From Halocaridina rubra (taxonomy: Eukaryota > Arthropoda > Malacostraca > Decapoda > Atyidae), in assembly GCA_037179515.1 (NCBI GenBank), contig JAXCGZ010005692.1, forward strand, positions 23,501 to 87,500: a DNA stretch of 64,000 nt, given 5' to 3'. Made by a program: the position numbers and the translations under genes. Positions 1 through 64,000 of the stretch are shown one piece after another; position 1 is the stretch's first letter, and every line of letters starts with the position of its first letter. Under the pieces are notes generated by a model that did not search any database, was not told where the DNA came from, and saw only the letters and a list, made by a program, of their open reading frames with translations.

Positions 1-20
1 TTCTAATAAGTTTGTTACTG

Positions 21-22
<2 letters not shown>
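1..22 (-). mobile_element. LINE-B fragment (copy B0), cut by window edge
   Basis: The first 22 bases match the antisense of the LINE-B reverse-transcriptase region seen at about 63612-63633. In element orientation this copy starts immediately after the (CA)n tail of copy B1. The rest lies outside the window. The match is short but exact up to the TG run. Confidence 0.6.

Positions 23-52
<30 letters not shown>
21..52. repeat. (TG)n microsatellite between two LINE-B copies
   Basis: A perfect TG run of about 16 units. In element orientation it is the (CA)n tail of copy B1 and the 5' flank of copy B0. Confidence 0.9.
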
Positions 53-53
<1 letters not shown>

Positions 54-347
54 CACCAATCCTATCTGTGCTCACGGGAGAGCCAAGTGCTTTTAATTAG
101 TTGTCTCTAGAGAGGCTTCATTTTTTACTCGTTGACACTTACCATATCTGTCCTTAAAATAATTATGAATGCAGTTAGCATTGACTGAATCATCGCTTAG
201 CGAATTCCAAGTATCAACTATTTTTTACACTATTAAAGAAAAAGAAATAAATAAACAGCAGCAAGGAAGTTTTCTTAAGAAGATTCAATCTATCACATCT
301 AGATCTAGAGCAACACGTATCAGTCTCCCTCCCTAACCACTCTGTCA
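53..347 (-). mobile_element. LINE-B 3' end, old diverged copy (B1)
   Basis: Read antisense, this stretch aligns with the LINE-B 3' end: the terminal motif, the 'gctcacgggagagccaa' segment that corresponds to the 3' UTR of younger copies, and the end of the reverse-transcriptase frame (RSRD-like residues, 'cgcttagcgaattcc'). Many substitutions and indels make it older than the copies at 42-64 kb. Its 5' end abuts a (TAA)n tract. Confidence 0.75.
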
Positions 348-348
348 A

Positions 349-416
<68 letters not shown>

Positions 417-432
417 TAATAATAATAATAAA
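347..432. repeat. (AAT)n microsatellite
   Basis: About 28 AAT units with one interruption. Open reading frames across it are translated repeat, not genes. Confidence 0.95.
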
Positions 433-569
433 AACACACGTAGCCCATTTCCTAGTTGTCATATATTATAAAAAAAAACAATTAGCTATTCAAAAAACTC
501 TCATTCAGAGCCCTCAGTGCTCATGGCACTATCCACGTGTTTAAAAAAGTCTTTTGTTAAGATTGAAAC

Positions 570-570
<1 letters not shown>

Positions 571-651
<81 letters not shown>

Positions 652-675
652 GTGTAAACTTTGTGGAATAAAAAT

Positions 676-711
<36 letters not shown>

Positions 712-756
712 TCTGGAATATTGTGGAATAAATATTTTCCTTATTATAATTATTAT

Positions 757-809
<53 letters not shown>

Positions 810-837
810 GCGTGTGTAAACTTAGTGTAATAAAAAT

Positions 838-870
<33 letters not shown>

Positions 871-945
871 TCTGGAATATTGTGGAATAAATATTTTCCT
901 TATTATCATTATTATTATTGATTTATCTCTCTCTCTCTCTCTCCT
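571..945. repeat. Compound microsatellite with 162-bp tandem duplication
   Basis: A (TC)n-(TG)n-unique-(TTA)n-unique-(TTA)n module occurs twice. The unique parts, 'aaactttgtggaataaaa' at 656 and 'aaacttagtgtaataaaa' at 818, are 162 bp apart, and both are followed by the same 'ctctggaatattgtggaat' segment. The duplication therefore includes the spacers as well as the simple repeats. Confidence 0.85.
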
Positions 946-1150
946 TTTCTCCCTCTAGGAGTATCTGCAGTTGCATGATGAAGAGAGATTATATTTACTT
1001 TGTATCTGTCGTGTGTCCACAATCACAACAGGTCGTTTTTCATCATTTGAACGCGCCATAATATGGCAAAAGTTATGGCTTTTTATAATGCCATACCTGT
1101 ACAGGACGAGTTCAGAAACTAATAGCATATTATATAAAACAGATGTATAT

Positions 1151-1303
1151 GGACCGCAATAGCGCAGTGGTTACAGCATTTGACTCTGCATGTAACACAT
1201 CCGCGATCAAGCCCACCGCGGGCCTTAGGAAGAGCATCCAGTTTTAATTCCCCAGCGCCAACCTATCCGTGTCCACCACTATAATGGGGCATAGTAGTGA
1301 CAC
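1151..1303 (+). mobile_element. tRNA-derived SINE, family S2
   Basis: The 5' end carries a tRNA-like Pol III A box (AGCGCAGTGGTTA) and a decayed B box (CCGCGATCAAGCCCA). A conserved tail module with 'taggaagagcatccag', 'taattccccag' and 'gtccacc' follows. At least 15 other copies lie in this window. Confidence 0.8.
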
Positions 1304-1365
1304 GACAAAATGCAAACAAAATATGTGAGCACAGATACAGAAAACCTGTACAATATAACTGTACA

Positions 1366-1562
1366 ATGGATTCGGTTTTACGTCACGAACTCCCTTTTCT
1401 ACTAAGGGCTAGGACGGTTGCCGTCTTACAAAGGACTTGTTTTGGCAAATGTAATCGTTACCCTGAGTGTATGCCCTTACTAACCTCAGTCCGTGACGGG
1501 GCGCGAACCCTCGATCTGACGCCTCAGAGTCGCAGACGCTACCATTTTGCCACGGAGACTAC
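1366..1562 (-). mobile_element. tRNA-derived SINE, family S3, with 16-bp TSD
   Basis: On the minus strand it begins with a tRNA-like head containing box A (TGGCAAAATGGTAG) and box B (GAGGGTTCGCGCCCC) and ends near 'gacgtaaaacc'. The direct repeat ACAATATAACTGTACA at 1350-1365 and 1563-1578 flanks it exactly, a target-site duplication showing insertion into the GTACAG array. Confidence 0.88.
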
Positions 1563-1907
1563 ACAATATAACTGTACACTATAAGTACATAAATTTATGG
1601 CTTGTTATAACTGAAGAATTCATGGTACATGTAAAGAATTGTACGATTAATTGTATACACTACTGGTACAGTATGAGTACAGAAATTCATAGAGTATACA
1701 CAATACCTTAAAAGTGAAAGTACAGAAATGTACGGCTTATTACATCCGGTAATAGTACAATGAATGTACTGACATATGTGATGATAAATATAACGCTACC
1801 TGTACAGTTCGAAAAAAAAATGTATTGGGTTAATATGTACAGTTCTCCTTCAAATTTTACGCTTTATTATAATATACTATCTGTACAGTACGAGTATTCA
1901 TGCATAT

Positions 1908-2203
<296 letters not shown>

Positions 2204-2829
2204 TATCTGTGCAATACGAGAATCGACAGATATGGTTTTATATATATCTAATACCGGATAATTACAAATGTAGAAATTTAAAGCTTTTTATAAACAGCGT
2301 CAGAACAATAAAATACCTGTACAGGACAATTTCCGAAATTTACAGATTAGTATATCAGTACCTGTACGGTACCAATACTGACACATATGGACAAATATGT
2401 ACAGTATCTGTACTGTACAAGTACACACAATTATGGTTTAATTTGTATGAGTGTGACACCAGGACGAGCGAAGAAAATTACCCTCGTTGGACCAAGTCAC
2501 GAAGAAAAATAAAGCAAAGAAAAACATAGATGGGAAGTGTTGTGGCTTGTCAGATGTCAAGGGCTAAGAAGAGAAGTGTAACGAATCTGTAAGAATATTC
2601 TATGTAGCTATAGGGATAGAAAAGGATCCGTATGGGAAGGAGGACTTAGCATCGAGCTTATAATATAGTATCAATACGCCACGTATAATGAAGCAGATAG
2701 TTTACCGTAGTAGTACCTGTACAGTATGAGTCCAAAAGGTTATGCCATATTATATTCAGTTCAGAATACGAGGACTTACGTATTTGACTTCTTACATACA
2801 ATACCTGTGCAGCACAAGTATAGACAAAT

Positions 2830-3025
2830 TGTTCCGGTTTTACGTCACGGACTCCCTTTTCTACCAAGGGCTAGGACGGTTGCTTTCTTGCAAAGGACTT
2901 GATTTGGCAGATGTAACCGTTACCCTGAGTGTATGCCCTTGCTAACCTCAGACCGTGACGGCGCACGAATCCTCGATCTGACGCCTCAGAGTCGCGGACG
3001 CTACCACTTGAGCCACGGTGGCTAC
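2830..3025 (-). mobile_element. tRNA-derived SINE, family S3, with 11-bp TSD
   Basis: A second S3 copy with a better-preserved head (GTGGCTCAAGTGGTAGCG box A). The duplication TATAGACAAAT occurs at 2819-2829 and 3026-3036. It is highly similar to the copy at 1366-1562, so the full-length unit is about 195 bp. Confidence 0.88.
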
Positions 3026-3158
3026 TATAGACAAATATGGTTTCTTAAATACAATGTATAATGAGTTCGAGTAATGATATAGATAGCTTACTGTATTCAG
3101 TGCCTTTACAGTACAATTATAGATATTTATGGTTCATTATACATTATACCAGTACAAT

Positions 3159-3347
3159 AACAAACAAACTTTATTTCCATTTCAATACAATGGGTATTCG
3201 TCAGCCAGGGCAAGCCCCAACCCCCCACTGTGGTGTCCAACCACAGCAGTTCCTGCCAGTAAACAGCTTAAACTCTCGGTCTTGGACGGAAACCGATCTT
3301 TCGACCTCGTGAATTCGAAGCCAGCGCGTTACCACTGTACTAGCCAG
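3159..3347 (-). mobile_element. tRNA-derived SINE, family S1
   Basis: In antisense it reads as a tRNA-Ala-like head (GGCTAGTACAGTGGTAACGC, then a decayed B box GGTTTCCGTCC), a conserved body with 'gagtttaagctgtttactgg' and 'caccacagtgggggg', and a (GTTT)n tail. Near-identical copies lie at 25720-25909 and, diverged, at 36046-36265. Confidence 0.85.
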
Positions 3348-3429
3348 CAGGCAGTACAGTATGGTTTCTTAAATGTACAGATATTCACTGCTTATCATAA
3401 ATAGTACCTGTACAAAAAAAGAACTATAC

Positions 3430-3660
3430 AGGTGCATGCTGGACTTGGTACTATATTACCGATCCAAGTCCACTTTGACGATTTCCAAATTGCCGACTCG
3501 TCTTTGCATCAATGTAAATATCAACCACCTAACCTAACCAAACCTATCGAACCAAACCCAAATCAATCTCTGCAGCCACCTGTGTGTACTATACTGATAA
3601 TTAGTTCAGATATCAGGTGTCGGCAATATGTAAATCGGCAATATGGGAATCATCAAACTG
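3430..3660. mobile_element. MITE-like segment with AACCTAACC core
   Basis: It has loosely inverted ends ('attaccgatccaagtcc' and 'atttccaaattgccgac' against 'gtcggcaatatgtaaatcgg') around a core containing CACCTAACCTAACC. Its architecture resembles the segments at 16943-17175 and 28179-28370. It has no coding capacity. Confidence 0.4.
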
Positions 3661-3800
3661 GAAAGCTACCAGTATGCAGTACCTGCATAGTACGAGTACA
3701 GCTAGTTTATACGTGCGCACGTGCACTCTTTTATTGCCAAAGCTCCAGGGAGTCGGGACCTCAAGGGTGGGAGCTAGACTTTTATGCACACACACACACA

Positions 3801-4366
3801 AATGTAAGGGTAGCACTCAGGCACATGGAAAAGGAAATGTTCAGAAATATCTATGTAACCTATGTGAGGCCAAAGCTTGAATATGCAGCCCCCTTTTGGA
3901 ATCCGCACTTGAAAAAGCACGTAGTTAAGTTGGAAAAAGTTCAAAGATATGCCACGAAACTGGTGCCAGAAATACGTAATCTCAGTTATGATGAGAGGCT
4001 GAGGGAATTAAACTTACCACCACTCGAAGCTAGAAAATGGAGGGGGATATGGTGAAGGTTTTTAAATTCCTTCATGGTTATGACAGAGTGGATAGGGATC
4101 GATATTTTGATATGGCTGGCACTAGAACTAGAGGTCATAGTTTGGAGCTCCATAAGAAAAGTTCTTTGCAGGATGTAAGGAAGTACTTTTTTAGTGTAAG
4201 AATAGTTGATCATTGGAATTCGCTAAGCGAGGAGGTAGTTAATTCTATCTCAATCAATAGTTTTAAGGACAAGCATGATAGGTATCACTAAGTACAAAAT
4301 GGGACCGATCAGGAGACGGGAAGTTATGAGCTTGGGGCTCTTCCCCGTAAGCACAAATAAGTAATC
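3801..4366 (+). pseudogene. LINE-B 3' fragment (copy B2)
   Basis: It encodes the C-terminal part of LINE-B ORF2 (YVTYVRPKLEYAAPFWNPHL, then the YDRVDRDRYFDMA segment). A frameshift near 4035 breaks the frame between LEAR and GDMV, and substitutions set it apart from the 42-64 kb copies. The 5' truncation point sits directly on (CA)n at 3786-3801. The 3' end is the usual terminal motif running into CA-rich sequence. Confidence 0.88.
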
Positions 4367-4491
<125 letters not shown>

Positions 4492-4673
4492 AAAATATAT
4501 TATTTAATATAATAACTCCAACGAACAATTTAAAATCAAATAGTCACCAAAGAAAAAATAATAGTAATAATAATCACAATAAGTTAATCACCTCGACCAT
4601 GATATTGACTTGGAACAAAAGATAAATTACTGCCCAACAAAGAACAATACCTGCATGGCGATTGCTAGTCCCA

Positions 4674-4776
<103 letters not shown>

Positions 4777-5058
4777 AAGAAAAAGAAGAACGAAAATTAT
4801 TTCCTTCTTCCCTATAATAGATAAAAAATATATTTCATACTAAAAGAGCTAACCATATATAGGAGAATGAAAATATAAATATATAAGCACGGCGGATATA
4901 ATGCCTGGCTCCCACTTTGGAAGTCACGAGCTGGCTCTCCAAAAGGGGATTCGTTAGTCTTTGCTTTGTCAGACGCCTTAAAAAGGAATAAAATATGACA
5001 GAGTAATGGCGTCCCTCGAAGGTACAAGCGATATGAAGAGTCAGAAAACAAGATAGAA

Positions 5059-5452
<394 letters not shown>

Positions 5453-5465
5453 ATGGCAGGAATAG

Positions 5466-5466
<1 letters not shown>

Positions 5467-5505
<39 letters not shown>

Positions 5506-5553
5506 TAATAATAATAAAATTACTACTACTACTGCTATTACTATTACTACTAT

Positions 5554-5640
<87 letters not shown>
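5467..5640. repeat. (AAT)n-(TAC)n-(AAT)n compound microsatellite
   Basis: AAT units flank an ACT/TAC block at about 5519-5584. Translated runs of N and T across it are not genes. Confidence 0.95.
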
Positions 5641-5642
<2 letters not shown>

Positions 5643-5776
5643 TAACAGGAGTCATTTTAGTAGAATATAATATCATGTCTAGGTGTCATTTTCACATATA
5701 ACATATTGCAGCACCAGTTTTCTGTCTTCAGCATTAGTAATAACAACAACAACTGCAAAGGCAGTAGTGGAAACAG

Positions 5777-5988
5777 TAGTAGTAGTAGTAGTAGTAGTAG
5801 GGTAGGGAACAGAGTACAGTAGTAGTATCTATAAGGACGGTGCTGGATATTACTACTACTACTACTACTAGTAGTAGAAGTAGTAGTAGTAGTAGTAGGG
5901 TAGGGAACAGAGTACAGTAGTAGTACCTATAAGGACGGTGCTGGAAATTACTACTACTACTACTACTAGTAGTAGTAGTAGTAGCTTG

Positions 5989-5990
<2 letters not shown>
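5777..5990. repeat. 98-bp tandem duplication with inverted GTA/TAC tracts
   Basis: The segment starting GGTAGGGAACAGAGTACAGT at 5801 is repeated at 5899. Each unit holds a (TAC)n run followed by a (TAG)n run, so each can fold back. A short (GA)n run follows at 5994-6020. Confidence 0.88.
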
Positions 5991-6020
<30 letters not shown>

Positions 6021-6026
<6 letters not shown>

Positions 6027-6520
6027 CCTCTTACGATGTCACAGCTTAAAAAAAACTTTTAAGAGTATATGAAAATAAAATATTAATGCAATTTACTTAA
6101 AGATACAGAATAATAATGACATTAAACTGTGTAAAATAGCAGCTCATTAAGCAAAATCATCATGCGTGTTATCAACAACAACAACAAAAACAAAGAAACA
6201 AACATCTAAAAGAATCCCATCGCAGTGTTTGTTAAGGTTGTTTCAACTCACGCGAGTAACCTTTCTATCCTAATTGGATTAACAAAAATTCAAATTGGTT
6301 TACGCTTTTAGGTCAGGTGATAACTCATTCTAATTGGCCCCTTCCCCGTTCCGCCACACCCCCTCCTCCTAGAGCTAAATGCTCTACACAACATCCACTC
6401 CCTCATTCTCACCTAAGACAACTGTGGGGGTACAAGTGCTTTTCTTGTGTTCTCTTTGTACTAACATGTGATAGGAAAAATTGGGATATCACTGTTAATA
6501 ATAATAACAATAATAATAAT
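6021..6520. other. No gene recognised
   Basis: AT-rich sequence without a convincing reading frame or known repeat. Short AAC and AAT runs occur near 6175 and 6497. Confidence 0.5.
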
Positions 6521-6684
6521 GGGGACCGTGATAGCATAGTGGTTAGAATATTCGACTCAGGAAGTGACAGATCCGCGACCAAGCCACCACAAGGTGTTAG
6601 GAAGGGCATCATCTAGCCTTAATTCCCCACCTCAAATCGGTCTGTGTCCATTCCCCATAATGGACATAAATAGTGACCCATAAA
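6521..6684 (+). mobile_element. tRNA-derived SINE, family S2
   Basis: One of the better copies: GGGGACCGTGATAGCATAGTGG head (box A), 'gttaggaagggcatca', 'ccttaattccccacc' and 'gtctgtgtcca' body. It inserted next to an AAT run. Confidence 0.85.
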
Positions 6685-6763
6685 GCATAGAATAATAATA
6701 AGAGTAATAGTAAATATATAATCACTGGATTATAATACACATGCATTTAAATTATTATAACTT

Positions 6764-6822
6764 TTATATCCTACTGTCGAAGATCGAACCTGGGACTATT
6801 AGAACAGGAGTCCACAGTAGGC
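6764..6822 (-). mobile_element. tRNA-like SINE fragment, family S4
   Basis: In antisense it contains 'ggactcctgttctaatag' and a good B box (CAGGTTCGATCTTC). Related fragments lie at 22961-23041 and 31480-31627. Only the head is recognisable. Confidence 0.5.
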
Positions 6823-6979
6823 ATAACACATACACACACCAAAGAGCATTCAAACAACACCTTGCGTATGATATAACTCAAACACTGTCAGATCCTACTT
6901 TAGCGTGTAGTCTACCAGACCATTTACACTTTAGCTAGCAGTCTACCTGCACTTTTACACTTATACTGCAGGATATAAC

Positions 6980-7310
6980 CTAAAATTAGGTTAGGTTAAG
7001 TTAGGTTAGGTAAGGTTAGCTCTGATAATAGAGTTATTCTTATACACCAGTCATGAGTACTCAGGTCAAGAGGGTAAAATAAGGTACTGTAAGCATAGGT
7101 AATAAATTCATACCATGAAAGGTAAACGGCACACTAAAAGTCATTTCGCAACATAGCCTACAGATACTGCGGTTTGATTAGTTTAGGTAAGCATAGGTAA
7201 TGTATTTATTTTTATAAACTTAGGTCAAAAGGGTAAAAACAGGTAATAAATTCATACCAAGAGAGGTAGACCGTACTCTAAAAGTCAACAGCGCATACTA
7301 TGGTTACTGA
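6980..7310. repeat. TTAGGT-rich stretch and imperfect ~170-bp duplication
   Basis: Positions 6985-7017 hold diverged TTAGG/TTAGGT units. Two blocks then share 'ggtaataaattcatacca', 'taaaagtca' and 'aggtcaa-agggtaaaa' at about 7060-7145 and 7220-7290. Confidence 0.6.
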
Positions 7311-7339
7311 GGTAGATGGGATGCTAAAGTAGCACCCAC

Positions 7340-7800
7340 TGTCATCTCTTCCCCTTGCCCATCCTAATCCAGCCTGAGTAATTATATCCATACCCAACTC
7401 ACTCGCCGTTCCATCCTTTCACTCGGTGACAATGCAAAGCTACATGCATAGCCTTACGACATCCATCCTCCCAGATCCTCACTTCCCCATGCGATCAGAT
7501 TCCACCTGACCAGGCTGAGACTTGGCGACCAATCAGCCTTTCTAAGCTATCAAAAAAGGCAAGATGACTCCATTGGCAATGCCTGTCCACGATATAACAC
7601 GTCACCTAACACAATCAAACATATTATTGAAGACAGCATTTTACATAACCACATATGCTAACAACACAACATATATTTCCTGAGAGCTTTGTGGGATAAC
7701 CCGAGAGTAGCTGTGGCCTTTATTAGGGCCTTAAGGGATGTTTGGCTTAGCAACTTTGAGAAGACAACAACAACTACCCTTTTGATTCAGGTACATAGTA
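7340..7800 (+). pseudogene. Jockey-like LINE ORF2 C-terminus, decayed
   Basis: One frame reads, with two in-frame stops, a region like the C-terminal tail of Jockey-group reverse transcriptases: an LTRLRLGDQSAF segment, a spaced C-P-x-Y...H-I...C pattern as in their terminal zinc-finger-like motif, and a final VAFIRALRDVW segment. It ends in (ACA)n, a common LINE tail. It may be the 3' part of the family seen at 25-28 kb. The assignment is by motif only. Confidence 0.5.
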
Positions 7801-7907
7801 TGAAATAATCAAAAGGGTTTCAGAAGAAGAGTCCTGTCATCTCCTCTCCCCAAAAAGTAGAATAATTGCTGCATATGATTGTTTGCCATCTTAAGAGCTC
7901 CTTTTCA

Positions 7908-8050
7908 TCCCCATTATGGGGGTGGTCAGAGACAAGCTGGAGCTGGGGAATTAAGGCTGGCTGCCCTTCCTAACACTTCACGATAAGCTCAATCATGGGT
8001 CTGTCACCTCTCAAGACAAGTATTCTAACCACTGTGCTACCGCATTTCCC
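7908..8050 (-). mobile_element. tRNA-derived SINE, family S2
   Basis: An antisense S2 copy with 'ggagctggggaattaagg', 'gcccttcctaac' and the head 'aaccactgtgctaccgc'. Confidence 0.8.
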
Positions 8051-8378
8051 AAAAGATAAGGTATGGACTGGGTAATATTATGGGAGCCCAATGATTTAGA
8101 TCTTAAGCTATTTAATCATATATAATGACCTACCTTCCTCACGAAAGGTGGTCAAAACCTATGAAAACAAAGAATGACACCTAGCCCATCCTTATCACTT
8201 CTTTCATTTTCCAGTCCCTTTTAGTTACCAGCTATGACAACCAAGAAATACAAAGATTGCAGGCTGCCAGCCTCACCATCAAGGATATCCTTTAGAGTAG
8301 CCTCAAGTCTACTATAAGACGGAGGGAAAATGAAGAATGAAAATGTTTTCCTCGCCACTTAATAATATATATAGTATG
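8051..8378. other. No gene recognised
   Basis: Nothing identifiable in this stretch upstream of LINE-A copy A1. Confidence 0.5.
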
Positions 8379-9940
8379 CTCTAACTGCATTATTTAATAA
8401 TTCAATAAAATTAGGATCGGTACCCATGGAGTGGAAATTGGCAGATGTGGTACCAATATTTAAAAAAGGAGAACGTGTTAAAAAGAATAATTATAGGCCG
8501 GTAAGCTTAACGTCAACAGTGGGTAAGATTCTAGAATCCATAATTGCAAATAAAATAAGGGCACATCTAGAATTACACAGACTGATAAAACTTTCACAAC
8601 ACGGGTTTCTTAAGGGTTTTTCGTGCCTTACAAACTTACTGTCTTTTTATTCAGAAGTTTACGAGGCAGTAGATTGTGGCAAAGAATATGATACAATATA
8701 TCTAGATTTTAGCAAAGCTTTTGATAGAGTTCCTCACAAAAGATTAGTTAAAAAGCTGGAAGCTCATGGTATAGGAGGAGCTGTGCTCAGATGGATCAAA
8801 CAATGGTTAAAAGACAGAAAACAGAGGGTTTGCATAAATGGAGAGAAATCAGAGTGGGGCTCGGTTACAAGCGGGGTACCACAAGGCTCGGTACTGGGTC
8901 CTCTATTATTCATCGTATATCTAAATGATCTGGATTCGGATATCAGTAGTAACCTAAGTAAATTCGCAGACGACACTAAAATAGGTAGAACTATAAATGG
9001 AAAAGAAGACATTCATGCTTTACAGGAAGATCTAAATAGATTATCTGAATGGTCGGACAAATGGCAAATGGAATTTAATGTTGAAAAATGTAAAGTAGTT
9101 AAAATGGGTACTATAAAAGACAATACTAGTTATAAGCTAAATAACCATGAAATCATGAGTTCTCAGTGTGAAAGGGATTTGGGAGTTCTTGTGAGTAGTA
9201 GTCTTAAGCCAAGAGAGCAATGCACAGCAGTCAGAAATAAAGCAAACAGAATTTTAGGATTTATCTCAAGAAGCGTCAGCAATAGGACGGAAAAAGTTAT
9301 TTTGCAGCTCTATCTTGCATTAGTTAGGCCCCATTTAGATTATGCTGTGCAATTCTGGTCACCCTATTATAGAATGGAAATTGAATCATTGGAGAGAGTG
9401 CAACGAAGAATGACCAAGATGATACACAATATCAGAAATCTACCATATGAGGACAGATTAAAAAAACTTAATCTACATTCTCTAGAGAGGCGAAGAGTTA
9501 GGGGGGATATGATTGAAGTGTATAAATGGTTTAAAGGGATTAACAAGGGAGATATTAATAAAGTTTTAAAAATTCATGATCAAACCAGAACTCGTAATAA
9601 TGGATTTAAGCTTGATAAATTTAGGTTCAGAAGGGAAATTGGTAAAAATTGGTTTGGTAATAGAGTAGCTGATGCATGGAACAAGCTTCCTAGTAGGATA
9701 GTAAATGCCAATACCTTAGACACCTTCAAATGTAGATTAGATAGACATATGACAGAGGTAGGGTGGGTATGAATAGGTTAGTGCTTATTAGAAAAATCAT
9801 AAAAAGAAAAACAGAATAAATAAGTAGAGTAGAATAGAATAGGTTAGACATGCTGAAAATACAATTCAAAAATGGAGCTGCCTCGTGTGTGCCAGTAGGC
9901 ATGTTGCAGTGTCCTCTATTCTTATGTTCTTATGTTCTTT
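8379..9940 (+). mobile_element. LINE-A copy A1 (CR1-like), 5'-truncated
   Basis: Homology with the longer minus-strand copy A2 starts at about 8379 (CTCTAACTGCATTATTTAAT) and continues to the shared 3' end, 'catgttgcagtgtcctctat', followed by tandem TTATGTTC units at 9921-9938. Short 8-bp terminal repeats instead of poly(A) are typical of CR1-clade LINEs. The element is truncated just before the reverse-transcriptase domain and carries one open frame. Confidence 0.92.
8380..9772 (+). CDS. Reverse transcriptase of LINE-A (A1), N-terminally truncated
   Basis: The frame is open from the truncation point to TGA at 9770, giving about 463 codons; the first ATG is at 8426. Conserved blocks in order are FKKG...NYRPVSLTS, SQHGFLKG, YLDFSKAFD (8702-8725, first catalytic Asp), SGVPQGSVLGPLLF, and KFADD (8963-8974, catalytic Asp pair), followed by a CR1-type C-terminal extension (RPHLDYAVQFWSP). 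The endonuclease half is missing, so the copy cannot move by itself. The frame is intact and almost identical in protein to A2, which suggests recent insertion. Confidence 0.9.
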
Positions 9941-9949
9941 CTCTTGTCC

Positions 9950-10024
9950 AGCTTTGATTCCCTTGCTTCAACCAGCTTTGATTCCCTTGCTTCAACCTGC
10001 TTTGATCCCTTGCTTCAACCTGCT
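9950..10024. repeat. 24-bp minisatellite at the A1 3' flank
   Basis: Three units of AGCTTTGATTCCCTTGCTTC plus AACC start at 9950, 9974 and 9998 (the last is 23 bp). The array begins within about 10 bp of the LINE-A tail. Confidence 0.9.
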
Positions 10025-10149
10025 TGAGTCCACCCCCAATCATATGGGAATTAGTATTGGCACATAAAATGGCAAACATCAAGTACTCGTTTTAACACAC
10101 AGAAAACTTTGTAGGATACATGAATAATGTTGTTGTTTACCCGTATGTG

Positions 10150-10246
10150 TAACTATTAATCTCAGTTCGAATGAGGGATGGACACAGACAGGTTGGAGCT
10201 GGAGAATTTTGAAAGGATTCCTTTCCTAATGCAAAACACAATTATT
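10150..10246 (-). mobile_element. SINE S2 fragment
   Basis: Antisense S2 body ('gacacagacaggttggagct', 'cctttcctaatgc'). The tRNA-like head is missing. Confidence 0.65.
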
Positions 10247-10768
10247 GCTTTTTATCACTTGCAGTTAAGGCTTGAGAAACAGATAAGTGGATAAGGCAGT
10301 CAATAACTGCTTGTTAAGATTGCAAGAATGGCAATAATGAGAACAGTTGTTTGAAATCATGTTAAAATTGTTTGAAAAGACATTGATAAATACAAATGAC
10401 AGTATTATTATGGATTCTGCGTATGGCTTGAAAATGTAAAAACAAATAAGGAAATATGCAATATACTCCATAACTAAGATGCTAACCAGAGATACACTGT
10501 ATTACCTAAATGATAATTATCAATATCAAAGAAATGATACTCCATCACGCCCTAGGTAATGTCGTATTGAGTATAATACTAATGCAACGCCAAGGTAATA
10601 AACTATTTAACTGTAAAAATGGAGTAAAATATTGAAGTATTACATAAGTATCAGCTTAACTGTCTAAATAACACTCATGTAAGTAAATATAAACATAAAA
10701 AACTTAAGTGTCAAATACATTTTTCTTCAAACTTTGCATTCTGAATTGAGCGGGGAGTGAAGGAGATT
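10247..10768. other. No gene recognised
   Basis: AT-rich; no convincing frame or repeat family. Confidence 0.5.
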
Positions 10769-10866
10769 TATTATTATTATTATCATTATTATTATTATTA
10801 TTATTACTATTATAATTTTTATTATTACTATTATTATTATTATTCCTATTATCATTATTATTATTA
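10769..10866. repeat. Imperfect (TTA)n microsatellite
   Basis: TTA/TTATCA units with substitutions. A poly(A) run lies downstream at about 10948. Confidence 0.9.
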
Positions 10867-11164
10867 TATATGATTGTAACAGCATAACAGGCAAGAGAAC
10901 TGCCCCCATCAATAAAGGCCCGGGCTTGAAGAAATCATTTAGACGAAAAAAAAAAAAAAAAAAACGTTACAGGCAAGGCAGAGATGAGGTAATGATACAC
11001 AAAGGAAAAGAATGGTCAGAATAAATAGTCAAAGTACTGACAACCTAGAGATAAGGCAGGATTAGGCCCTGAAATGGCGATAGATCTGCTTTTTGAAGGA
11101 AGATAGGTTATAAGAACTAGGAAAGACAGGAGGAAAAGAGTTTTAGAGTCGAGATAGATGCTTA

Positions 11165-11850
11165 AATTACCAGATCAAGTGGTATAGCCTAGTTTCCTAC
11201 AAATTTATGAGTTAATTACCAAATCGGCAAGCTTTATTGCCTAATCCCCAGCAAACTTTTGGGTTAATTACCAAGTGACAAAGTTTTATAGCCTAGTCTC
11301 AAACTGATTAATGAGTTATTTACCACGTGATCAAGTTTAATAGCCTAGTCTCAAGCACACTTATGAGTTAATTACTAAGTCATCAAACTCTATGGCCTAG
11401 TCTCCACAAACTTTTGAGTTAACTGCCAAGTGATGAAGTTTCATTGCCTAGTCTCAAGAGAACTTATAAGTTAATTACCAAGTGACAAAGTTTTACAGCC
11501 TAGTCTCAAGCAAATTTGTGTCACTTACCAAGTGATCAAGTTTTTATCACCTAGTCTCAAGCTAACTTAAGATTTAATTACCAAATAATCAAGCTTTATA
11601 ACCTAATCTCCATCAAATGTGTGAGTTAATTACCAGGCAATCAAGTTAATAGCCTTACCTCAAGCAAAATTATGCATTCAATACTAAGTGATCAAGGTTT
11701 ATGGCCTCATCCCAAGCAAAATTTTGAGTTAATTATAAAGTGATTAAGTTCTATACCCTAGTCTCCAGTAATATTTATAGCTAATTACAAAGTTATCAAG
11801 TTTTCTAGCCTAGTTTTTATATTCTAGGCTCTGGCAAACTTATGAGGGAC
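11165..11850. repeat. ~52-bp minisatellite, about 13 degenerate units
   Basis: The consensus holds AGTTAATTACCAAGTGATCA, then AGTTTTATAGCCTAGTCTCA and AGCAAACTTATG. ATTACC-type unit starts fall at 11166, 11215, 11267 and 11319 and continue to the end. Divergence between units suggests an old array. No frame is conserved. Confidence 0.85.
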
Positions 11851-12259
11851 CTTGTCCTGATGCACAGACAAATGGGCATGTACTATAGTCAACTTTCAAA
11901 TGGGCATGGTTTACAGTGCACACTTCAGAAAACTTGTTCAATCAGACATTGCTAGAAGGTGATGGGTGATGATGAAAAACCAGTTGACGAAATCAAGACT
12001 CTACAAGAAATATCTGTCAGAATATCCCCCATCAGAAGGCTCTGCAGGTATGTATTTATCAAAATGTTTACCTGTTTGTGCTCAAAGGAAAGAACCCTAT
12101 GATTGAAACTTCTCGTCTCCTAGTTAGTTTCATTTTATAGTTGATAACACTAATCAAGGCTAGCCATAACTCTGAATGTATGTAGCATTTACTGTTTTCT
12201 CGATTTACAAATTTCAATTGCAGTAGTAACTAATTTTACGATAAAAAAAAAAGTATCTC
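11851..12259. other. No gene recognised
   Basis: Unique-looking sequence between the minisatellite and LINE-A copy A2. Confidence 0.5.
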
Positions 12260-12433
12260 CTTACATAAGGACATAAGAACATAAGAATAGAGGACACTGC
12301 AACATGCCTACTGGCACACACGAGGCAGCTCCATTTTTGAATTGTATTTTCAGCATGTCTAACCTATTCTATTCTACTCTACTTATTTATTCTGTTTTTC
12401 TTTTTATGATTTTTCTAATAAGCACTAACCTAT

Positions 12434-14205
12434 TCATACCCACCCTACCTCTGTCATATGTCTATCTAATCTACATTTGAAGGTGTCTAAGGTATTGGCA
12501 TTTACTATCATACTAGGAAGCTTGTTCCATGCATCAGCTACTCTATTACCAAACCAATTTTTACCAATTTCCCTTCTGAACCTAAATTTATCAAGCTTAA
12601 ATCCATTATTACGAGTTCTGGTTTGATCATGAATTTTTAAAACTTTATTAATATCTCCCTTGTTAATCCCTTTAAACCATTTATACACTTCAATCATATC
12701 CCCCCTAACTCTTCGCCTCTCTAGAGAATGTAGATTAAGTTTTTTTAATCTGTCCTCATATGGTAGATTTCTGATATTGTGTATCATCTTGGTCATTCTT
12801 CGTTGCACTCTCTCCAAGGATTCAATTTCCATTCTATAATAGGGTGACCAGAATTGCACAGCATAATCTAAATGGGGCCTAACTAATGCAAGATAGAGCT
12901 GCAAAATAACTTTTTCCGTCCTATTGCTGACGCTTCTTGAGATAAATCCTAAAATTCTGTTTGCTTTATTTCTGACTGCTGTGCATTGCTCTCTTGGCTT
13001 AAGACTACTACTCACAAGAACTCCCAAATCCCTTTCACACTGAGAACTCATGATTTCATGGTTATTTAGCTTATAACTAGTATTGTCTTTTATAGTACCC
13101 ATTTTAACTACTTTACATTTTTCAACATTAAATTCCATTTGCCATTTGTCCGACCATTCAGATAATCTATTTAGATCTTCCTGTAAAGCATGAATGTCTT
13201 CTTTTCCATTTATAGTTCTACCTATTTTAGTGTCGTCTGCGAATTTACTTAGGTTACTACTGATATCCGAATCCAGATCATTTAGATATACGATGAATAA
13301 TAGAGGACCCAGTACCGAGCCTTGTGGTACCCCGCTTGTAACCGAGCCCCACTCTGATTTTTCTCCATTTATGCAAACCCTCTGTTTTCTGTCTTTTAAC
13401 CATTGTTTGATCCATCTGAGCACAGCTCCTCCTATACCATGAGCTTCCAGCTTTTTAACTAATCTTTTGTGAGGAACTCTATCAAAAGCTTTGCTAAAAT
13501 CTAGATATATTGTATCATATTCTTTGCCACAATCTACTGCCTCGTAAACTTCTGAATAAAAAGACAGTAAGTTTGTAAGGCACGAAAAACCCTTAAGAAA
13601 CCCGTGTTGTGAAAGTTTTATCAGTCTGTGTAATTCTAGATGTGCCCTTATTTTATTTGCAATTATGGATTTTAGAATCTTACCCACTGTTGACGTTAAA
13701 CTTACCGGCCTATAATTATTCTTTTTAACACGTTCTCCTTTTTTAAATATTGGTACCACATCTGCCAATTTCCACTCCATGGGTACCGATCCTAATTTTA
13801 TTGAATTATTAAATAATGCAGTTAGAGGACAACTAAGCTCTTCCTTGCATTCCTTTAATATTCTAGCATATATTCCATCAGGTCCCGGAGATTTATGAGC
13901 CTTTAATTTATCTATTTCTTTTATTACCTCCTCTCTCGTAATATTTATTGAACTAAGTATATTATCGGGACTGTCTCTGTAAATGGATTCTACTTCCGGA
14001 ATATTTTCCAAGTTTTCATTTGTAAATACAGATAAGAAATAATCATTTAAACATGTACACATCACTTTATCGTCATCTGTGATATGGCCATTGGCTACTT
14101 CAATTGGTCCGACTTTTTCCTTAAATTTTGTTTGATAATGTTGATAAAACCCTTTAGGATTTTCTTTAGCTTCTCCTGCTATTCGAACTTCGTATTTTCT
14201 TTTCG
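12434..14205 (-). CDS. LINE-A ORF2 reverse-transcriptase half (A2)
   Basis: The frame is open from the frameshift near 14205 to the stop at 12434. The first in-frame ATG is at 14065, but homology continues upstream of it (ENPKGFYQHYQTKF), so that ATG is not the true start. Motifs are SPGPDGIYARILKE, NYRPVSLTS, YLDFSKAFD, GVPQGSVLGPLLF and the catalytic KFADD, then the CR1-type C-terminal region. It differs from A1 by only a few residues (for example GKILK against GKILE, LPSM against LPSR). It would copy LINE RNA at nicked target DNA if expressed with the endonuclease. Confidence 0.9.
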
Positions 14206-15345
14206 ACTCTCTATCTTTCTAACTTCCCTGTTTAACTGTATATATTGCTGCCTCACCTGCTCTTCACCTCTTTTTAGTTTCCTGTATATTCCTCTTTTAA
14301 TACCTATAAGATTCTTTATTCTATTGTTCATCCATTTAGGGTCATTTTTTCTTGATCTGCAATGTTTCATGGGAATATAGTCTCTCTGACTATTCTTAAG
14401 AGTCATGACAAAATTGTTATATTCCTCATCCAAATTTATATTAACTGATGGGCTGCTGTTCTTTCCTGTGAGAGAATTTAATGCATTGATCTTATCTTGT
14501 GATAATCCTTGGCATGTGGTACCCAAATTTCGGGGTAATCCGCTACCTGCGACCTGACCTGCTGGATTAACTACCCACATCTGTACCCCAGAAATCCCTT
14601 CCCATACCTCATTAGATAATTTAGTTTTTAAGCCCTCAAAATCTCCTGCTCTAAAGTTTGGAACAATATTCTTATTTTCCTTTATAGTTTCCTTGAAAAT
14701 TATGTTAAATCTAATGGAATCATGGTCACTGTTGCCCAATTTTTCACAAACTTCTAAATTTGTAACCATATTCTCTCTATTACTAAGAACTAAATCTAGT
14801 GTATTCACCCCCCGTGTTGCTTCATGTACATGCTGAGAAAGGAAATTGTCTTCTACTACTTCCAAAAACTCCTTAGAGCTACTATCACCTGTTATGGTTT
14901 CCCAGTTAATATGTCTAAAATTAAAATCGCCTACAATACAAACTCTATTTGACCTGCTCACTTTAGAAATTTCATCGTATATAACTTGCGACTCTATATT
15001 ATCTAGATCAGGTGGTCTGTAGACTACTCCTACAACTAGACTTTCTTTATTATTTTTAATTTCAACCCATAAGGTTTCTGAATTTAGATTTGTCTTAATT
15101 CCAGACTTAATGCAGCTTCTGAGGCTATCTTTAATATACATAATTACCCCTCCCCCTCTTTTATCTGCACTACGATCAGCATTATAAAGTTTATATCCTG
15201 TAATTATGTACTCAGCTTTAAGGTGTTTGCTTTCTAATTTAATCCAACTTTCACTAATGCATATTATATCCGGTCTCTCACTACATACTATGGTGGGTTT
15301 GTTAATTCCCGAGTCGAGTGTTCTAACTTCTGTGCTTAAAATAAT
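14179..15345 (-). pseudogene. LINE-A ORF2 endonuclease half (A2), frameshifted
   Basis: It encodes an AP-like endonuclease: RPDIICISESW (catalytic Glu region), DKRGGGVIMYI, VGDFNFRHINW, LDLVLSN and GNSDHDSIRF (catalytic Asp-His). The frame is open upstream to a TGA at 15346-15348, where homology fades, so the copy is 5'-truncated. At its 3' end a one-base change in an A-rich run (about 14200) puts it out of frame with the reverse transcriptase and causes a stop at 14179. Between endonuclease and RT lies a Gly/Pro/Asn-rich stretch (VNPAGQVAGSGLPRNLGTTC) not expected in CR1 proteins. Confidence 0.87.
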
Positions 15346-15767
15346 TCAAGTTAGAGTTTGCAATGTGTTTTAGAATTATTCTAAAAAACTGGAGAAGAGA
15401 ATAACTGAAAAGAATAAAAAACACACTTCCATTTACAATTACTCATGTATATATTAAAGTTGTAAAAAATTACCTTATCCTCTATCTACGTTTTTACCAC
15501 ATCATCGTAATTTTAGCCTTTAAGTCATATAGTACTATGGCCATTTTATATTTACGTGCATCTTTTTCACAGAAGCTCTTTATGTCACCAAGAGGAGACA
15601 TTAAAACCAGACAAAAATGATCTTGAAAGAGGAACGACAAATAAGGAAACCGAGGCAGCAGTGGTGGCATGTCCTATAGTTTTACGTCAATTATGCTTTC
15701 AACTTCGAACACAGTCCAGGTAGGAGAAAGTTGTGAATGCTAATTGTTATTGCTTGCAGCTACAAGT
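15346..15767. other. No gene recognised
   Basis: Nothing identifiable. Confidence 0.5.
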
Positions 15768-15900
15768 TTCACTATTAATCTTTCTTTGAATGGGGGTGGA
15801 CACAAACAGGATGGAGCTAGGAATTAAGGCTTAATGCCATTCCAAATGCCCCGCAGTGGGCTCGAACACAGGTTTGTCACTTCCTGAGTTGAACAATTTG
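15768..15900 (-). mobile_element. tRNA-derived SINE, family S2
   Basis: Antisense S2 with 'gggggtggacacaaacagg', 'gccccgcagtgggctcgaac' (B-box region) and 'cacttcctgagttgaac'. Confidence 0.8.
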
Positions 15901-16260
15901 AAGGTAAATAAGTTCGTAACTGCTAACAAAGTTAAGTTTATAAGATGAGATTATTGCCAGATATGAATTGATAGCAAGAGATGTGTGACAAATACGCCAG
16001 AATATTCAGTGTAGACGTAGGCATAGGAAAAGATCTGTAACTGTAGAAAGACGTAAATCGAGCTATCCTACTCTTACTGAATATGTAAGAGAAATTTCTG
16101 ATACAGTAAAAGTTCCCTTAAAGGAAGAAAAGAGTATAAAGCTAAAATGAGCTTGCAACCAATCTAGGCCTTTCTTTTTTCAAAGAAAATAGGTAATCAC
16201 ATAATTCTCATGACGTCCTGCAAGAAAATACATGCAGCCATTTAGGTTTATGAAATAAAG

Positions 16261-16412
16261 ACTGCGCTAGAATAATGGTTAAAATACTTGACTCAGGAGG
16301 TGATAATTCCTCAATCGAGCCCACAGCAGGGCATTAAGGAAGCACCCAACCTTAATAACCCATCTCCAATCCGTCTGTGTCCATCATAATATTGAATAAA
16401 AGTGACACTTAA
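16261..16412 (+). mobile_element. tRNA-derived SINE, family S2
   Basis: Sense copy with head ACTGCGCTAGAATAATGG, B-box-like TCAATCGAGCCCAC and body 'gcattaaggaagcaccc', 'ccgtctgtgtccatc'. Confidence 0.8.
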
Positions 16413-16942
16413 AATTAAAGAAAAGAATAGATTTTTTAAATAGACAAAGTAATAAATACAAAATAAACTAAATATACTTTAAAATGTGAAAACAGCAGAT
16501 GATAATCTTACCTTCAGAACCTTTACAGCATGAAATCGTGAGGTAATGAATTAAAATTAGCTTGCATATCAAAGACCATAATTCATTGATGCAATTCATA
16601 GATTTATTTTCCACTAGCTGGCTCTATATGGTACTAATAAAATCTTCTGAGATTGTATCTCACTTGCACAAAACCCTGAAATTACACAAAGCAATATTCC
16701 ACTCAGTGAATATATTACAGCCGAGGAAGTCGAAATGCATATTCCATACCGGCACTCATGGCACGACTGTCCTCCAGACCTTACTGGCACAGGTGTCTTT
16801 GTTCACCTACAATACTCCCTGCAATAACAGAGAAAGAACTAGTGCCTCTGCTCTCCTTAACTCCAGCTCATCGATTTATTGTAATAGTTGTCACCAACTG
16901 CAATGATAGGTTAGTTTTTCAGTATTAACTATAAAAACCAAG
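16413..16942. other. No gene recognised
   Basis: A plus-strand frame of 114 codons (16562-16906) has no recognisable motif and no splice or codon evidence for a gene. Confidence 0.4.
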
Positions 16943-17175
16943 TAATTGATGTACAGTAGGGACTGGTACATTTCGGTGGACATTTTGTTGTCGGCTGTTT
17001 AGGCACTAAACACCTTTTGGCAACAACTAAATTGGTGATGGACATTCTGAAGCTAAATAGATTTTTATATTTTGAAAACCTAACCTAACAACCATCTGTA
17101 CAAAATGCATGGATTTAAAACTGCCACACCAAAGTGTCAGCTTCTAAATGGCATCACCCAATCATCTCAGTCCGT
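16943..17175. mobile_element. MITE-like element with AACCTAACC core, family M1
   Basis: It shares organisation and sequence with 28179-28370: an opening 'ggtacatttcggtgg', a middle 'tttatattttgaaaacctaa', and a closing 'ctaaatggcatcacccaatc' that is roughly the inverse of the opening. It is non-coding and diverged. Confidence 0.5.
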
Positions 17176-17479
17176 GCACAGTAAGAGTGTATTCACACAG
17201 GCACCAATATTATATTCAGAGTAAGGGTCAACATACAAAACTGCTAAATAAATCCTTTCTTGTATAGATTAAGAGCAGCCATTTCCAGAATGCATATAAT
17301 TAATAAATTCAAATATTCGCTCTCTGTGTGAGAACACTAAGACGAATCTGGTCCATGTTGAAAAAGTATTTCTGTTTCTCTACATTTAACAGGGTGAATG
17401 CATATAAATCACTTCCATACAAAGCCTTTTCAAATCTGTACCGGAAGTGAACCTCGTTTGCTTAAGCCTGAATTAAAGA

Positions 17480-17878
17480 CAAAGGCCTCCTATACACCTC
17501 TTTAAACATATTTATACAATAGTCTTTCATGACGGAGTCACACTGCTCATAAGTTTTGAGGAACACGTTACCAATAAATTATTCAAACTTCAACAAGATA
17601 TTCATTATGTTCCCCTCAGTTTAGGATCAGTCGTTGTGGGAGGCGAATCCCTAATGCAAGCAGTTTATGCAGCTCAGAATCTGCCTGGTCTGCGGCCGTG
17701 TATTCAGTCCCCGAGTGAACCATCTCTGGCCTTTATCAAGTATATACTGGCCAGGCCACGCAACAAGAAAAAAGATAGAAAGGCATTTCCATGTACTATG
17801 CTGAATGATGGGAATGTCAAAGTCGGTATGGTCTTGGTATGTAATCAAGTACAGTATATTAATAATGCACCCGCATAA
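17480..17878 (+). CDS. Unidentified 132-codon open frame
   Basis: A frame with no stop runs from about 17480 to TAA at 17876; the internal ATG at 17657 follows the GGES segment. It includes FHDGVTLLISFEEHV and a basic RPRNKKKDRK stretch. I do not recognise the protein and see no splice-site or domain support. The composition is less AT-rich than the surroundings, so an exon or a decayed mobile-element gene is possible. Confidence 0.2.
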   Translation, partial: QRPPIHLFKHIYTIVFHDGVTLLISFEEHVTNKLFKLQQDIHYVPLSLGSVVVGGESLMQAVYAAQNLPGLRPCIQSPSEPSLAFIKYILARPRNKKKDRKAFPCTMLNDGNVKVGMVLVCNQVQYINNAPA

Positions 17879-18419
17879 AAATTAAAGAAGTAAAGTTAAG
17901 CAACCCTATACGTTGTTGACATTGCCTCGTAAATACAAAAAACCTTAGAGCATCCCAGAGATACTTTTTTTTTTTACAAGATCCGAAAACTATTTGCAAT
18001 ATTACAGTTTTTCTCACTAAATATATCACCTCAGTATTAAAGACTGCAACACACTATATTAAAAAAAATCATTTCAATAACCAAGTAGTAAAATGCAGAA
18101 AAAAATAAGCCAAATAAATTTTATGAACAGTAAACTGTAATTAATATACCATTGACGTTTCATTACTAATGTCAATGTGGTTACTTAGTGTAGAATAAAG
18201 CTTTATCTGAAAATACCCTTTTTTTCAGATCTATCAAAAAATGCAAATGCTTTACGCTGGTTACCCCCTTTCCAGTTACGGATGTAGCAAACAAGCCTTC
18301 CTGGACATTATTTCAAAATATACGCAATATAATTTTGCTCTACGCATGCCAGAATTGGATCAGACTGTGACATCTCATTCTCCTGAACCCGATGAAGAGG
18401 AAGGTGTAATAAGTTAAAT
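17879..18419. other. No gene recognised
   Basis: AT-rich sequence with no identifiable feature. Confidence 0.5.
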
Positions 18420-18625
18420 CTGATTGTGGGGGCAAAAATACCTCCTCTGTTTTCCCCTTCATGTCATAAAAGCCGACTAAATGGGGTGGAGCGGGGGACA
18501 AGAATACTTCCTCCATGTTCCCCTCCATGTTGTAAAAGTCGACTAAATGAGATGGAGCGCTGGGCCTGGCTCTCACAAAGAGTCTAACAATGTTGTTTTG
18601 GCTTGGCCACCTCTCTTATAAGGGG
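18420..18625 (+). mobile_element. LINE 3'-end-type repeat, family C
   Basis: It contains 'ttccccttcatgtcataaaa' and 'gccgactaaatggggtgga', repeated imperfectly about 66 bp downstream, and ends in 'ctcttataagggggaatat'. Copies lie at 32515-32695 and 59040-59215, and an 80-bp end fragment with a target-site duplication lies at 44329-44408. This fits a 5'-truncated LINE 3' UTR; no protein part is present. Confidence 0.6.
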
Positions 18626-19039
18626 GAATATGTCTTTTGCATACAAAGACAGATATATGGCAATTCAAATTTACAGCAAACAGACTGAAAACTCAAATCA
18701 GTTTTGTCAAATGTTAGAAAATCGCTATATAAAATTGTCGATGCACTTTTGAGTGAAGCTTCTGCAGTGGTGAGATAATGATGAGACACAACTGAAAAAT
18801 TCCCCTAAAAACTAATATAAAATTTATCCATTCTTTTCACGAATGCAGTTTTATGCACCACAATTAGGCACCATTTGAATGGGGGAAGACATGAACAAGT
18901 GCCTATCCAAAAACACATCAGAGAGTAGGGAGTAATAATTAAGCCTATCAATAAAATAGTAAGTTATGATGACCCTTGTAGTGGCCAGAGTTTGATATAT
19001 CTGCAAAAAATTAGCATCTGACAAAAATGTATACTGGTT
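18626..19039. other. No gene recognised
   Basis: A short S2-like trace ('caccatttgaatggggg') near 18870 is the only hint of a repeat. Confidence 0.4.
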
Positions 19040-19465
19040 AAGTCTTTCAAGGGTCTTTCAAGGCTAGTACCACTTAACGTGTTTAAAGACAAATACCACT
19101 TAAGGTCTAAAGAGGCAATTGACAGATTCTACATGACCATCACCATTTACGGGTTTTAAAACCATTACGAGTTAAGGTCTTTTAAGACAATTACCATTTA
19201 AGGTCTTTTAAGACAAGTACCATTTAAGGTCTTTTAAGCAAATTACTAATTACGATCTTTAAAGATAATTTAGTAAAAGTCTTTGAATAACAGTTAAGGT
19301 TTTTAAAAATAATTACCAGTATAAGTTTTTGAAGATAATTACACGTAAAGGTCCTTTACAGTTAATTACCAGATAAGGCCTTTAAAGATAATAAAATTAA
19401 GATCTCTATAGATAAATGTCTTTATAGATAATTATCATTTAAGGTCTTTAAAGATAATTCTTAAT
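19040..19465. repeat. ~27-bp degenerate minisatellite
   Basis: Units of AATTACCATTTAAGGTCTTT plus AAGAT recur about 14 times with substitutions and small indels. Confidence 0.8.
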
Positions 19466-19696
19466 ACTATGTATGTCATAGAGAGTACAGAGTTGGATTC
19501 TAGGAGCATTTCATAAATTAGCTGGGGTCTGTGCTATCATATTCTGTTGACTAAACAGTAATTTAAGTAAAAATATACATATAGTTAACAAACACATTCT
19601 CTAGAACATTATCACAACATACAGACACTTCCAAAACGAACAAATTAGGTTCTAGAAATCCGTTCGTAACTTGCATTTTATTAAAAAAAAAATTCT

Positions 19697-20514
<818 letters not shown>

Positions 20515-21648
20515 CAATGGTTAAAAGACAGAAAACAGAGGGTTTGCATAAATGGAGAGAAATCAGAGTGGGGCTCGGTTACTAGCGGGGTACCACAAGG
20601 CTCGGTACTGGGTCCCCTATTATTCATCGTATATCTAAATGATCTGGATTCGGATATCAGTAGTAACCTAAGTAAATTCGCAGACGACACTAAAATAGGT
20701 AGAACTATAAATGGAAAAGAAGACATTCATGCTTTACAGGAAGATCTAAATAGATTATCTGAATGGTCGGACAAATGGCAAATGGAATTTAATGTTGAAA
20801 AATGTAAAGTAGTTAAAATGGGTACTATAAAAGACAATACTAGTTATAAGCTATATAACCATGAAATCATGAGTTCTCAGTGTGAAAGGGATTTGGGAGT
20901 TCTTGTGAGTAGTAGTCTTAAGCCAAGAGAGCAATGCACAGCAGTCAGAAATAAAGCAAACAGAATTTTAGGATTTATCTCAAGAAGCGTTAGCAATAGG
21001 ACGGAAAAAGTTATTTTACAGCTCTATCTTGCATTAGTTAGGCCCCATTTAGATTATGCTGTGCAATTCTGGTCACCCTATTATAGAATGGAAATTGAAT
21101 CCTTGGAGAGAGTGCAGCGAAGAATGACCAAGATGATACACAATATAAAAAATCTACCATATGAGGACAGATTATAAAAACTTAATCTACATTCTCTAGA
21201 GAGGCGAAGAGTTAGGGGGGATATGATTGAAGTGTATAAATGGTTTAAAGGGATTAACAAGGGAGATATTAATAAAGTTTTAAAAATTCATGATCAAACC
21301 AGAACTCGTAATAATGGATTTAAGCTTGATAAATTTAGGTTCAGAAGGGAAATTGGTAAAAATTGGTTTGGTAATAGAGTAGCTGATGCATGGAACAAGC
21401 TTCCTAGTAGGATAGTAAATGCCAATACCTTAGACATCTTCAAATGTAGATTAGATAGACATATGACAGAGGTAGGGTGGGTATAAATAGGTTAGTGCTT
21501 ATTAGAAAAATCATAAAAAGAAAAATAGAATAAATAAGTAGAGTAGAATAGAATAGGTTAGACATGCTGAAAATACAATTCAAAAATGGAGCTGCCTCGT
21601 GTGTGCCAGTAGGCATGTTGCAGTGTCCTCTATTCTTCTTATGTTCTA
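20515..21648 (+). pseudogene. LINE-A copy A3, 5'-truncated, one nonsense codon
   Basis: Homology to A1 starts inside the reverse transcriptase (CAATGGTTAAAAGACAG) and runs to the same 3' end with a shortened TTATGTTC tail. The frame continues through the KFADD and C-terminal regions but is stopped by TAA at 21175-21177 where A1 has AAA; it then stays open to 21484. It is slightly more diverged than A1 and A2. Confidence 0.9.
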
Positions 21649-22029
21649 GTAGAAATGCTGAATCAAAAAGTTATGGACCTCATGTACTAAATTAAATTTT
21701 TGTTGTTAAGCTAGCAACACATAATGTATACCCAAGTAATTGCCATAAGAAGAAACACTGAATGCTTTAAAGATACTGCCTTAATGACGTCTTCCATTAT
21801 GAAAAGATGTGAATAACTATGGAATTGCCTTCCTTACTATCTTTGTATTCTACTTGTACCCTGAATACTATCAGTGAATTATGTTAATAAGAGCTTTCAG
21901 AAAATGCTATACTGCTTTCTATAATAAAGTTATTTTATGACAGACTTTCACTATATGGTTCATGAGAAGATTTTTTTTTCAGCATGCTGTTATTTTCTGT
22001 TTAAGCAGCATAACTTCAACATTCCATAC
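21649..22029. other. No gene recognised
   Basis: Nothing identifiable. Confidence 0.5.
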
Positions 22030-22340
22030 TTATTCTTCATTCAGCTTTTCCCATCAGGAGTCGCCATACTGATCAATCATCTCCATATCACCATGACCCT
22101 GGTGTCCTTTTCTGTCATACCACAATGTCCTCCCTCATCACATCCATAAATCTCTTCTTTAGCATACCTCTGCTCCCCTCTTGCCTGGCAACTCAAGCTA
22201 AGCATCATTCTCCTAATATACCCATCATCCCTTTCAGTACATGCCTAAACCATCTATCTTGCCTCTCTCACCATGTTCCCAAGCTATCCTACATGCAAAA
22301 GCCCTCTATTATATTTATACTTTATCCTGTCCATCCTTGA
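22030..22340 (-). pseudogene. RTE-like LINE reverse-transcriptase C-terminus, decayed
   Basis: Minus-strand translation, with several stops and shifts, gives a degraded version of the LRWFGHV...RGRPK...FMDV-EDM...DR-WR C-terminal pattern of one large LINE group. Recognisable pieces are ELPGKR and RFMDVMRED-like segments. The same type, better preserved, is at 37900-38445. The clade is uncertain. Confidence 0.5.
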
Positions 22341-22960
22341 TATACAACTCGTACTAACTCCCTCACAACACTAGCAGTTACTGTACGTTTTAAGGTTAAC
22401 AGTAAACCTTAGGAAGGGTTGATGTACGAAAAAAGTTAAGTAATATCTTTATTTGAAGATAATAATCTTAAGATAGATTAAAAAGATATTAGATATTTTT
22501 TCAACAAAAACACAAATATTAGACTTTTATATTCATTTAGAAAAAAAAGGTGCCTATATATTTATAGCAACAATTGACTATCTCTTTGACAAAATTGATT
22601 GCCTTCTGAGAAAATGCTTATTAGCTGAATTCATAGTTCCCATATTTTATGTCTCTCTGACATATTTACATACCTAAGTTCCTTTTCCTACTTTCACCAG
22701 ACAAAAAAAACAAAATTTCCCTTACTACCATAAACAGTGCCTCAGGTCAAAATTACTATACCCTGTATCGAAATTGAAAAAAGAAGACTAAGGGTCTTAA
22801 CTGAAACTCAGAACTGGAGAAAAGTTTCTGAAAATCCACTTGACAATAAATTGGCGACTGGCACTTCAAAGCACACATCTACTAAAAGTATTAAATACAA
22901 AAAACAATTTACAATAAAAAAAACAAATAAAAAAATATGACTGACAGCTGTTTTCAAATA
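22341..22960. other. No gene recognised
   Basis: AT-rich with A runs; a 67-codon plus-strand frame lacks supporting motifs. Confidence 0.45.
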
Positions 22961-23041
22961 TTCTACCTTCTACTGACGAATGTCAAACCTTGGACCTGTT
23001 AAACAGGAGTCTACAGTTTAGTGCACTGAGCCACAGAAGTC
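22961..23041 (-). mobile_element. tRNA-like SINE fragment, family S4
   Basis: In antisense: TGTGGCTCAGTGCACTAAAC (box A region), 'agactcctgtttaacaggt' and a decayed B box 'aaggtttgacattc'. Confidence 0.55.
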
Positions 23042-23342
23042 TCTAAAATTACAGAGAACTGAAAACTATGGTAAGATAATATGGACTGAAGATTTACGCT
23101 GCATAAGAAACGTTTATACTTTTAAAAGTTTGCAGACATTATATACTAAATCCCATAAAAACACTAGAAATATATTGAGAGTGCCTTTATTTTGTAGACC
23201 ATACACTTCAGAAAAGCATTTATAATATCTGATGGGATGAGGTCATTTGACTATCGAGAACCTAAACAAGTCTTCTTAAATATTTACCAATATATTGCTA
23301 CAAATAATCTTCACCCACAATCTATATAAACAAAATATTTAT

Positions 23343-24163
<821 letters not shown>

Positions 24164-24308
24164 CGAGGACTACCACAGTGTAATTGGTAGAATGCTCAAC
24201 TCAGAAGATAGATCTGCATTCGAGCCCACTGCAGGGCAACAGGAGAGGCATCCAGTTTTAATTCCCCAGACTTAATCTGTGTCCACCCTCAAACGGGGAC
24301 TAACATTT
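24164..24308 (+). mobile_element. tRNA-derived SINE, family S2
   Basis: Sense copy with a clear box B (CATTCGAGCCCACTGCAGGG) and body 'ggcatccagttttaattccc'. It inserted beside a TTA/AAT run. Confidence 0.82.
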
Positions 24309-24904
24309 ACATATTAAAAAAAAATCAGTAGACAAGCAACAAGCCCAGCTGGAAAGAGTCAAAAGACCATAAACCAGATGGCTCCAGCGTGAATGCAACG
24401 TGATGAGGAAAAGGAAAATGAGAAGATAGAAAAAAATTAAAATTACAGAAAATGGTACCACTCAGTATTGCAATACTGGCATACTTAAATGCTGCAATAA
24501 AAAATGTCTAGCAAAATTAAAATACAAAAACCTATATTACTGCATAAAAATATGTTCATTACCTAACTTTTATAATGCTACGAAAAACTGTTAAGGTAAA
24601 TACAAGAAGGGCATTGCCTATTTCTATAAAGCGGACACTGACATTTAAAACAAAATTCCACTCATTGACTGTGACTACAAAATATACGGGATATAACATA
24701 TCAAAACAATCCCGAACCATGTGGAAATTTTCAGAATCAACACTGCTTGGTAAAAAATATATTAAAAAGTGTCAAAACTAAGTAATATCAATATTTCATC
24801 TCATTTTGAACACGCATGACAATATTTTTTCTCATACAGTATCAATCTTAATCAGTCTGAAAGTCATAAGGACTCTGTATAATTATCACTGCATTTGTAA
24901 CAAC
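24309..24904. other. No gene recognised
   Basis: Nothing identifiable; a 68-codon frame at 24575-24781 has no motif. Confidence 0.45.
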
Positions 24905-25005
24905 TAGTCCCCATTCAAATGGGAGTGGACACAGACAGATGGTGCTGAGGGATTAAGTCTAGATGCCCTTCTTAATGCCCCATTGCAGGAACAAACTCTA
25001 TTTAG
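24905..25005 (-). mobile_element. SINE S2 fragment
   Basis: Antisense S2 body without the tRNA head ('gggagtggacacagacag', 'tgcccttcttaatgcccc'). Confidence 0.7.
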
Positions 25006-25386
25006 TCAACTGTAATAATATACCAAATACAAAATTAGATATACCCAAACGGAAGAATGGGGTTAGGTTTGTTTCATCAGTGAGAGTTGCTCTGTGAGAG
25101 TGGGAGAGAGAAGACGTGTTGTCTCTTCTCTCTCGCAATTCCATCTCTTCATACCATCACGGATTAAGTTTTGTGTAAGTTAGGAGTATATAAGGTCATA
25201 TTTGGGACCTTCTGAGACTAAGTGCTGCAAATATTGTAATAGTGAAGAAAGTGTCGATTCCTACCACCAATCCGACATTGTTGGAACGTTGGCATAGCTG
25301 CCTCAATAGGGGATTCTGCTGCACACCTACCTCATGGCTGACGGAGAATATATTGGAACCTTGGATGGACTGGAGGGTGAGCTAAT

Positions 25387-25713
25387 GTGTCTAGTGACTC
25401 TAAGGGCGAGGAACAGCAGCCTGACCACATGGATGGTTTTGTTGAGGTGACAAGTAAGGCAGAGAAGAAGAGGAGGTGGGATGCAACACGACTGGGAGAA
25501 GACAGCGGCAACGGCAAAGTGTATACTCCCAAGAAGAAAACTTGTGCTGTTCAGGATGAGGGAAGTAATGGTATGCGGGACCAGCAGCAAGATAAAGAAC
25601 AGAGGGACCAGCAGGAGGGTGACCATCGCTACGCCGCCGCTATGAGGTATGATAACTCATGCAGAAGTAGGAGGATGAGTGGTGCTGGTGTGCCTGGATG
25701 TGGTCGTCAGTAG
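25387..25713 (+). pseudogene. Jockey-like ORF1, N-terminal part
   Basis: A frame rich in Lys, Arg, Asp and Gln contains DGFVEVTSKAEKKRRWD, typical of the N-terminal basic region of Jockey-type ORF1 proteins. An ATG at 25334 (MADGEYIGTL) is in a different frame, so a shift lies between them near 25380. The frame is interrupted downstream by the S1 SINE. Confidence 0.6.
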
Positions 25714-25719
25714 CTGGAG

Positions 25720-25909
25720 TGGCTAGTACAGTGGTAACGCACTGGCTTCGCATTCACGAGGTCGAAAGATCGGTTCCCGTCCAAGACCGAGAGTTTAAGC
25801 TGTTTACTGGCAGGAACTGCTGTGGTTGGACACCACAGTGGGGGGTTTGAGCTTGCCCTGGCTGACGAATACCCATTGTATTGAAATGGAAATAAAGTTT
25901 GTTTGTTTG
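25720..25909 (+). mobile_element. tRNA-derived SINE, family S1, inside LINE ORF1
   Basis: Head GGCTAGTACAGTGGTAACGC (box A), CTTCGCATTCACGAGGTCG as in a tRNA-Ala anticodon arm, box-B-like GATCGGTTCCCGTCC, then the S1 body and tail AAAGTTTGTTTGTTTG. It splits the ORF1 coding region of the Jockey-like element, so it is younger. Confidence 0.88.
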
Positions 25910-25989
25910 CAGGTAACTCTGGGGGTGCAGTGGCAGGACCACAGCATGCTGGATAGCAGGCACTTTACTTCCCTGCCACAACCAGCATG

Positions 25990-27205
25990 GATTTCCACCA
26001 GAAACTTATGTGGGCTGTGAAACTCTGTAAGTCTCACAAGGACTTTGAAGTTTTGTTTAAGGAGGGCAGGTAGAGAAATTACATAACTGTTGAAGATCGA
26101 CATACTGTGGACTTCCTAAAAACTAAAGCTTTTGAAGGAACTGTTTTGGAGATGCCAGATGGGAGAGAGAAATATACCAAAGTAATAATATTTGATGTTC
26201 CCACATTCTTAAGTCCTGAAGGCCTAGCTTTTGATGACAGGTTCATGTGGATCAAGAGGCGGGAAGTAAAGATTTAGGGTAAAGTTGAACAGAAACCACA
26301 GTTGATTGCTTAGATGCGAGGGTCAGTACCTGAAAATGTGTTTATTCATTGTTTAGCTTATAAATATGTATCTGTGTACAATGAATCTACTGTGTTGTGC
26401 TACAAGTGTAGCAGATGGTGACACATGCAATACAAGTCTCCATGGCTACCGATGTAGGTTCTGTGGCAGGAGATACAATTCCAAGGAATGTCTGGAAAAG
26501 TTTAAGGAAAATGTTAAGATTGTTCCCAGTTGTTGTAACTGAGGTGGGGAACATAATGCTAACTCGTGGCTGTGTGAGAAAATACCTCAAGAAAAACGCA
26601 ATAGCCGCATTAATACCGAAGGTAAGAGTAGTGAGCATACGGGACACGTACAGAACACACAACCAAACGTGTGGCAACAGAGGCTAGAGCAACGGCTGGC
26701 AGATCAAGCATCTCTGTCACAAGAAAATATAATAAAGGTGCAAGGTAAAGTTCCTGCTAGACAGCAGGAAATTCAAGTTACTGCTAATGCTGCTTGGAGG
26801 AGAGAAATTAATGATTTAAAGAAATTGATAGTACTTATGCAAAAAGAAATGGTAAACCTAAATTCATTAATTGCAACACCTAGTGCTTCTGTGGGTGCTA
26901 CTGCTGTGGAATCTGTGAGTGCTCCTGCGATGGACTCTACTGTGAATGCTACTGCTGGAGATTCCATTGAGGGTCCTGCAGCGAGTACTGTGGTGGATGT
27001 TGCTGTGGGTACTGATGCAGCAAATGTCATGGGTAACAGTATGGCTTCAAAGGAAGTGAACGATCTCATGAACGTTGTGACTGAAGTATGGTCATTGCTG
27101 AAGTTAGTGAGGACATATGTGGATAACCCCAAGGGCAAACTTAAGTCTAAAATGTTGCAGTGTCTCTCATTCATGGAAAATAAGATTCATCACAATGGAG
27201 GGTAG
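25990..27205 (+). pseudogene. Jockey-like ORF1, RRM-like and zinc-knuckle part
   Basis: After the SINE, translation with a few stops gives MDFHQKLMWAVKLCKSH, FEGTVLEMPDG, VIIFDVPTFLSPEGL and FMWIKRREVKI, like the region before the knuckles in this family. Three C-rich motifs follow at about 26395-26580: CYKCSRW-H (a stop at the Gly before His, final Cys changed to Ser), C-RF-C-GRRY-NSKE-C (His changed to Tyr), and CCN-stop-GGEHNANSWLC (second Cys codon changed to TGA). A long open tail (26669-27205) is Ala/Val/Ser-rich. It would bind LINE RNA if intact. Confidence 0.68.
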
Positions 27206-28110
27206 AAAGTTTGTCATACTATCCTGGAATGTTAACAGGTTACAGAAAAGGTTCACTGATCTGCATGCTTATGTTTTAGAAAATAAAGTGGATGTAATAG
27301 CTCTACAAGAAGTTGGTGTTAACACAGATGCTTTGACACTTCGAGGTTCCCAGCAATTTGAACTCCCTGCTGACCTGCGTACAAATACACGAGGTCTTAT
27401 CTCATCTGTTAAAAACAGAATCCCTGCCAATTTAGTTGCAGCTTATAAGATTAATGGTACGGAAATACTGTGTGTAAATGTTTATGTTAAATATTCGTGT
27501 GATATCTGTAGTTAACATATATATCCATGCAAATATGCTAAGGTCTGATGATCTCCCTGATTGTTAATTTAGCGCCAAAAGTGTATCTGTTGGAAATTTA
27601 AATGATAGACATAGAAATATTGGTAGTTCTCTTGGGAGCCAGTACTCTAATGGCTTTGCATTGTATGATATCACTGATGCCTATGAGAATGTAGAAATGC
27701 TAGGAAATGATCAGCATACTCATGTTAGAGGGGGAAGACTAGATTATGCCATTCTTCTCAATAAGAATGAAACTGAAGCATCTGCAGACATACCGTATGA
27801 GATGCTGAGGGATCATTTTGCCTTAAAAGTTAAGTTAGGTTTGGATAAGGTGTGAATTACTTCTGTCAGGTCAAGGTACAAGTTAAAGAATGGTCAACAC
27901 AGAGAATTGATAAGCAAAGTGAGTAAATGGTACAAAGATTTCAAACACACTGTTCATGATGAGAATCAGTTTTATGAGGATTTGTTGAAAATAACTGATT
28001 GCATTCTATATTCTAATTAAAGGGATGTAATGTATCAGAGAGACTTTTACATAAGTTCTACCAGATTTAAGAATAAATTCAGCAGACAGTTGTATAGACG
28101 AATGCTCATT
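27195..28110 (+). pseudogene. Jockey-like ORF2 endonuclease domain
   Basis: ATG at 27195 overlaps the ORF1 stop (27203-27205) by 11 nt. The domain starts ILSWNVNRLQKRFTDLHAYV with DVIALQEV (catalytic Asn and Glu region). After stops near 27513 and 27567 it resumes with NGFALYDI, HVRGGRLDYAILL and LRDHFALKV (catalytic Asp-His). The GDFN motif is destroyed. The following linker has more stops and the RT domain is missing. Confidence 0.75.
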
Positions 28111-28178
28111 TAAGTGCATTCCTCAAATTAGCAATACTAAAGTCTGAATATACTCAAAAGGAAATAAGAAGTCAAGAT

Positions 28179-28370
28179 AATTGGGATTGGTACCATTTGG
28201 TGCAGCCAATTTGGCTCTGGTTATTTGAGCGATAAACCCATTATGGGGATACTCCATCTGGTGCTGGACGTTCAGGCACCAAGAAGATATCTATATATTG
28301 GAAACCTGTCCAAACTTAACCTAACTCAACCGAACCAAAGCATCAGCACCCAAATGGCAATGCCCAATTG
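28179..28370. mobile_element. MITE-like element, family M1, with ~25-bp inverted ends
   Basis: Left end AATTGGGATTGGTACCATTT matches the reverse complement of the right end (AATTGGGCATTGCCATTTGG) with few differences. The interior contains CTTAACCTAACTCAACC and a segment shared with 16943-17175. It marks the point where the Jockey-like LINE ends. Confidence 0.6.
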
Positions 28371-29119
28371 TCCCATCCCTCATGTATCAAATCCTATCTC
28401 CTGGTGAAAAATGTACCCATCAACTACCAAATTAAGAAATATCACTATTTTATATATATTGAATAAATCAATATGGAGATGTGCATATACTGCAGTCTAG
28501 CCTTCTCCCTCATAAATCAAGTAAAAAAAGACAATATAAAAAATTTGGATGTCACTTACAAAAAGCCTACCTCATTGTTGACAAGCTACCAAATTCTTAA
28601 AAATCATTATCGAGTACTTTTATCATATGCAGAATTATAAATTGCGTTGAATATCCCAGGTAAACTGCTCCTTTATCTCTCTCAAGCTCTTATATACATT
28701 TCATAATCCTTGGGACACATTTGACCTTGAACAAGAAAATATATGATCCTCTTCACCCTTTCCTGACAAGTTTTTTCAAAAAACATTATAATTCAAGACG
28801 AATTAAGTGAGTAAAACGTAAGAGAAGTCATTTTTTACATGTCCCACCTTTTACTGAGATACTGTAAGTGGGGTAAGCGGACATAAGATTAACATGGAAA
28901 TACCTGCTTCTGCCTTAGGGAGGATCAGAGAGAGCCGGAATAGACAAGAATAATAGTTCAAAGTGTAATTTTATATGGTAACTTTTTGATGAGGTATTTC
29001 ATCCTTGTCAAAATATGCCAGACAGGCAAAAATAAGATATTTTGTCGATGCTGGGGAAATGGTTGATGAGATGCAATGAAACAAGACCCAACGATAGTGT
29101 GAAAATGCCTATAATGAAT
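28371..29119. other. No gene recognised
   Basis: Unique AT-rich sequence downstream of ZNHIT2. Confidence 0.5.
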
Positions 29120-29370
29120 ACCCCAGTAAAAATATAATACTGGAATATCCCATAAAGTGATGAAATACTACAAATTCTAATACAAGATATTCTAGTCAAA
29201 ATGTAACACTGGAAGAACCCAAGAAGAGATGAAGTACTGTACTGTATATTCCAATCAAAACGTAACATTGGTAGACCCCAAGCAGTGACGAAATACTGTA
29301 AATTCCAGTATTGGATATTCCAGTCAAAATGTAACACGGAAGACTAAATTAAGTGATGAATAATACTATA
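29120..29370. repeat. 59-70-bp minisatellite just 3' of ZNHIT2
   Basis: Four units share 'agtcaaaatgtaacactgg' and 'agtgatgaaatact', starting at about 29126, 29193, 29252 and 29322. A 109-codon minus-strand frame here is the translated repeat. It would lie in or just beyond the ZNHIT2 3' UTR. Confidence 0.8.
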
Positions 29371-29410
29371 TATACTTAAAAGACGAAACAAAGAAAATCA
29401 GAAACTAACT

Positions 29411-29577
29411 CTATACGGGAATTAAGCTGACCAGATGGGAAGAGTATTCCTTGATATAGGAGAGGAGATATTCCACCTTCTTTAAACATAATTTGACACT
29501 TTGCAAAGATGTGAGCTTTTGTTCTACATACTGAGTTGCTTCAGGAAAGGAGCCTGTGAAGAGGCCTTTCCTATACC
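29411..29577 (-). CDS. ZNHIT2: ZNHIT2 exon 7 (stop codon)
   Basis: Acceptor TTTTTCTCTTTCAG. It encodes GYRKGLF, KLCLKKVEYLLSYIKEY and ends at TAG (29411-29413). No clear AATAAA was found in the next few hundred bases, so the 3' UTR end is open. Confidence 0.92.
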
Positions 29578-32500
29578 CTGAAAGAGAAAAAGAAATATTA
29601 GTCGGCAAATCTACTAAATATATGAAGCCATATCAACATTTAAAGTATTAATTGGCCACGTTAACATTGAATACAAGACCGTGCTGTTGCAGTTGTTTGC
29701 TATTTTTTGTGTCTCAATTAATCTCCATTCAAATGGGGGTGAGCACACAGACTGGAGCTGGGGAATTTAAGCTGAGTACCCTTCCTAATGCCCAACGGTG
29801 GGATCAAACACAGATTTGTCACTTCATGCAATGAGCGATGATATATGGAAATGCTTATGGCCACCAGGGACATACAAGATTTACATTGTATTACAATCAG
29901 AACACTGCAGGTGCCCATTCTGAGTAGGGCATTTAAAAATATATGACTTATGCCCTTCAGGATGTATGAATTTAGTATAACTCTGTGGGTGTTTAAGGTC
30001 CTTTTCTCAGAGAGATCTTGATAAGATAAAAAAAAAAACACATGAAATAGAATGTTTGCCATGTTTTTATGTCACTAATTATTACCTCATTCGAATGCAG
30101 GTGGACACAGTCAAGTTGGAACCAGGGAATTAAGGTTGGATGTACTTTCTGACACCATGTGGTGGGCTCAAATTCGGGTCTGCCACTTCCTGAGTTGAGC
30201 CCTCTAACCACCCCACTACCACAATGAAGTGGAAGAAACAGGGTGAAGTGGCAAAAATAATATACAAATGACCTCAACATAAGGTCGGTGAAGAATACTA
30301 CACTTTTATGAAAGGACCAGAACAAATTGAGAAAATCTTAAGCCTAGTTATGGGAGTTACCTTAAGGATGGGCCGGGTCTCATTCTCTTTATATGTAAGT
30401 TTGGAGTGATATAAATGAGTTTCTGTTTTTTTATGCTGCCTGGTCTTTTTTGTGCTGAAAACATTATCATCCTTGTTTTTTGGATACTTAATGCTTAATT
30501 TGATACAAAAGAGTAGCTTAACTTTAAACATAAGTAAATAAAATTACGGTTCTTTTTCTATCCAAACATCAACACCGAATATTCTTGGATATTCATTACA
30601 CATCTCTTTATTATCCCTTCACATCTGACATGTCATCCCAATCTGTGTTGCTCTTTATGCTTTCGTCGTGCCCAGGCCCGATGAGGACAGATCTATTTTT
30701 TTCTTTTATGGGCCCGTCCTAGTTACAACGATAAAAAAAAAAATATCGTTTAATTCAGAAAACACGATAAGGGTATCGAGGTGACCGTACGTACTGGAAA
30801 TTCCTTGACATAGGGGAAAACATTTTATACCTTCTTAGTAAATTAGAGACTGCAGAGAATAAAGCTTTAAATCTTACTGGTTTTAAAACAATTTTTATTG
30901 ACGTTCTAGGTGTCTATATTAATCAATATTTGTATGGAGGGTGGATACAAACAGGCTCCAACACGGGTTTGTTATCTCTCGAGTCGAGTTCCCTAACCAC
31001 TGCTCCCCTGCAGTCCCCACTGATTTCAAAACATTTATTAACTCAAAATACCTGCATTATGAGGAGCCTTCTTCTTCCTTGACAGACTAGTTTTTGAAGT
31101 GTTGAGAACAGCATGGATATCTGACAGGGCAGCTCTGATATAGAATGTCTGATCAGCAGCTGTTGGACCTATCAGAATCTTTTTAGCATCACTTTTTACA
31201 GTGCTCGCAAATTCTTCACTCTCCATTAACCAAAGGTGCTGAAAGAACAGAAAGCATTACATTCTAAACAAAGCAAAAACACATCCCATTCATCGTTACA
31301 TGCTTATTTTGACATTATTGTAACATATCATATAAATATTCAAAATAAACATTAAGAATTGTTTATTGATGAATTCTTAGTAAAACAGTACCCTCACAAT
31401 ATATAAAACTTTCGAAATAAAAAACAATCTCTTTACCAGGAAGAATTTACAATAATCTATCTCCTATATAAACAAACATATCAATCTTATACATCCTGCT
31501 GTCGGGTTTTGATCCTGGGACCTGTAGAACAGTTGTCCACGGCTCTGTGTGCTGAGCCACAGAGCACACTTCACTGAAGACTCCTTTTCTACAGGTCCGA
31601 GGTTTGACACCCAATGGTAGTATGAAGAATATAAGGAAATATAAAAAAATGAGTGACTGCTCTGAATTGTTATATCAATCATTGACTGTAAGATGGATAC
31701 AGATAATATTAATTTTGAAAAGCTTACATTGAACTGAAAGCTTACAAGATGTCATTACACAGTTTAAAGCAATGCTGCCCATACTCCCAGTTACTTTCTA
31801 AACCATACTTGATATCACTCTACAAGAGGTAAATAAACTGAAAAAGCAAACACTTTTTATACTGCTTGATATACCTAACAGAATACCAAATCTATACACA
31901 ATAAGTAAGCAGCTACAGGTAAAATGTTTTTATGCTAGTTACCTTTTTATATGTCAATATAAATTTGAATGAGGGTGAACACACACAGCTTGGAGCTGGG
32001 GAATCAAGGCTGGATACCCTTCCTAATGCCCTACAGTAAGTTCGGACACGGGTGTGTCACTTCCTGAGTCAAGTGCTCTAAACACTGTGCTGCTGCAATC
32101 CCCTGGCAAAATGTTTTCACTTTATAATAAAAATCTGAGTTCACCTATCCTGATTACCCCAAATAATCTGTTACAAGTCAAACCATTTAATAGTTGAGCT
32201 AAAATTGAAGTGTACCTACATTTTGTGCTTCCATTCTTGGACTCTCAACGGCCATGGATGCATCTTCAAAGTTGGCGTTTGCTGCCAAAACGGTAGATAA
32301 AGATAAAAGGGCTTCTGTGGCATCTAGACTACTCTCCTCATGATCTCCGTTGAAAAGTCGGACCATCCACGCATAAGACGTTATCACATTAAGGATGTTG
32401 AAGGGAATACACGGTGAAGGAGTTATCGTCTGTAAATGTAGCAGTAATAACATAAATGAAATGGATAATGTTGTTTGCCAAGCAACTAAGGGAACTAAAG

Positions 32501-35500
32501 CTATAACAACAATTCTGCCCCTAAGGTAGGGGGCATGAAAACCTCATCCATGTTCCCCCGTATGTCATAATAGTTGACTTAATGGGGTAGAGCAAGGAGA
32601 TTGAGAATTCTCTAATTTGTAGTTTGCTCCCACAAAGAACTTAATTCTCTGTTATATCTCAGCCATCCCATTATAAGGGGGATTATGGCTTTTCTATATA
32701 AAGTATACAGGTTAAAACTAAGCACTAAGAGTCCTATACAATAAATAAATATATTCCCTGCAAGAGATAAACAATGAAATGATCAATAATTCAAGTCTGG
32801 TTCTTCCACACATGTGATTTCGGAAAAACTCAGAGGACTGGCCAAGTAGATAGATCAAACACCACGACAGTTGTGGACCGAGAGCTTGACTCAGTAAGCG
32901 ACAAACCCGTGTTCAGGTCCACCGCAGGGCTTTAGGAAGGGCACTCAGCCTTATTTCCCCTACCCCAACCTGTCTATGTCCACCCTCGTTCAAATGGGGG
33001 ACAACTACCATCTAACAATTTAAAATGCATAACTTACAGTGACTTCACTCAGCACAGGCACATCAACTAGAGGAGGGCATTGAGTGGCATATGCTGCTAT
33101 GTCTGGGTTTCCTTCAGATATATCTTGTACAAGAGGCACATTCTGCTCCCACCAGGGGCTCCAAGTAGGTACCAGATCCCCATAGTTACCAGATTTTACC
33201 AGCTCACGAAACTCTTCCCTTTCTGCTTCGCTAAGCAATTTCCACACAGCATTACTGTCGTTCAAATCAATGCCTGGAAATGAAACATTCAGTTAACAAA
33301 AAAGCAATCCTGGAATTCATATCAATTTAGCCATGGAGAACAAGAATGTGCAGAGATGCTAATGCTAAGTAAATGAAAAATAGAAACCATTTCACACATC
33401 ACAATCATTCCTCCTTGGAGTGAGGATGAACACATATGTTGGAGTTGGGGGATTATGGTTGGATGCCTTTCCTAACACCCAGTAGTGGGATTGAATCTCG
33501 TCAGTCGCTTCCTAACATGTGCACTCAATGACTGAGCAACTGCTGCTCACCAAGCAAGTAAAAAATATATCATCTTCAATTTAAATCACACTAAGAAATT
33601 AATAGGAAGTATTAATTTTAGTAATGTTGTTGTTTGCCGTTTTCTGTATCACATTTGCTCCATATTCGAATGAAGGTTGTTACAGACAGGTCCTAAATTA
33701 TGATGCTATATCCTGATGAAGCCAGAAGAATGGATATAATGTAAAATAGTACTGGGACATCATGTTTTTGCTATACCCCACATGCCCCAATTCTATTACA
33801 TCAGTTGTTTCCCATAATCTCCAAGCTTCAACATGTCTGTCACCTGCATTTGAATTGGGATTAAACCTGACATATTAAACGGGGTGAATATATTTGCTAA
33901 GCGGTAAGAGAAGTAATTCAAGTAAGAAAGGATTGCTAGGCATCTGTTCCCCTATCTCTCTCAATTGACCTCCATAGGATGGTAAATATAAAAAATTTTT
34001 CCTCTACCATAGAGATGATAAAAACACGCCGTTTAAGTTTCACTCTTGTTGCAGCCATATTGTGGCTTCTGAAGGACAAGACATACAGGAAAAATATTTT
34101 TATTGTTACTGATAATTTTGTTCAAGCATGACAACTGTATTCAGTACAACCTAGCAGAGTTACCAAATCTGTAACAAAAACTGAGACAACAGGATTTCAC
34201 TATCCCTTGTCAGTTCTTGCATCTAGCAACAGTTGTTTGACACCAAATTAGTGGGCTGTTAGCAAAGTATTCTTTCTTTCAGGTATGTATGTAGCCACCT
34301 AATAAGTCACTATTAATTATTATTTGAAAGGGGGTGGACACAGAAAGGTTGGAACTAGAAAAATAGGGCTGGACGCCCTTCCATATGCCCTGTGGTGGGC
34401 TCGAATGGGGGAATGCTACTCTCCGAGTTGAAAACTCTGACTACAGCGATACTGCGGTCCCTCCCAAGCTAGAAAAGGTAATAATAATAACAATAATAAT
34501 AATAATAATATCCAAGTGCAACTATGGTAATTTCTATAATCCAACTTGGTCCAAAAAAATCAGGAAATCAACTTTCATCATTAAAATAAGAAACAAGAGA
34601 ATATATACACACTAATAATTGAGGAAATTATGACAATTCTACCTCTCATTCTTGAAGACAGCTCTTCCTCCTCTTCATCATCGTCAGAATCTAACGGTTC
34701 TTCATTGTCAGATAAAGCTTCTTCCCCTCTTTCAACCCGGTTCAGAATTTCAAGCATTCGCTTCCTTGATTCCTCAGATACAGTAGTACCTTCTAGCTGT
34801 AATGTATGCAAAACAGGTAAAGAATGAAGCAGATAGCAGTTTATACGATTATATTTGCATTTTCAAGTACCCATTCCCATATATTAGCATAATATAAGAA
34901 TAAAGAAGGTTTGAGGACCAGTATGGTTTTTATTCTTACCTGCTCTTTAACCTGATCTTTATAGAATCCTTCAGAGCACTGCAAGTGGTTCTCATGTTTG
35001 TAGCACGCTGAGGAACAATACTGAATGTTGCAACGAGGGCAAGTATATTTGGCAAGATTTGCACAACTGCAATAAAAAAAACTATTCCTAACAAAGAATA
35101 AATTCACCAATTTCCGATATTCATAGCCATTCTTTCAATACTCGTCATTCATGACGTCCTAAATAGCTCACATCTGTAAACAACACCAAGCCCATGTGAA
35201 GCTGTCAAGGTGCATCCATCACCTGAGGCCTGGCTATAGAAAGTGCTTAAGCCACAGATCATCTTGTACCATAATCAAGTCACACAAATGAATATGAGTG
35301 AAAAAATTAGATGATAACTAATATGAGAAATTAATAATTTTCTCTTATTTTTTTCTTTCGGCATAAAGCAAGTGAAAAATAAAAAATTTCTTTTAATAAT
35401 TAAATACTTTAAATACCAATTTATTTCACGTCGAACCCAAAGCAGGGCGATAGGAAGGGCATCCAGCCTGCATTCCCTAGCTACAATCCATCGTCTCCAC

Positions 35501-37190
35501 ACCCCAAATGGGGATTAATAGTGACACACTGAACTACTTGACCAGTAACCTCAACACCATCCTTCTAATCCACACAGCTGCATCCGACTTTTTGTATGTT
35601 TCCTTTATTGCGTCAGTTTCAGTTGAGTTTAGTTAAAATTAAATGCTTCTAGTATTCATTTCACCACCAAGACGAAAGTCTGGTGAATATACTGTATACT
35701 TTCACACCCCCAATTAGGAATATATCTAATGAATTTTATCTTACACCTAGGTTTATTTTGATATTGTCAGTTCAACCCCAATTGAGTAAAGAGTGAATTA
35801 AAATTACTGTTCTGAGATTGTCTTATTATGCATTAACATTTTATTGGTTGGGGTTGTGAAAGTAAACATACATCGCCGCTTCTGACTGTAATACACACCC
35901 AATAACACATCGGTTTAGGCAAAGTAAAGTAACTGAATATTGGCATATCTCTACTGGTTCCAAATATTCAATTCAGCAATCTTATTCAACCCAAAATCAT
36001 AAAACACAGGTCTAAATAATGTTCAACTAGGTAAGTCTAGTTTTACTGGCTAGTACAGTGGTAACTCGCTGGCCTCGCATTCGCGAGGTCGATGGATGGC
36101 GCCTCGTCCAGGCAAGAGAGTTTAAGCTGTTTACTGGGGAGGTTACTGCTGTGGCTGTGCACCACAGTGGGGGGTTGGGGCCTGTGCCAGCTGGCGACCA
36201 CCCTATGGGTCCTCCATGACCCATTCCACCCATCCGTTGGTGGAGAATCTAAAACAACAAACCTACAGAATTAAAAATCTCATAAATATTCTTCTTACTT
36301 TATCGCATATTTCAATTTACAGCAAATGTTTACTTTTACACTACTAGACCCAGTCGCACAACACAAAAATATCCAAATACATTTTTACATTTACACCCGC
36401 CTCAATGTGAAAGTGAAAATAACATTTTTCCTATGGTTGCTTATGTTTTAAATATGAATATGAAAATAATTGGAAAATATATGCTAACCTAACCTATAAA
36501 ACAGTAATTCACGACATTTTTCCAATGTTTTTTGATGGCTTTTAAAGAAGATGACCTTGAAATCTCGTAAATTACTATATTTTAGAATAGGTTAGGTTAG
36601 GATTGGCTAAGTTAGGTTAGGTTACCATATATTTTCCGACGGGGTTTCAAGATCATGTTCATTTAAAACATTAAAAAACAAAAACAAAAAATAAGTTTCA
36701 CCTCCAAACGGAGACGAGCTGACTTGTAAAAAAAATATCAATATCTACAACAAATAATTTTCTTTTCAATTATCAACTCGCTTCTTAACTGTAGAGTGGT
36801 CTAGCTTTGTAACCTTATATATAAAACATTTCACAAGATTTTTCCCGTAACTCAGGGTAAGTAAAGTTTCACCAACTCTAAAATGTCTCCGTCTCACTTA
36901 CAGTAATCTAAAATTCGCAGTAAATGTTGTTCACACCCCAACGATTTGATCATTTACATAATAATTTCCCTGTAAATTTTCCAATTACACTGATATAATA
37001 TTAACTTAAGTTTAGCTCTATACCAGATAGGGGATGAGTCGCTTTTTTTTTTATATATATTTCGTCGGATATCAAACTGTTGAGTGTGAAAGTAAACAAT
37101 TACCAAATTCAAACCCACTTCTTAACTGCTAGTCAATTACGTAAATACCACTTACAAACAACACTTTCCCTGCGGAGCCGCGGTGGCCAT
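29411..37190 (-). CDS. ZNHIT2: Zinc finger HIT domain protein 2, complete seven-exon gene
   Basis: Seven coding exons join in phase to 372 codons including the stop (371 residues; mammalian homologues are near 400). An N-terminal HIT zinc finger has ligands C10, C13, C21, C24, C29, C33, H39 and C42, in the order C-x2-C-x7-C-x2-C-x4-C-x3-C-x5-H-x2-C. A Ser/Asp/Glu-rich acidic stretch (about residues 83-102), a W...ER..F..L block ending in PTWSPWW (141-147), and a helical C-terminal half (NVITSYAWMVRLFNGD) follow as in ZNHIT2. In animals the protein works with the RUVBL1/RUVBL2 (R2TP) chaperone system in assembly of the U5 snRNP. All introns are GT-AG. The start ATG at 37190 is inferred from phase and from the first zinc-ligand pair; transcript evidence is not available here. 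Confidence 0.93.
29710..29835 (-). mobile_element. SINE S2 in ZNHIT2 intron 6
   Basis: Antisense S2 copy ('aaatgggggtgagcacacag', 'tacccttcctaatgcccaac'), thus in the same direction as the gene. Confidence 0.8.
30070..30230 (-). mobile_element. SINE S2 in ZNHIT2 intron 6
   Basis: Nearly full-length: body 'ggtggacacagtcaagttgg', B-box region 'ggtgggctcaaattcgggtc', head 'ctaaccaccccactacc'. Confidence 0.8.
30911..31020 (-). mobile_element. SINE S2 in ZNHIT2 intron 6, internally deleted
   Basis: Both ends of S2 are present ('gtggatacaaacagg' and 'ctaaccactgctcccctgca') but the middle body is missing. It lies about 30 bp from exon 6. Confidence 0.72.
31052..31238 (-). CDS. ZNHIT2: ZNHIT2 exon 6
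   Basis: Acceptor TGTTCTTTCAG; the donor GTATTT is the weakest of the gene. It encodes an Ala/Lys-rich helical region (FYIRAALSDIHAVLN) and a basic SRKKKAP stretch, ending in phase 1. Confidence 0.9.
31480..31627. mobile_element. Two S4 SINE heads in inverted orientation, ZNHIT2 intron 5
   Basis: 31480-31563 reads as an S4 head on the minus strand (TGTGGCTCAGCACACAGAGC; B box GGATCAAAACCC). 31563-31627 reads as an S4 head on the plus strand ('gaagactccttttctacagg', 'tccgaggtttgacacccaa'). They meet at the palindromic 'gagccacagagcac' junction. Confidence 0.6.
31952..32103 (-). mobile_element. SINE S2 in ZNHIT2 intron 5
   Basis: Near full-length antisense copy: 'ttggagctggggaatcaagg', 'cccttcctaatgccc' and head 'aaacactgtgctgctgca'. 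Confidence 0.82.
32220..32429 (-). CDS. ZNHIT2: ZNHIT2 exon 5
   Basis: Acceptor GCTACATTTACAG, donor GTAGGT; exactly 70 codons, phase 0 at both ends. It encodes the PFNILNVITSYAWMVRLFNG segment characteristic of the family. Confidence 0.93.
32515..32695 (+). mobile_element. LINE 3'-end-type repeat, family C, in ZNHIT2 intron 4 (ends next to exon 5)
   Basis: It aligns to 18420-18625: 'catccatgttcccccgtatg', 'gacttaatggggtagagca' and terminal 'cattataagggggattatg'. Confidence 0.6.
32874..33004 (+). mobile_element. SINE S2 in ZNHIT2 intron 4
   Basis: Sense S2 copy with part of the head deleted (GGACCGAGAGCTTGACTCAG), B box 'gttcaggtccaccgcaggg' and body to 'caaatgggggacaacta'. It ends about 35 bp from exon 4. 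Confidence 0.8.
33038..33273 (-). CDS. ZNHIT2: ZNHIT2 exon 4 (conserved Trp block)
   Basis: Acceptor TTTCATTTCCAG, donor GTAAGT. It encodes AVWKLLSEAEREEFRELVKS and LVPTWSPWWEQ, the most diagnostic region outside the zinc finger. It ends in phase 0. Confidence 0.95.
33408..33548 (-). mobile_element. SINE S2 in ZNHIT2 intron 3
   Basis: Antisense copy with diverged head ('actgagcaactgctgctc') and body 'tttcctaacacccagtagtg'. A further S2 trace of about 50 bp follows at 33656-33705. Confidence 0.72.
34303..34464 (-). mobile_element. SINE S2 in ZNHIT2 intron 3
   Basis: Full-length antisense copy: 'gggggtggacacagaaaggt', 'ctgtggtgggctcgaatgg' and head 'agcgatactgcggtccc'. Confidence 0.83.
34643..34796 (-). 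CDS. ZNHIT2: ZNHIT2 exon 3 (acidic linker)
   Basis: Acceptor TACATTACAG, donor GTAGAA. It encodes a helical stretch (SRKRMLEILNRVERGEEAL) followed by an Asp/Glu-rich linker and ends in phase 1. Intron 2 is only 143 bp, the one intron free of SINEs. Confidence 0.9.
34940..35066 (-). CDS. ZNHIT2: ZNHIT2 exon 2 (HIT zinc finger)
   Basis: Acceptor TTTTTTTATTGCAG, donor GTAAGA. It encodes CANLAKYTCPRC, YCSSAC and HENHLQC, then the conserved FYKDQV. It starts with the last base of codon 12 and ends in phase 0. Intron 1 upstream is about 2.1 kb. Confidence 0.95.
35427..35532 (+). mobile_element. SINE S2 (headless) in ZNHIT2 intron 1
   Basis: Sense copy starting at the B-box region (CGTCGAACCCAAAGCAGGGC) and running to 'caaatggggattaatagtga'. 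Confidence 0.75.
36046..36265 (+). mobile_element. tRNA-derived SINE S1 variant in ZNHIT2 intron 1
   Basis: Head CTGGCTAGTACAGTGGTAAC and body 'gagtttaagctgtttactgg', 'caccacagtggggggttggg' match S1. The 3' part diverges ('ggcgaccaccctatgggtcc') and ends in AACAACAAAC, so it is a distinct subfamily. Confidence 0.8.
36472..36678. repeat. Nested inverted repeat with TTAGG motifs, ZNHIT2 intron 1
   Basis: Outer arms GGAAAATATATGCTAACCTA (from 36472) and its inverse ending at 36637 match over about 25 bp with one mismatch. A second pair of arms, 36527-36568 and 36639-36678 ('gaccttgaaatctcgt' against 'ggggtttcaagatcat'), overlaps the first in staggered fashion. AGGTTAGGTTAGG pentamers sit in the arms. 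Confidence 0.7.
37156..37190 (-). CDS. ZNHIT2: ZNHIT2 exon 1 (start codon)
   Basis: 35 coding bases give MATAAPQGKCC plus two bases of codon 12, followed by a consensus donor GTAAGT. It supplies the first zinc ligand (C10); codon 12 is completed in exon 2 (F12), so the CCFC motif spans the intron. It is too short to show as a long frame. Confidence 0.85.
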
Positions 37191-37440
37191 TGAGTAAGTG
37201 TGTAAATGCAACGTTTATTTCAGCCTCCACATGTAAACAAACTCGAGTTTCATAGGGCAGCTACTCGTTTTCATCCTCTCCATCAATCACAAAACAATCT
37301 TAATATATGTTTTGTCTATTTTTTATCTCTCAGCAGTTATCATATGTATATACCTTCATATTTCTTTAACATTAACACTGGATAATTATTTTAAACATTT
37401 CAAATAAAAGAAAGACTAAATGAGTCACGAATATGGGAAG
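37191..37440 (-). promoter_or_regulatory. Upstream flank of ZNHIT2, probable promoter and 5' UTR
   Basis: This is the sequence immediately before the inferred start codon. No TATA box or initiator can be named with confidence. It is free of simple repeats up to the (AAT)n tract at 37477. Placement is by position only. Confidence 0.35.
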
Positions 37441-37476
37441 GGTCAAGGTACTAAAAGGAAGCTTTAAGTTCAACAG

Positions 37477-37484
37477 CTAGACAA

Positions 37485-37579
<95 letters not shown>

Positions 37580-37587
37580 TTAATATA

Positions 37588-37646
<59 letters not shown>
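37477..37646. repeat. (TAA)n/(TTA)n palindrome, tail of a LINE
   Basis: About 34 TAA units, a short TTTAATATAA junction and about 20 TTA units. The TTA side directly follows the 3' end of the minus-strand LINE at 37650-38445, of which it is probably the (ATA)n tail. Confidence 0.93.
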
Positions 37647-37649
37647 GAT

Positions 37650-38445
37650 TACTATTCTATCTACCTTGGCTGTTTCCCCATTGGGGATAGTCGATATCAA
37701 AAAAGAAATAATAAGGGGATTACTCTGCTCTATGGGCAATGACGAGGGAGCTAGCGACCGTTCAGATGGCACTGCTGGAGTGCCACAGCCCATCCTCCCG
37801 GCTCTTCCACAACCTGTGTCGCTTCATAATGCCAACTCCCCTACTGCCCCTACCACAGGGCTACCTCTGTAAGATGCAGACCCGTGGTAACAGCAGATGC
37901 CCATCAGAGCTGCGTCACAATCGCTCGCCACTCATTCCTATTCTTAGCACGCTCACTTGCTTCCCTCACATCCATCCTCCTATCATTCAGGGCTCGCCTT
38001 ACTCCATCCATCCACAAACCTAGGCCTCCCTCTAGCATTTCTCCCATCAGCTCTCTTATTCATCACCCTTTTCAGCAGTCTTTCATCATCCATCCTCTTC
38101 ACATGGCCAAACCATCTCAGAACATTCATATCTACTCTGCCTACTAATTCTCTCCTCACACCCGTTCTTGCCCTCACCACTTCATTCCTAACCCTATCCA
38201 ACCGAGATACACCAATCATACTCCTCAGGCATTTCATCTCAAACACATTTAGTTTCCGTCTCTCACTTACTTTCATACCCCATAACTCTGATCCATACAT
38301 CACAGTTGGCACAACCACTTTCTCATACAAAACTTTCTTAATATTCATTTCTAACCCTCTATTCTTCATCACTCCTTTCAATGCACCCAACACTTTACAT
38401 CTTTCTTTATTATTATTATCATTAATGGTTTCTTCATGATATTGC
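37650..38445 (-). pseudogene. RTE-like LINE 3' end: RT C-terminus and 3' UTR
   Basis: The minus-strand frame encodes the terminal reverse-transcriptase region: LYEKVVVPTVMYGSELWGMK, VFEMKCLRSMIGVSRLDRVR, LRWFGHVKRMDDERLLKRV and GRNARGRPRFVDGW. A frameshift near 38005 moves the last part (DGVRRALNDRRMDVREASER, EWRAIVTQL and a stop at about 37917) into another frame. A 3' UTR and (ATA)n tail follow. It is 5'-truncated at about 38445. Clade by eye: RTE-like; not certain. Confidence 0.78.
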
Positions 38446-38489
38446 AGATCTCTTAGTAGTGGTATGATAAAAAAAAATTCTGCCATAGA

Positions 38490-38663
38490 GTGTGATCTAC
38501 CAGCATGATTGTACTATAGCGTGTGATCTACTAGCATGATTCTACACAACATACGATCTACACCAGAAGTCACTATCATTGGGGTATGAACCTAACCTAA
38601 ACTTGTCTAACCTATGTATATCTATTTTTCTAATGAAGATCACATTCGGATGGTAGATCACAC
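38490..38663. repeat. Inverted-repeat element with GTGTGATCTACC ends
   Basis: GTGTGATCTACC at 38490 is inverted as GGTAGATCACAC at 38652-38663. The left arm is tandemly repeated about 31 bp later, and the core contains AACCTAACCTAAAC. A MITE is possible. Confidence 0.5.
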
Positions 38664-39640
<977 letters not shown>

Positions 39641-40409
39641 CTAATATCAGTTGTCTCAGACAAAGGTCGCTTAATTACGATCACTGAAGACGATGAGATA
39701 CAGTGACTTTGCAAGTTCTTTATCTGTACAGACACTGATAAGAAGAATTTCTTCTTTTTCTTCCTTTATTAAGTTTGACAGATATTAATATGAAAACCAT
39801 TTATACTTTATCTTCTGCTTCTGCATTTTGAAGAATAATACTTAAGTAGAAGATTATATCTTTAGTTGGAGGGAGTAAGAGTCTTGGCAAGTAAATACAG
39901 GAATATGATATATGAATATAACGAAGTACCCCAAGAACCAACAAACCCATTTTGTAATTAATTAATCCAAACACCTTGAATAATGTCGTAAAAAAAAAGG
40001 AGACAGGCGAGAACCGCATATTTACGATATTAATAATTTATGTTCAGCCGATAGTTTATAACCTGTAAAGGAGACTACATAAGTAGTATCAAGTATCTCC
40101 GTTTTGTACTCGATGTACTCAAACAACGTCAGATGAATCCAATGTGAAGCTGCGAAAGTACTTGGCTGCTGCTGTCATGAGGTTCTTTCGTCTGGAAGTT
40201 TATTTTCAGCATTTTATTGACTTTTTGTTTACAGTTCACATCTGAAAGGTTATATACTATTATCTACACATCTGAAGCTGTGTAGATTTGTAGTATTTTA
40301 ATGATTTAATTATCTAAGTTTACATCTTAAAAGTAATCCCTCTATTAATTTTCAATTATTTTCAGAGCAATACATCGTGCAGTTGCACTCTCTCTTACTG
40401 GAATGGATT
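39641..40409. other. No gene recognised
   Basis: Unique-looking sequence. 'gtcatgaggttctttcgtct' near 40176 recurs in diverged form near 40777 and 40904, hinting at an old long-period repeat. Confidence 0.4.
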
Positions 40410-40411
40410 TG

Positions 40412-40497
<86 letters not shown>
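40410..40497. repeat. (AT)n microsatellite
   Basis: About 43 AT units. Confidence 0.97.
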
Positions 40498-40498
<1 letters not shown>

Positions 40499-41140
40499 TA
40501 CTTTACAGATATCTTACCCAAAGATCACGTCTCAATAGCAGTCCATCTTTTAATGTCAAATTATGCCAGAAAGGTACATTGTGCACGGACAGTATAAGCT
40601 GATAATTGTTGCCAAGTAGTGTTCTCCCCTGAAAAGGTTATTGTTTGTAGCCTTTTACTCATTGCCTGTCCACATCTTACATCTCAAATAACATAGCCTC
40701 TTCACGCAGTCTAGAAATACCACATGAGTAGGCCAATATCATGCAGCAATTGTATAAGATGGTTTTGCTCTTGCCATGAAGCTCTTTCTTGTTTTTTTTT
40801 TTTTTTTACTTGTAGCCATTCACGGAGATCTTGTCCATAGCTTCCCAAACAATCCCAGATTAGTAATAGGCTTACAGTATGCAGCTGTGGTATAGCTTGA
40901 TCCTGTCATGAGGTTATTCTTCTTTAGGAGTTTATTATATTTGTAGCACTTAGGATTTCTTGTCCAAAATCTGATATTCTCAACATCACTTCCTCTACTT
41001 AATGTGTCGCTTACTTCTAAACATACTAGACGAGCACATAAGCTTTGTATACTTCGTACCCAAGAAACCACAAAATGCTGAGTATGCTGTGTTATATGAC
41101 TCAGCTCTTATAACAATGAGGAAAAATAAGATAAGGGTTC
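40498..41140. other. No gene recognised
   Basis: No frame or known element; a poly(T) run at about 40791-40808. Confidence 0.45.
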
Positions 41141-41460
41141 TCTTCAGACGGAAGTCCATTCTTTCATGACATGCACCTTTACATATCTTCAGACGGAAGT
41201 CTATTCTTTCATGACATGCACTTTTATATATCTTCACACGGAAGTTCATTCATTAGTGAGATGCACTTGTATTTATCTTCAGTCGGAAGTCCATTCATTC
41301 ATGATATGGACCTTTACATATCTTCAGACGGAAGTCCATTCTTTCATGACATGCACTTTTATATATTTTCAGACGGAAGTTCATTCATTCATGATATGCA
41401 CTTTGTTATATCTTCAGTCGGAAGTCCATTCATTCATGACATGCACCTTTATATATGTGT
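41141..41460. repeat. 45-bp minisatellite, seven units
   Basis: Units starting TCTTCAGACGGAAGTCCATT recur exactly every 45 bp at 41141, 41186, 41231, 41276, 41321, 41366 and 41411. Because 45 is a multiple of three, two plus-strand frames and one minus-strand frame stay open across it. Confidence 0.95.
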
Positions 41461-41676
41461 GAAATGTATCTTATCCTATGACTGAAGAAGAAGAATGCTT
41501 GTAATTACTCGTATCTTTCTTGCTCTTGATAGGGGGTTTCCGATACAATGACATACATTTTCGTTCAAGCAAGGTGGATAGTCTTTTCTGAGGTTACTCG
41601 CGAAGTCATGCATGATTCTCCGATTAAATAAACGAATATTACAAGGTCTCCAAAACCTGGAAAGGGATTGATATGC

Positions 41677-41707
<31 letters not shown>

Positions 41708-41913
41708 TACAGAATACCCTGTTTTGTGGTCATGTTTTGTACTTCACATTTTACAGAAATGACAGCTACGTATCAAATGAAATATCTAACCATCTGCATA
41801 TCTGCCTATCTAATGAACTATGCATGTGTATATAAAGCTAATTCCTACAGAAAACGTCACTGACTTACTTACACTACGAGTTTACCTCATACATATTTTA
41901 TTTATAATATTTC
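41461..41913. other. No gene recognised
   Basis: Contains a poly(T) run at about 41676-41701; otherwise nothing identifiable. Confidence 0.45.
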
Positions 41914-42378
41914 ATGACTATTAAGAGTCATGGTCTAAATTTCAAAGTACCTTCCTGTAATAAAAGTCTAATAAGCAAGGTCCAAATAATTCAAAATTTT
42001 GCTGCTATAGTCGCTGTTGCTCATGGCAAAAAGTTTGACAGAGCTGCGCCATTTATAAGGGAACTAATAATTCTTAAAGTAGAAGACCAAATCAAATTCG
42101 ACGTGGTGATGTTTATGTATAATTTAATAAAAGGCGTCATACCTGAATGGTTCATGCAGATTAATGCCGTTAGCAGGTCAGTGGAAAGAAACACTCGAAT
42201 CACAAAATCTCGTAATTCTAAGAACAAGAACAAAATACCAGACAAAGCCCTGACTGTCAGGGGTCCCAGGTTGTGGAACAGTGTGCCACACGACATAAAT
42301 GAAACAGAAAATAGCACAGAACACCAAAAAGAAACTGAGAGAACATTTACACAATACTTTGGATGGAAATATTAATGT
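41914..42378 (+). pseudogene. LINE reverse-transcriptase C-terminal fragment (another family)
   Basis: An open 153-codon frame has the layout of the C-terminal end of CR1/L2-type ORF2: KVQIIQNFAAIVAV, a PFIRELIILKVEDQIKFDVV helix region, NTRITKSRN and VRGPRLWNSVPHDINET, then a stop. It matches neither LINE-A nor LINE-B at sequence level. 5' truncation near 41910 removed the catalytic part. Confidence 0.65.
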
Positions 42379-42467
42379 ATAAACCTTTGTGCTCTAATAA
42401 AGTGAAATTATTCTAAGGTGTTGTGATTATTATGCATGAGGTTTCTTGTAATTGTGTGTGTGCGTGT

Positions 42468-43354
42468 GATTACCTAATTGTGATTACCTAATTGTGTTTA
42501 CGGGAAAGAGCCCAAAGCTCGTATCTTCCCGTCTCCTGATCGGTTCCATTTTATATTTAGTGATACTTATCATACCTGTCCTTAAAACTATGGATTGAGA
42601 TAGCATTAACTACCTCCTCGCTTAGCCAATTCAAATTATCAACTACTCTTACACTGAAAAAGTATTTTCTTACATCCTGCAAAGAAGTTTTCTTACGAAG
42701 CTTCAAACTATGACCTCTAGTTCTAGAGCCAGCCATATCAAAATATCGATCCCTATCCACTCTATCATAACCATGAAGGAATTTAAAGACTGTCACCATA
42801 TCCCCCCTCACTCTTCTAGCTTCGAGTGATGGTAAGTCTAATTCCCTCAGCCTCTCATCATAACTGAGATTGCGTATTTCTGGCACCAGTTTCGTGGCAT
42901 GTCTTTGAACTTTTTCAAGCTTAGCTATGTGCTTTTTCAAGTGCGGATTCCAAAAGGGGGCTGCATATTCGAGTTTTGGCCTCACATAGGTTACATAAAT
43001 ATTTCTCAACATTTCCTTGTCCATGTGCCTGAAGGCTACCCTTACATTTGATAAGAATGCATATGCTGCCCTTGCTATGCCATTTATATGTATTTCTGGA
43101 GACAAATCTGCCAATATGTTTACTCCTAGATCTCTCTCATTTTCTGTCTCTTGAAGTTGTACTCCAGCCACCGAGTAGTCAAGCTTGGGCCTTCTTGCAC
43201 TTGTACCCATTCTCATTACCTTACATTTTGAAGTATTGAATTTCATTAGCCACTTTTCTGACCACTCATGCAGATTATTTAGATCCTCCTGAAGTTCTCT
43301 ACCATTGTTCTCGTTTTTTACTTTCTTCACAATCTTTGCATTATCTGCAAACAT
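42468..43354 (-). mobile_element. LINE-B copy B3
   Basis: 5'-truncated inside the FADD motif (junction at 43354, where MFADNAKIV replaces FADDAKIV). The frame is open to the stop at 42557 and the 3' UTR ends in two 14-bp terminal motifs, then CACACGCACACAC (42454-42467 on the plus strand as TG). Its 5' side meets the 3' end of B4 with a 6-bp filler. Confidence 0.93.
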
Positions 43355-43360
43355 CTACCG

Positions 43361-43741
43361 TGTGATTACCTAATTGTGATTACCTAATTGTGTTTACGGG
43401 AAAGAGCCCAAAGCTCGTATCTTCCCGTCTCCTTATCGGTTCCATTTTATACTTAGTGATACTTATCATACCTGTCCTTAAAACTATGGATTGAGATAGC
43501 ATTAACTACCTCCTCGCTTAGCCAATTCCAATTATCAACTACTCTTACACTGAAAAAGTATTTCCTTACATCCTGCAAAGAAGTTTTCTTACGAAGCTTC
43601 AAACTATGACCTCTAGTTCTAGAGCCAGCCATATCAAAATATCGATCCCTATCCACTCTATCATAACCATGAATGAATTTAAAGACTGTCACCATATCCC
43701 CCCTCACTCTTCTAGCTTCGAGTGATGGTAAGTCTAATTCC
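43361..43741 (-). mobile_element. LINE-B copy B4, short
   Basis: Only the last ~95 ORF2 codons (stop at 43453) and the 3' UTR with two terminal motifs. The 5' junction ('gaattagac') lies directly on CA-rich sequence at 43742-43760. Confidence 0.93.
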
Positions 43742-43760
43742 TGTGTGAGTGTGTGTGTGT

Positions 43761-43863
43761 GATTACCTAATTGTGCTTACCTAATTGTGTTTACGGGAAA
43801 GAGCCCAAAGCTCGTATCTTCCCGTCTCCTGATCGGTTCCATTTTATACTTAGTGATACTTAT
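43761..43863 (-). mobile_element. LINE-B copy B5, 103 bp
   Basis: The shortest copy: the last ORF2 codons, the stop and the 3' UTR only, with CA-rich sequence on both sides. One terminal motif carries a C for T change (GTGCTTACCTAATTGTG on the plus strand). Confidence 0.92.
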
Positions 43864-43914
43864 GTGTGTGTTTGTTTGTGTGTGAGTTTGTGCTTGTGTG
43901 TGTGTGTGTGTGAG

Positions 43915-43976
<62 letters not shown>
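43864..43976. repeat. (TG)n with TTTG variants, then (TA)n
   Basis: TG/TTTG/GAGT variants at 43864-43921 are followed by about 28 TA units. In element orientation this is the 5' flank of B5. Confidence 0.93.
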
Positions 43977-43978
<2 letters not shown>

Positions 43979-44210
43979 TAACCACTGCACAGGTTGTGAA
44001 AATAAAGGCATTTTAATTTTAGATTTAATTTGCAAAAGCTAATAGTAGGTAACTAAATCATTATTATTATTCCCGTTTGTTCTTCCAGATTCGACAGGTG
44101 ATAGATTTAATTCCTTCAGCCCCTCTCCATAGCTCAGGTCACAGTTTTAGCTATCAGCTAGTATCAGGTCTTAGTAGCTTTTGCTGGTAGTTCACTTGCA
44201 CGTTTTAGTA

Positions 44211-44530
44211 TCATTACTTAATTGTGCTCACGCAGAAGTATTTTGCTTGTAACTCCCATCTCATGTCTTTTTTTTTTTCAATATTAAACTGACACTTATC
44301 ACCCCTTTCCTTAAAATTATCAATGCATGCATATATACCCATACATATACATTGGCTTCGATCCCCTTGTAAGGGGGTGGCAGAGTCAGACCACACATAC
44401 ACCAGCAGTCAATGCATTTAGCATTTACAAATCCTCGCCTAGCGAATACCAATTATCAACAATTCTTACGCTAAATATAGTATTTTTATACACGTTGCAA
44501 AGAAGTCTTCTCAAGAAAATTCAAATTGTG
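44211..44530 (-). mobile_element. LINE-B copy B6, old and diverged
   Basis: Antisense LINE-B 3' end with many substitutions, interrupted by an 80-bp insertion (44329-44408). Its 5' end abuts the (CA)n tail of B7. Confidence 0.8.
44329..44408 (-). mobile_element. 80-bp insertion with 9-bp TSD inside B6
   Basis: The direct repeat TCAATGCAT at 44320-44328 and 44409-44417 flanks the insert, and LINE-B homology is continuous across it when removed. The insert contains 'ccccttgtaagggggtggc', matching the terminal part of family C in antisense, so it looks like a very short 5'-truncated LINE copy. Confidence 0.65.
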
Positions 44531-44532
44531 AT

Positions 44533-44539
44533 GTGTGTG

Positions 44540-44612
<73 letters not shown>
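44533..44612. repeat. (TG)n between B6 and B7
   Basis: About 40 TG units with one GCG interruption; the (CA)n tail of B7 in element orientation. Confidence 0.95.
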
Positions 44613-44614
<2 letters not shown>

Positions 44615-46242
44615 TTACCTAATTGTGATTACCTAATTGTGTTTACGGGAAAGAGCCCAAAGCTCGTATCTTCCCGTCTCCTGATCGGTTCCATTTTTAG
44701 ACTTAGTGATACTTATCATACCTGTCCTTAAAACTATGGATTGAGGTAGCATTAACTACCTCCTCGCTTAGCGAATTCCAATTATCAACTACTCTTACAC
44801 TGAAAAAGTATTTCCTTACATCCTGCAAACAAGTTTTCTTCCGAAGCTTCAAACTATGACCTCTAGTTCTAGAGCCAGCCATATCGAAATATCGATCCCT
44901 ATCCACTCTATCATAACCATGAAGGAATTTAAAGACTGTCACCATATCCCCCCTTACTCTTCTAGCTTCGAGTGATGGCAAGTCTAATTCCCTCAGCCTC
45001 TCATCATAACCGAGATTGCGTATTTCTGGCACCAGTTTCGTGGCATGTCTTTGAACTTTTTCAAGCTTAGCTATGTGCTTTTTCAAGTGCGGATTCCAAA
45101 AGGGGGCTGCATATTCGAGTTTTGGCCTCACATAGGTTACATAAATATTTCTCAACATTTCCTTGTCCATGTGCCTGAAGGCTACCCTTACATTTGATAA
45201 GAATGCATATGCTGCCCTTACTACGCCATTTATATGTATTTCTGGAGACAAATCTGCCAATATGTTTACTCCTAGATCTCTCTCATTTTCTGTCTCCTGA
45301 AGTTGTACTCCAGCCACCGAGTAGTCAAGCTTGGGCCTTCTTGCACTTGTACCCATTCTCATTACCTTACATTTTGAGGTATTGAATTTCATTAGCCACT
45401 TTTCTGACCACTCATGCAGATTATTTAGATCCTCCTGAAGTTCTCTACCATTGTTCTCGTTTTTTACTTTCTTCACAATCTTTGCATCATCTGCAAACAT
45501 ATTCATGAATGAATTTACAGACTCTGGTAGGTCATTTACATATACAAGGAACAAAAGTGGCCCTAAAACTGAACCCTGTGGAACTCCACTACTAACTCTT
45601 CTCCATTCAGACACTGAGTGTCGTACTCTAACCCTCTGTTCCCTTCCTTCTAAGTAAGTTTTTATCCATTCCAAGACATTTCCACCTATTCTAGCCATTG
45701 ATTGCAGCTTCCTAATAAGTCTCCCATGTGGAACAGTGTCAAACGCTTTCTGGAAGTCTAGGAATATGCAATCTGCCCAGCCCTCTCTTTCCTGTAAGAT
45801 TTGGCTTACCTCATCATAAAATTCTAATAAGTTTGTTACTGTTGATCTTCCTTCTCTGAAGCCATGTTGCCTCACTGACAAAAAGTTGAAGGATTCCAAG
45901 TGAAGAGAGATATGTTTCCTTAGTAGTTTCTCCATAAGTTTGCAAACTATGCTGGTCAAGGAAACTGGTCTATAGTTCAGAGCCGTATCCCTCCTTCCCT
46001 TTTTGAAGATAGGTATCACATTTGCTTGTTTCCAGCATCTTGGAATCTCCCCCGACTCCAATGACTCCTTAAATATGATACTTAGTGCCACTGATATTGT
46101 GTTTGCGCATTTTTTAAGCACATGAGGGGATATGTCATCAGGACCTGTAGCTTTATGAACATCTAAATCCATCAGCGCTTTGCATACCTCTGTGGCTGTA
46201 AGGTTGATGTTCTCTAATACCGGCCCTTGAGCTTCTATCACT
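44613..46242 (-). mobile_element. LINE-B copy B7 with intact RT-half frame
   Basis: 5'-truncated just before the reverse-transcriptase domain. The frame is open for about 513 codons to the stop at 44703, with DISPHVLKK, NYRPVSLTS, FLDFQKAFD, SGVPQGSVLGPLLF, MFADDAKIV and the C-terminal region. Upstream codons from 46277 belong to flanking sequence. The 5' flank is itself the 3' end of a diverged copy. Confidence 0.93.
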
Positions 46243-46245
46243 TCT

Positions 46246-46360
46246 ACCACCAAATTATGTTCAAAGATAGAACCCAAGACAGCAGTTCCCCGTCTCTTGG
46301 CCGGTTACTTTACAAATGCACATATATTTATTATCCCTCCTGTTAATGCATTTATTCATT
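46246..46360 (-). mobile_element. Diverged LINE-B-like 3' end (B7b)
   Basis: Antisense sequence 'ccaaattatgttcaaagata', 'gaacccaagacagcag' and 'ccccgtctcttggccggtta' aligns base for base with the LINE-B 3' UTR (taattgtgtttacggg, agcccaaagctcg, cccgtctcctgatcggtt) but is much diverged. It may be an ancient copy or a related family. Confidence 0.6.
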
Positions 46361-46540
46361 TTTATGTGTAAATGTCTGTATGAATGATCGAGTTCTTGTT
46401 TGTGTGCGCAGCTGTGTGTGTGCACAGTTAGCTTTAAGCTTGATTAACATGCTCATGATTACTAAAAATATAAATGGTAATAATTAAAATGTAAGATATT
46501 GGGACTTCTTGGGTGGAAGCCCAGCCCTATGTGCCGGTTT

Positions 46541-46542
46541 TG

Positions 46543-46608
<66 letters not shown>
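46541..46608. repeat. (TC)n then (AC)n at the 5' edge of B8
   Basis: About 16 TC units, TTTCAA, then about 16 AC units ending directly at the B8 truncation point. Confidence 0.95.
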
Positions 46609-46611
<3 letters not shown>

Positions 46612-47500
46612 AATATGTTTGCAGATGATGCAAAGATTGTGAAGAAAGTAAAAAACGAGAACAATGGTAGAGAACTTCAGGAGGATCTAAATAATCTGCA
46701 TGAGTGGTCAGAAAAGTGGCTAATGAAATTCAATACCTCAAAATGTAAGGTAATGAGAATGGGTACAAGTGCAAGAAGGCCCAAGCTTGACTACTCGGTG
46801 GCTGGAGTACAACTTCAAGAGACAGAAAATGAGAGAGATCTAGGAGTAAACATACTGGCAGATTTGTCTCCAGAAATACATATAAATGGCGTAGTAAGGG
46901 CAGCATATGCATTCTTATCAAATGTAAGGGTAGCCTTCAGGCACATGGACAAGGAAATGTTCAGAAATATTTATGTAACCTATGTGAGGCCAAAACTCGA
47001 ATATGCAGCCCCCTTTTGGAATCCGCACTTGAAAAAGCACATAGCTAAGCTTGAAAAAGTTCAAAGACATGCCACGAAACTGGTGCCAGAAATACGCAAT
47101 CTCGGTTATGATGAGAGGCTGAGGGAATTAGACTTGCCATCACTCGAAGCTAGAAGAGTAAGGGGGGATATGGTGACAGTCTTTAAATTCCTTCATGGTT
47201 ATGATAGAGTGGATAGGGATCGATATTTCGATATGGCTGGCTCTAGAACTAGAGGTCATAGTATGAAGCTTCGTATGAAAACTTCTTTGCAGGATGTAAG
47301 GAAATACTTTTTCAGTGTAAGAGTAGTTGATAATTGGAATTGGTTAAGCGAGGAGGTAGTAAATGCTATCTCAATCCATAGTTTTAAGGACAGGTACGAT
47401 AAGTATCACTAAGTCTAAAATGGAACCGATCAGGAGACGGGAAGATACGAGCTTTGGGCTCTTTCCCGTAAACACAATTAGGTAATCACAATTAGGTAAT
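46609..47500 (+). mobile_element. LINE-B copy B8
   Basis: It starts with ATGAATATGTTTGCAGATGA (the MNMFADD segment) right after (AC)n. The frame is open to TAA at 47410-47412, then 3' UTR and two terminal motifs. Confidence 0.94.
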
Positions 47501-47552
<52 letters not shown>

Positions 47553-47567
47553 CACACACACACACAC
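47501..47567. repeat. (CA)n linking B8 to B9
   Basis: CA run with one AAA and one GCA interruption. Confidence 0.96.
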
Positions 47568-48582
47568 TAGAGTAAGACACTCAGTGTCTGAATGGAGAAG
47601 AGTTAGTAGTGGAGTTCCACAGGGTTCAGTTTTAGGGCCACTTTTGTTCCTTGTATATGTAAATGACCTACCAGAGTCTGTAAATTCATTCATGAATATG
47701 TTTGCAGATGATGCAAAGATTGTGAAGAAAGTAAAAAACGAGAACAATGGTAGAGAACTTCAGGAGGATCTAAATAATCTGCATGAGTGGTCAGAAAAGT
47801 GGCTAATGAAATTCAATACTTCAAAATGTAAGGTAATGAGAATGGGTACAAGTGCAAGAAGGCCCAAGCTTGACTACTCGGTGGCTGGAGTACAACTTCA
47901 AGAGACAGAAAATGAGAGAGATCTAGGAGTAAACATACTGGCAGACTTTACTCCAGAAATACATATAAATGGCATAGTAAGGGCAGCATATGCATTCTTA
48001 TCAAATGTAAGGGTATTCTTCAGGCACATGAACAAGGAAATGTTCAGAAATATTTATGTAACCTATGTGAGGCCAAACCTCGAATATGCAGCCCCCTTTT
48101 GGAATCCGCACTTGAAAAAGCACATAGCTAAGCTTGAAAAAGTTCAAAGACATGCCACGAAACTGGTGCCAGAAATACGTAATCTCAGTTATGATGAGAG
48201 GCTGAGGGAATTAGACTTACCATCACTCGAAGCTAGAAGAGTGAGGGGGGATATGGTGACAGTCTTTAAATTCCTTCATGGTTATGATAGAGTGGATAGG
48301 GATCGATATTTTGATATGGCTGGCTCTAGAACTAGAGGTCATAGTTTGAAGCTTCGTAAGAAAACTTCTTTGCAGGATGTAAGGAAATACTTTTTCAGTG
48401 TAAGAGTAGTTGATAATTGGAATTCGCTAAGCGAGGAGGTAGTTAATGCTATCTCAATCCATAGTTTTAAGGACAGGTATGATAAGTATCACTAAGTATA
48501 ATATGGAACCGATCATGAGATGGGAAGATACGATCTTTGGGCTCTTTCCCGTAAACACAATTAGGTAATCACAATTAGGTAA

Positions 48583-48584
<2 letters not shown>
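47568..48584 (+). mobile_element. LINE-B copy B9
   Basis: It starts at TAGAGTAAGACACTCAGTG (RVRHSVSEW segment) immediately after (CA)n. The frame is open through SGVPQGSVLGPLLF and FADD to the stop at 48493-48495; two terminal motifs. Confidence 0.94.

Positions 48585-48646
<62 letters not shown>
48585..48646. repeat. (CA)n tail of B9
   Basis: About 31 CA units. Confidence 0.96.
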
Positions 48647-48648
<2 letters not shown>

Positions 48649-48777
48649 ATATTTGTTGTATGACGAGACTGTCCATATTAAAGGAAAAAAAATTAGAACA
48701 TTTTCGTGAGGGGAGAGAGAAGCTGCCGTCCAGTTCTGCCTTGAAGGAAATCTAGAAGAGTTGCCAGAGGTGGAGCC

Positions 48778-51700
48778 ATCACATCACATTAAATACACAA
48801 ATGCTGATGGATTAGCTGATAAGGCAGTAGAATTAAAAGATAGGATTCACAACAGTAAGGCAGATATAGTAGCAATTACAGAGACTAAGTTGAGTGAGGA
48901 CATAAACAGTGTCACAGTTTTTCCTAGGGGCTTCAGAATACTAAGGGTTGAAAGATCTGAGAGGACTGGTGGAGGGATAGCACTGCTCATAAGTGAGAGG
49001 ATTCAAGTTGAAGAAATAAACTTGGCTATAGAAAGTGAGTTCAAGGAATTTCTTGTTGCTCGCATAAATACTGGGTCAGAGAGCATTATAATAACTGTTG
49101 TATACAACCCACCAAGGAACCAAAATAGGCTTGAAGTTTATGAGGAAAGTCATATAGGTGCTATTGAAGTCATAAACTCAATTGTTAACATGGCACGGGA
49201 AAAAAAATGTAGGATTTTGATTATGGGAGACTTTAATCATAAAGAGATAGATTGGATAAATCTTGACCCACACAGTGGTGAGGACTCATTCAGGGCAAGA
49301 TTCCTAGATTGCGTACAAGGGAATTTCCTACACCACCATGTAATGGAACCAACAAGGGCCAGGGGAGGGGATGAGCCATCACTACTTGATCTAGTGTTCA
49401 CAGATAATGTGCTGGATATTGAAAATATTGAGTATGAACCACCAATTGGAAAGAGTGACCACTGTGTGTTGTTGATGGAGTATGTCATTGAAGATATTCT
49501 TCCTGAGAGTAGAGGCACTGAGGACATGAGGAGGAACTATCTGAAAGGAGATTACATCAAAATGAATGAGCTTTTTGCAGTTATTGACTGGAGAACCTTA
49601 TTTTACAACAAATCTGTACAAGAAATGTATGACATCTTTTGTGAGAAATATGGGTAGATAGTAGATTGCTGCATACCTGTCACCAAAGTAGGTGTAATTC
49701 ATGCCAGAGAGAAATGGTTCGATAATGGGTGTAAAAGAGCTAAGGAGTGGAGAGACAAATGCTGGAAAAGGTATAGGAGGAGAAAAAACATAAATGCCTG
49801 GCAAACCTACAAAAGAGCAAGAAATGACTACCTAAGTAAAAGGAGAGAGGCAGAGAGAGATTATGAGAGGGACATCACCAGGAAGGCTAAAGAAAATCCC
49901 AAGCTTTTCCACAGCTTTATCAGAGGAAAACTGAAGGTAAAAGAACAGGTTTTAAGGCTAAAGAGAGCGGATGGAAGCATCACTGACATGGATGAAGAGA
50001 TCTGCAAAGAATTGAACAAGGAGTTTCAGTCAGTATTTACAGTAGAAAATACCCCACCCCCTCAGATTGCAGTGATAGAAGCTCAAGGGCCTGTATTAGA
50101 GAACATCAATTTTACAGCCACAGAGGTATGCAAAGCGCTGATGGATTTAGATGTTCATAAAGCTACAGGTCCTGATGACATATCCCCTCATGTGCTTAAA
50201 AAATGCGCAAACACAATATCAGTGGCACTAGGTATCATATTTAAGGAGTCACTGGAGTCGGGGGAGATTCCAAGATGCTGGAAACAAGCAAATGTGATAC
50301 CTATCTTCAAAAAGGGAAGGAGGGATACGGCTCTGAACTATAGACCAGTTTCCTTGACCAGCATAGTTTGCAAAGTTATGGAGAAACTACCAAGGAAACA
50401 TATCTCTCTTCACTTGGAATCCTTCAACTTTTTGTCAGTGAGGCAACATGGCTTCAGAGAAGGTAGATCAACAGTAACAAACTTATTAGAATTTTATGAT
50501 GAGGTAAGCCAAATCTTACAGGAAAGAGAGGGCAGGGCAGATTGCATATTCCTAGACTTCCAGAAAGCGTTTGACACTGTTCCACATGGGAGACTTATTA
50601 GAAAGCTGCAAGCAATGGCTAGAATAGGTGGAAATGTTTTGGAATGGATAAAAACTTACTTAGAAGGAAGGGAACAGAGGCTTAGAGTAAGACACTCAGT
50701 GTCTGAATGGAGAAGAGTAAGTAGTGGAGTTCCACAGGGTTCAGTTTTAGGGCCACTTTTGTTCCTTGTATATGTAAATGACCTACCAGAGTCTGTATAT
50801 TCATTCATGAATATGTTTGCAGATGATGCAAAGATTGTGAAGAAAGTAAAAAACGAGAACAACGGAAGAGAACTTCAGGAGGATCTAAATAATCTGCATG
50901 AGTGGTCAGAAAAGTGGCTAATGAAATTCAATACTTCAAAATGTAAGGTAATGAGAATGGGTACAAGTGCAAGAAGGCCCAAGCTTGACTACTCGGTGGC
51001 TGGAGTACAACTTCAAGAGACAGAAAATGAGAGAGATCTAGGAGTAAACATACTGGCAGATTTGTCTCCAGAAATACATATAAATGGCATAGTAAGGGCA
51101 GCATATGCATTCTTATCAAATGTAAGGGTAGCCTTCAGGCACATGGACAAGGAAATGTTCAGAAATATTTATGTAACCTATGTGAGGCCAAAACTCGAAT
51201 ATGCAGCCCCCTTTTGGAATCCACACTTGAAAAAGCACATAGCTAAGCTTGAAAAAGTTCAAAGACATGCCACGAAACTGGTGCCAGAAATACGCAATCT
51301 CAGTTATGATGAGAGGCTGAGGGAATTAGACTTACCATCACTCGAAGCTAGAAGAGAGAGGGGGGATATGGTGACAGTCTTTAAATTCCTTCATGGTTAT
51401 GATAGAGTGGATAGGGATCGATATTTTTATATGGCTGGTTCTAGAACTAGAGGTCATAGTTTGAAGCTTCGTAAGAAAACTTCTTTGCAGGATGTAAGGA
51501 AATACTTTTTCAGTGTAAGAGTAGTTGATAATTGGAATTGGCTAAGCGAGGAGGTAGTTAATGCTATCTCAATCCATAGTTTTAAGGACAGGTATGATAA
51601 GTATCACTAAGTCTAAAATGGAACCGATCAGGAGACGGGAAGATATGAGCTTTGGGCTCCTTCCCATAAACACAATTAGGTAATCAAAATTAGGTAATCA
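48778..51700 (+). pseudogene. LINE-B copy B10, full ORF2 with a single nonsense codon
   Basis: Homology to B13 begins at TACACAAATGCTGATGGATT (YTNADGLA) and covers endonuclease and reverse transcriptase to the stop at 51608-51610. One in-frame TAG at 49655-49657 replaces the AAG (Lys) of B13 between the two domains; otherwise the frame is open. The 130 bp between the (CA)n and the homology start is unlike the ORF1 of B13. The second terminal motif is mutated (AAAATTAGGTAATC). Confidence 0.92.
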
Positions 51701-51705
51701 CACAC

Positions 51706-52387
51706 GAGACAGAAAATGAGAGAGATCTAGGAGTAAACATACTGGCAGATTTGTCTCCAGAAATACATATAAATGGCATAGTAAGGGCAGCATATGCATT
51801 CTTATCAAATGTAAGGGTATTCTTCAGGCACATGGACAAGGAAATGTTCAGAAATATTTATGTAACCTATGTGAGGCCAAAACTCGAATATGCAGCCCCC
51901 TTTTGGAATCCGCACTTGAAAAAGCACATAGCTAAGCTTGAAAAAGTTCAAAGACATGCCACGAAACTGGTGCCAGAAATACGCAATCTCAGTTATGATG
52001 AGAGGCTGAGGGAATTAGACTTACCATCACTCGAAGCTAGAAGATTGAGGGGGGGATATGGTGACAGTCTTTAAATTCCTTCATGGTTATGATAGAGTGG
52101 ATAGGGATCGATATTTTGATATGGCTGGCTCTAGAACTAGAGGTCATAGTTTGAAGCTTCGTAAGAAAACTTCTTTGCAGGATGTAAGGAAATACTTTGT
52201 CAGTGTAAGAGTAGTTGAGAATTGGAATTCGCTAAGCGAAGAGGTAGTTAATGCTATCTCAATCAATAGTTTTAAGGACAGGTATGATAAGTATCACTAA
52301 GTATAAAATGGAACCGATGAGGAGAGGGGAAGATACGAGCTTTGGGCTCTTTCCCGTAAACACAATTAGGTAATCACAATTAGGTAA

Positions 52388-52388
<1 letters not shown>
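51706..52388 (+). mobile_element. LINE-B copy B11
   Basis: It starts at GAGACAGAAAATGAGAGAGA after only about three CA units of the B10 tail. One extra G in a G run near 52051 (GGGGGG) shifts the frame between LEARR and GDMV. Stop at 52298-52300; two terminal motifs. Confidence 0.93.

Positions 52389-52420
<32 letters not shown>
52389..52420. repeat. (CA)n linking B11 to B12
   Basis: About 16 CA units ending in ACAATATCAG, so CACA may be shared with the start of B12 (microhomology). Confidence 0.95.
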
Positions 52421-52422
<2 letters not shown>

Positions 52423-53888
52423 ATCAGTGGCATTAAATATCATATTTAAGGAGTCACTGGAGCCGGGGGAGATTCCAAGATGCTGGAAACAAGCAAATGT
52501 GATACCTATCTTCAAAAAGGGAAGGAGGGATAAGGCTCTGAACTATAGACCAGTTTCCTTGACCAGCATAGTTTGCAAAGTTATGGAGAAACTACCAAGG
52601 AAACATATCTCTCTTCACTTGGAATCCTTCAACTTTTTGTCAGTGAGGCAACATGGCTTCAGAGAAGGTAGATCAACAGTAACAAACTTATTAGAATTTT
52701 ATGATGAGATAAGCCAAATCTTACAGGAAAGAGAGGGCTGGGCAGATTGCATATTCCTAGACTTCCAGAAAGCGTTTGACACTGTTCCACATGGGAGACT
52801 TATTAGGAAGCTGCAATCAATGGCTAGAATAGGTGGAAATGTTTTGGAATGGATAAAAACTTACTTAGAAGGAAGGGAACAGAGGGTTAGAGTAAGACAC
52901 TCAGTGTCTGAATGGAGAAGAGTTAGTAGTGGGGTTCCACAGGGTTCAGTTTTAGGGCCACTTTTGTTCCTTGTATATGTAAATGACCTACCAGAGTCTG
53001 TAAATTCATTCATGAATATGTTTGCAGATGATGCAAAGATTGTGAAGAAAGCAAAAAACGAGAATAATGGTAGAGAACCTCAGGAGGATCAAAATTATCT
53101 GCATGAGTGGTCAGAAAAGTGGCTAATGAAATTCAATACTTCAAAATGTAAGGTAATGAGAATGGGTACAAGTGCAAGAAGGCCCAAGCTTGACTACTCG
53201 GTGGCTGGAGTACAACTTCAAGAGACAGAAAATGAGAGAGATCTAGGAGTAAACATACTGGCAGATTTGTCTCCAGAAATACATATAAATGGCATAGTAA
53301 GGGCAGCATATGCATTCTTATCAAATGTAAGGGTAGCCTTCAGGCACATGGACAAGGAAATGTTCAGAAATATTTATGTAACCTATGTGAGGCCAAAACT
53401 CGAATATGCAGCCCCCTTTTGGAATCCGCACTTGAAAAAGCACATAGCTAAGCTTGAAAAAGTTCAAAGACATGCCACGAAACTGGTGCCAGAAATACGC
53501 AATCTCAGTTATGATGAGAGGCTTAGGGAATTAGACTTACCATCACTCGAAGCTAGAAGATTGAGTGGTGATATGGTGACAGTCTTTAAATTCCTTCATG
53601 GTTATGATAGAGTGGATAGGGATCGATATTTTGATGTGGCTGGTTCTAGAACTAGAGGTCATAGTTTGAAGCTTCGTAAGAAAACTTCTTTGCAGGATGT
53701 AAGGAAATACTTTTTCAGTGTAAGAGTAGTTGATAATTAGAATTCGCTAAGCGAGGAGGTAGTTAATGCTATCTCAATCCATAGTTTTAAGAACAGGTAT
53801 GATAAGTATCACTATGTATAAAATGGAACCAATCAGGAGACGGGAAGATACGATCTCTGGGCTCTTTCCCGTTAACACAATTAGGTAA

Positions 53889-53889
<1 letters not shown>
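52419..53889 (+). pseudogene. LINE-B copy B12
   Basis: It starts at the ISVAL-like segment before the RT and is open through FLDFQKAFD and FADD to a premature TAG at 53738-53740 (TGG, Trp, in other copies). It has extra replacement changes (KKAKNENNGREPQEDQNYLH) and only one terminal motif. Confidence 0.93.

Positions 53890-53966
<77 letters not shown>
53890..53966. repeat. (CA)n linking B12 to B13
   Basis: About 38 CA units ending directly at the open ORF1 frame of B13. Confidence 0.96.
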
Positions 53967-53969
<3 letters not shown>

Positions 53970-54758
53970 GATAAAAACAAACAGCTAAATGACAACCTAA
54001 AGGAATTAGATGTTAGTTCACTGCTATCTTCTGAGAGAGACGAGATTGCTGCTTGGAATGTTCAGATTAAGGAAAACATTGAACAGTTCAGAAAAGAGTT
54101 CCAGGAGCTGAATATGGAAAATGATGCCATGAAAACGTCCTTTGCTGATGCACTAAAGGGGAATGTGGCAGTAAAAGAGGCTGTAAAGGTGGTGGCACTG
54201 GAAAACATACAAACAGTTGACTATAAAGAGACAGTAATCGAAAAAATGAAAGACGTTGTGATGGAAAGGGCAAACCCACTCATCAGACAGGCACTTGATA
54301 AGGAGAAGACAGTGGTAATCTCAGGCATAAGTGAATCCCAGGAGCCAACATGGCAGGGGAGACTTGAAGAAAATAAAGCTAGGGTTGTAGACCTGATAAG
54401 AAAGCTTGGAGTAGTATGTGGTCCTGAGGATATTGTAAACATACACCAACTAGGTAAATATTCGAGGGAAGGAAAGCCGAGACCAACAAAAGTAACCTTT
54501 GAGAGAGGGGAGACATGTAGGGAAATATTGTTGAGAAAAAAAAGTCTAAAAGACCTTCAAGAATGCAAAGAAGTGTTCATTAGACGATACAGAACACAGG
54601 AAGAGATGGGAAAGATCAAAAACTTGTTGCAAGAGGCAAGAAGGTTAAATGATGAAAGAAATGAAGAAGAGAAGAAAAATTTTCGTTACGGAATACTTCC
54701 AGACAAAGGGGAGATAAAGAAGATAATGACAGAAGATCAGGGGATGGGGCCTCATTAA
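53967..54758 (+). CDS. LINE-B ORF1 (RNA-binding protein), 5'-truncated
   Basis: The frame is open for 263 codons from the (CA)n boundary to TAA; the first ATG (54114) is 50 codons in, but the open, charged sequence before it (KELDVSSLLSSERDEIAAW) looks like coiled coil of the same protein, so the true start is lost. An RRM-like part begins near KTVVISGI (about 65 residues after the ATG) and includes KPRPTKVTFE and EVFIRRYRTQEE, as in LINE ORF1 proteins that coat the element RNA. The stop lies in 'cctcattaag', a few bases before ORF2 homology begins. Confidence 0.8.
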
Positions 54759-54760
54759 GA

Positions 54761-57583
54761 TTGTTATACACAAATGCTGATGGATTAGCTGGTAAGGCAG
54801 TAGAATTAAAAGATAGGATTCACAACAGTAAGGCATATATAGTAGCAATTACAGAGACTAAGTTGAGTGAGGACATAAACAGTGTCACAGTTTTTCCTAA
54901 GGGCTTCAGAATACTAAGGGTCGAAAGATCTGAGAGGACTGGTGGAGGGATAGCACTGCTCATAAGTGAGAGGATTCAAGTTGAAGAGATAAACTTGGCT
55001 ATAGAAAGTGAGTTCAGGGAATTTCTTGTTGCTCGCATAAATACTGGGTCAGAGAGCATTATAATAACTGTTGTATACAACCCACCAAGGAACCAAAATA
55101 GGCTTGAAATTTATGAGGAAAGTCATATAGGTACGATTGAAGTCATAAACTCAGTTGTTAACATGGCGCGGGAGAAAAAATGTAGGATTTTGATTATGGG
55201 AGACTTTAATCATAAAGAGATAGATTGGATAAATCTTGACCCACACAGTGGTGAGGACTCCTTTGGGGCAAGATTCCTAGATTGCGTACAAGGGAATTTC
55301 CTACACCAACATGTAATGGAACCAACAAGAGCCAGGGGTGGGGATGAGCCATCACTACTTGATCTAGTGTTCACAGATAATGTGTTGGATATTGAAAATA
55401 TTGAGTATGAACCACCAATTGGAAAGAGTGACCACTGTGTGTTGTTGATGGAGTATATCATTGAAGACATTCTTCCTGAGAGTAGAGGCACTGAGGACAT
55501 GAGGAGGAACTATCAGAAAGGAGATTACATCAAAATGAATGAGCTTTTTGCAGTTATTGACTGGAGAACCTTATTTTACAACAAATCTGTACAAGAAATG
55601 TATGACATCTTTTGTGAGAAATATGGGAAGATAGTAGATTGCTGCATACCTGTCACCAAAGTAGGTGTAATTCATGCCAGAGAGAAATGGTTCGATAATG
55701 GGTGTAAAAGAGCTAAGGAGTGGAGAGACAAATGCTGGAAAAGGTATAGGAGGAGAAAAAACATAAATGCCTGGCAAACCTACAAAAGAGCAAGAAACGA
55801 CTACCTAAGTAAAAGGAGAGAGGCAGAGAAAGATTATGAGAGGGACATCACCAGGAAGGCTAAAGAAAATCCCAAGCTTTTCCACAGCTTTATCAGAGGA
55901 AAACTGAAGGTAAAAGAACAGGTTTTAAGGCTAAAGAGAGCGGATGGAAGCATCACTGAGACGGACGAAGAGATCTGCAAAGAATTGAACAAGGAGTTTC
56001 AGTCAGTATTTACAGTAGAAAATACCCCACCCCCTCAGATTGCAGTGATAGAAGCTCAAGGGCCGGTATTAGAGAACATCAACCTTACAGCCACAGAGGT
56101 ATGCAAAGCGCTGATGGATTTAGATGTTCATAAAGCTACAGGTCCTGATGACATATCCCCTCATGTGCTTAAAAAATGCGCAAACACAATATCAGTGGCA
56201 CTAAGTATCATATTTAAGGAGTCATTGGAGTCGGGGGAGATTCCAAGATGCTGGAAACAAGCAAATGTGATACCTATCTTCAAAAAGGGAAGGAGGGATA
56301 CGGCTCTGAACTATAGACCAGTTTCCTTGACCAGCATAGTTTGCAAACTTATGGAGAAACTACTAAGGAAACATATCTCTCTTCACTTGGAATCCTTCAA
56401 CTTTTTGTCAGTGAGGCAACATGGCTTCAGAGAAGGAAGATCAACAGTAACAAACTTATTAGAATTTTATGATGAGGTAAGCCAAATCTTACAGGAAAGA
56501 GAGGGCTGGGCAGATTGCATATTCCTAGACTTCCAGAAAGCGTTTGACACTGTTCCACATGGGAGACTTATTAGGAAGCTGCAATCAATGGCTAGAATAG
56601 GTGGAAATGTCTTGGAATGGATAAAAACTTACTTAGAAGGAAGGGAACAGAGGGTTAGAGAAAGACACTCAGTGTCTGAATGGAGAAGAGTTAGTAGTGG
56701 AGTTCCACAGGGTTCAGTTTTAGGGCCACTTTTGTTCCTTGTATATGTAAATGACCTACCAGAGTCTGTAAATTCATTCATGAATATGTTTGCAGATGAT
56801 GCAAAGATTGTGAAGAAAGTAAAAAACGAGAACAATGGTAGAGAACTTCAGGAGGATCTAAATAATCTGCATGAGTGGTCAGAAAAGTGGCTAATGAAAT
56901 TCAATACCTCAAAATGTAAGGTAATGAGAATGGGTACAAGTGCAAGAAGGCCCAAGCTTGACTACTCGGTGGCTGGAGTACAACTTCAAGAGACAGAAAA
57001 TGAGAGAGATCTAGGAGTAAACATATTGGCAGATTTGTCTCCAGAAATACATATAAATGGCGTAGTAAGGGCAGCATATGCATTCTTATCAAATGTAAGG
57101 GTAGCCTTCAGGCACATGGACAAGGAAATGTTCAGAAATATTTATGTAACCTATGTGAGGCCAAAACTCGAATATGCAGCCCCCTTTTGGAATCCGCACT
57201 TGAAAAAGCACATAGCTAAGCTTGAAAAAGTTCAAAGACATGCCACGAAACTGGTGCCAGAAATACGCAATCTCGGTTATGATGAGAGGCTGAGGGAATT
57301 AGACTTGCCATCACTCGAAGCTAGAAGAGTAAGGGGGGATATGGTGACAGTCTTTAAATTCCTTCATGGTTATGATAGAGTGGATAGGGATCGATATTTC
57401 GATATGGCTGGCTCTAGAACTAGAGGTCATAGTTTGAAGCTTCGGAAGAAAACTTGTTTGCAGGATGTAAGGAAATACTTTTTCAGTGTAAGAGTAGTTG
57501 ATAATTGGAATTGGCTAAGCGAGGAGGTAGTTAATGCTACCTCAATCCATAGTTTTAAGGACAGGTATGATAAGTATCACTAA
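54761..57583 (+). CDS. LINE-B ORF2: AP endonuclease and reverse transcriptase, intact
   Basis: 940 codons counted from the non-ATG codon at 54761; the frame is open further upstream into ORF1, so the initiation mode is unclear. Endonuclease: AITETKLSE, GGGIALLI, MGDFNHKEIDW (D148), LDLVFTDN and GKSDHC (D224-H225). A basic Lys/Arg-rich linker follows (about 325-390). Reverse transcriptase: NYRPVSLTS, HGFREG, FLDFQKAFD (D590), SGVPQGSVLGPLLF, FADD (D679-D680), then a C-terminal region with YVRPKLEYAAPFWNP. The protein nicks target DNA and copies element RNA from the nick. All catalytic residues are present. Confidence 0.92.
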   Translation: MLYTNADGLAGKAVELKDRIHNSKAYIVAITETKLSEDINSVTVFPKGFRILRVERSERTGGGIALLISERIQVEEINLAIESEFREFLVARINTGSESIIITVVYNPPRNQNRLEIYEESHIGTIEVINSVVNMAREKKCRILIMGDFNHKEIDWINLDPHSGEDSFGARFLDCVQGNFLHQHVMEPTRARGGDEPSLLDLVFTDNVLDIENIEYEPPIGKSDHCVLLMEYIIEDILPESRGTEDMRRNYQKGDYIKMNELFAVIDWRTLFYNKSVQEMYDIFCEKYGKIVDCCIPVTKVGVIHAREKWFDNGCKRAKEWRDKCWKRYRRRKNINAWQTYKRARNDYLSKRREAEKDYERDITRKAKENPKLFHSFIRGKLKVKEQVLRLKRADGSITETDEEICKELNKEFQSVFTVENTPPPQIAVIEAQGPVLENINLTATEVCKALMDLDVHKATGPDDISPHVLKKCANTISVALSIIFKESLESGEIPRCWKQANVIPIFKKGRRDTALNYRPVSLTSIVCKLMEKLLRKHISLHLESFNFLSVRQHGFREGRSTVTNLLEFYDEVSQILQEREGWADCIFLDFQKAFDTVPHGRLIRKLQSMARIGGNVLEWIKTYLEGREQRVRERHSVSEWRRVSSGVPQGSVLGPLLFLVYVNDLPESVNSFMNMFADDAKIVKKVKNENNGRELQEDLNNLHEWSEKWLMKFNTSKCKVMRMGTSARRPKLDYSVAGVQLQETENERDLGVNILADLSPEIHINGVVRAAYAFLSNVRVAFRHMDKEMFRNIYVTYVRPKLEYAAPFWNPHLKKHIAKLEKVQRHATKLVPEIRNLGYDERLRELDLPSLEARRVRGDMVTVFKFLHGYDRVDRDRYFDMAGSRTRGHSLKLRKKTCLQDVRKYFFSVRVVDNWNWLSEEVVNATSIHSFKDRYDKYH

Positions 57584-57674
57584 GTCTAAAAATGGAACCG
57601 ATCAGGAGACGGGAAGATACGAGCTTTGGGCTCTTTCCCGTAAACACAATTAGGTAATCACAATTAGGTAATCA

Positions 57675-57693
57675 CACACACACACATACACAC
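57675..57693. repeat. Short CA-rich link between B13 and B14
   Basis: CACACACACACATACACAC; the next base starts LINE-B copy B14. Confidence 0.93.
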
Positions 57694-58600
57694 GTAAATT
57701 CATTCATGAATATGTTTGCAGATGATGCAAAGATTGTGAAGAAAGTAAAAAACGAGAACAATGGTAGAGAACTTCAGGAGGATCTAAATAATCTGCATGA
57801 GTGGTCAGAAAAGTGGCTAATGAAATTCAATACCTCAAAATGTAAGGTAATGAGAATGGGTACAAGTGCAAGAAGGCCCAAGCTTGACTACTCGGTGGCT
57901 GGAGTACAACTTCAAGAGACAGAAAATGAGAGAGATCTAGGAGTAAACATATTGGCAGATTTGTCTCCAGAAATACATATAAATGGCGTAGTAAGGGCAG
58001 CATATGCATTCTTATCAAATGTAAGGGTAGCCTTCAGGCACATGGACAAGGAAATGTTCAGAAATATTTATGTAACCTATGTGAGGCCAAAACTCGAATA
58101 TGCAGCACCCTTTTGGAATCCGCACTTGAAAAAGCACATAGCTAAGCTTGAAAAAGTTCAAAGACATGCCACGAAACTGGTGCCAGAAATACGCAATCTC
58201 GGTTATGATGAGAGGCTGAGGGAATTAGACTTGCCATCACTCGAAGCTAGAAGAGTAAGGGGGGATATGGTGACAGTCTTTAAATTCCTTCATGGTTATG
58301 ATAGAGTGGATAGGGATCGATATTTCGATATGGCTGGCTCTAGAACTAGAGGTCATAGTTTGAAGCTTCGTAAGAAAACTTGTTTGCAGGATGTAAGGAA
58401 ATACTTTTTCAGTGTAAGAGTAGTTGATAATTGGAATTGGTTAAGCGAGGAGGTAGTTAATGCTATCTCAATCCATAGTTTTAAGGACAGGTACGATAAG
58501 TTTCACTAAGTTTAAAAATGGAACCGATCAGGAGACGGGAAGATACGAGCTTTGGGCTCTTTCCCGTAAACACAATTAGGTAATCACAATTGGGTAATCT
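57694..58600 (+). mobile_element. LINE-B copy B14
   Basis: It starts at GTAAATTCATTCATGAATAT just upstream of the FADD motif. The frame is open to TAA at 58507-58509. It shares the KKTCLQDV variant with B13 and B7. Two terminal motifs, the second altered (AATTGGGTAATC). Confidence 0.94.
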
Positions 58601-58896
<296 letters not shown>

Positions 58897-59039
58897 TCGA
58901 GTCAGAGCACTATACCGTGACTCTTCTTGCAAGGCAGCTTGTCTCCTTTTCATATGGGATTGCAGATTACACCAGAATTTTAGAGATTAGTGTCGGTTTT
59001 TGCTATCTATACAGCCGGAAACCCTTCACAACAGCATCC

Positions 59040-59215
59040 CTCAGTTCTGATCCGGGTTTGGGGTCAGCACTGTTTTAAGCTGGCTTGTTCCTCCACGGGC
59101 TGGATAAGAAAGGTGGAAATTTACAGTCCCCTCATTCCGCCTCATTTAGCAGACTTTTGTTAGACAGGCAGGGGAACACAGAGGCAGTATTCTTATCTCC
59201 GATATCAAGGGAATT
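59040..59215 (-). mobile_element. LINE 3'-end-type repeat, family C, diverged
   Basis: In antisense it has 'tgttcccctgcctgtctaac' and 'aagtctgctaaatgaggcg', matching 18450-18550. Flanking 58893-59039 and 59216-59431 hold nothing else recognisable. Confidence 0.5.
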
Positions 59216-59431
59216 CTAAGCGAGAAAAAAATTAGATGACAATTATTGATAATAATCTATAAAGCATTTCCTTGGGTAAACCCAATTACTCCATGGTAAC
59301 ACGTAAGTAATACTAAGAATAATTATCTATATTAAGCCTTCTGATTAGGGAATATTATCTCTCTATTTTTTTAAGATATTTATCACAATTTGTTGGAACA
59401 TATTTAGCGTAAACAAAATACTATATGTGTG

Positions 59432-62384
59432 TAATTACCTAATTGTAATTACCTAATTGTGTTTACGAGAAAGAGCCCAAAGCTCGTATCTTTCCGTCTC
59501 CGGATCGGTTCCATTTTGTACTTAGTGATACTTATCATACCTGTCCTTATAACTATTGATTGAGATAGCATTAACTACCTCCTCGCTTAGCAAATTCTAA
59601 TTATCAACTACTCTTACATTGAAAAAGTATTTCCTTACCTCCTGCAAATAAGTTTTCTTACGAAAATTCAAACTATAACCTCTAGTTCTAGAGCCAGCCA
59701 TATCAAAATATCGATCCCTATCCACTCTATCATAACCATGAAGGAATTTAAAGACTGTCACCATATCCACTTCAATCTTCTAGCTTCGAGTGATGGTAAG
59801 TCTAATTCCCTCAGCCTCTCATCATACCTGAGATTGCGTATTTCTGGCACCAGTTTCGTGGCATGTCTTTGAACTTTTTCAAGCTTAGCTATGTGCTTTT
59901 TCAAGTGCGGATTCCAAAAGGGGGCTGCATATTCGAGTTTTGGCCTCATATAGGTTACATAAATATTTCTGAACATTTCCTTGTCCATGTGCCTGAAGGC
60001 TACCCTTACATTTGATAAGAATGCATATGCTGCCCTTACTATGCCATTTATATGTATTTCTGGAGACAAATCTGCCAGTATGTTTACTCCTAGATCTCTC
60101 TCATTTTCTGTCTCTTGAAGTTGTACTCCAGCCACCGAGTAGTCAAGCTTAGGCCTTCTTGCACTTGTACCCATTCTCATTACCTTACATTTTGAAGTAT
60201 TGAATTTCATTAGCCACTTTTCTGACCACTCATGCAGATTATTTAGATCTTTCTGAAGTTCTCTACCATTGTTCTCGTTTCTTACTTTCTTCACAATCGT
60301 TGTATCATCTGCAAACATATTCATGAATGAATTTACAGACTCTGGTAGGTCATTTACATATACAAGGAACAAAAGTGGCCCTAAAACTGAACCCTGTGGA
60401 ACTCCACTACTAACAATTCTCCATTCAGACACTGAGTGTCTTACTCTAACCCCCTGTTCCCTTCCTTCTAAGTAAGTTTTTATCCATTCCAAGACATTTC
60501 CACCTATTCTAGCCTTTGCTTCCTAATAAGTCTCCCATGTGGAACAGTGTCAAACGCTTTCTGGAAGTCTAGGAATATGCAATCTGCCCAGCCCTCTCTT
60601 TCCTGTAAGATTCGGCTTATCTCATCATAGAATTCTAATAAGTTTGTTACTGTTGATCTACCTTCTCTGAAGTCATGTTGCTTCACTGACAAAAAGTTGA
60701 AGGATTCCAAGTGAAGAGAGATATGTTTCCTTAGTAGTTTCTCCATAACTTTGCAAACTATGCTGGTCAAGGAAACTGGTCTATAGTTCAGAGCCGTGTC
60801 CCTCCTTCCCTTTTTGAAGATAGGTATCACGCTTGCTTGTTTCCAGCATCTTGGAATCTCCCCTGACTCCAGTGATATTTTAAATATGATACTTAGTGCC
60901 ACTGATATTGAGTTTGCGCATTTTCTAAGTACATGAGGGGATATGTCATCAGGACCTGTAGCTTTATGAACATCTAACTCCATCAGCGCTTTGCATACCT
61001 CTGTGGCTGTAAGGTTAATGTTCTCTAATACTGACCCTTGAGCTTCTATCTCTGCAATCTGAGGAGGTGGGGTATTTTCTACTGTAAATACTGACTGAAA
61101 CCCCTTGTTCAATTCTTTGCAGATCTCTTCGTCCGTCTCAGTGATGCTTCCATCCGCTCTCTTAAGCCTTAAAACCTGTTCTTTTACCTTCAGTTTTCTT
61201 CTGATAAAGCTGTGGAAAACCTTGGGATTGTTTTTAGCCTTTCTGGTGATGTCCCTCTCGTAGTCTTTCTCTGCCTCTCTTCTTTTACTTAGGTAGTCAT
61301 TTCTTGCTCATTTGTAGGTTTGCCAGGCATTTATGTTTTTTCTCCTCCTATACCTTTTCCAGCATTTGTCTCTCCACTCCTTAGCTCTTTTACACTCATT
61401 ATCGAACCATTTCTCTCTGGCATGAATTACACCTACTTTGGTGAAAGGTATGCAGCAATCTACTATCTTTCCATATTTCTCACAAAAAATGTCATACATT
61501 TCTTGTACAGATTTGTTGTAAAATAAAGTTCTCCAGTCAATAACTGCAAACAGCTCATTCATTTTGATGTAATCTCCTTTCGGATAGTTCCTCCTCATGT
61601 CCTCAGTGCCTCTACTCTCAGGAAGAATATCTTCAATGATATACTCCATCAACAACACACAGTGGTCACTCTTTCCAATTGGTGGTTCATACTCATTTTT
61701 TTCAATATCCAACACATTATCTGTGAACACTAGATCAAGTAGTGATGGCTCATCCCCACCCCTGGCCCTCGTTGGTTCAATTACATGTAGGAATCTTGCC
61801 CCGAATGAGTCCTCACCACTGTGTGGGTCAAGATTTATCCAATCTATCTCTTTATGATTAAAATCTCCAATAATCAAAATCCTACATTTTCTCTCCCGTG
61901 CCATGTTAACAACTGAGTTTATGACTTCAATAGTTGCCTATATGACTTTCCTTATATACTTCTAGCCTATTCTGGTTCCTTGGTGGGTTATATACAACAG
62001 TTATTATAATGCTCTCTGACCCAGTATTTATGCGAGCAACAAGAAATTCCTTGAACTCACTTTCTATAACCAAGTTTATTTCTTCAACTTGAATCCTTTC
62101 ACTTATGAGCAGTGTTATCCCTCCACCAGTCCTCTCAGATCTTTCAACCCTTAATATTCTGAAGCCCTTAGGAAAAACTGTGACACTGTTTATGTCCTCA
62201 CTCAACTTAGTCTCTGTAATTGCTACTATATATGCCTTACTGTTGTGAATCCTATCTTTTAATTCTACTGCATTACCAGCTACTCCATCAGCATTTGTGT
62301 ATAACAATCTTAATGAGGCCCCCATCCCCTGATCTTCTATCATTATCTTCTTTATCTCCTCTTTGTCTAGAAGAACTCTGAAAT
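59432..62384 (-). pseudogene. LINE-B copy B15, nearly full ORF2, multiply disrupted
   Basis: It contains the end of ORF1 (FRVLLDKEEIKKI), endonuclease, RT and 3' UTR. Damage includes a frameshift near 61915, an in-frame 33-bp deletion near 61787 that removes residues between FL and EPTRARG, a TGA at about 61306 (AGA in B13), a disruption near 60500 and a shift near 59770. At the ORF1/ORF2 junction it has five Gs where B13 has four, and there ORF1 and ORF2 are in one continuous frame. Its 5' end sits on the (CA)n of B16. Confidence 0.92.
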
Positions 62385-62402
62385 GAGTGTGTGTGTGTGT
62401 GT
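62385..62402. repeat. (TG)n linking B16 to B15
   Basis: About nine TG units; in element orientation, the (CA)n tail of B16 and the 5' flank of B15. Confidence 0.94.
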
Positions 62403-64000
62403 GATTACCTAATTGTGATTACCTAATTGTGTTTACGGGAAAGAGCCCAAAGCTCGTATCTTCCCGTCTCCTGATCGGTTCCATTTTAGACTTAGTGATA
62501 CTTATCGTACCTGTCCTTAAAACTATGGATTGAGATAGCATTAACTACCTCCTCGCTTAGCCAATTCCAATTATCAACTACTCTTACACTGAAAAAGTAT
62601 TTCCTTACATCCTGCAAAGAAGTTTTCTTACGAAGCTTCAAACTATGACCTCTAGTTCTAGAGCCAGCCATATCGAAATATCGATCCCTATCCACTCTAT
62701 CATAACCATGAAGGAATTTAAAGACTGTCACCATATCCCCCCTTACTCTTCTAGCTTCGAGTGATGGCAAGTCTAAGTCCCTCAGCCTCTCATCATAACC
62801 GAGATTGCGTATTTCTGGCACCAGTTTCGTGGCATGTCTTTGAACTTTTTCAAGCTTAGCTATGTGCTTTTTCAAGTGCGGATTCCAAAAGGGGGCTGCA
62901 TATTCGAGTTTTGGCCTCACATAGGTTACATAAATATTTCTGAGCATTTCCTTGTCCATGTGCCTGAAGGCTACTCTTACATTTGATAAGAATGCATATG
63001 CTGCCCTTACTACGCCATTTATATGTATTTCTGGAGACAAATCTGCCAGTATGTTTACTCCTAGATCTCTCTCATTTTCTGTCTCTTGAAGTTGTACTCC
63101 AGCCACCGAGTAGTCAAGCTTGGGCCTTCTTGCACTTGTACCCATTCTCATTACCTTACATTTTGAGGTATTGAATTTCATTAGCCACTTTTCTGACCAC
63201 TCATGCAGATTATCTAGATCCTCCTGAAGTTCTCTACCATTGTTCTCGTTTTTTACTTTCTTCACAATCTTTGCATCATCTGCAAACATATTCATGAATG
63301 AATTTACAGACTCTGGTAGGCCATTTACATATACAAGGAACAAAAGTGGCCCTAAAACTGAACCCTGTGGAACTCCACTACTAACTCTTCTCCATTCAGA
63401 CACTGAGTGTCTTACTCTAACCCTCTGTTCCCTTCCTTCTAAGTAAGTTTTTATCCATTCCAAGACATTTCCACCTATTCTAGCCATTGATTGCAGCTTC
63501 CTAATAAGTCTCCCATGTGGAACAGTGTCAAACGCTTTCTGGAAGTCTAGGAATATGCAATCTGCCCAGCCCTCTCTTTCCTGTAAGATTTGGCTTACCT
63601 CATCATAAAATTCTAATAAGTTTGTTACTGTTGATCTTCCTTCTCTGAAGCCATGTTGCCTCACTGACAAAAAGTTGAAGGATTCCAAGTGAAGAGAGAT
63701 ATGTTTCCTTAGTAGTTTCTCCATAAGTTTGCAAACTATGCTGGTCAAGGAAACTGGTCTATAGTTCAGAGCCGTATCCCTCCTTCCCTTTTTGAAGATA
63801 GGTATCACATTTGCTTGTTTCCAGCATCTTGGAATCTCCCCCGACTCCAGTGACTCCTTAAATATGATACTTAGTGCCACTGATATTGTGTTTGCGCATT
63901 TTTTAAGCACATGAGGGGATATGTCATCAGGACCTGTAGCTTTATGAACATCTAAATCCATCAACGCTTTGCATACCTCTGTGGCTGTAAGGTTGATGTT
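62403..64000 (-). mobile_element. LINE-B copy B16, open frame to the window end
   Basis: 3' UTR with two terminal motifs, stop at 62492, then an uninterrupted frame upstream through the C-terminal region, FADD, FLDFQKAFD and the DISPHVLKK region to the window end. The 5' part lies outside. Small differences (VNGLPES, LQEDLDNLH, RDLDLPS) set it apart from B7. Confidence 0.93.

Follow-up and report, generated by a model that had tools for sequence, protein, structure and literature searches.

Mino, a LINE of the R1 clade, is reported to insert in AC repeats (PMC3124438), and the NeSL-related Togen is presented as specific for (TG)n microsatellites (PMC4640811); the Introduction of the latter paper assigns APE-type target-specific LINEs to the Tx1 and R1 clades. 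Tay et al. (2010; PMC2887409) describe the insertions of lepidopteran RTE elements as not sequence-specific and the repeat as made within target duplications, and in their Discussion the targeting of SSRs is one case and the making of SSRs another. Here we describe LINE-B, based on a window of 64,000 nt from Halocaridina rubra (the whole stretch of DNA analyzed, to which all positions refer) and on searches of the host genome. LINE-B resembles Mino and Togen, as the source passages portray them, in that it also inserts in CA/TG microsatellites; however, it builds arrays of itself, which those passages do not describe for either element. Togen is an RLE element, whereas the endonuclease of LINE-B is of the APE type. 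The likeness to the lepidopteran RTE elements, as portrayed in their source, lies in a 3' end tied to many genomic microsatellites and in the many 5'-truncated copies; unlike those elements, LINE-B targets SSRs, and after insertion its own end either retains the target or supplies a new one.

The poly(A) tail of one Alu copy can serve as the target of the next, and insertion hotspots were reportedly described by Levy and colleagues in 2010. HeT-A and TART form head-to-tail arrays at Drosophila telomeres. LINE-B shares with the tail-on-tail insertion of human Alu and L1 the use of an older tail as target, but it uses a CA run rather than poly(A); compared with HeT-A/TART and Zepp of green algae, its arrays stand out by their link to CA runs and their presence on many different contigs. 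For full-length Alu pairs with spacers of at most 24 bp, the inverted-to-direct ratio is given as 0.073 (PMC3215922). In a literature search of limited scope, no CR1-type LINE with both CA targeting and self-seeding arrays was recognized.

Architecture and relatives of LINE-B

In the R1 clade (Mino, Waldo, and TRAS), both ORFs contain CCHC knuckles, those of ORF2 being C-terminal. The CR1 group (CR1, L2, and kin) has an APE endonuclease and a reverse transcriptase (RT) without RNase H or CCHC, and its 3' end consists of short tandem repeats in place of poly(A). The longest uninterrupted LINE-B of the window, B13 (53968–57676, + strand), holds a partial ORF1 and a stop-free ORF2 and sits on (CA)39. 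Its ORF2 encodes an N-terminal APE-type endonuclease (PF14529 and PF03372), as in the R1 clade, and an RT, with no further Pfam domain beyond these two (APE-type and RVT_1) at E 0.001. The restriction-like endonuclease that follows the RT in the RLE clades (i.e. NeSL/Togen, R4/Dong, and HERO) is lacking. Unlike R1 elements, LINE-B has no CCHC knuckles: neither C-x2-C-x4-H-x4-C nor a looser Cys/His pattern occurs in the B13 ORF2 or in the ORF1 of locus L018. LINE-B thus shows the CR1-group combination of APE and RT without RNase H or CCHC, and it has the tandem-repeat 3' end, made of about 2.6 copies of a 14-nt unit followed by CA. Such an end is not universal in CR1, since a butterfly CR1 is described with poly(A) (PMC1925062). 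In the PDB, the LINE-B RT matches those of L1, R2, and more distant RTs. A candidate 3' UTR hairpin, common to old and young copies, was set aside for its weak covariation (both sides changed in 1 of 7 pairs).

The related LINE-A, which we used as a control, has the same domain types, an RT 43% identical to that of LINE-B, and a 3' end of TTCTTATG units. Within the window it is found as a copy with such a tail (8379–9939, + strand), a long copy that served as control reference (12267–15345, − strand), and a 5'-truncated copy with CA absent at its 5' end (20515–21647, + strand). A protein search returned 370 relatives of LINE-B, the closest among the 120 matches listed being 65% identical, and no relative in viral contigs. 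The LINE-B DNA pattern had 0 matches in viral contigs and none in phages, and matched 2 prokaryote contigs.

LINE-B 5' ends in the window

A preliminary description of this DNA cited 11 LINE-B 5' junctions on CA-rich repeat, each at a different truncation point. All 11 are real, lie within a few bases of where they had been placed, and differ in truncation point; the observation is confirmed, both in the window and genome-wide. One label was wrong: the junction at 44530 exists, but its owner is an older copy of about 75% identity (44419–44531, − strand) that adjoins the (CA)n tail of B6, whereas the 5' end of B6 itself is at 46242. B10, B3, and the left-edge copy B0 join this list. In all, 16 window 5' ends are readable (B16 runs off the edge), and 13 of these lie on a CA run, in some cases an interrupted one (e.g. 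B4 and B5). By comparison, a CA run of at least 8 nt falls within a junction-sized 20-nt window at 137 of 70,647 positions outside LINE-B (0.19%), these positions being drawn from 20 fetched loci and the window.

On the + strand, an array opens with B8 (46608–47504), which is 5'-truncated and stands at a (CA)15 target behind (TC)n (46580–46609, + strand) for which a LINE-B origin is not seen. It continues with B9 (47568–48587) on the CA tail of B8, B10 (48645–51702) on (CA)31, B11 (51703–52392) on the short tail of B10 (TCACACAC), B12 (52413–53893) on the (CA)16 tail of B11, B13, and B14 (57694–58602) on the CA tail of B13, followed by (CA)13 and (AT)n; B9, B11, B12, and B14 are all 5'-truncated. 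In B10, a foreign-looking segment of 147 bp (48647–48793) matches another locus and is a partial LINE-B 5' UTR, joined to ORF2 via an internal deletion, which rules out B10 as an exception to the CA start. A further truncated + strand copy, B2 (3799–4369, 90% identical), sits on (CA)7 with no LINE-B seen upstream.

On the − strand, B0 (1–21) leaves the window edge; its 21 nt equal the B13 reference and adjoin (CA)n at 22–51. The truncated B4 (43360–43741) sits on the CA tail of B5 (43749–43863), itself truncated and placed on an interrupted (CA)n beside (AT)27; the upstream sequence within reach holds no LINE-B tail. Three 5' ends are not on a CA run. The truncated B3 (42455–43354) lies beside one, beginning 5 nt past the TCACAC tail of B4. 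B6 (44596–46242), 99.6% identical to B13 and running into (CA)33 at its 3' end, begins where an older relative of about 62–65% identity has its degenerate 3' end. Lastly, B1 (34–350), an old copy of about 70% identity with (CA)n on its 3' side, begins on (TTA)n. The older B15 (59426–62386, 94.5%, reading frame broken) is adjoined at its 5' end by the younger B16 (62387–64000, 99.1%), whose own 5' end is beyond the window, a case of sequential insertion.

Insertion sites across the genome

We curated by hand 31 LINE-B 5' ends without a recognized LINE-B tail upstream. CA runs of at least 8 nt on the element's sense strand underlie 16 of the 31, against the 0.19% background, and TG on that strand underlies none. 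Of the 15 ends without such a run, 4 belong to old copies (71–84%), 3 lie within the body of another LINE-B, and 1 adjoins the tail of a LINE-A. The targeting of CA is a strong preference, not a strict rule. Microhomology at 35 CA junctions averages 1.20 nt, compared with 0.35 nt for random truncation, a difference to which the alignment boundary may add a similar amount.

The strongest evidence for insertion at CA runs is a single CACACAC run within LINE-A, for which the empty site is known. An exact genome search found LINE-B ends joined to this run in antisense LINE-A at 66 junctions on 64 contigs, where about 0.43 are expected at random; at the same site in sense orientation, the search found 0. 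Orientation relative to the repeat is thus fixed. The independence of these events is judged from the 7 of 66 junctions that were read: the 5' end is visible in 4 of them, at four different truncation points, and LINE-A lies on both sides in 3 of these 4, with 5' flanks of GGCACA, GGCA, and GGCACACAC (L092 is without LINE-A on the 5' side). In 64 of the 66, the junction is identical, and the CA does not extend past the target's own. Together with the curated ends, these junctions bear out the earlier proposal that LINE-B inserts into CA runs, and they place its insertion sites at one simple repeat far above background.

Head-to-tail arrays

The host genome (1.18 Gb) holds 25,095 exact LINE-B 3' ends (about 21 per Mb), spread over many contigs, which have no assigned chromosomal positions. 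Another LINE-B directly follows 12 of 20 sampled ends in the same orientation, whereas LINE-A follows 0 of 20 LINE-A tails (Fisher, 4.5e-5); compared with Alu, insertion of a next copy is thus a common fate of the LINE-B tail. Listed LINE-B neighbors within 5 kb number 32 on the same strand and 0 on the opposite one, compared with 12 and 8 for LINE-A; the neighbor and (CA)n samples were drawn from the first contigs listed, and loci were picked near LINE-B ends. LINE-A ends are also clustered, with 20 listed neighbors within 5 kb and no single orientation.

Overall, 65 of 99 readable LINE-B 5' ends adjoin another LINE-B. With truncation points binned at about 6 nt, 66 neighboring pairs show 49 different ones, and 14 pairs differ by at least 3% in identity, 2 of them unreliably. 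At L057, a copy 98.1% identical to the reference sits on an 85.6% tail, and at L058 a 98.2% copy sits on an 87.8% tail. Such young copies on old tails, along with the 12 sampled ends that bear a next copy, uphold the suggestion that LINE-B seeds itself on its own tails. The copies are head-to-tail, same-strand, and variably truncated, as in Zepp- and HeT-A-like LINEs that form arrays by inserting into themselves.

A single insertion event could also yield an array if the RT quits one RNA early and moves to the 3' tail of another, and such template jumping is described for the R2 RT (reference in PMC2881922). In line with this, the two copies are of similar identity in 52 of the 66 pairs, and at many junctions a plain ...GGTAATCAC leads straight into the following copy. 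Such junctions are among the 22 (of 65 on tails) in which no CA run reaches 6 nt, a group that also speaks against a strict CA rule; one of the 22 (L011 1136) begins in a copy minus its last 54 nt. However, template jumping explains neither the CA on the 5' side of the 16 curated copies without an upstream tail, nor the 66 junctions in LINE-A, nor young copies on old tails, and LINE-A builds no such arrays (0 of 20 sampled tails) despite its related RT. We regard it as unlikely to be the origin of the arrays, although it may have produced some junctions at which both copies are about equally old.

Arrays might instead grow after a first insertion, either by tandem duplication or by unequal exchange at CA tracts. 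Units repeated with the same truncation, including L021 (q3135 twice; q3063/q3417 sets) and L028 (q3247 three times; q3508/q2699 three times), indicate duplication at 4 of 20 loci (the others being L013 and L019), and to this extent the alternative raised in the preliminary description stands. The variety of truncation points, which all differ in the window, rules it out as the main cause, and it leaves the LINE-A site unexplained; as a general account it is very improbable. Between them, duplication and template jumping explain no more than a part of the arrays.

The 3' end and the origin of (CA)n

The 3' ends were previously said to all run into (CA)n, which is true of most window copies but not genome-wide: after the 38-nt LINE-B end, the CA run is 1–16 nt long and reaches at least 10 nt in 5 of 20 sampled ends. 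Nor do the data support the claim that the LINE-B end creates (CA)n, given the 64 LINE-A junctions that gain no CA. It follows from these junctions that the RNA tail is probably short, and the element's own end, TCACA, seems sufficient as a target. With (CA)n seemingly scarce in the RNA tail, long arrays probably derive from the target or from later slippage.

Of 20 sampled long (CA)n arrays, 16 are flanked on one side by a LINE-B tail, and the opposite flank is a LINE-B 5' end in 13; tail-like array starts are more numerous than those of a reversed control (40,392 vs 24,236). The tails and the excess of starts are what one would expect if the element made (CA)n during reverse transcription without any target preference, as in the microsatellite-birth model for RTE. 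Such a process cannot account for the CA that precedes the 5' ends of copies, and it also conflicts with the unextended LINE-A junctions and the scarcity of long CA after sampled tails, which makes it, if anything, slightly less probable than duplication. Least probable of all is an assembly artefact of a repeat-rich genome: the arrays are read from assembled contigs, N runs occur in 6 of 20 fetched 10-kb loci (L011, L014, L016, L018, L023, and L027), and the identical units of L021 and L028 are possibly mis-joined, but no common truncation point, tail length, or identity runs through the junctions, this assembly gives LINE-A in mixed orientation and LINE-B in one, and 64 contigs carry the short and exact junction with LINE-A.

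A proposed mechanism: a target renewed at each insertion

These data are best explained by target-primed insertion into CA runs in which the TCACA end of the element acts as a renewed target, and we hold this view with high confidence. LINE-B, which has two ORFs and an APE-type endonuclease, would move by target-primed reverse transcription and prefer short CA runs. A nick in the TG strand would free a ...TG/GT end, which may pair with CA in the 3' end of the RNA (...GGTAATCACA) and prime the cDNA. Reverse transcription would mostly halt early, hence the 5'-truncated copies with varied end points. CA would stay 5' of the new copy, with TCACA and the remaining target run on its 3' side, as seen at the LINE-A site, so that the target is not consumed and one is left on each side. 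Later copies would land on older tails, as the pairs of unequal age indicate, often so because the LINE-B tail ends in a CA repeat, and repeated rounds would give head-to-tail arrays of one orientation. Long (CA)n tracts would mostly represent the original target or later slippage, and some units would then be copied by local tandem duplication.

Whether LINE-B is, more broadly, an APE-type CR1-like LINE outside Tx1/R1, made CA-specific by pairing of the nicked TG strand with a CA-ended RNA and acting as an autocatalytic landing pad that owns most genomic (CA)n arrays, is to us an evenly balanced question; on that reading, every copy renews a target at its own end, so the supply of targets would grow with copy number. 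LINE-B seems to unite microsatellite targeting and making, with the target renewed at each insertion. The same genome supplies a related element as control and, in the LINE-A site, an insertion assay within a second repeat, so that the roles of endonuclease and tail pairing in LINE target choice become testable. As (CA)n markers in this genome will often be multicopy, they call for caution, and LINE-B offers a cause for much of its (CA)n content.

Structure of LINE-B

The window, taken from an assembly of 1.18 Gb, contains 17 copies or partial copies of LINE-B, together with two older LINE-B-like 3' fragments, one at 12065-12266 (67% identity) and one in the 5' flank of copy B6. In B13, the longest uninterrupted copy in the window and our reference for identities and positions, ORF2 is stop-free and carries APE-type endonuclease and reverse transcriptase domains; an ORF1 frame of 398 codons is present in L018, a copy outside the window that is longer than B13. 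The 3' end consists of 2-3 units of GTAATCACAATTAG followed by CA. The related LINE-A is 43% identical to LINE-B over 593 residues of the reverse transcriptase part; the window has LINE-A copies at 8379-9939, 12267-15345 and 20515-21647.

Copy B10 (48645-51702) starts on (CA)31 and has an internal deletion joining the 5' UTR to ORF2 near reference position 799. The 147 bp of B10 that look like foreign DNA belong to the LINE-B 5' UTR, which this deletion has placed next to ORF2. Another copy (L024, 1-2392) has an internal deletion with a break at reference position 790, near that of B10, and resumption at 1587. At 11173-11814 the window also holds ~12 degenerate tandem copies of a 52-bp unit.

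LINE-B 5' ends, CA runs and LINE-B tails

The 11 window 5' junctions on CA-rich repeat cited in the preliminary description are all present, with 11 distinct truncation points. A CA run underlies 13 of the window's 16 readable 5' ends (interrupted runs for B4 and B5), while B3 lies 5 nt off a CA run, B6 on the end of an old relative, and B1 on (TTA)n. The accompanying claim that the 3' ends all run into (CA)n needs narrowing: in a genome sample of 20 ends, only 5 have at least 10 nt of CA after the end.

Genome-wide, the exact 38-nt standard LINE-B 3' end occurs 25,095 times (12,560 + 12,535; backwards control, 0). Around LINE-B ends we fetched 20 loci of 10 kb, a sample biased toward the two-unit tail type because it was drawn from exact two-unit ends among the matches listed. 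Together with the window, these gave 108 LINE-B copies, or 99 after 9 cut at edges or gaps were set aside. Among these, 65 of 99 adjoin another LINE-B in the same orientation, with CA of at least 6 nt at 43 junctions and a short or other tail at 22; the remaining 34 comprise 19 on CA without LINE-B and 15 on neither.

Hand curation of these 34 left 31 independent ends: we removed L020-1751, a match to LINE-A, L017-5112, which continues a copy as its second half after an interruption, and the two ends that proved to be tail junctions, L015-6122 and L016-4056; B5, which chaining had merged with the old copy B5o, was added. Sense-strand CA reaches at least 8 nt at 16/31 and at least 10 nt at 12/31 of these ends (background 0.19% and 0.13%, respectively), and TG on the sense strand is found at 0/31. 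CA of at least 8 nt is missing at 15/31, and the preference for CA runs is not strict. Three of these 15 belong to LINE-B copies inserted in opposite orientation inside LINE-B bodies (L012, 4286-4695; L017, 2437-5113; L029, 5518-5791), with a tail match of 2-4 nt at the 3' junction and duplications of ~1-5 nt, as read by eye. At L020 5863, a LINE-B start coincides exactly with the end of a LINE-A tail.

Array habit compared with LINE-A

Three samples, systematic rather than random because the match lists begin at the first contigs, describe the array habit: among 20 of 100 listed standard LINE-B ends (about every fifth), 12 tails have a same-orientation LINE-B 5' end in the next 42 bp; consecutive ends no more than 5 kb apart among 100 listed are on the same strand in 32 cases and on opposite strands in 0; and for 20 of the first 24 listed (CA)n arrays 19 nt or longer (four were skipped, some for closeness to another), a LINE-B tail precedes 16, while a LINE-B 5' end follows 13, directly or within ~20 nt, and (TA)n follows 6. 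Across the genome, 40,392 CA arrays begin with C after a non-A base, vs 24,236 for the reversed pattern, an excess expected if many arrays begin at the TCACA end of LINE-B.

The tail of LINE-A, our matched control, is TTCTTATG (5,085 ends at no more than 1 mismatch). In 20 LINE-A loci with 96-247 bp visible past the tail, none of the tails is followed by a same-orientation LINE-A (0/20 vs 12/20 for LINE-B; Fisher, P = 4.5e-5). Likewise, 0 of 12 readable LINE-A 5' ends (10 from these loci and 2 from the window) lie on a LINE-A tail, compared with 65/99 LINE-B ends on a copy of their own family (Fisher, P = 1e-5), and 1 of the 12 has a short CA run (L038, 7 nt). This count omits four LINE-A 5' ends, none on CA, in L020, a locus fetched for LINE-B where LINE-A copies sit one inside the other in opposite orientation (1-5863). 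LINE-A neighbours within 5 kb, among the matches listed, are 12 same-strand and 8 opposite, i.e. LINE-A is clustered too, in mixed orientation. LINE-A 3' flanks lie in (AT)6 or longer at 4/20 loci (L031-L050), vs a background of 3.3% of positions across these loci, and LINE-A itself may have a preference for repeats, though a weaker one.

LINE-B junctions at one LINE-A site

One sampled LINE-B end (L085) lies inside an antisense LINE-A, where the empty site is CTACTGGCACACACGAGGCAGC. Searching for LINE-B ends with this flanking LINE-A sequence no more than 14 nt away, we obtained 66 places on 64 contigs, against a random expectation of ~0.43 (backwards control, 0), and the junction is identical in 64 of them (GGTAATCACACGAGG). 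The sense-orientation equivalent at the same LINE-A site has 0 matches in the genome. We read seven junctions (L091-L097): the 5' end is visible in four, at reference positions 4735, 4570, 4780, and 4707, and in the other three LINE-B extends past the fetched stretch. Of the four with a visible 5' end, L091, L094, and L096 are flanked on both sides by LINE-A, with 5' flanks GGCACA, GGCA, and GGCACACAC, respectively, and in L092 the 5' side is sequence other than LINE-A.

A constant 3' junction with a variable 5' side is as expected of target-primed reverse transcription, in which the second cut would be loose. Since insertion has added no CA to that already in the target at 64 of these 66 junctions, the LINE-B RNA probably ends near TCACA, not in long (CA)n.

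Probable repeated insertion, possible template jumping, and unit duplication

Template jumping is compatible with the 52 of 66 neighbouring LINE-B pairs that are of similar identity. The identity gap is at least 3% in the other 14, two of which are unreliable (in one the comparison falls in a fast-diverging 5' UTR, and in the other B5 and B5o are merged). A copy 98.1% identical to the reference sits on the tail of an 85.6% copy in L057, and a 98.2% copy on that of an 87.8% copy in L058; in the window, the younger B16 (99.1%) adjoins the older B15 (94.5%). The older member is upstream in some pairs and downstream in others. Such an order fits successive insertions, each at whichever CA block is available, and not one event. 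Unit duplication is present in L013, L019, L021, and L028, where tandem array units share a truncation point; L019 also contains an inverted copy of its repeated unit.

Relationship to known elements

Zinc knuckles are a feature of the APE-type target-specific LINEs of Tx1 and R1, from which LINE-B differs, no such pattern being found in either protein searched (B13 ORF2 and L018 ORF1). By architecture and tail, which we take to match CR1, LINE-B looks CR1-like.

Mino is a LINE specific for AC repeats (PMC3124438) and Togen one specific for TG repeats, with Tx1 and R1 given as the clades of APE-type target-specific LINEs (PMC4640811). RTE elements generate microsatellites but do not choose their targets (PMC2887409). 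For penaeid shrimp, transposons have been described as carriers of SSR expansion (PMC7878876). Alu is known to occur in close direct pairs (PMC3215922), and Zepp in nested clusters (PMC3446292).

On this comparison we class LINE-B among CA-targeting LINEs, with target renewal. Our confidence is slightly lowered by one of the 65 tail junctions (L011, 1136), which begins in a copy without its last 54 nt; LINE-B is very likely a LINE that targets CA and whose own end renews that target on a genome scale.
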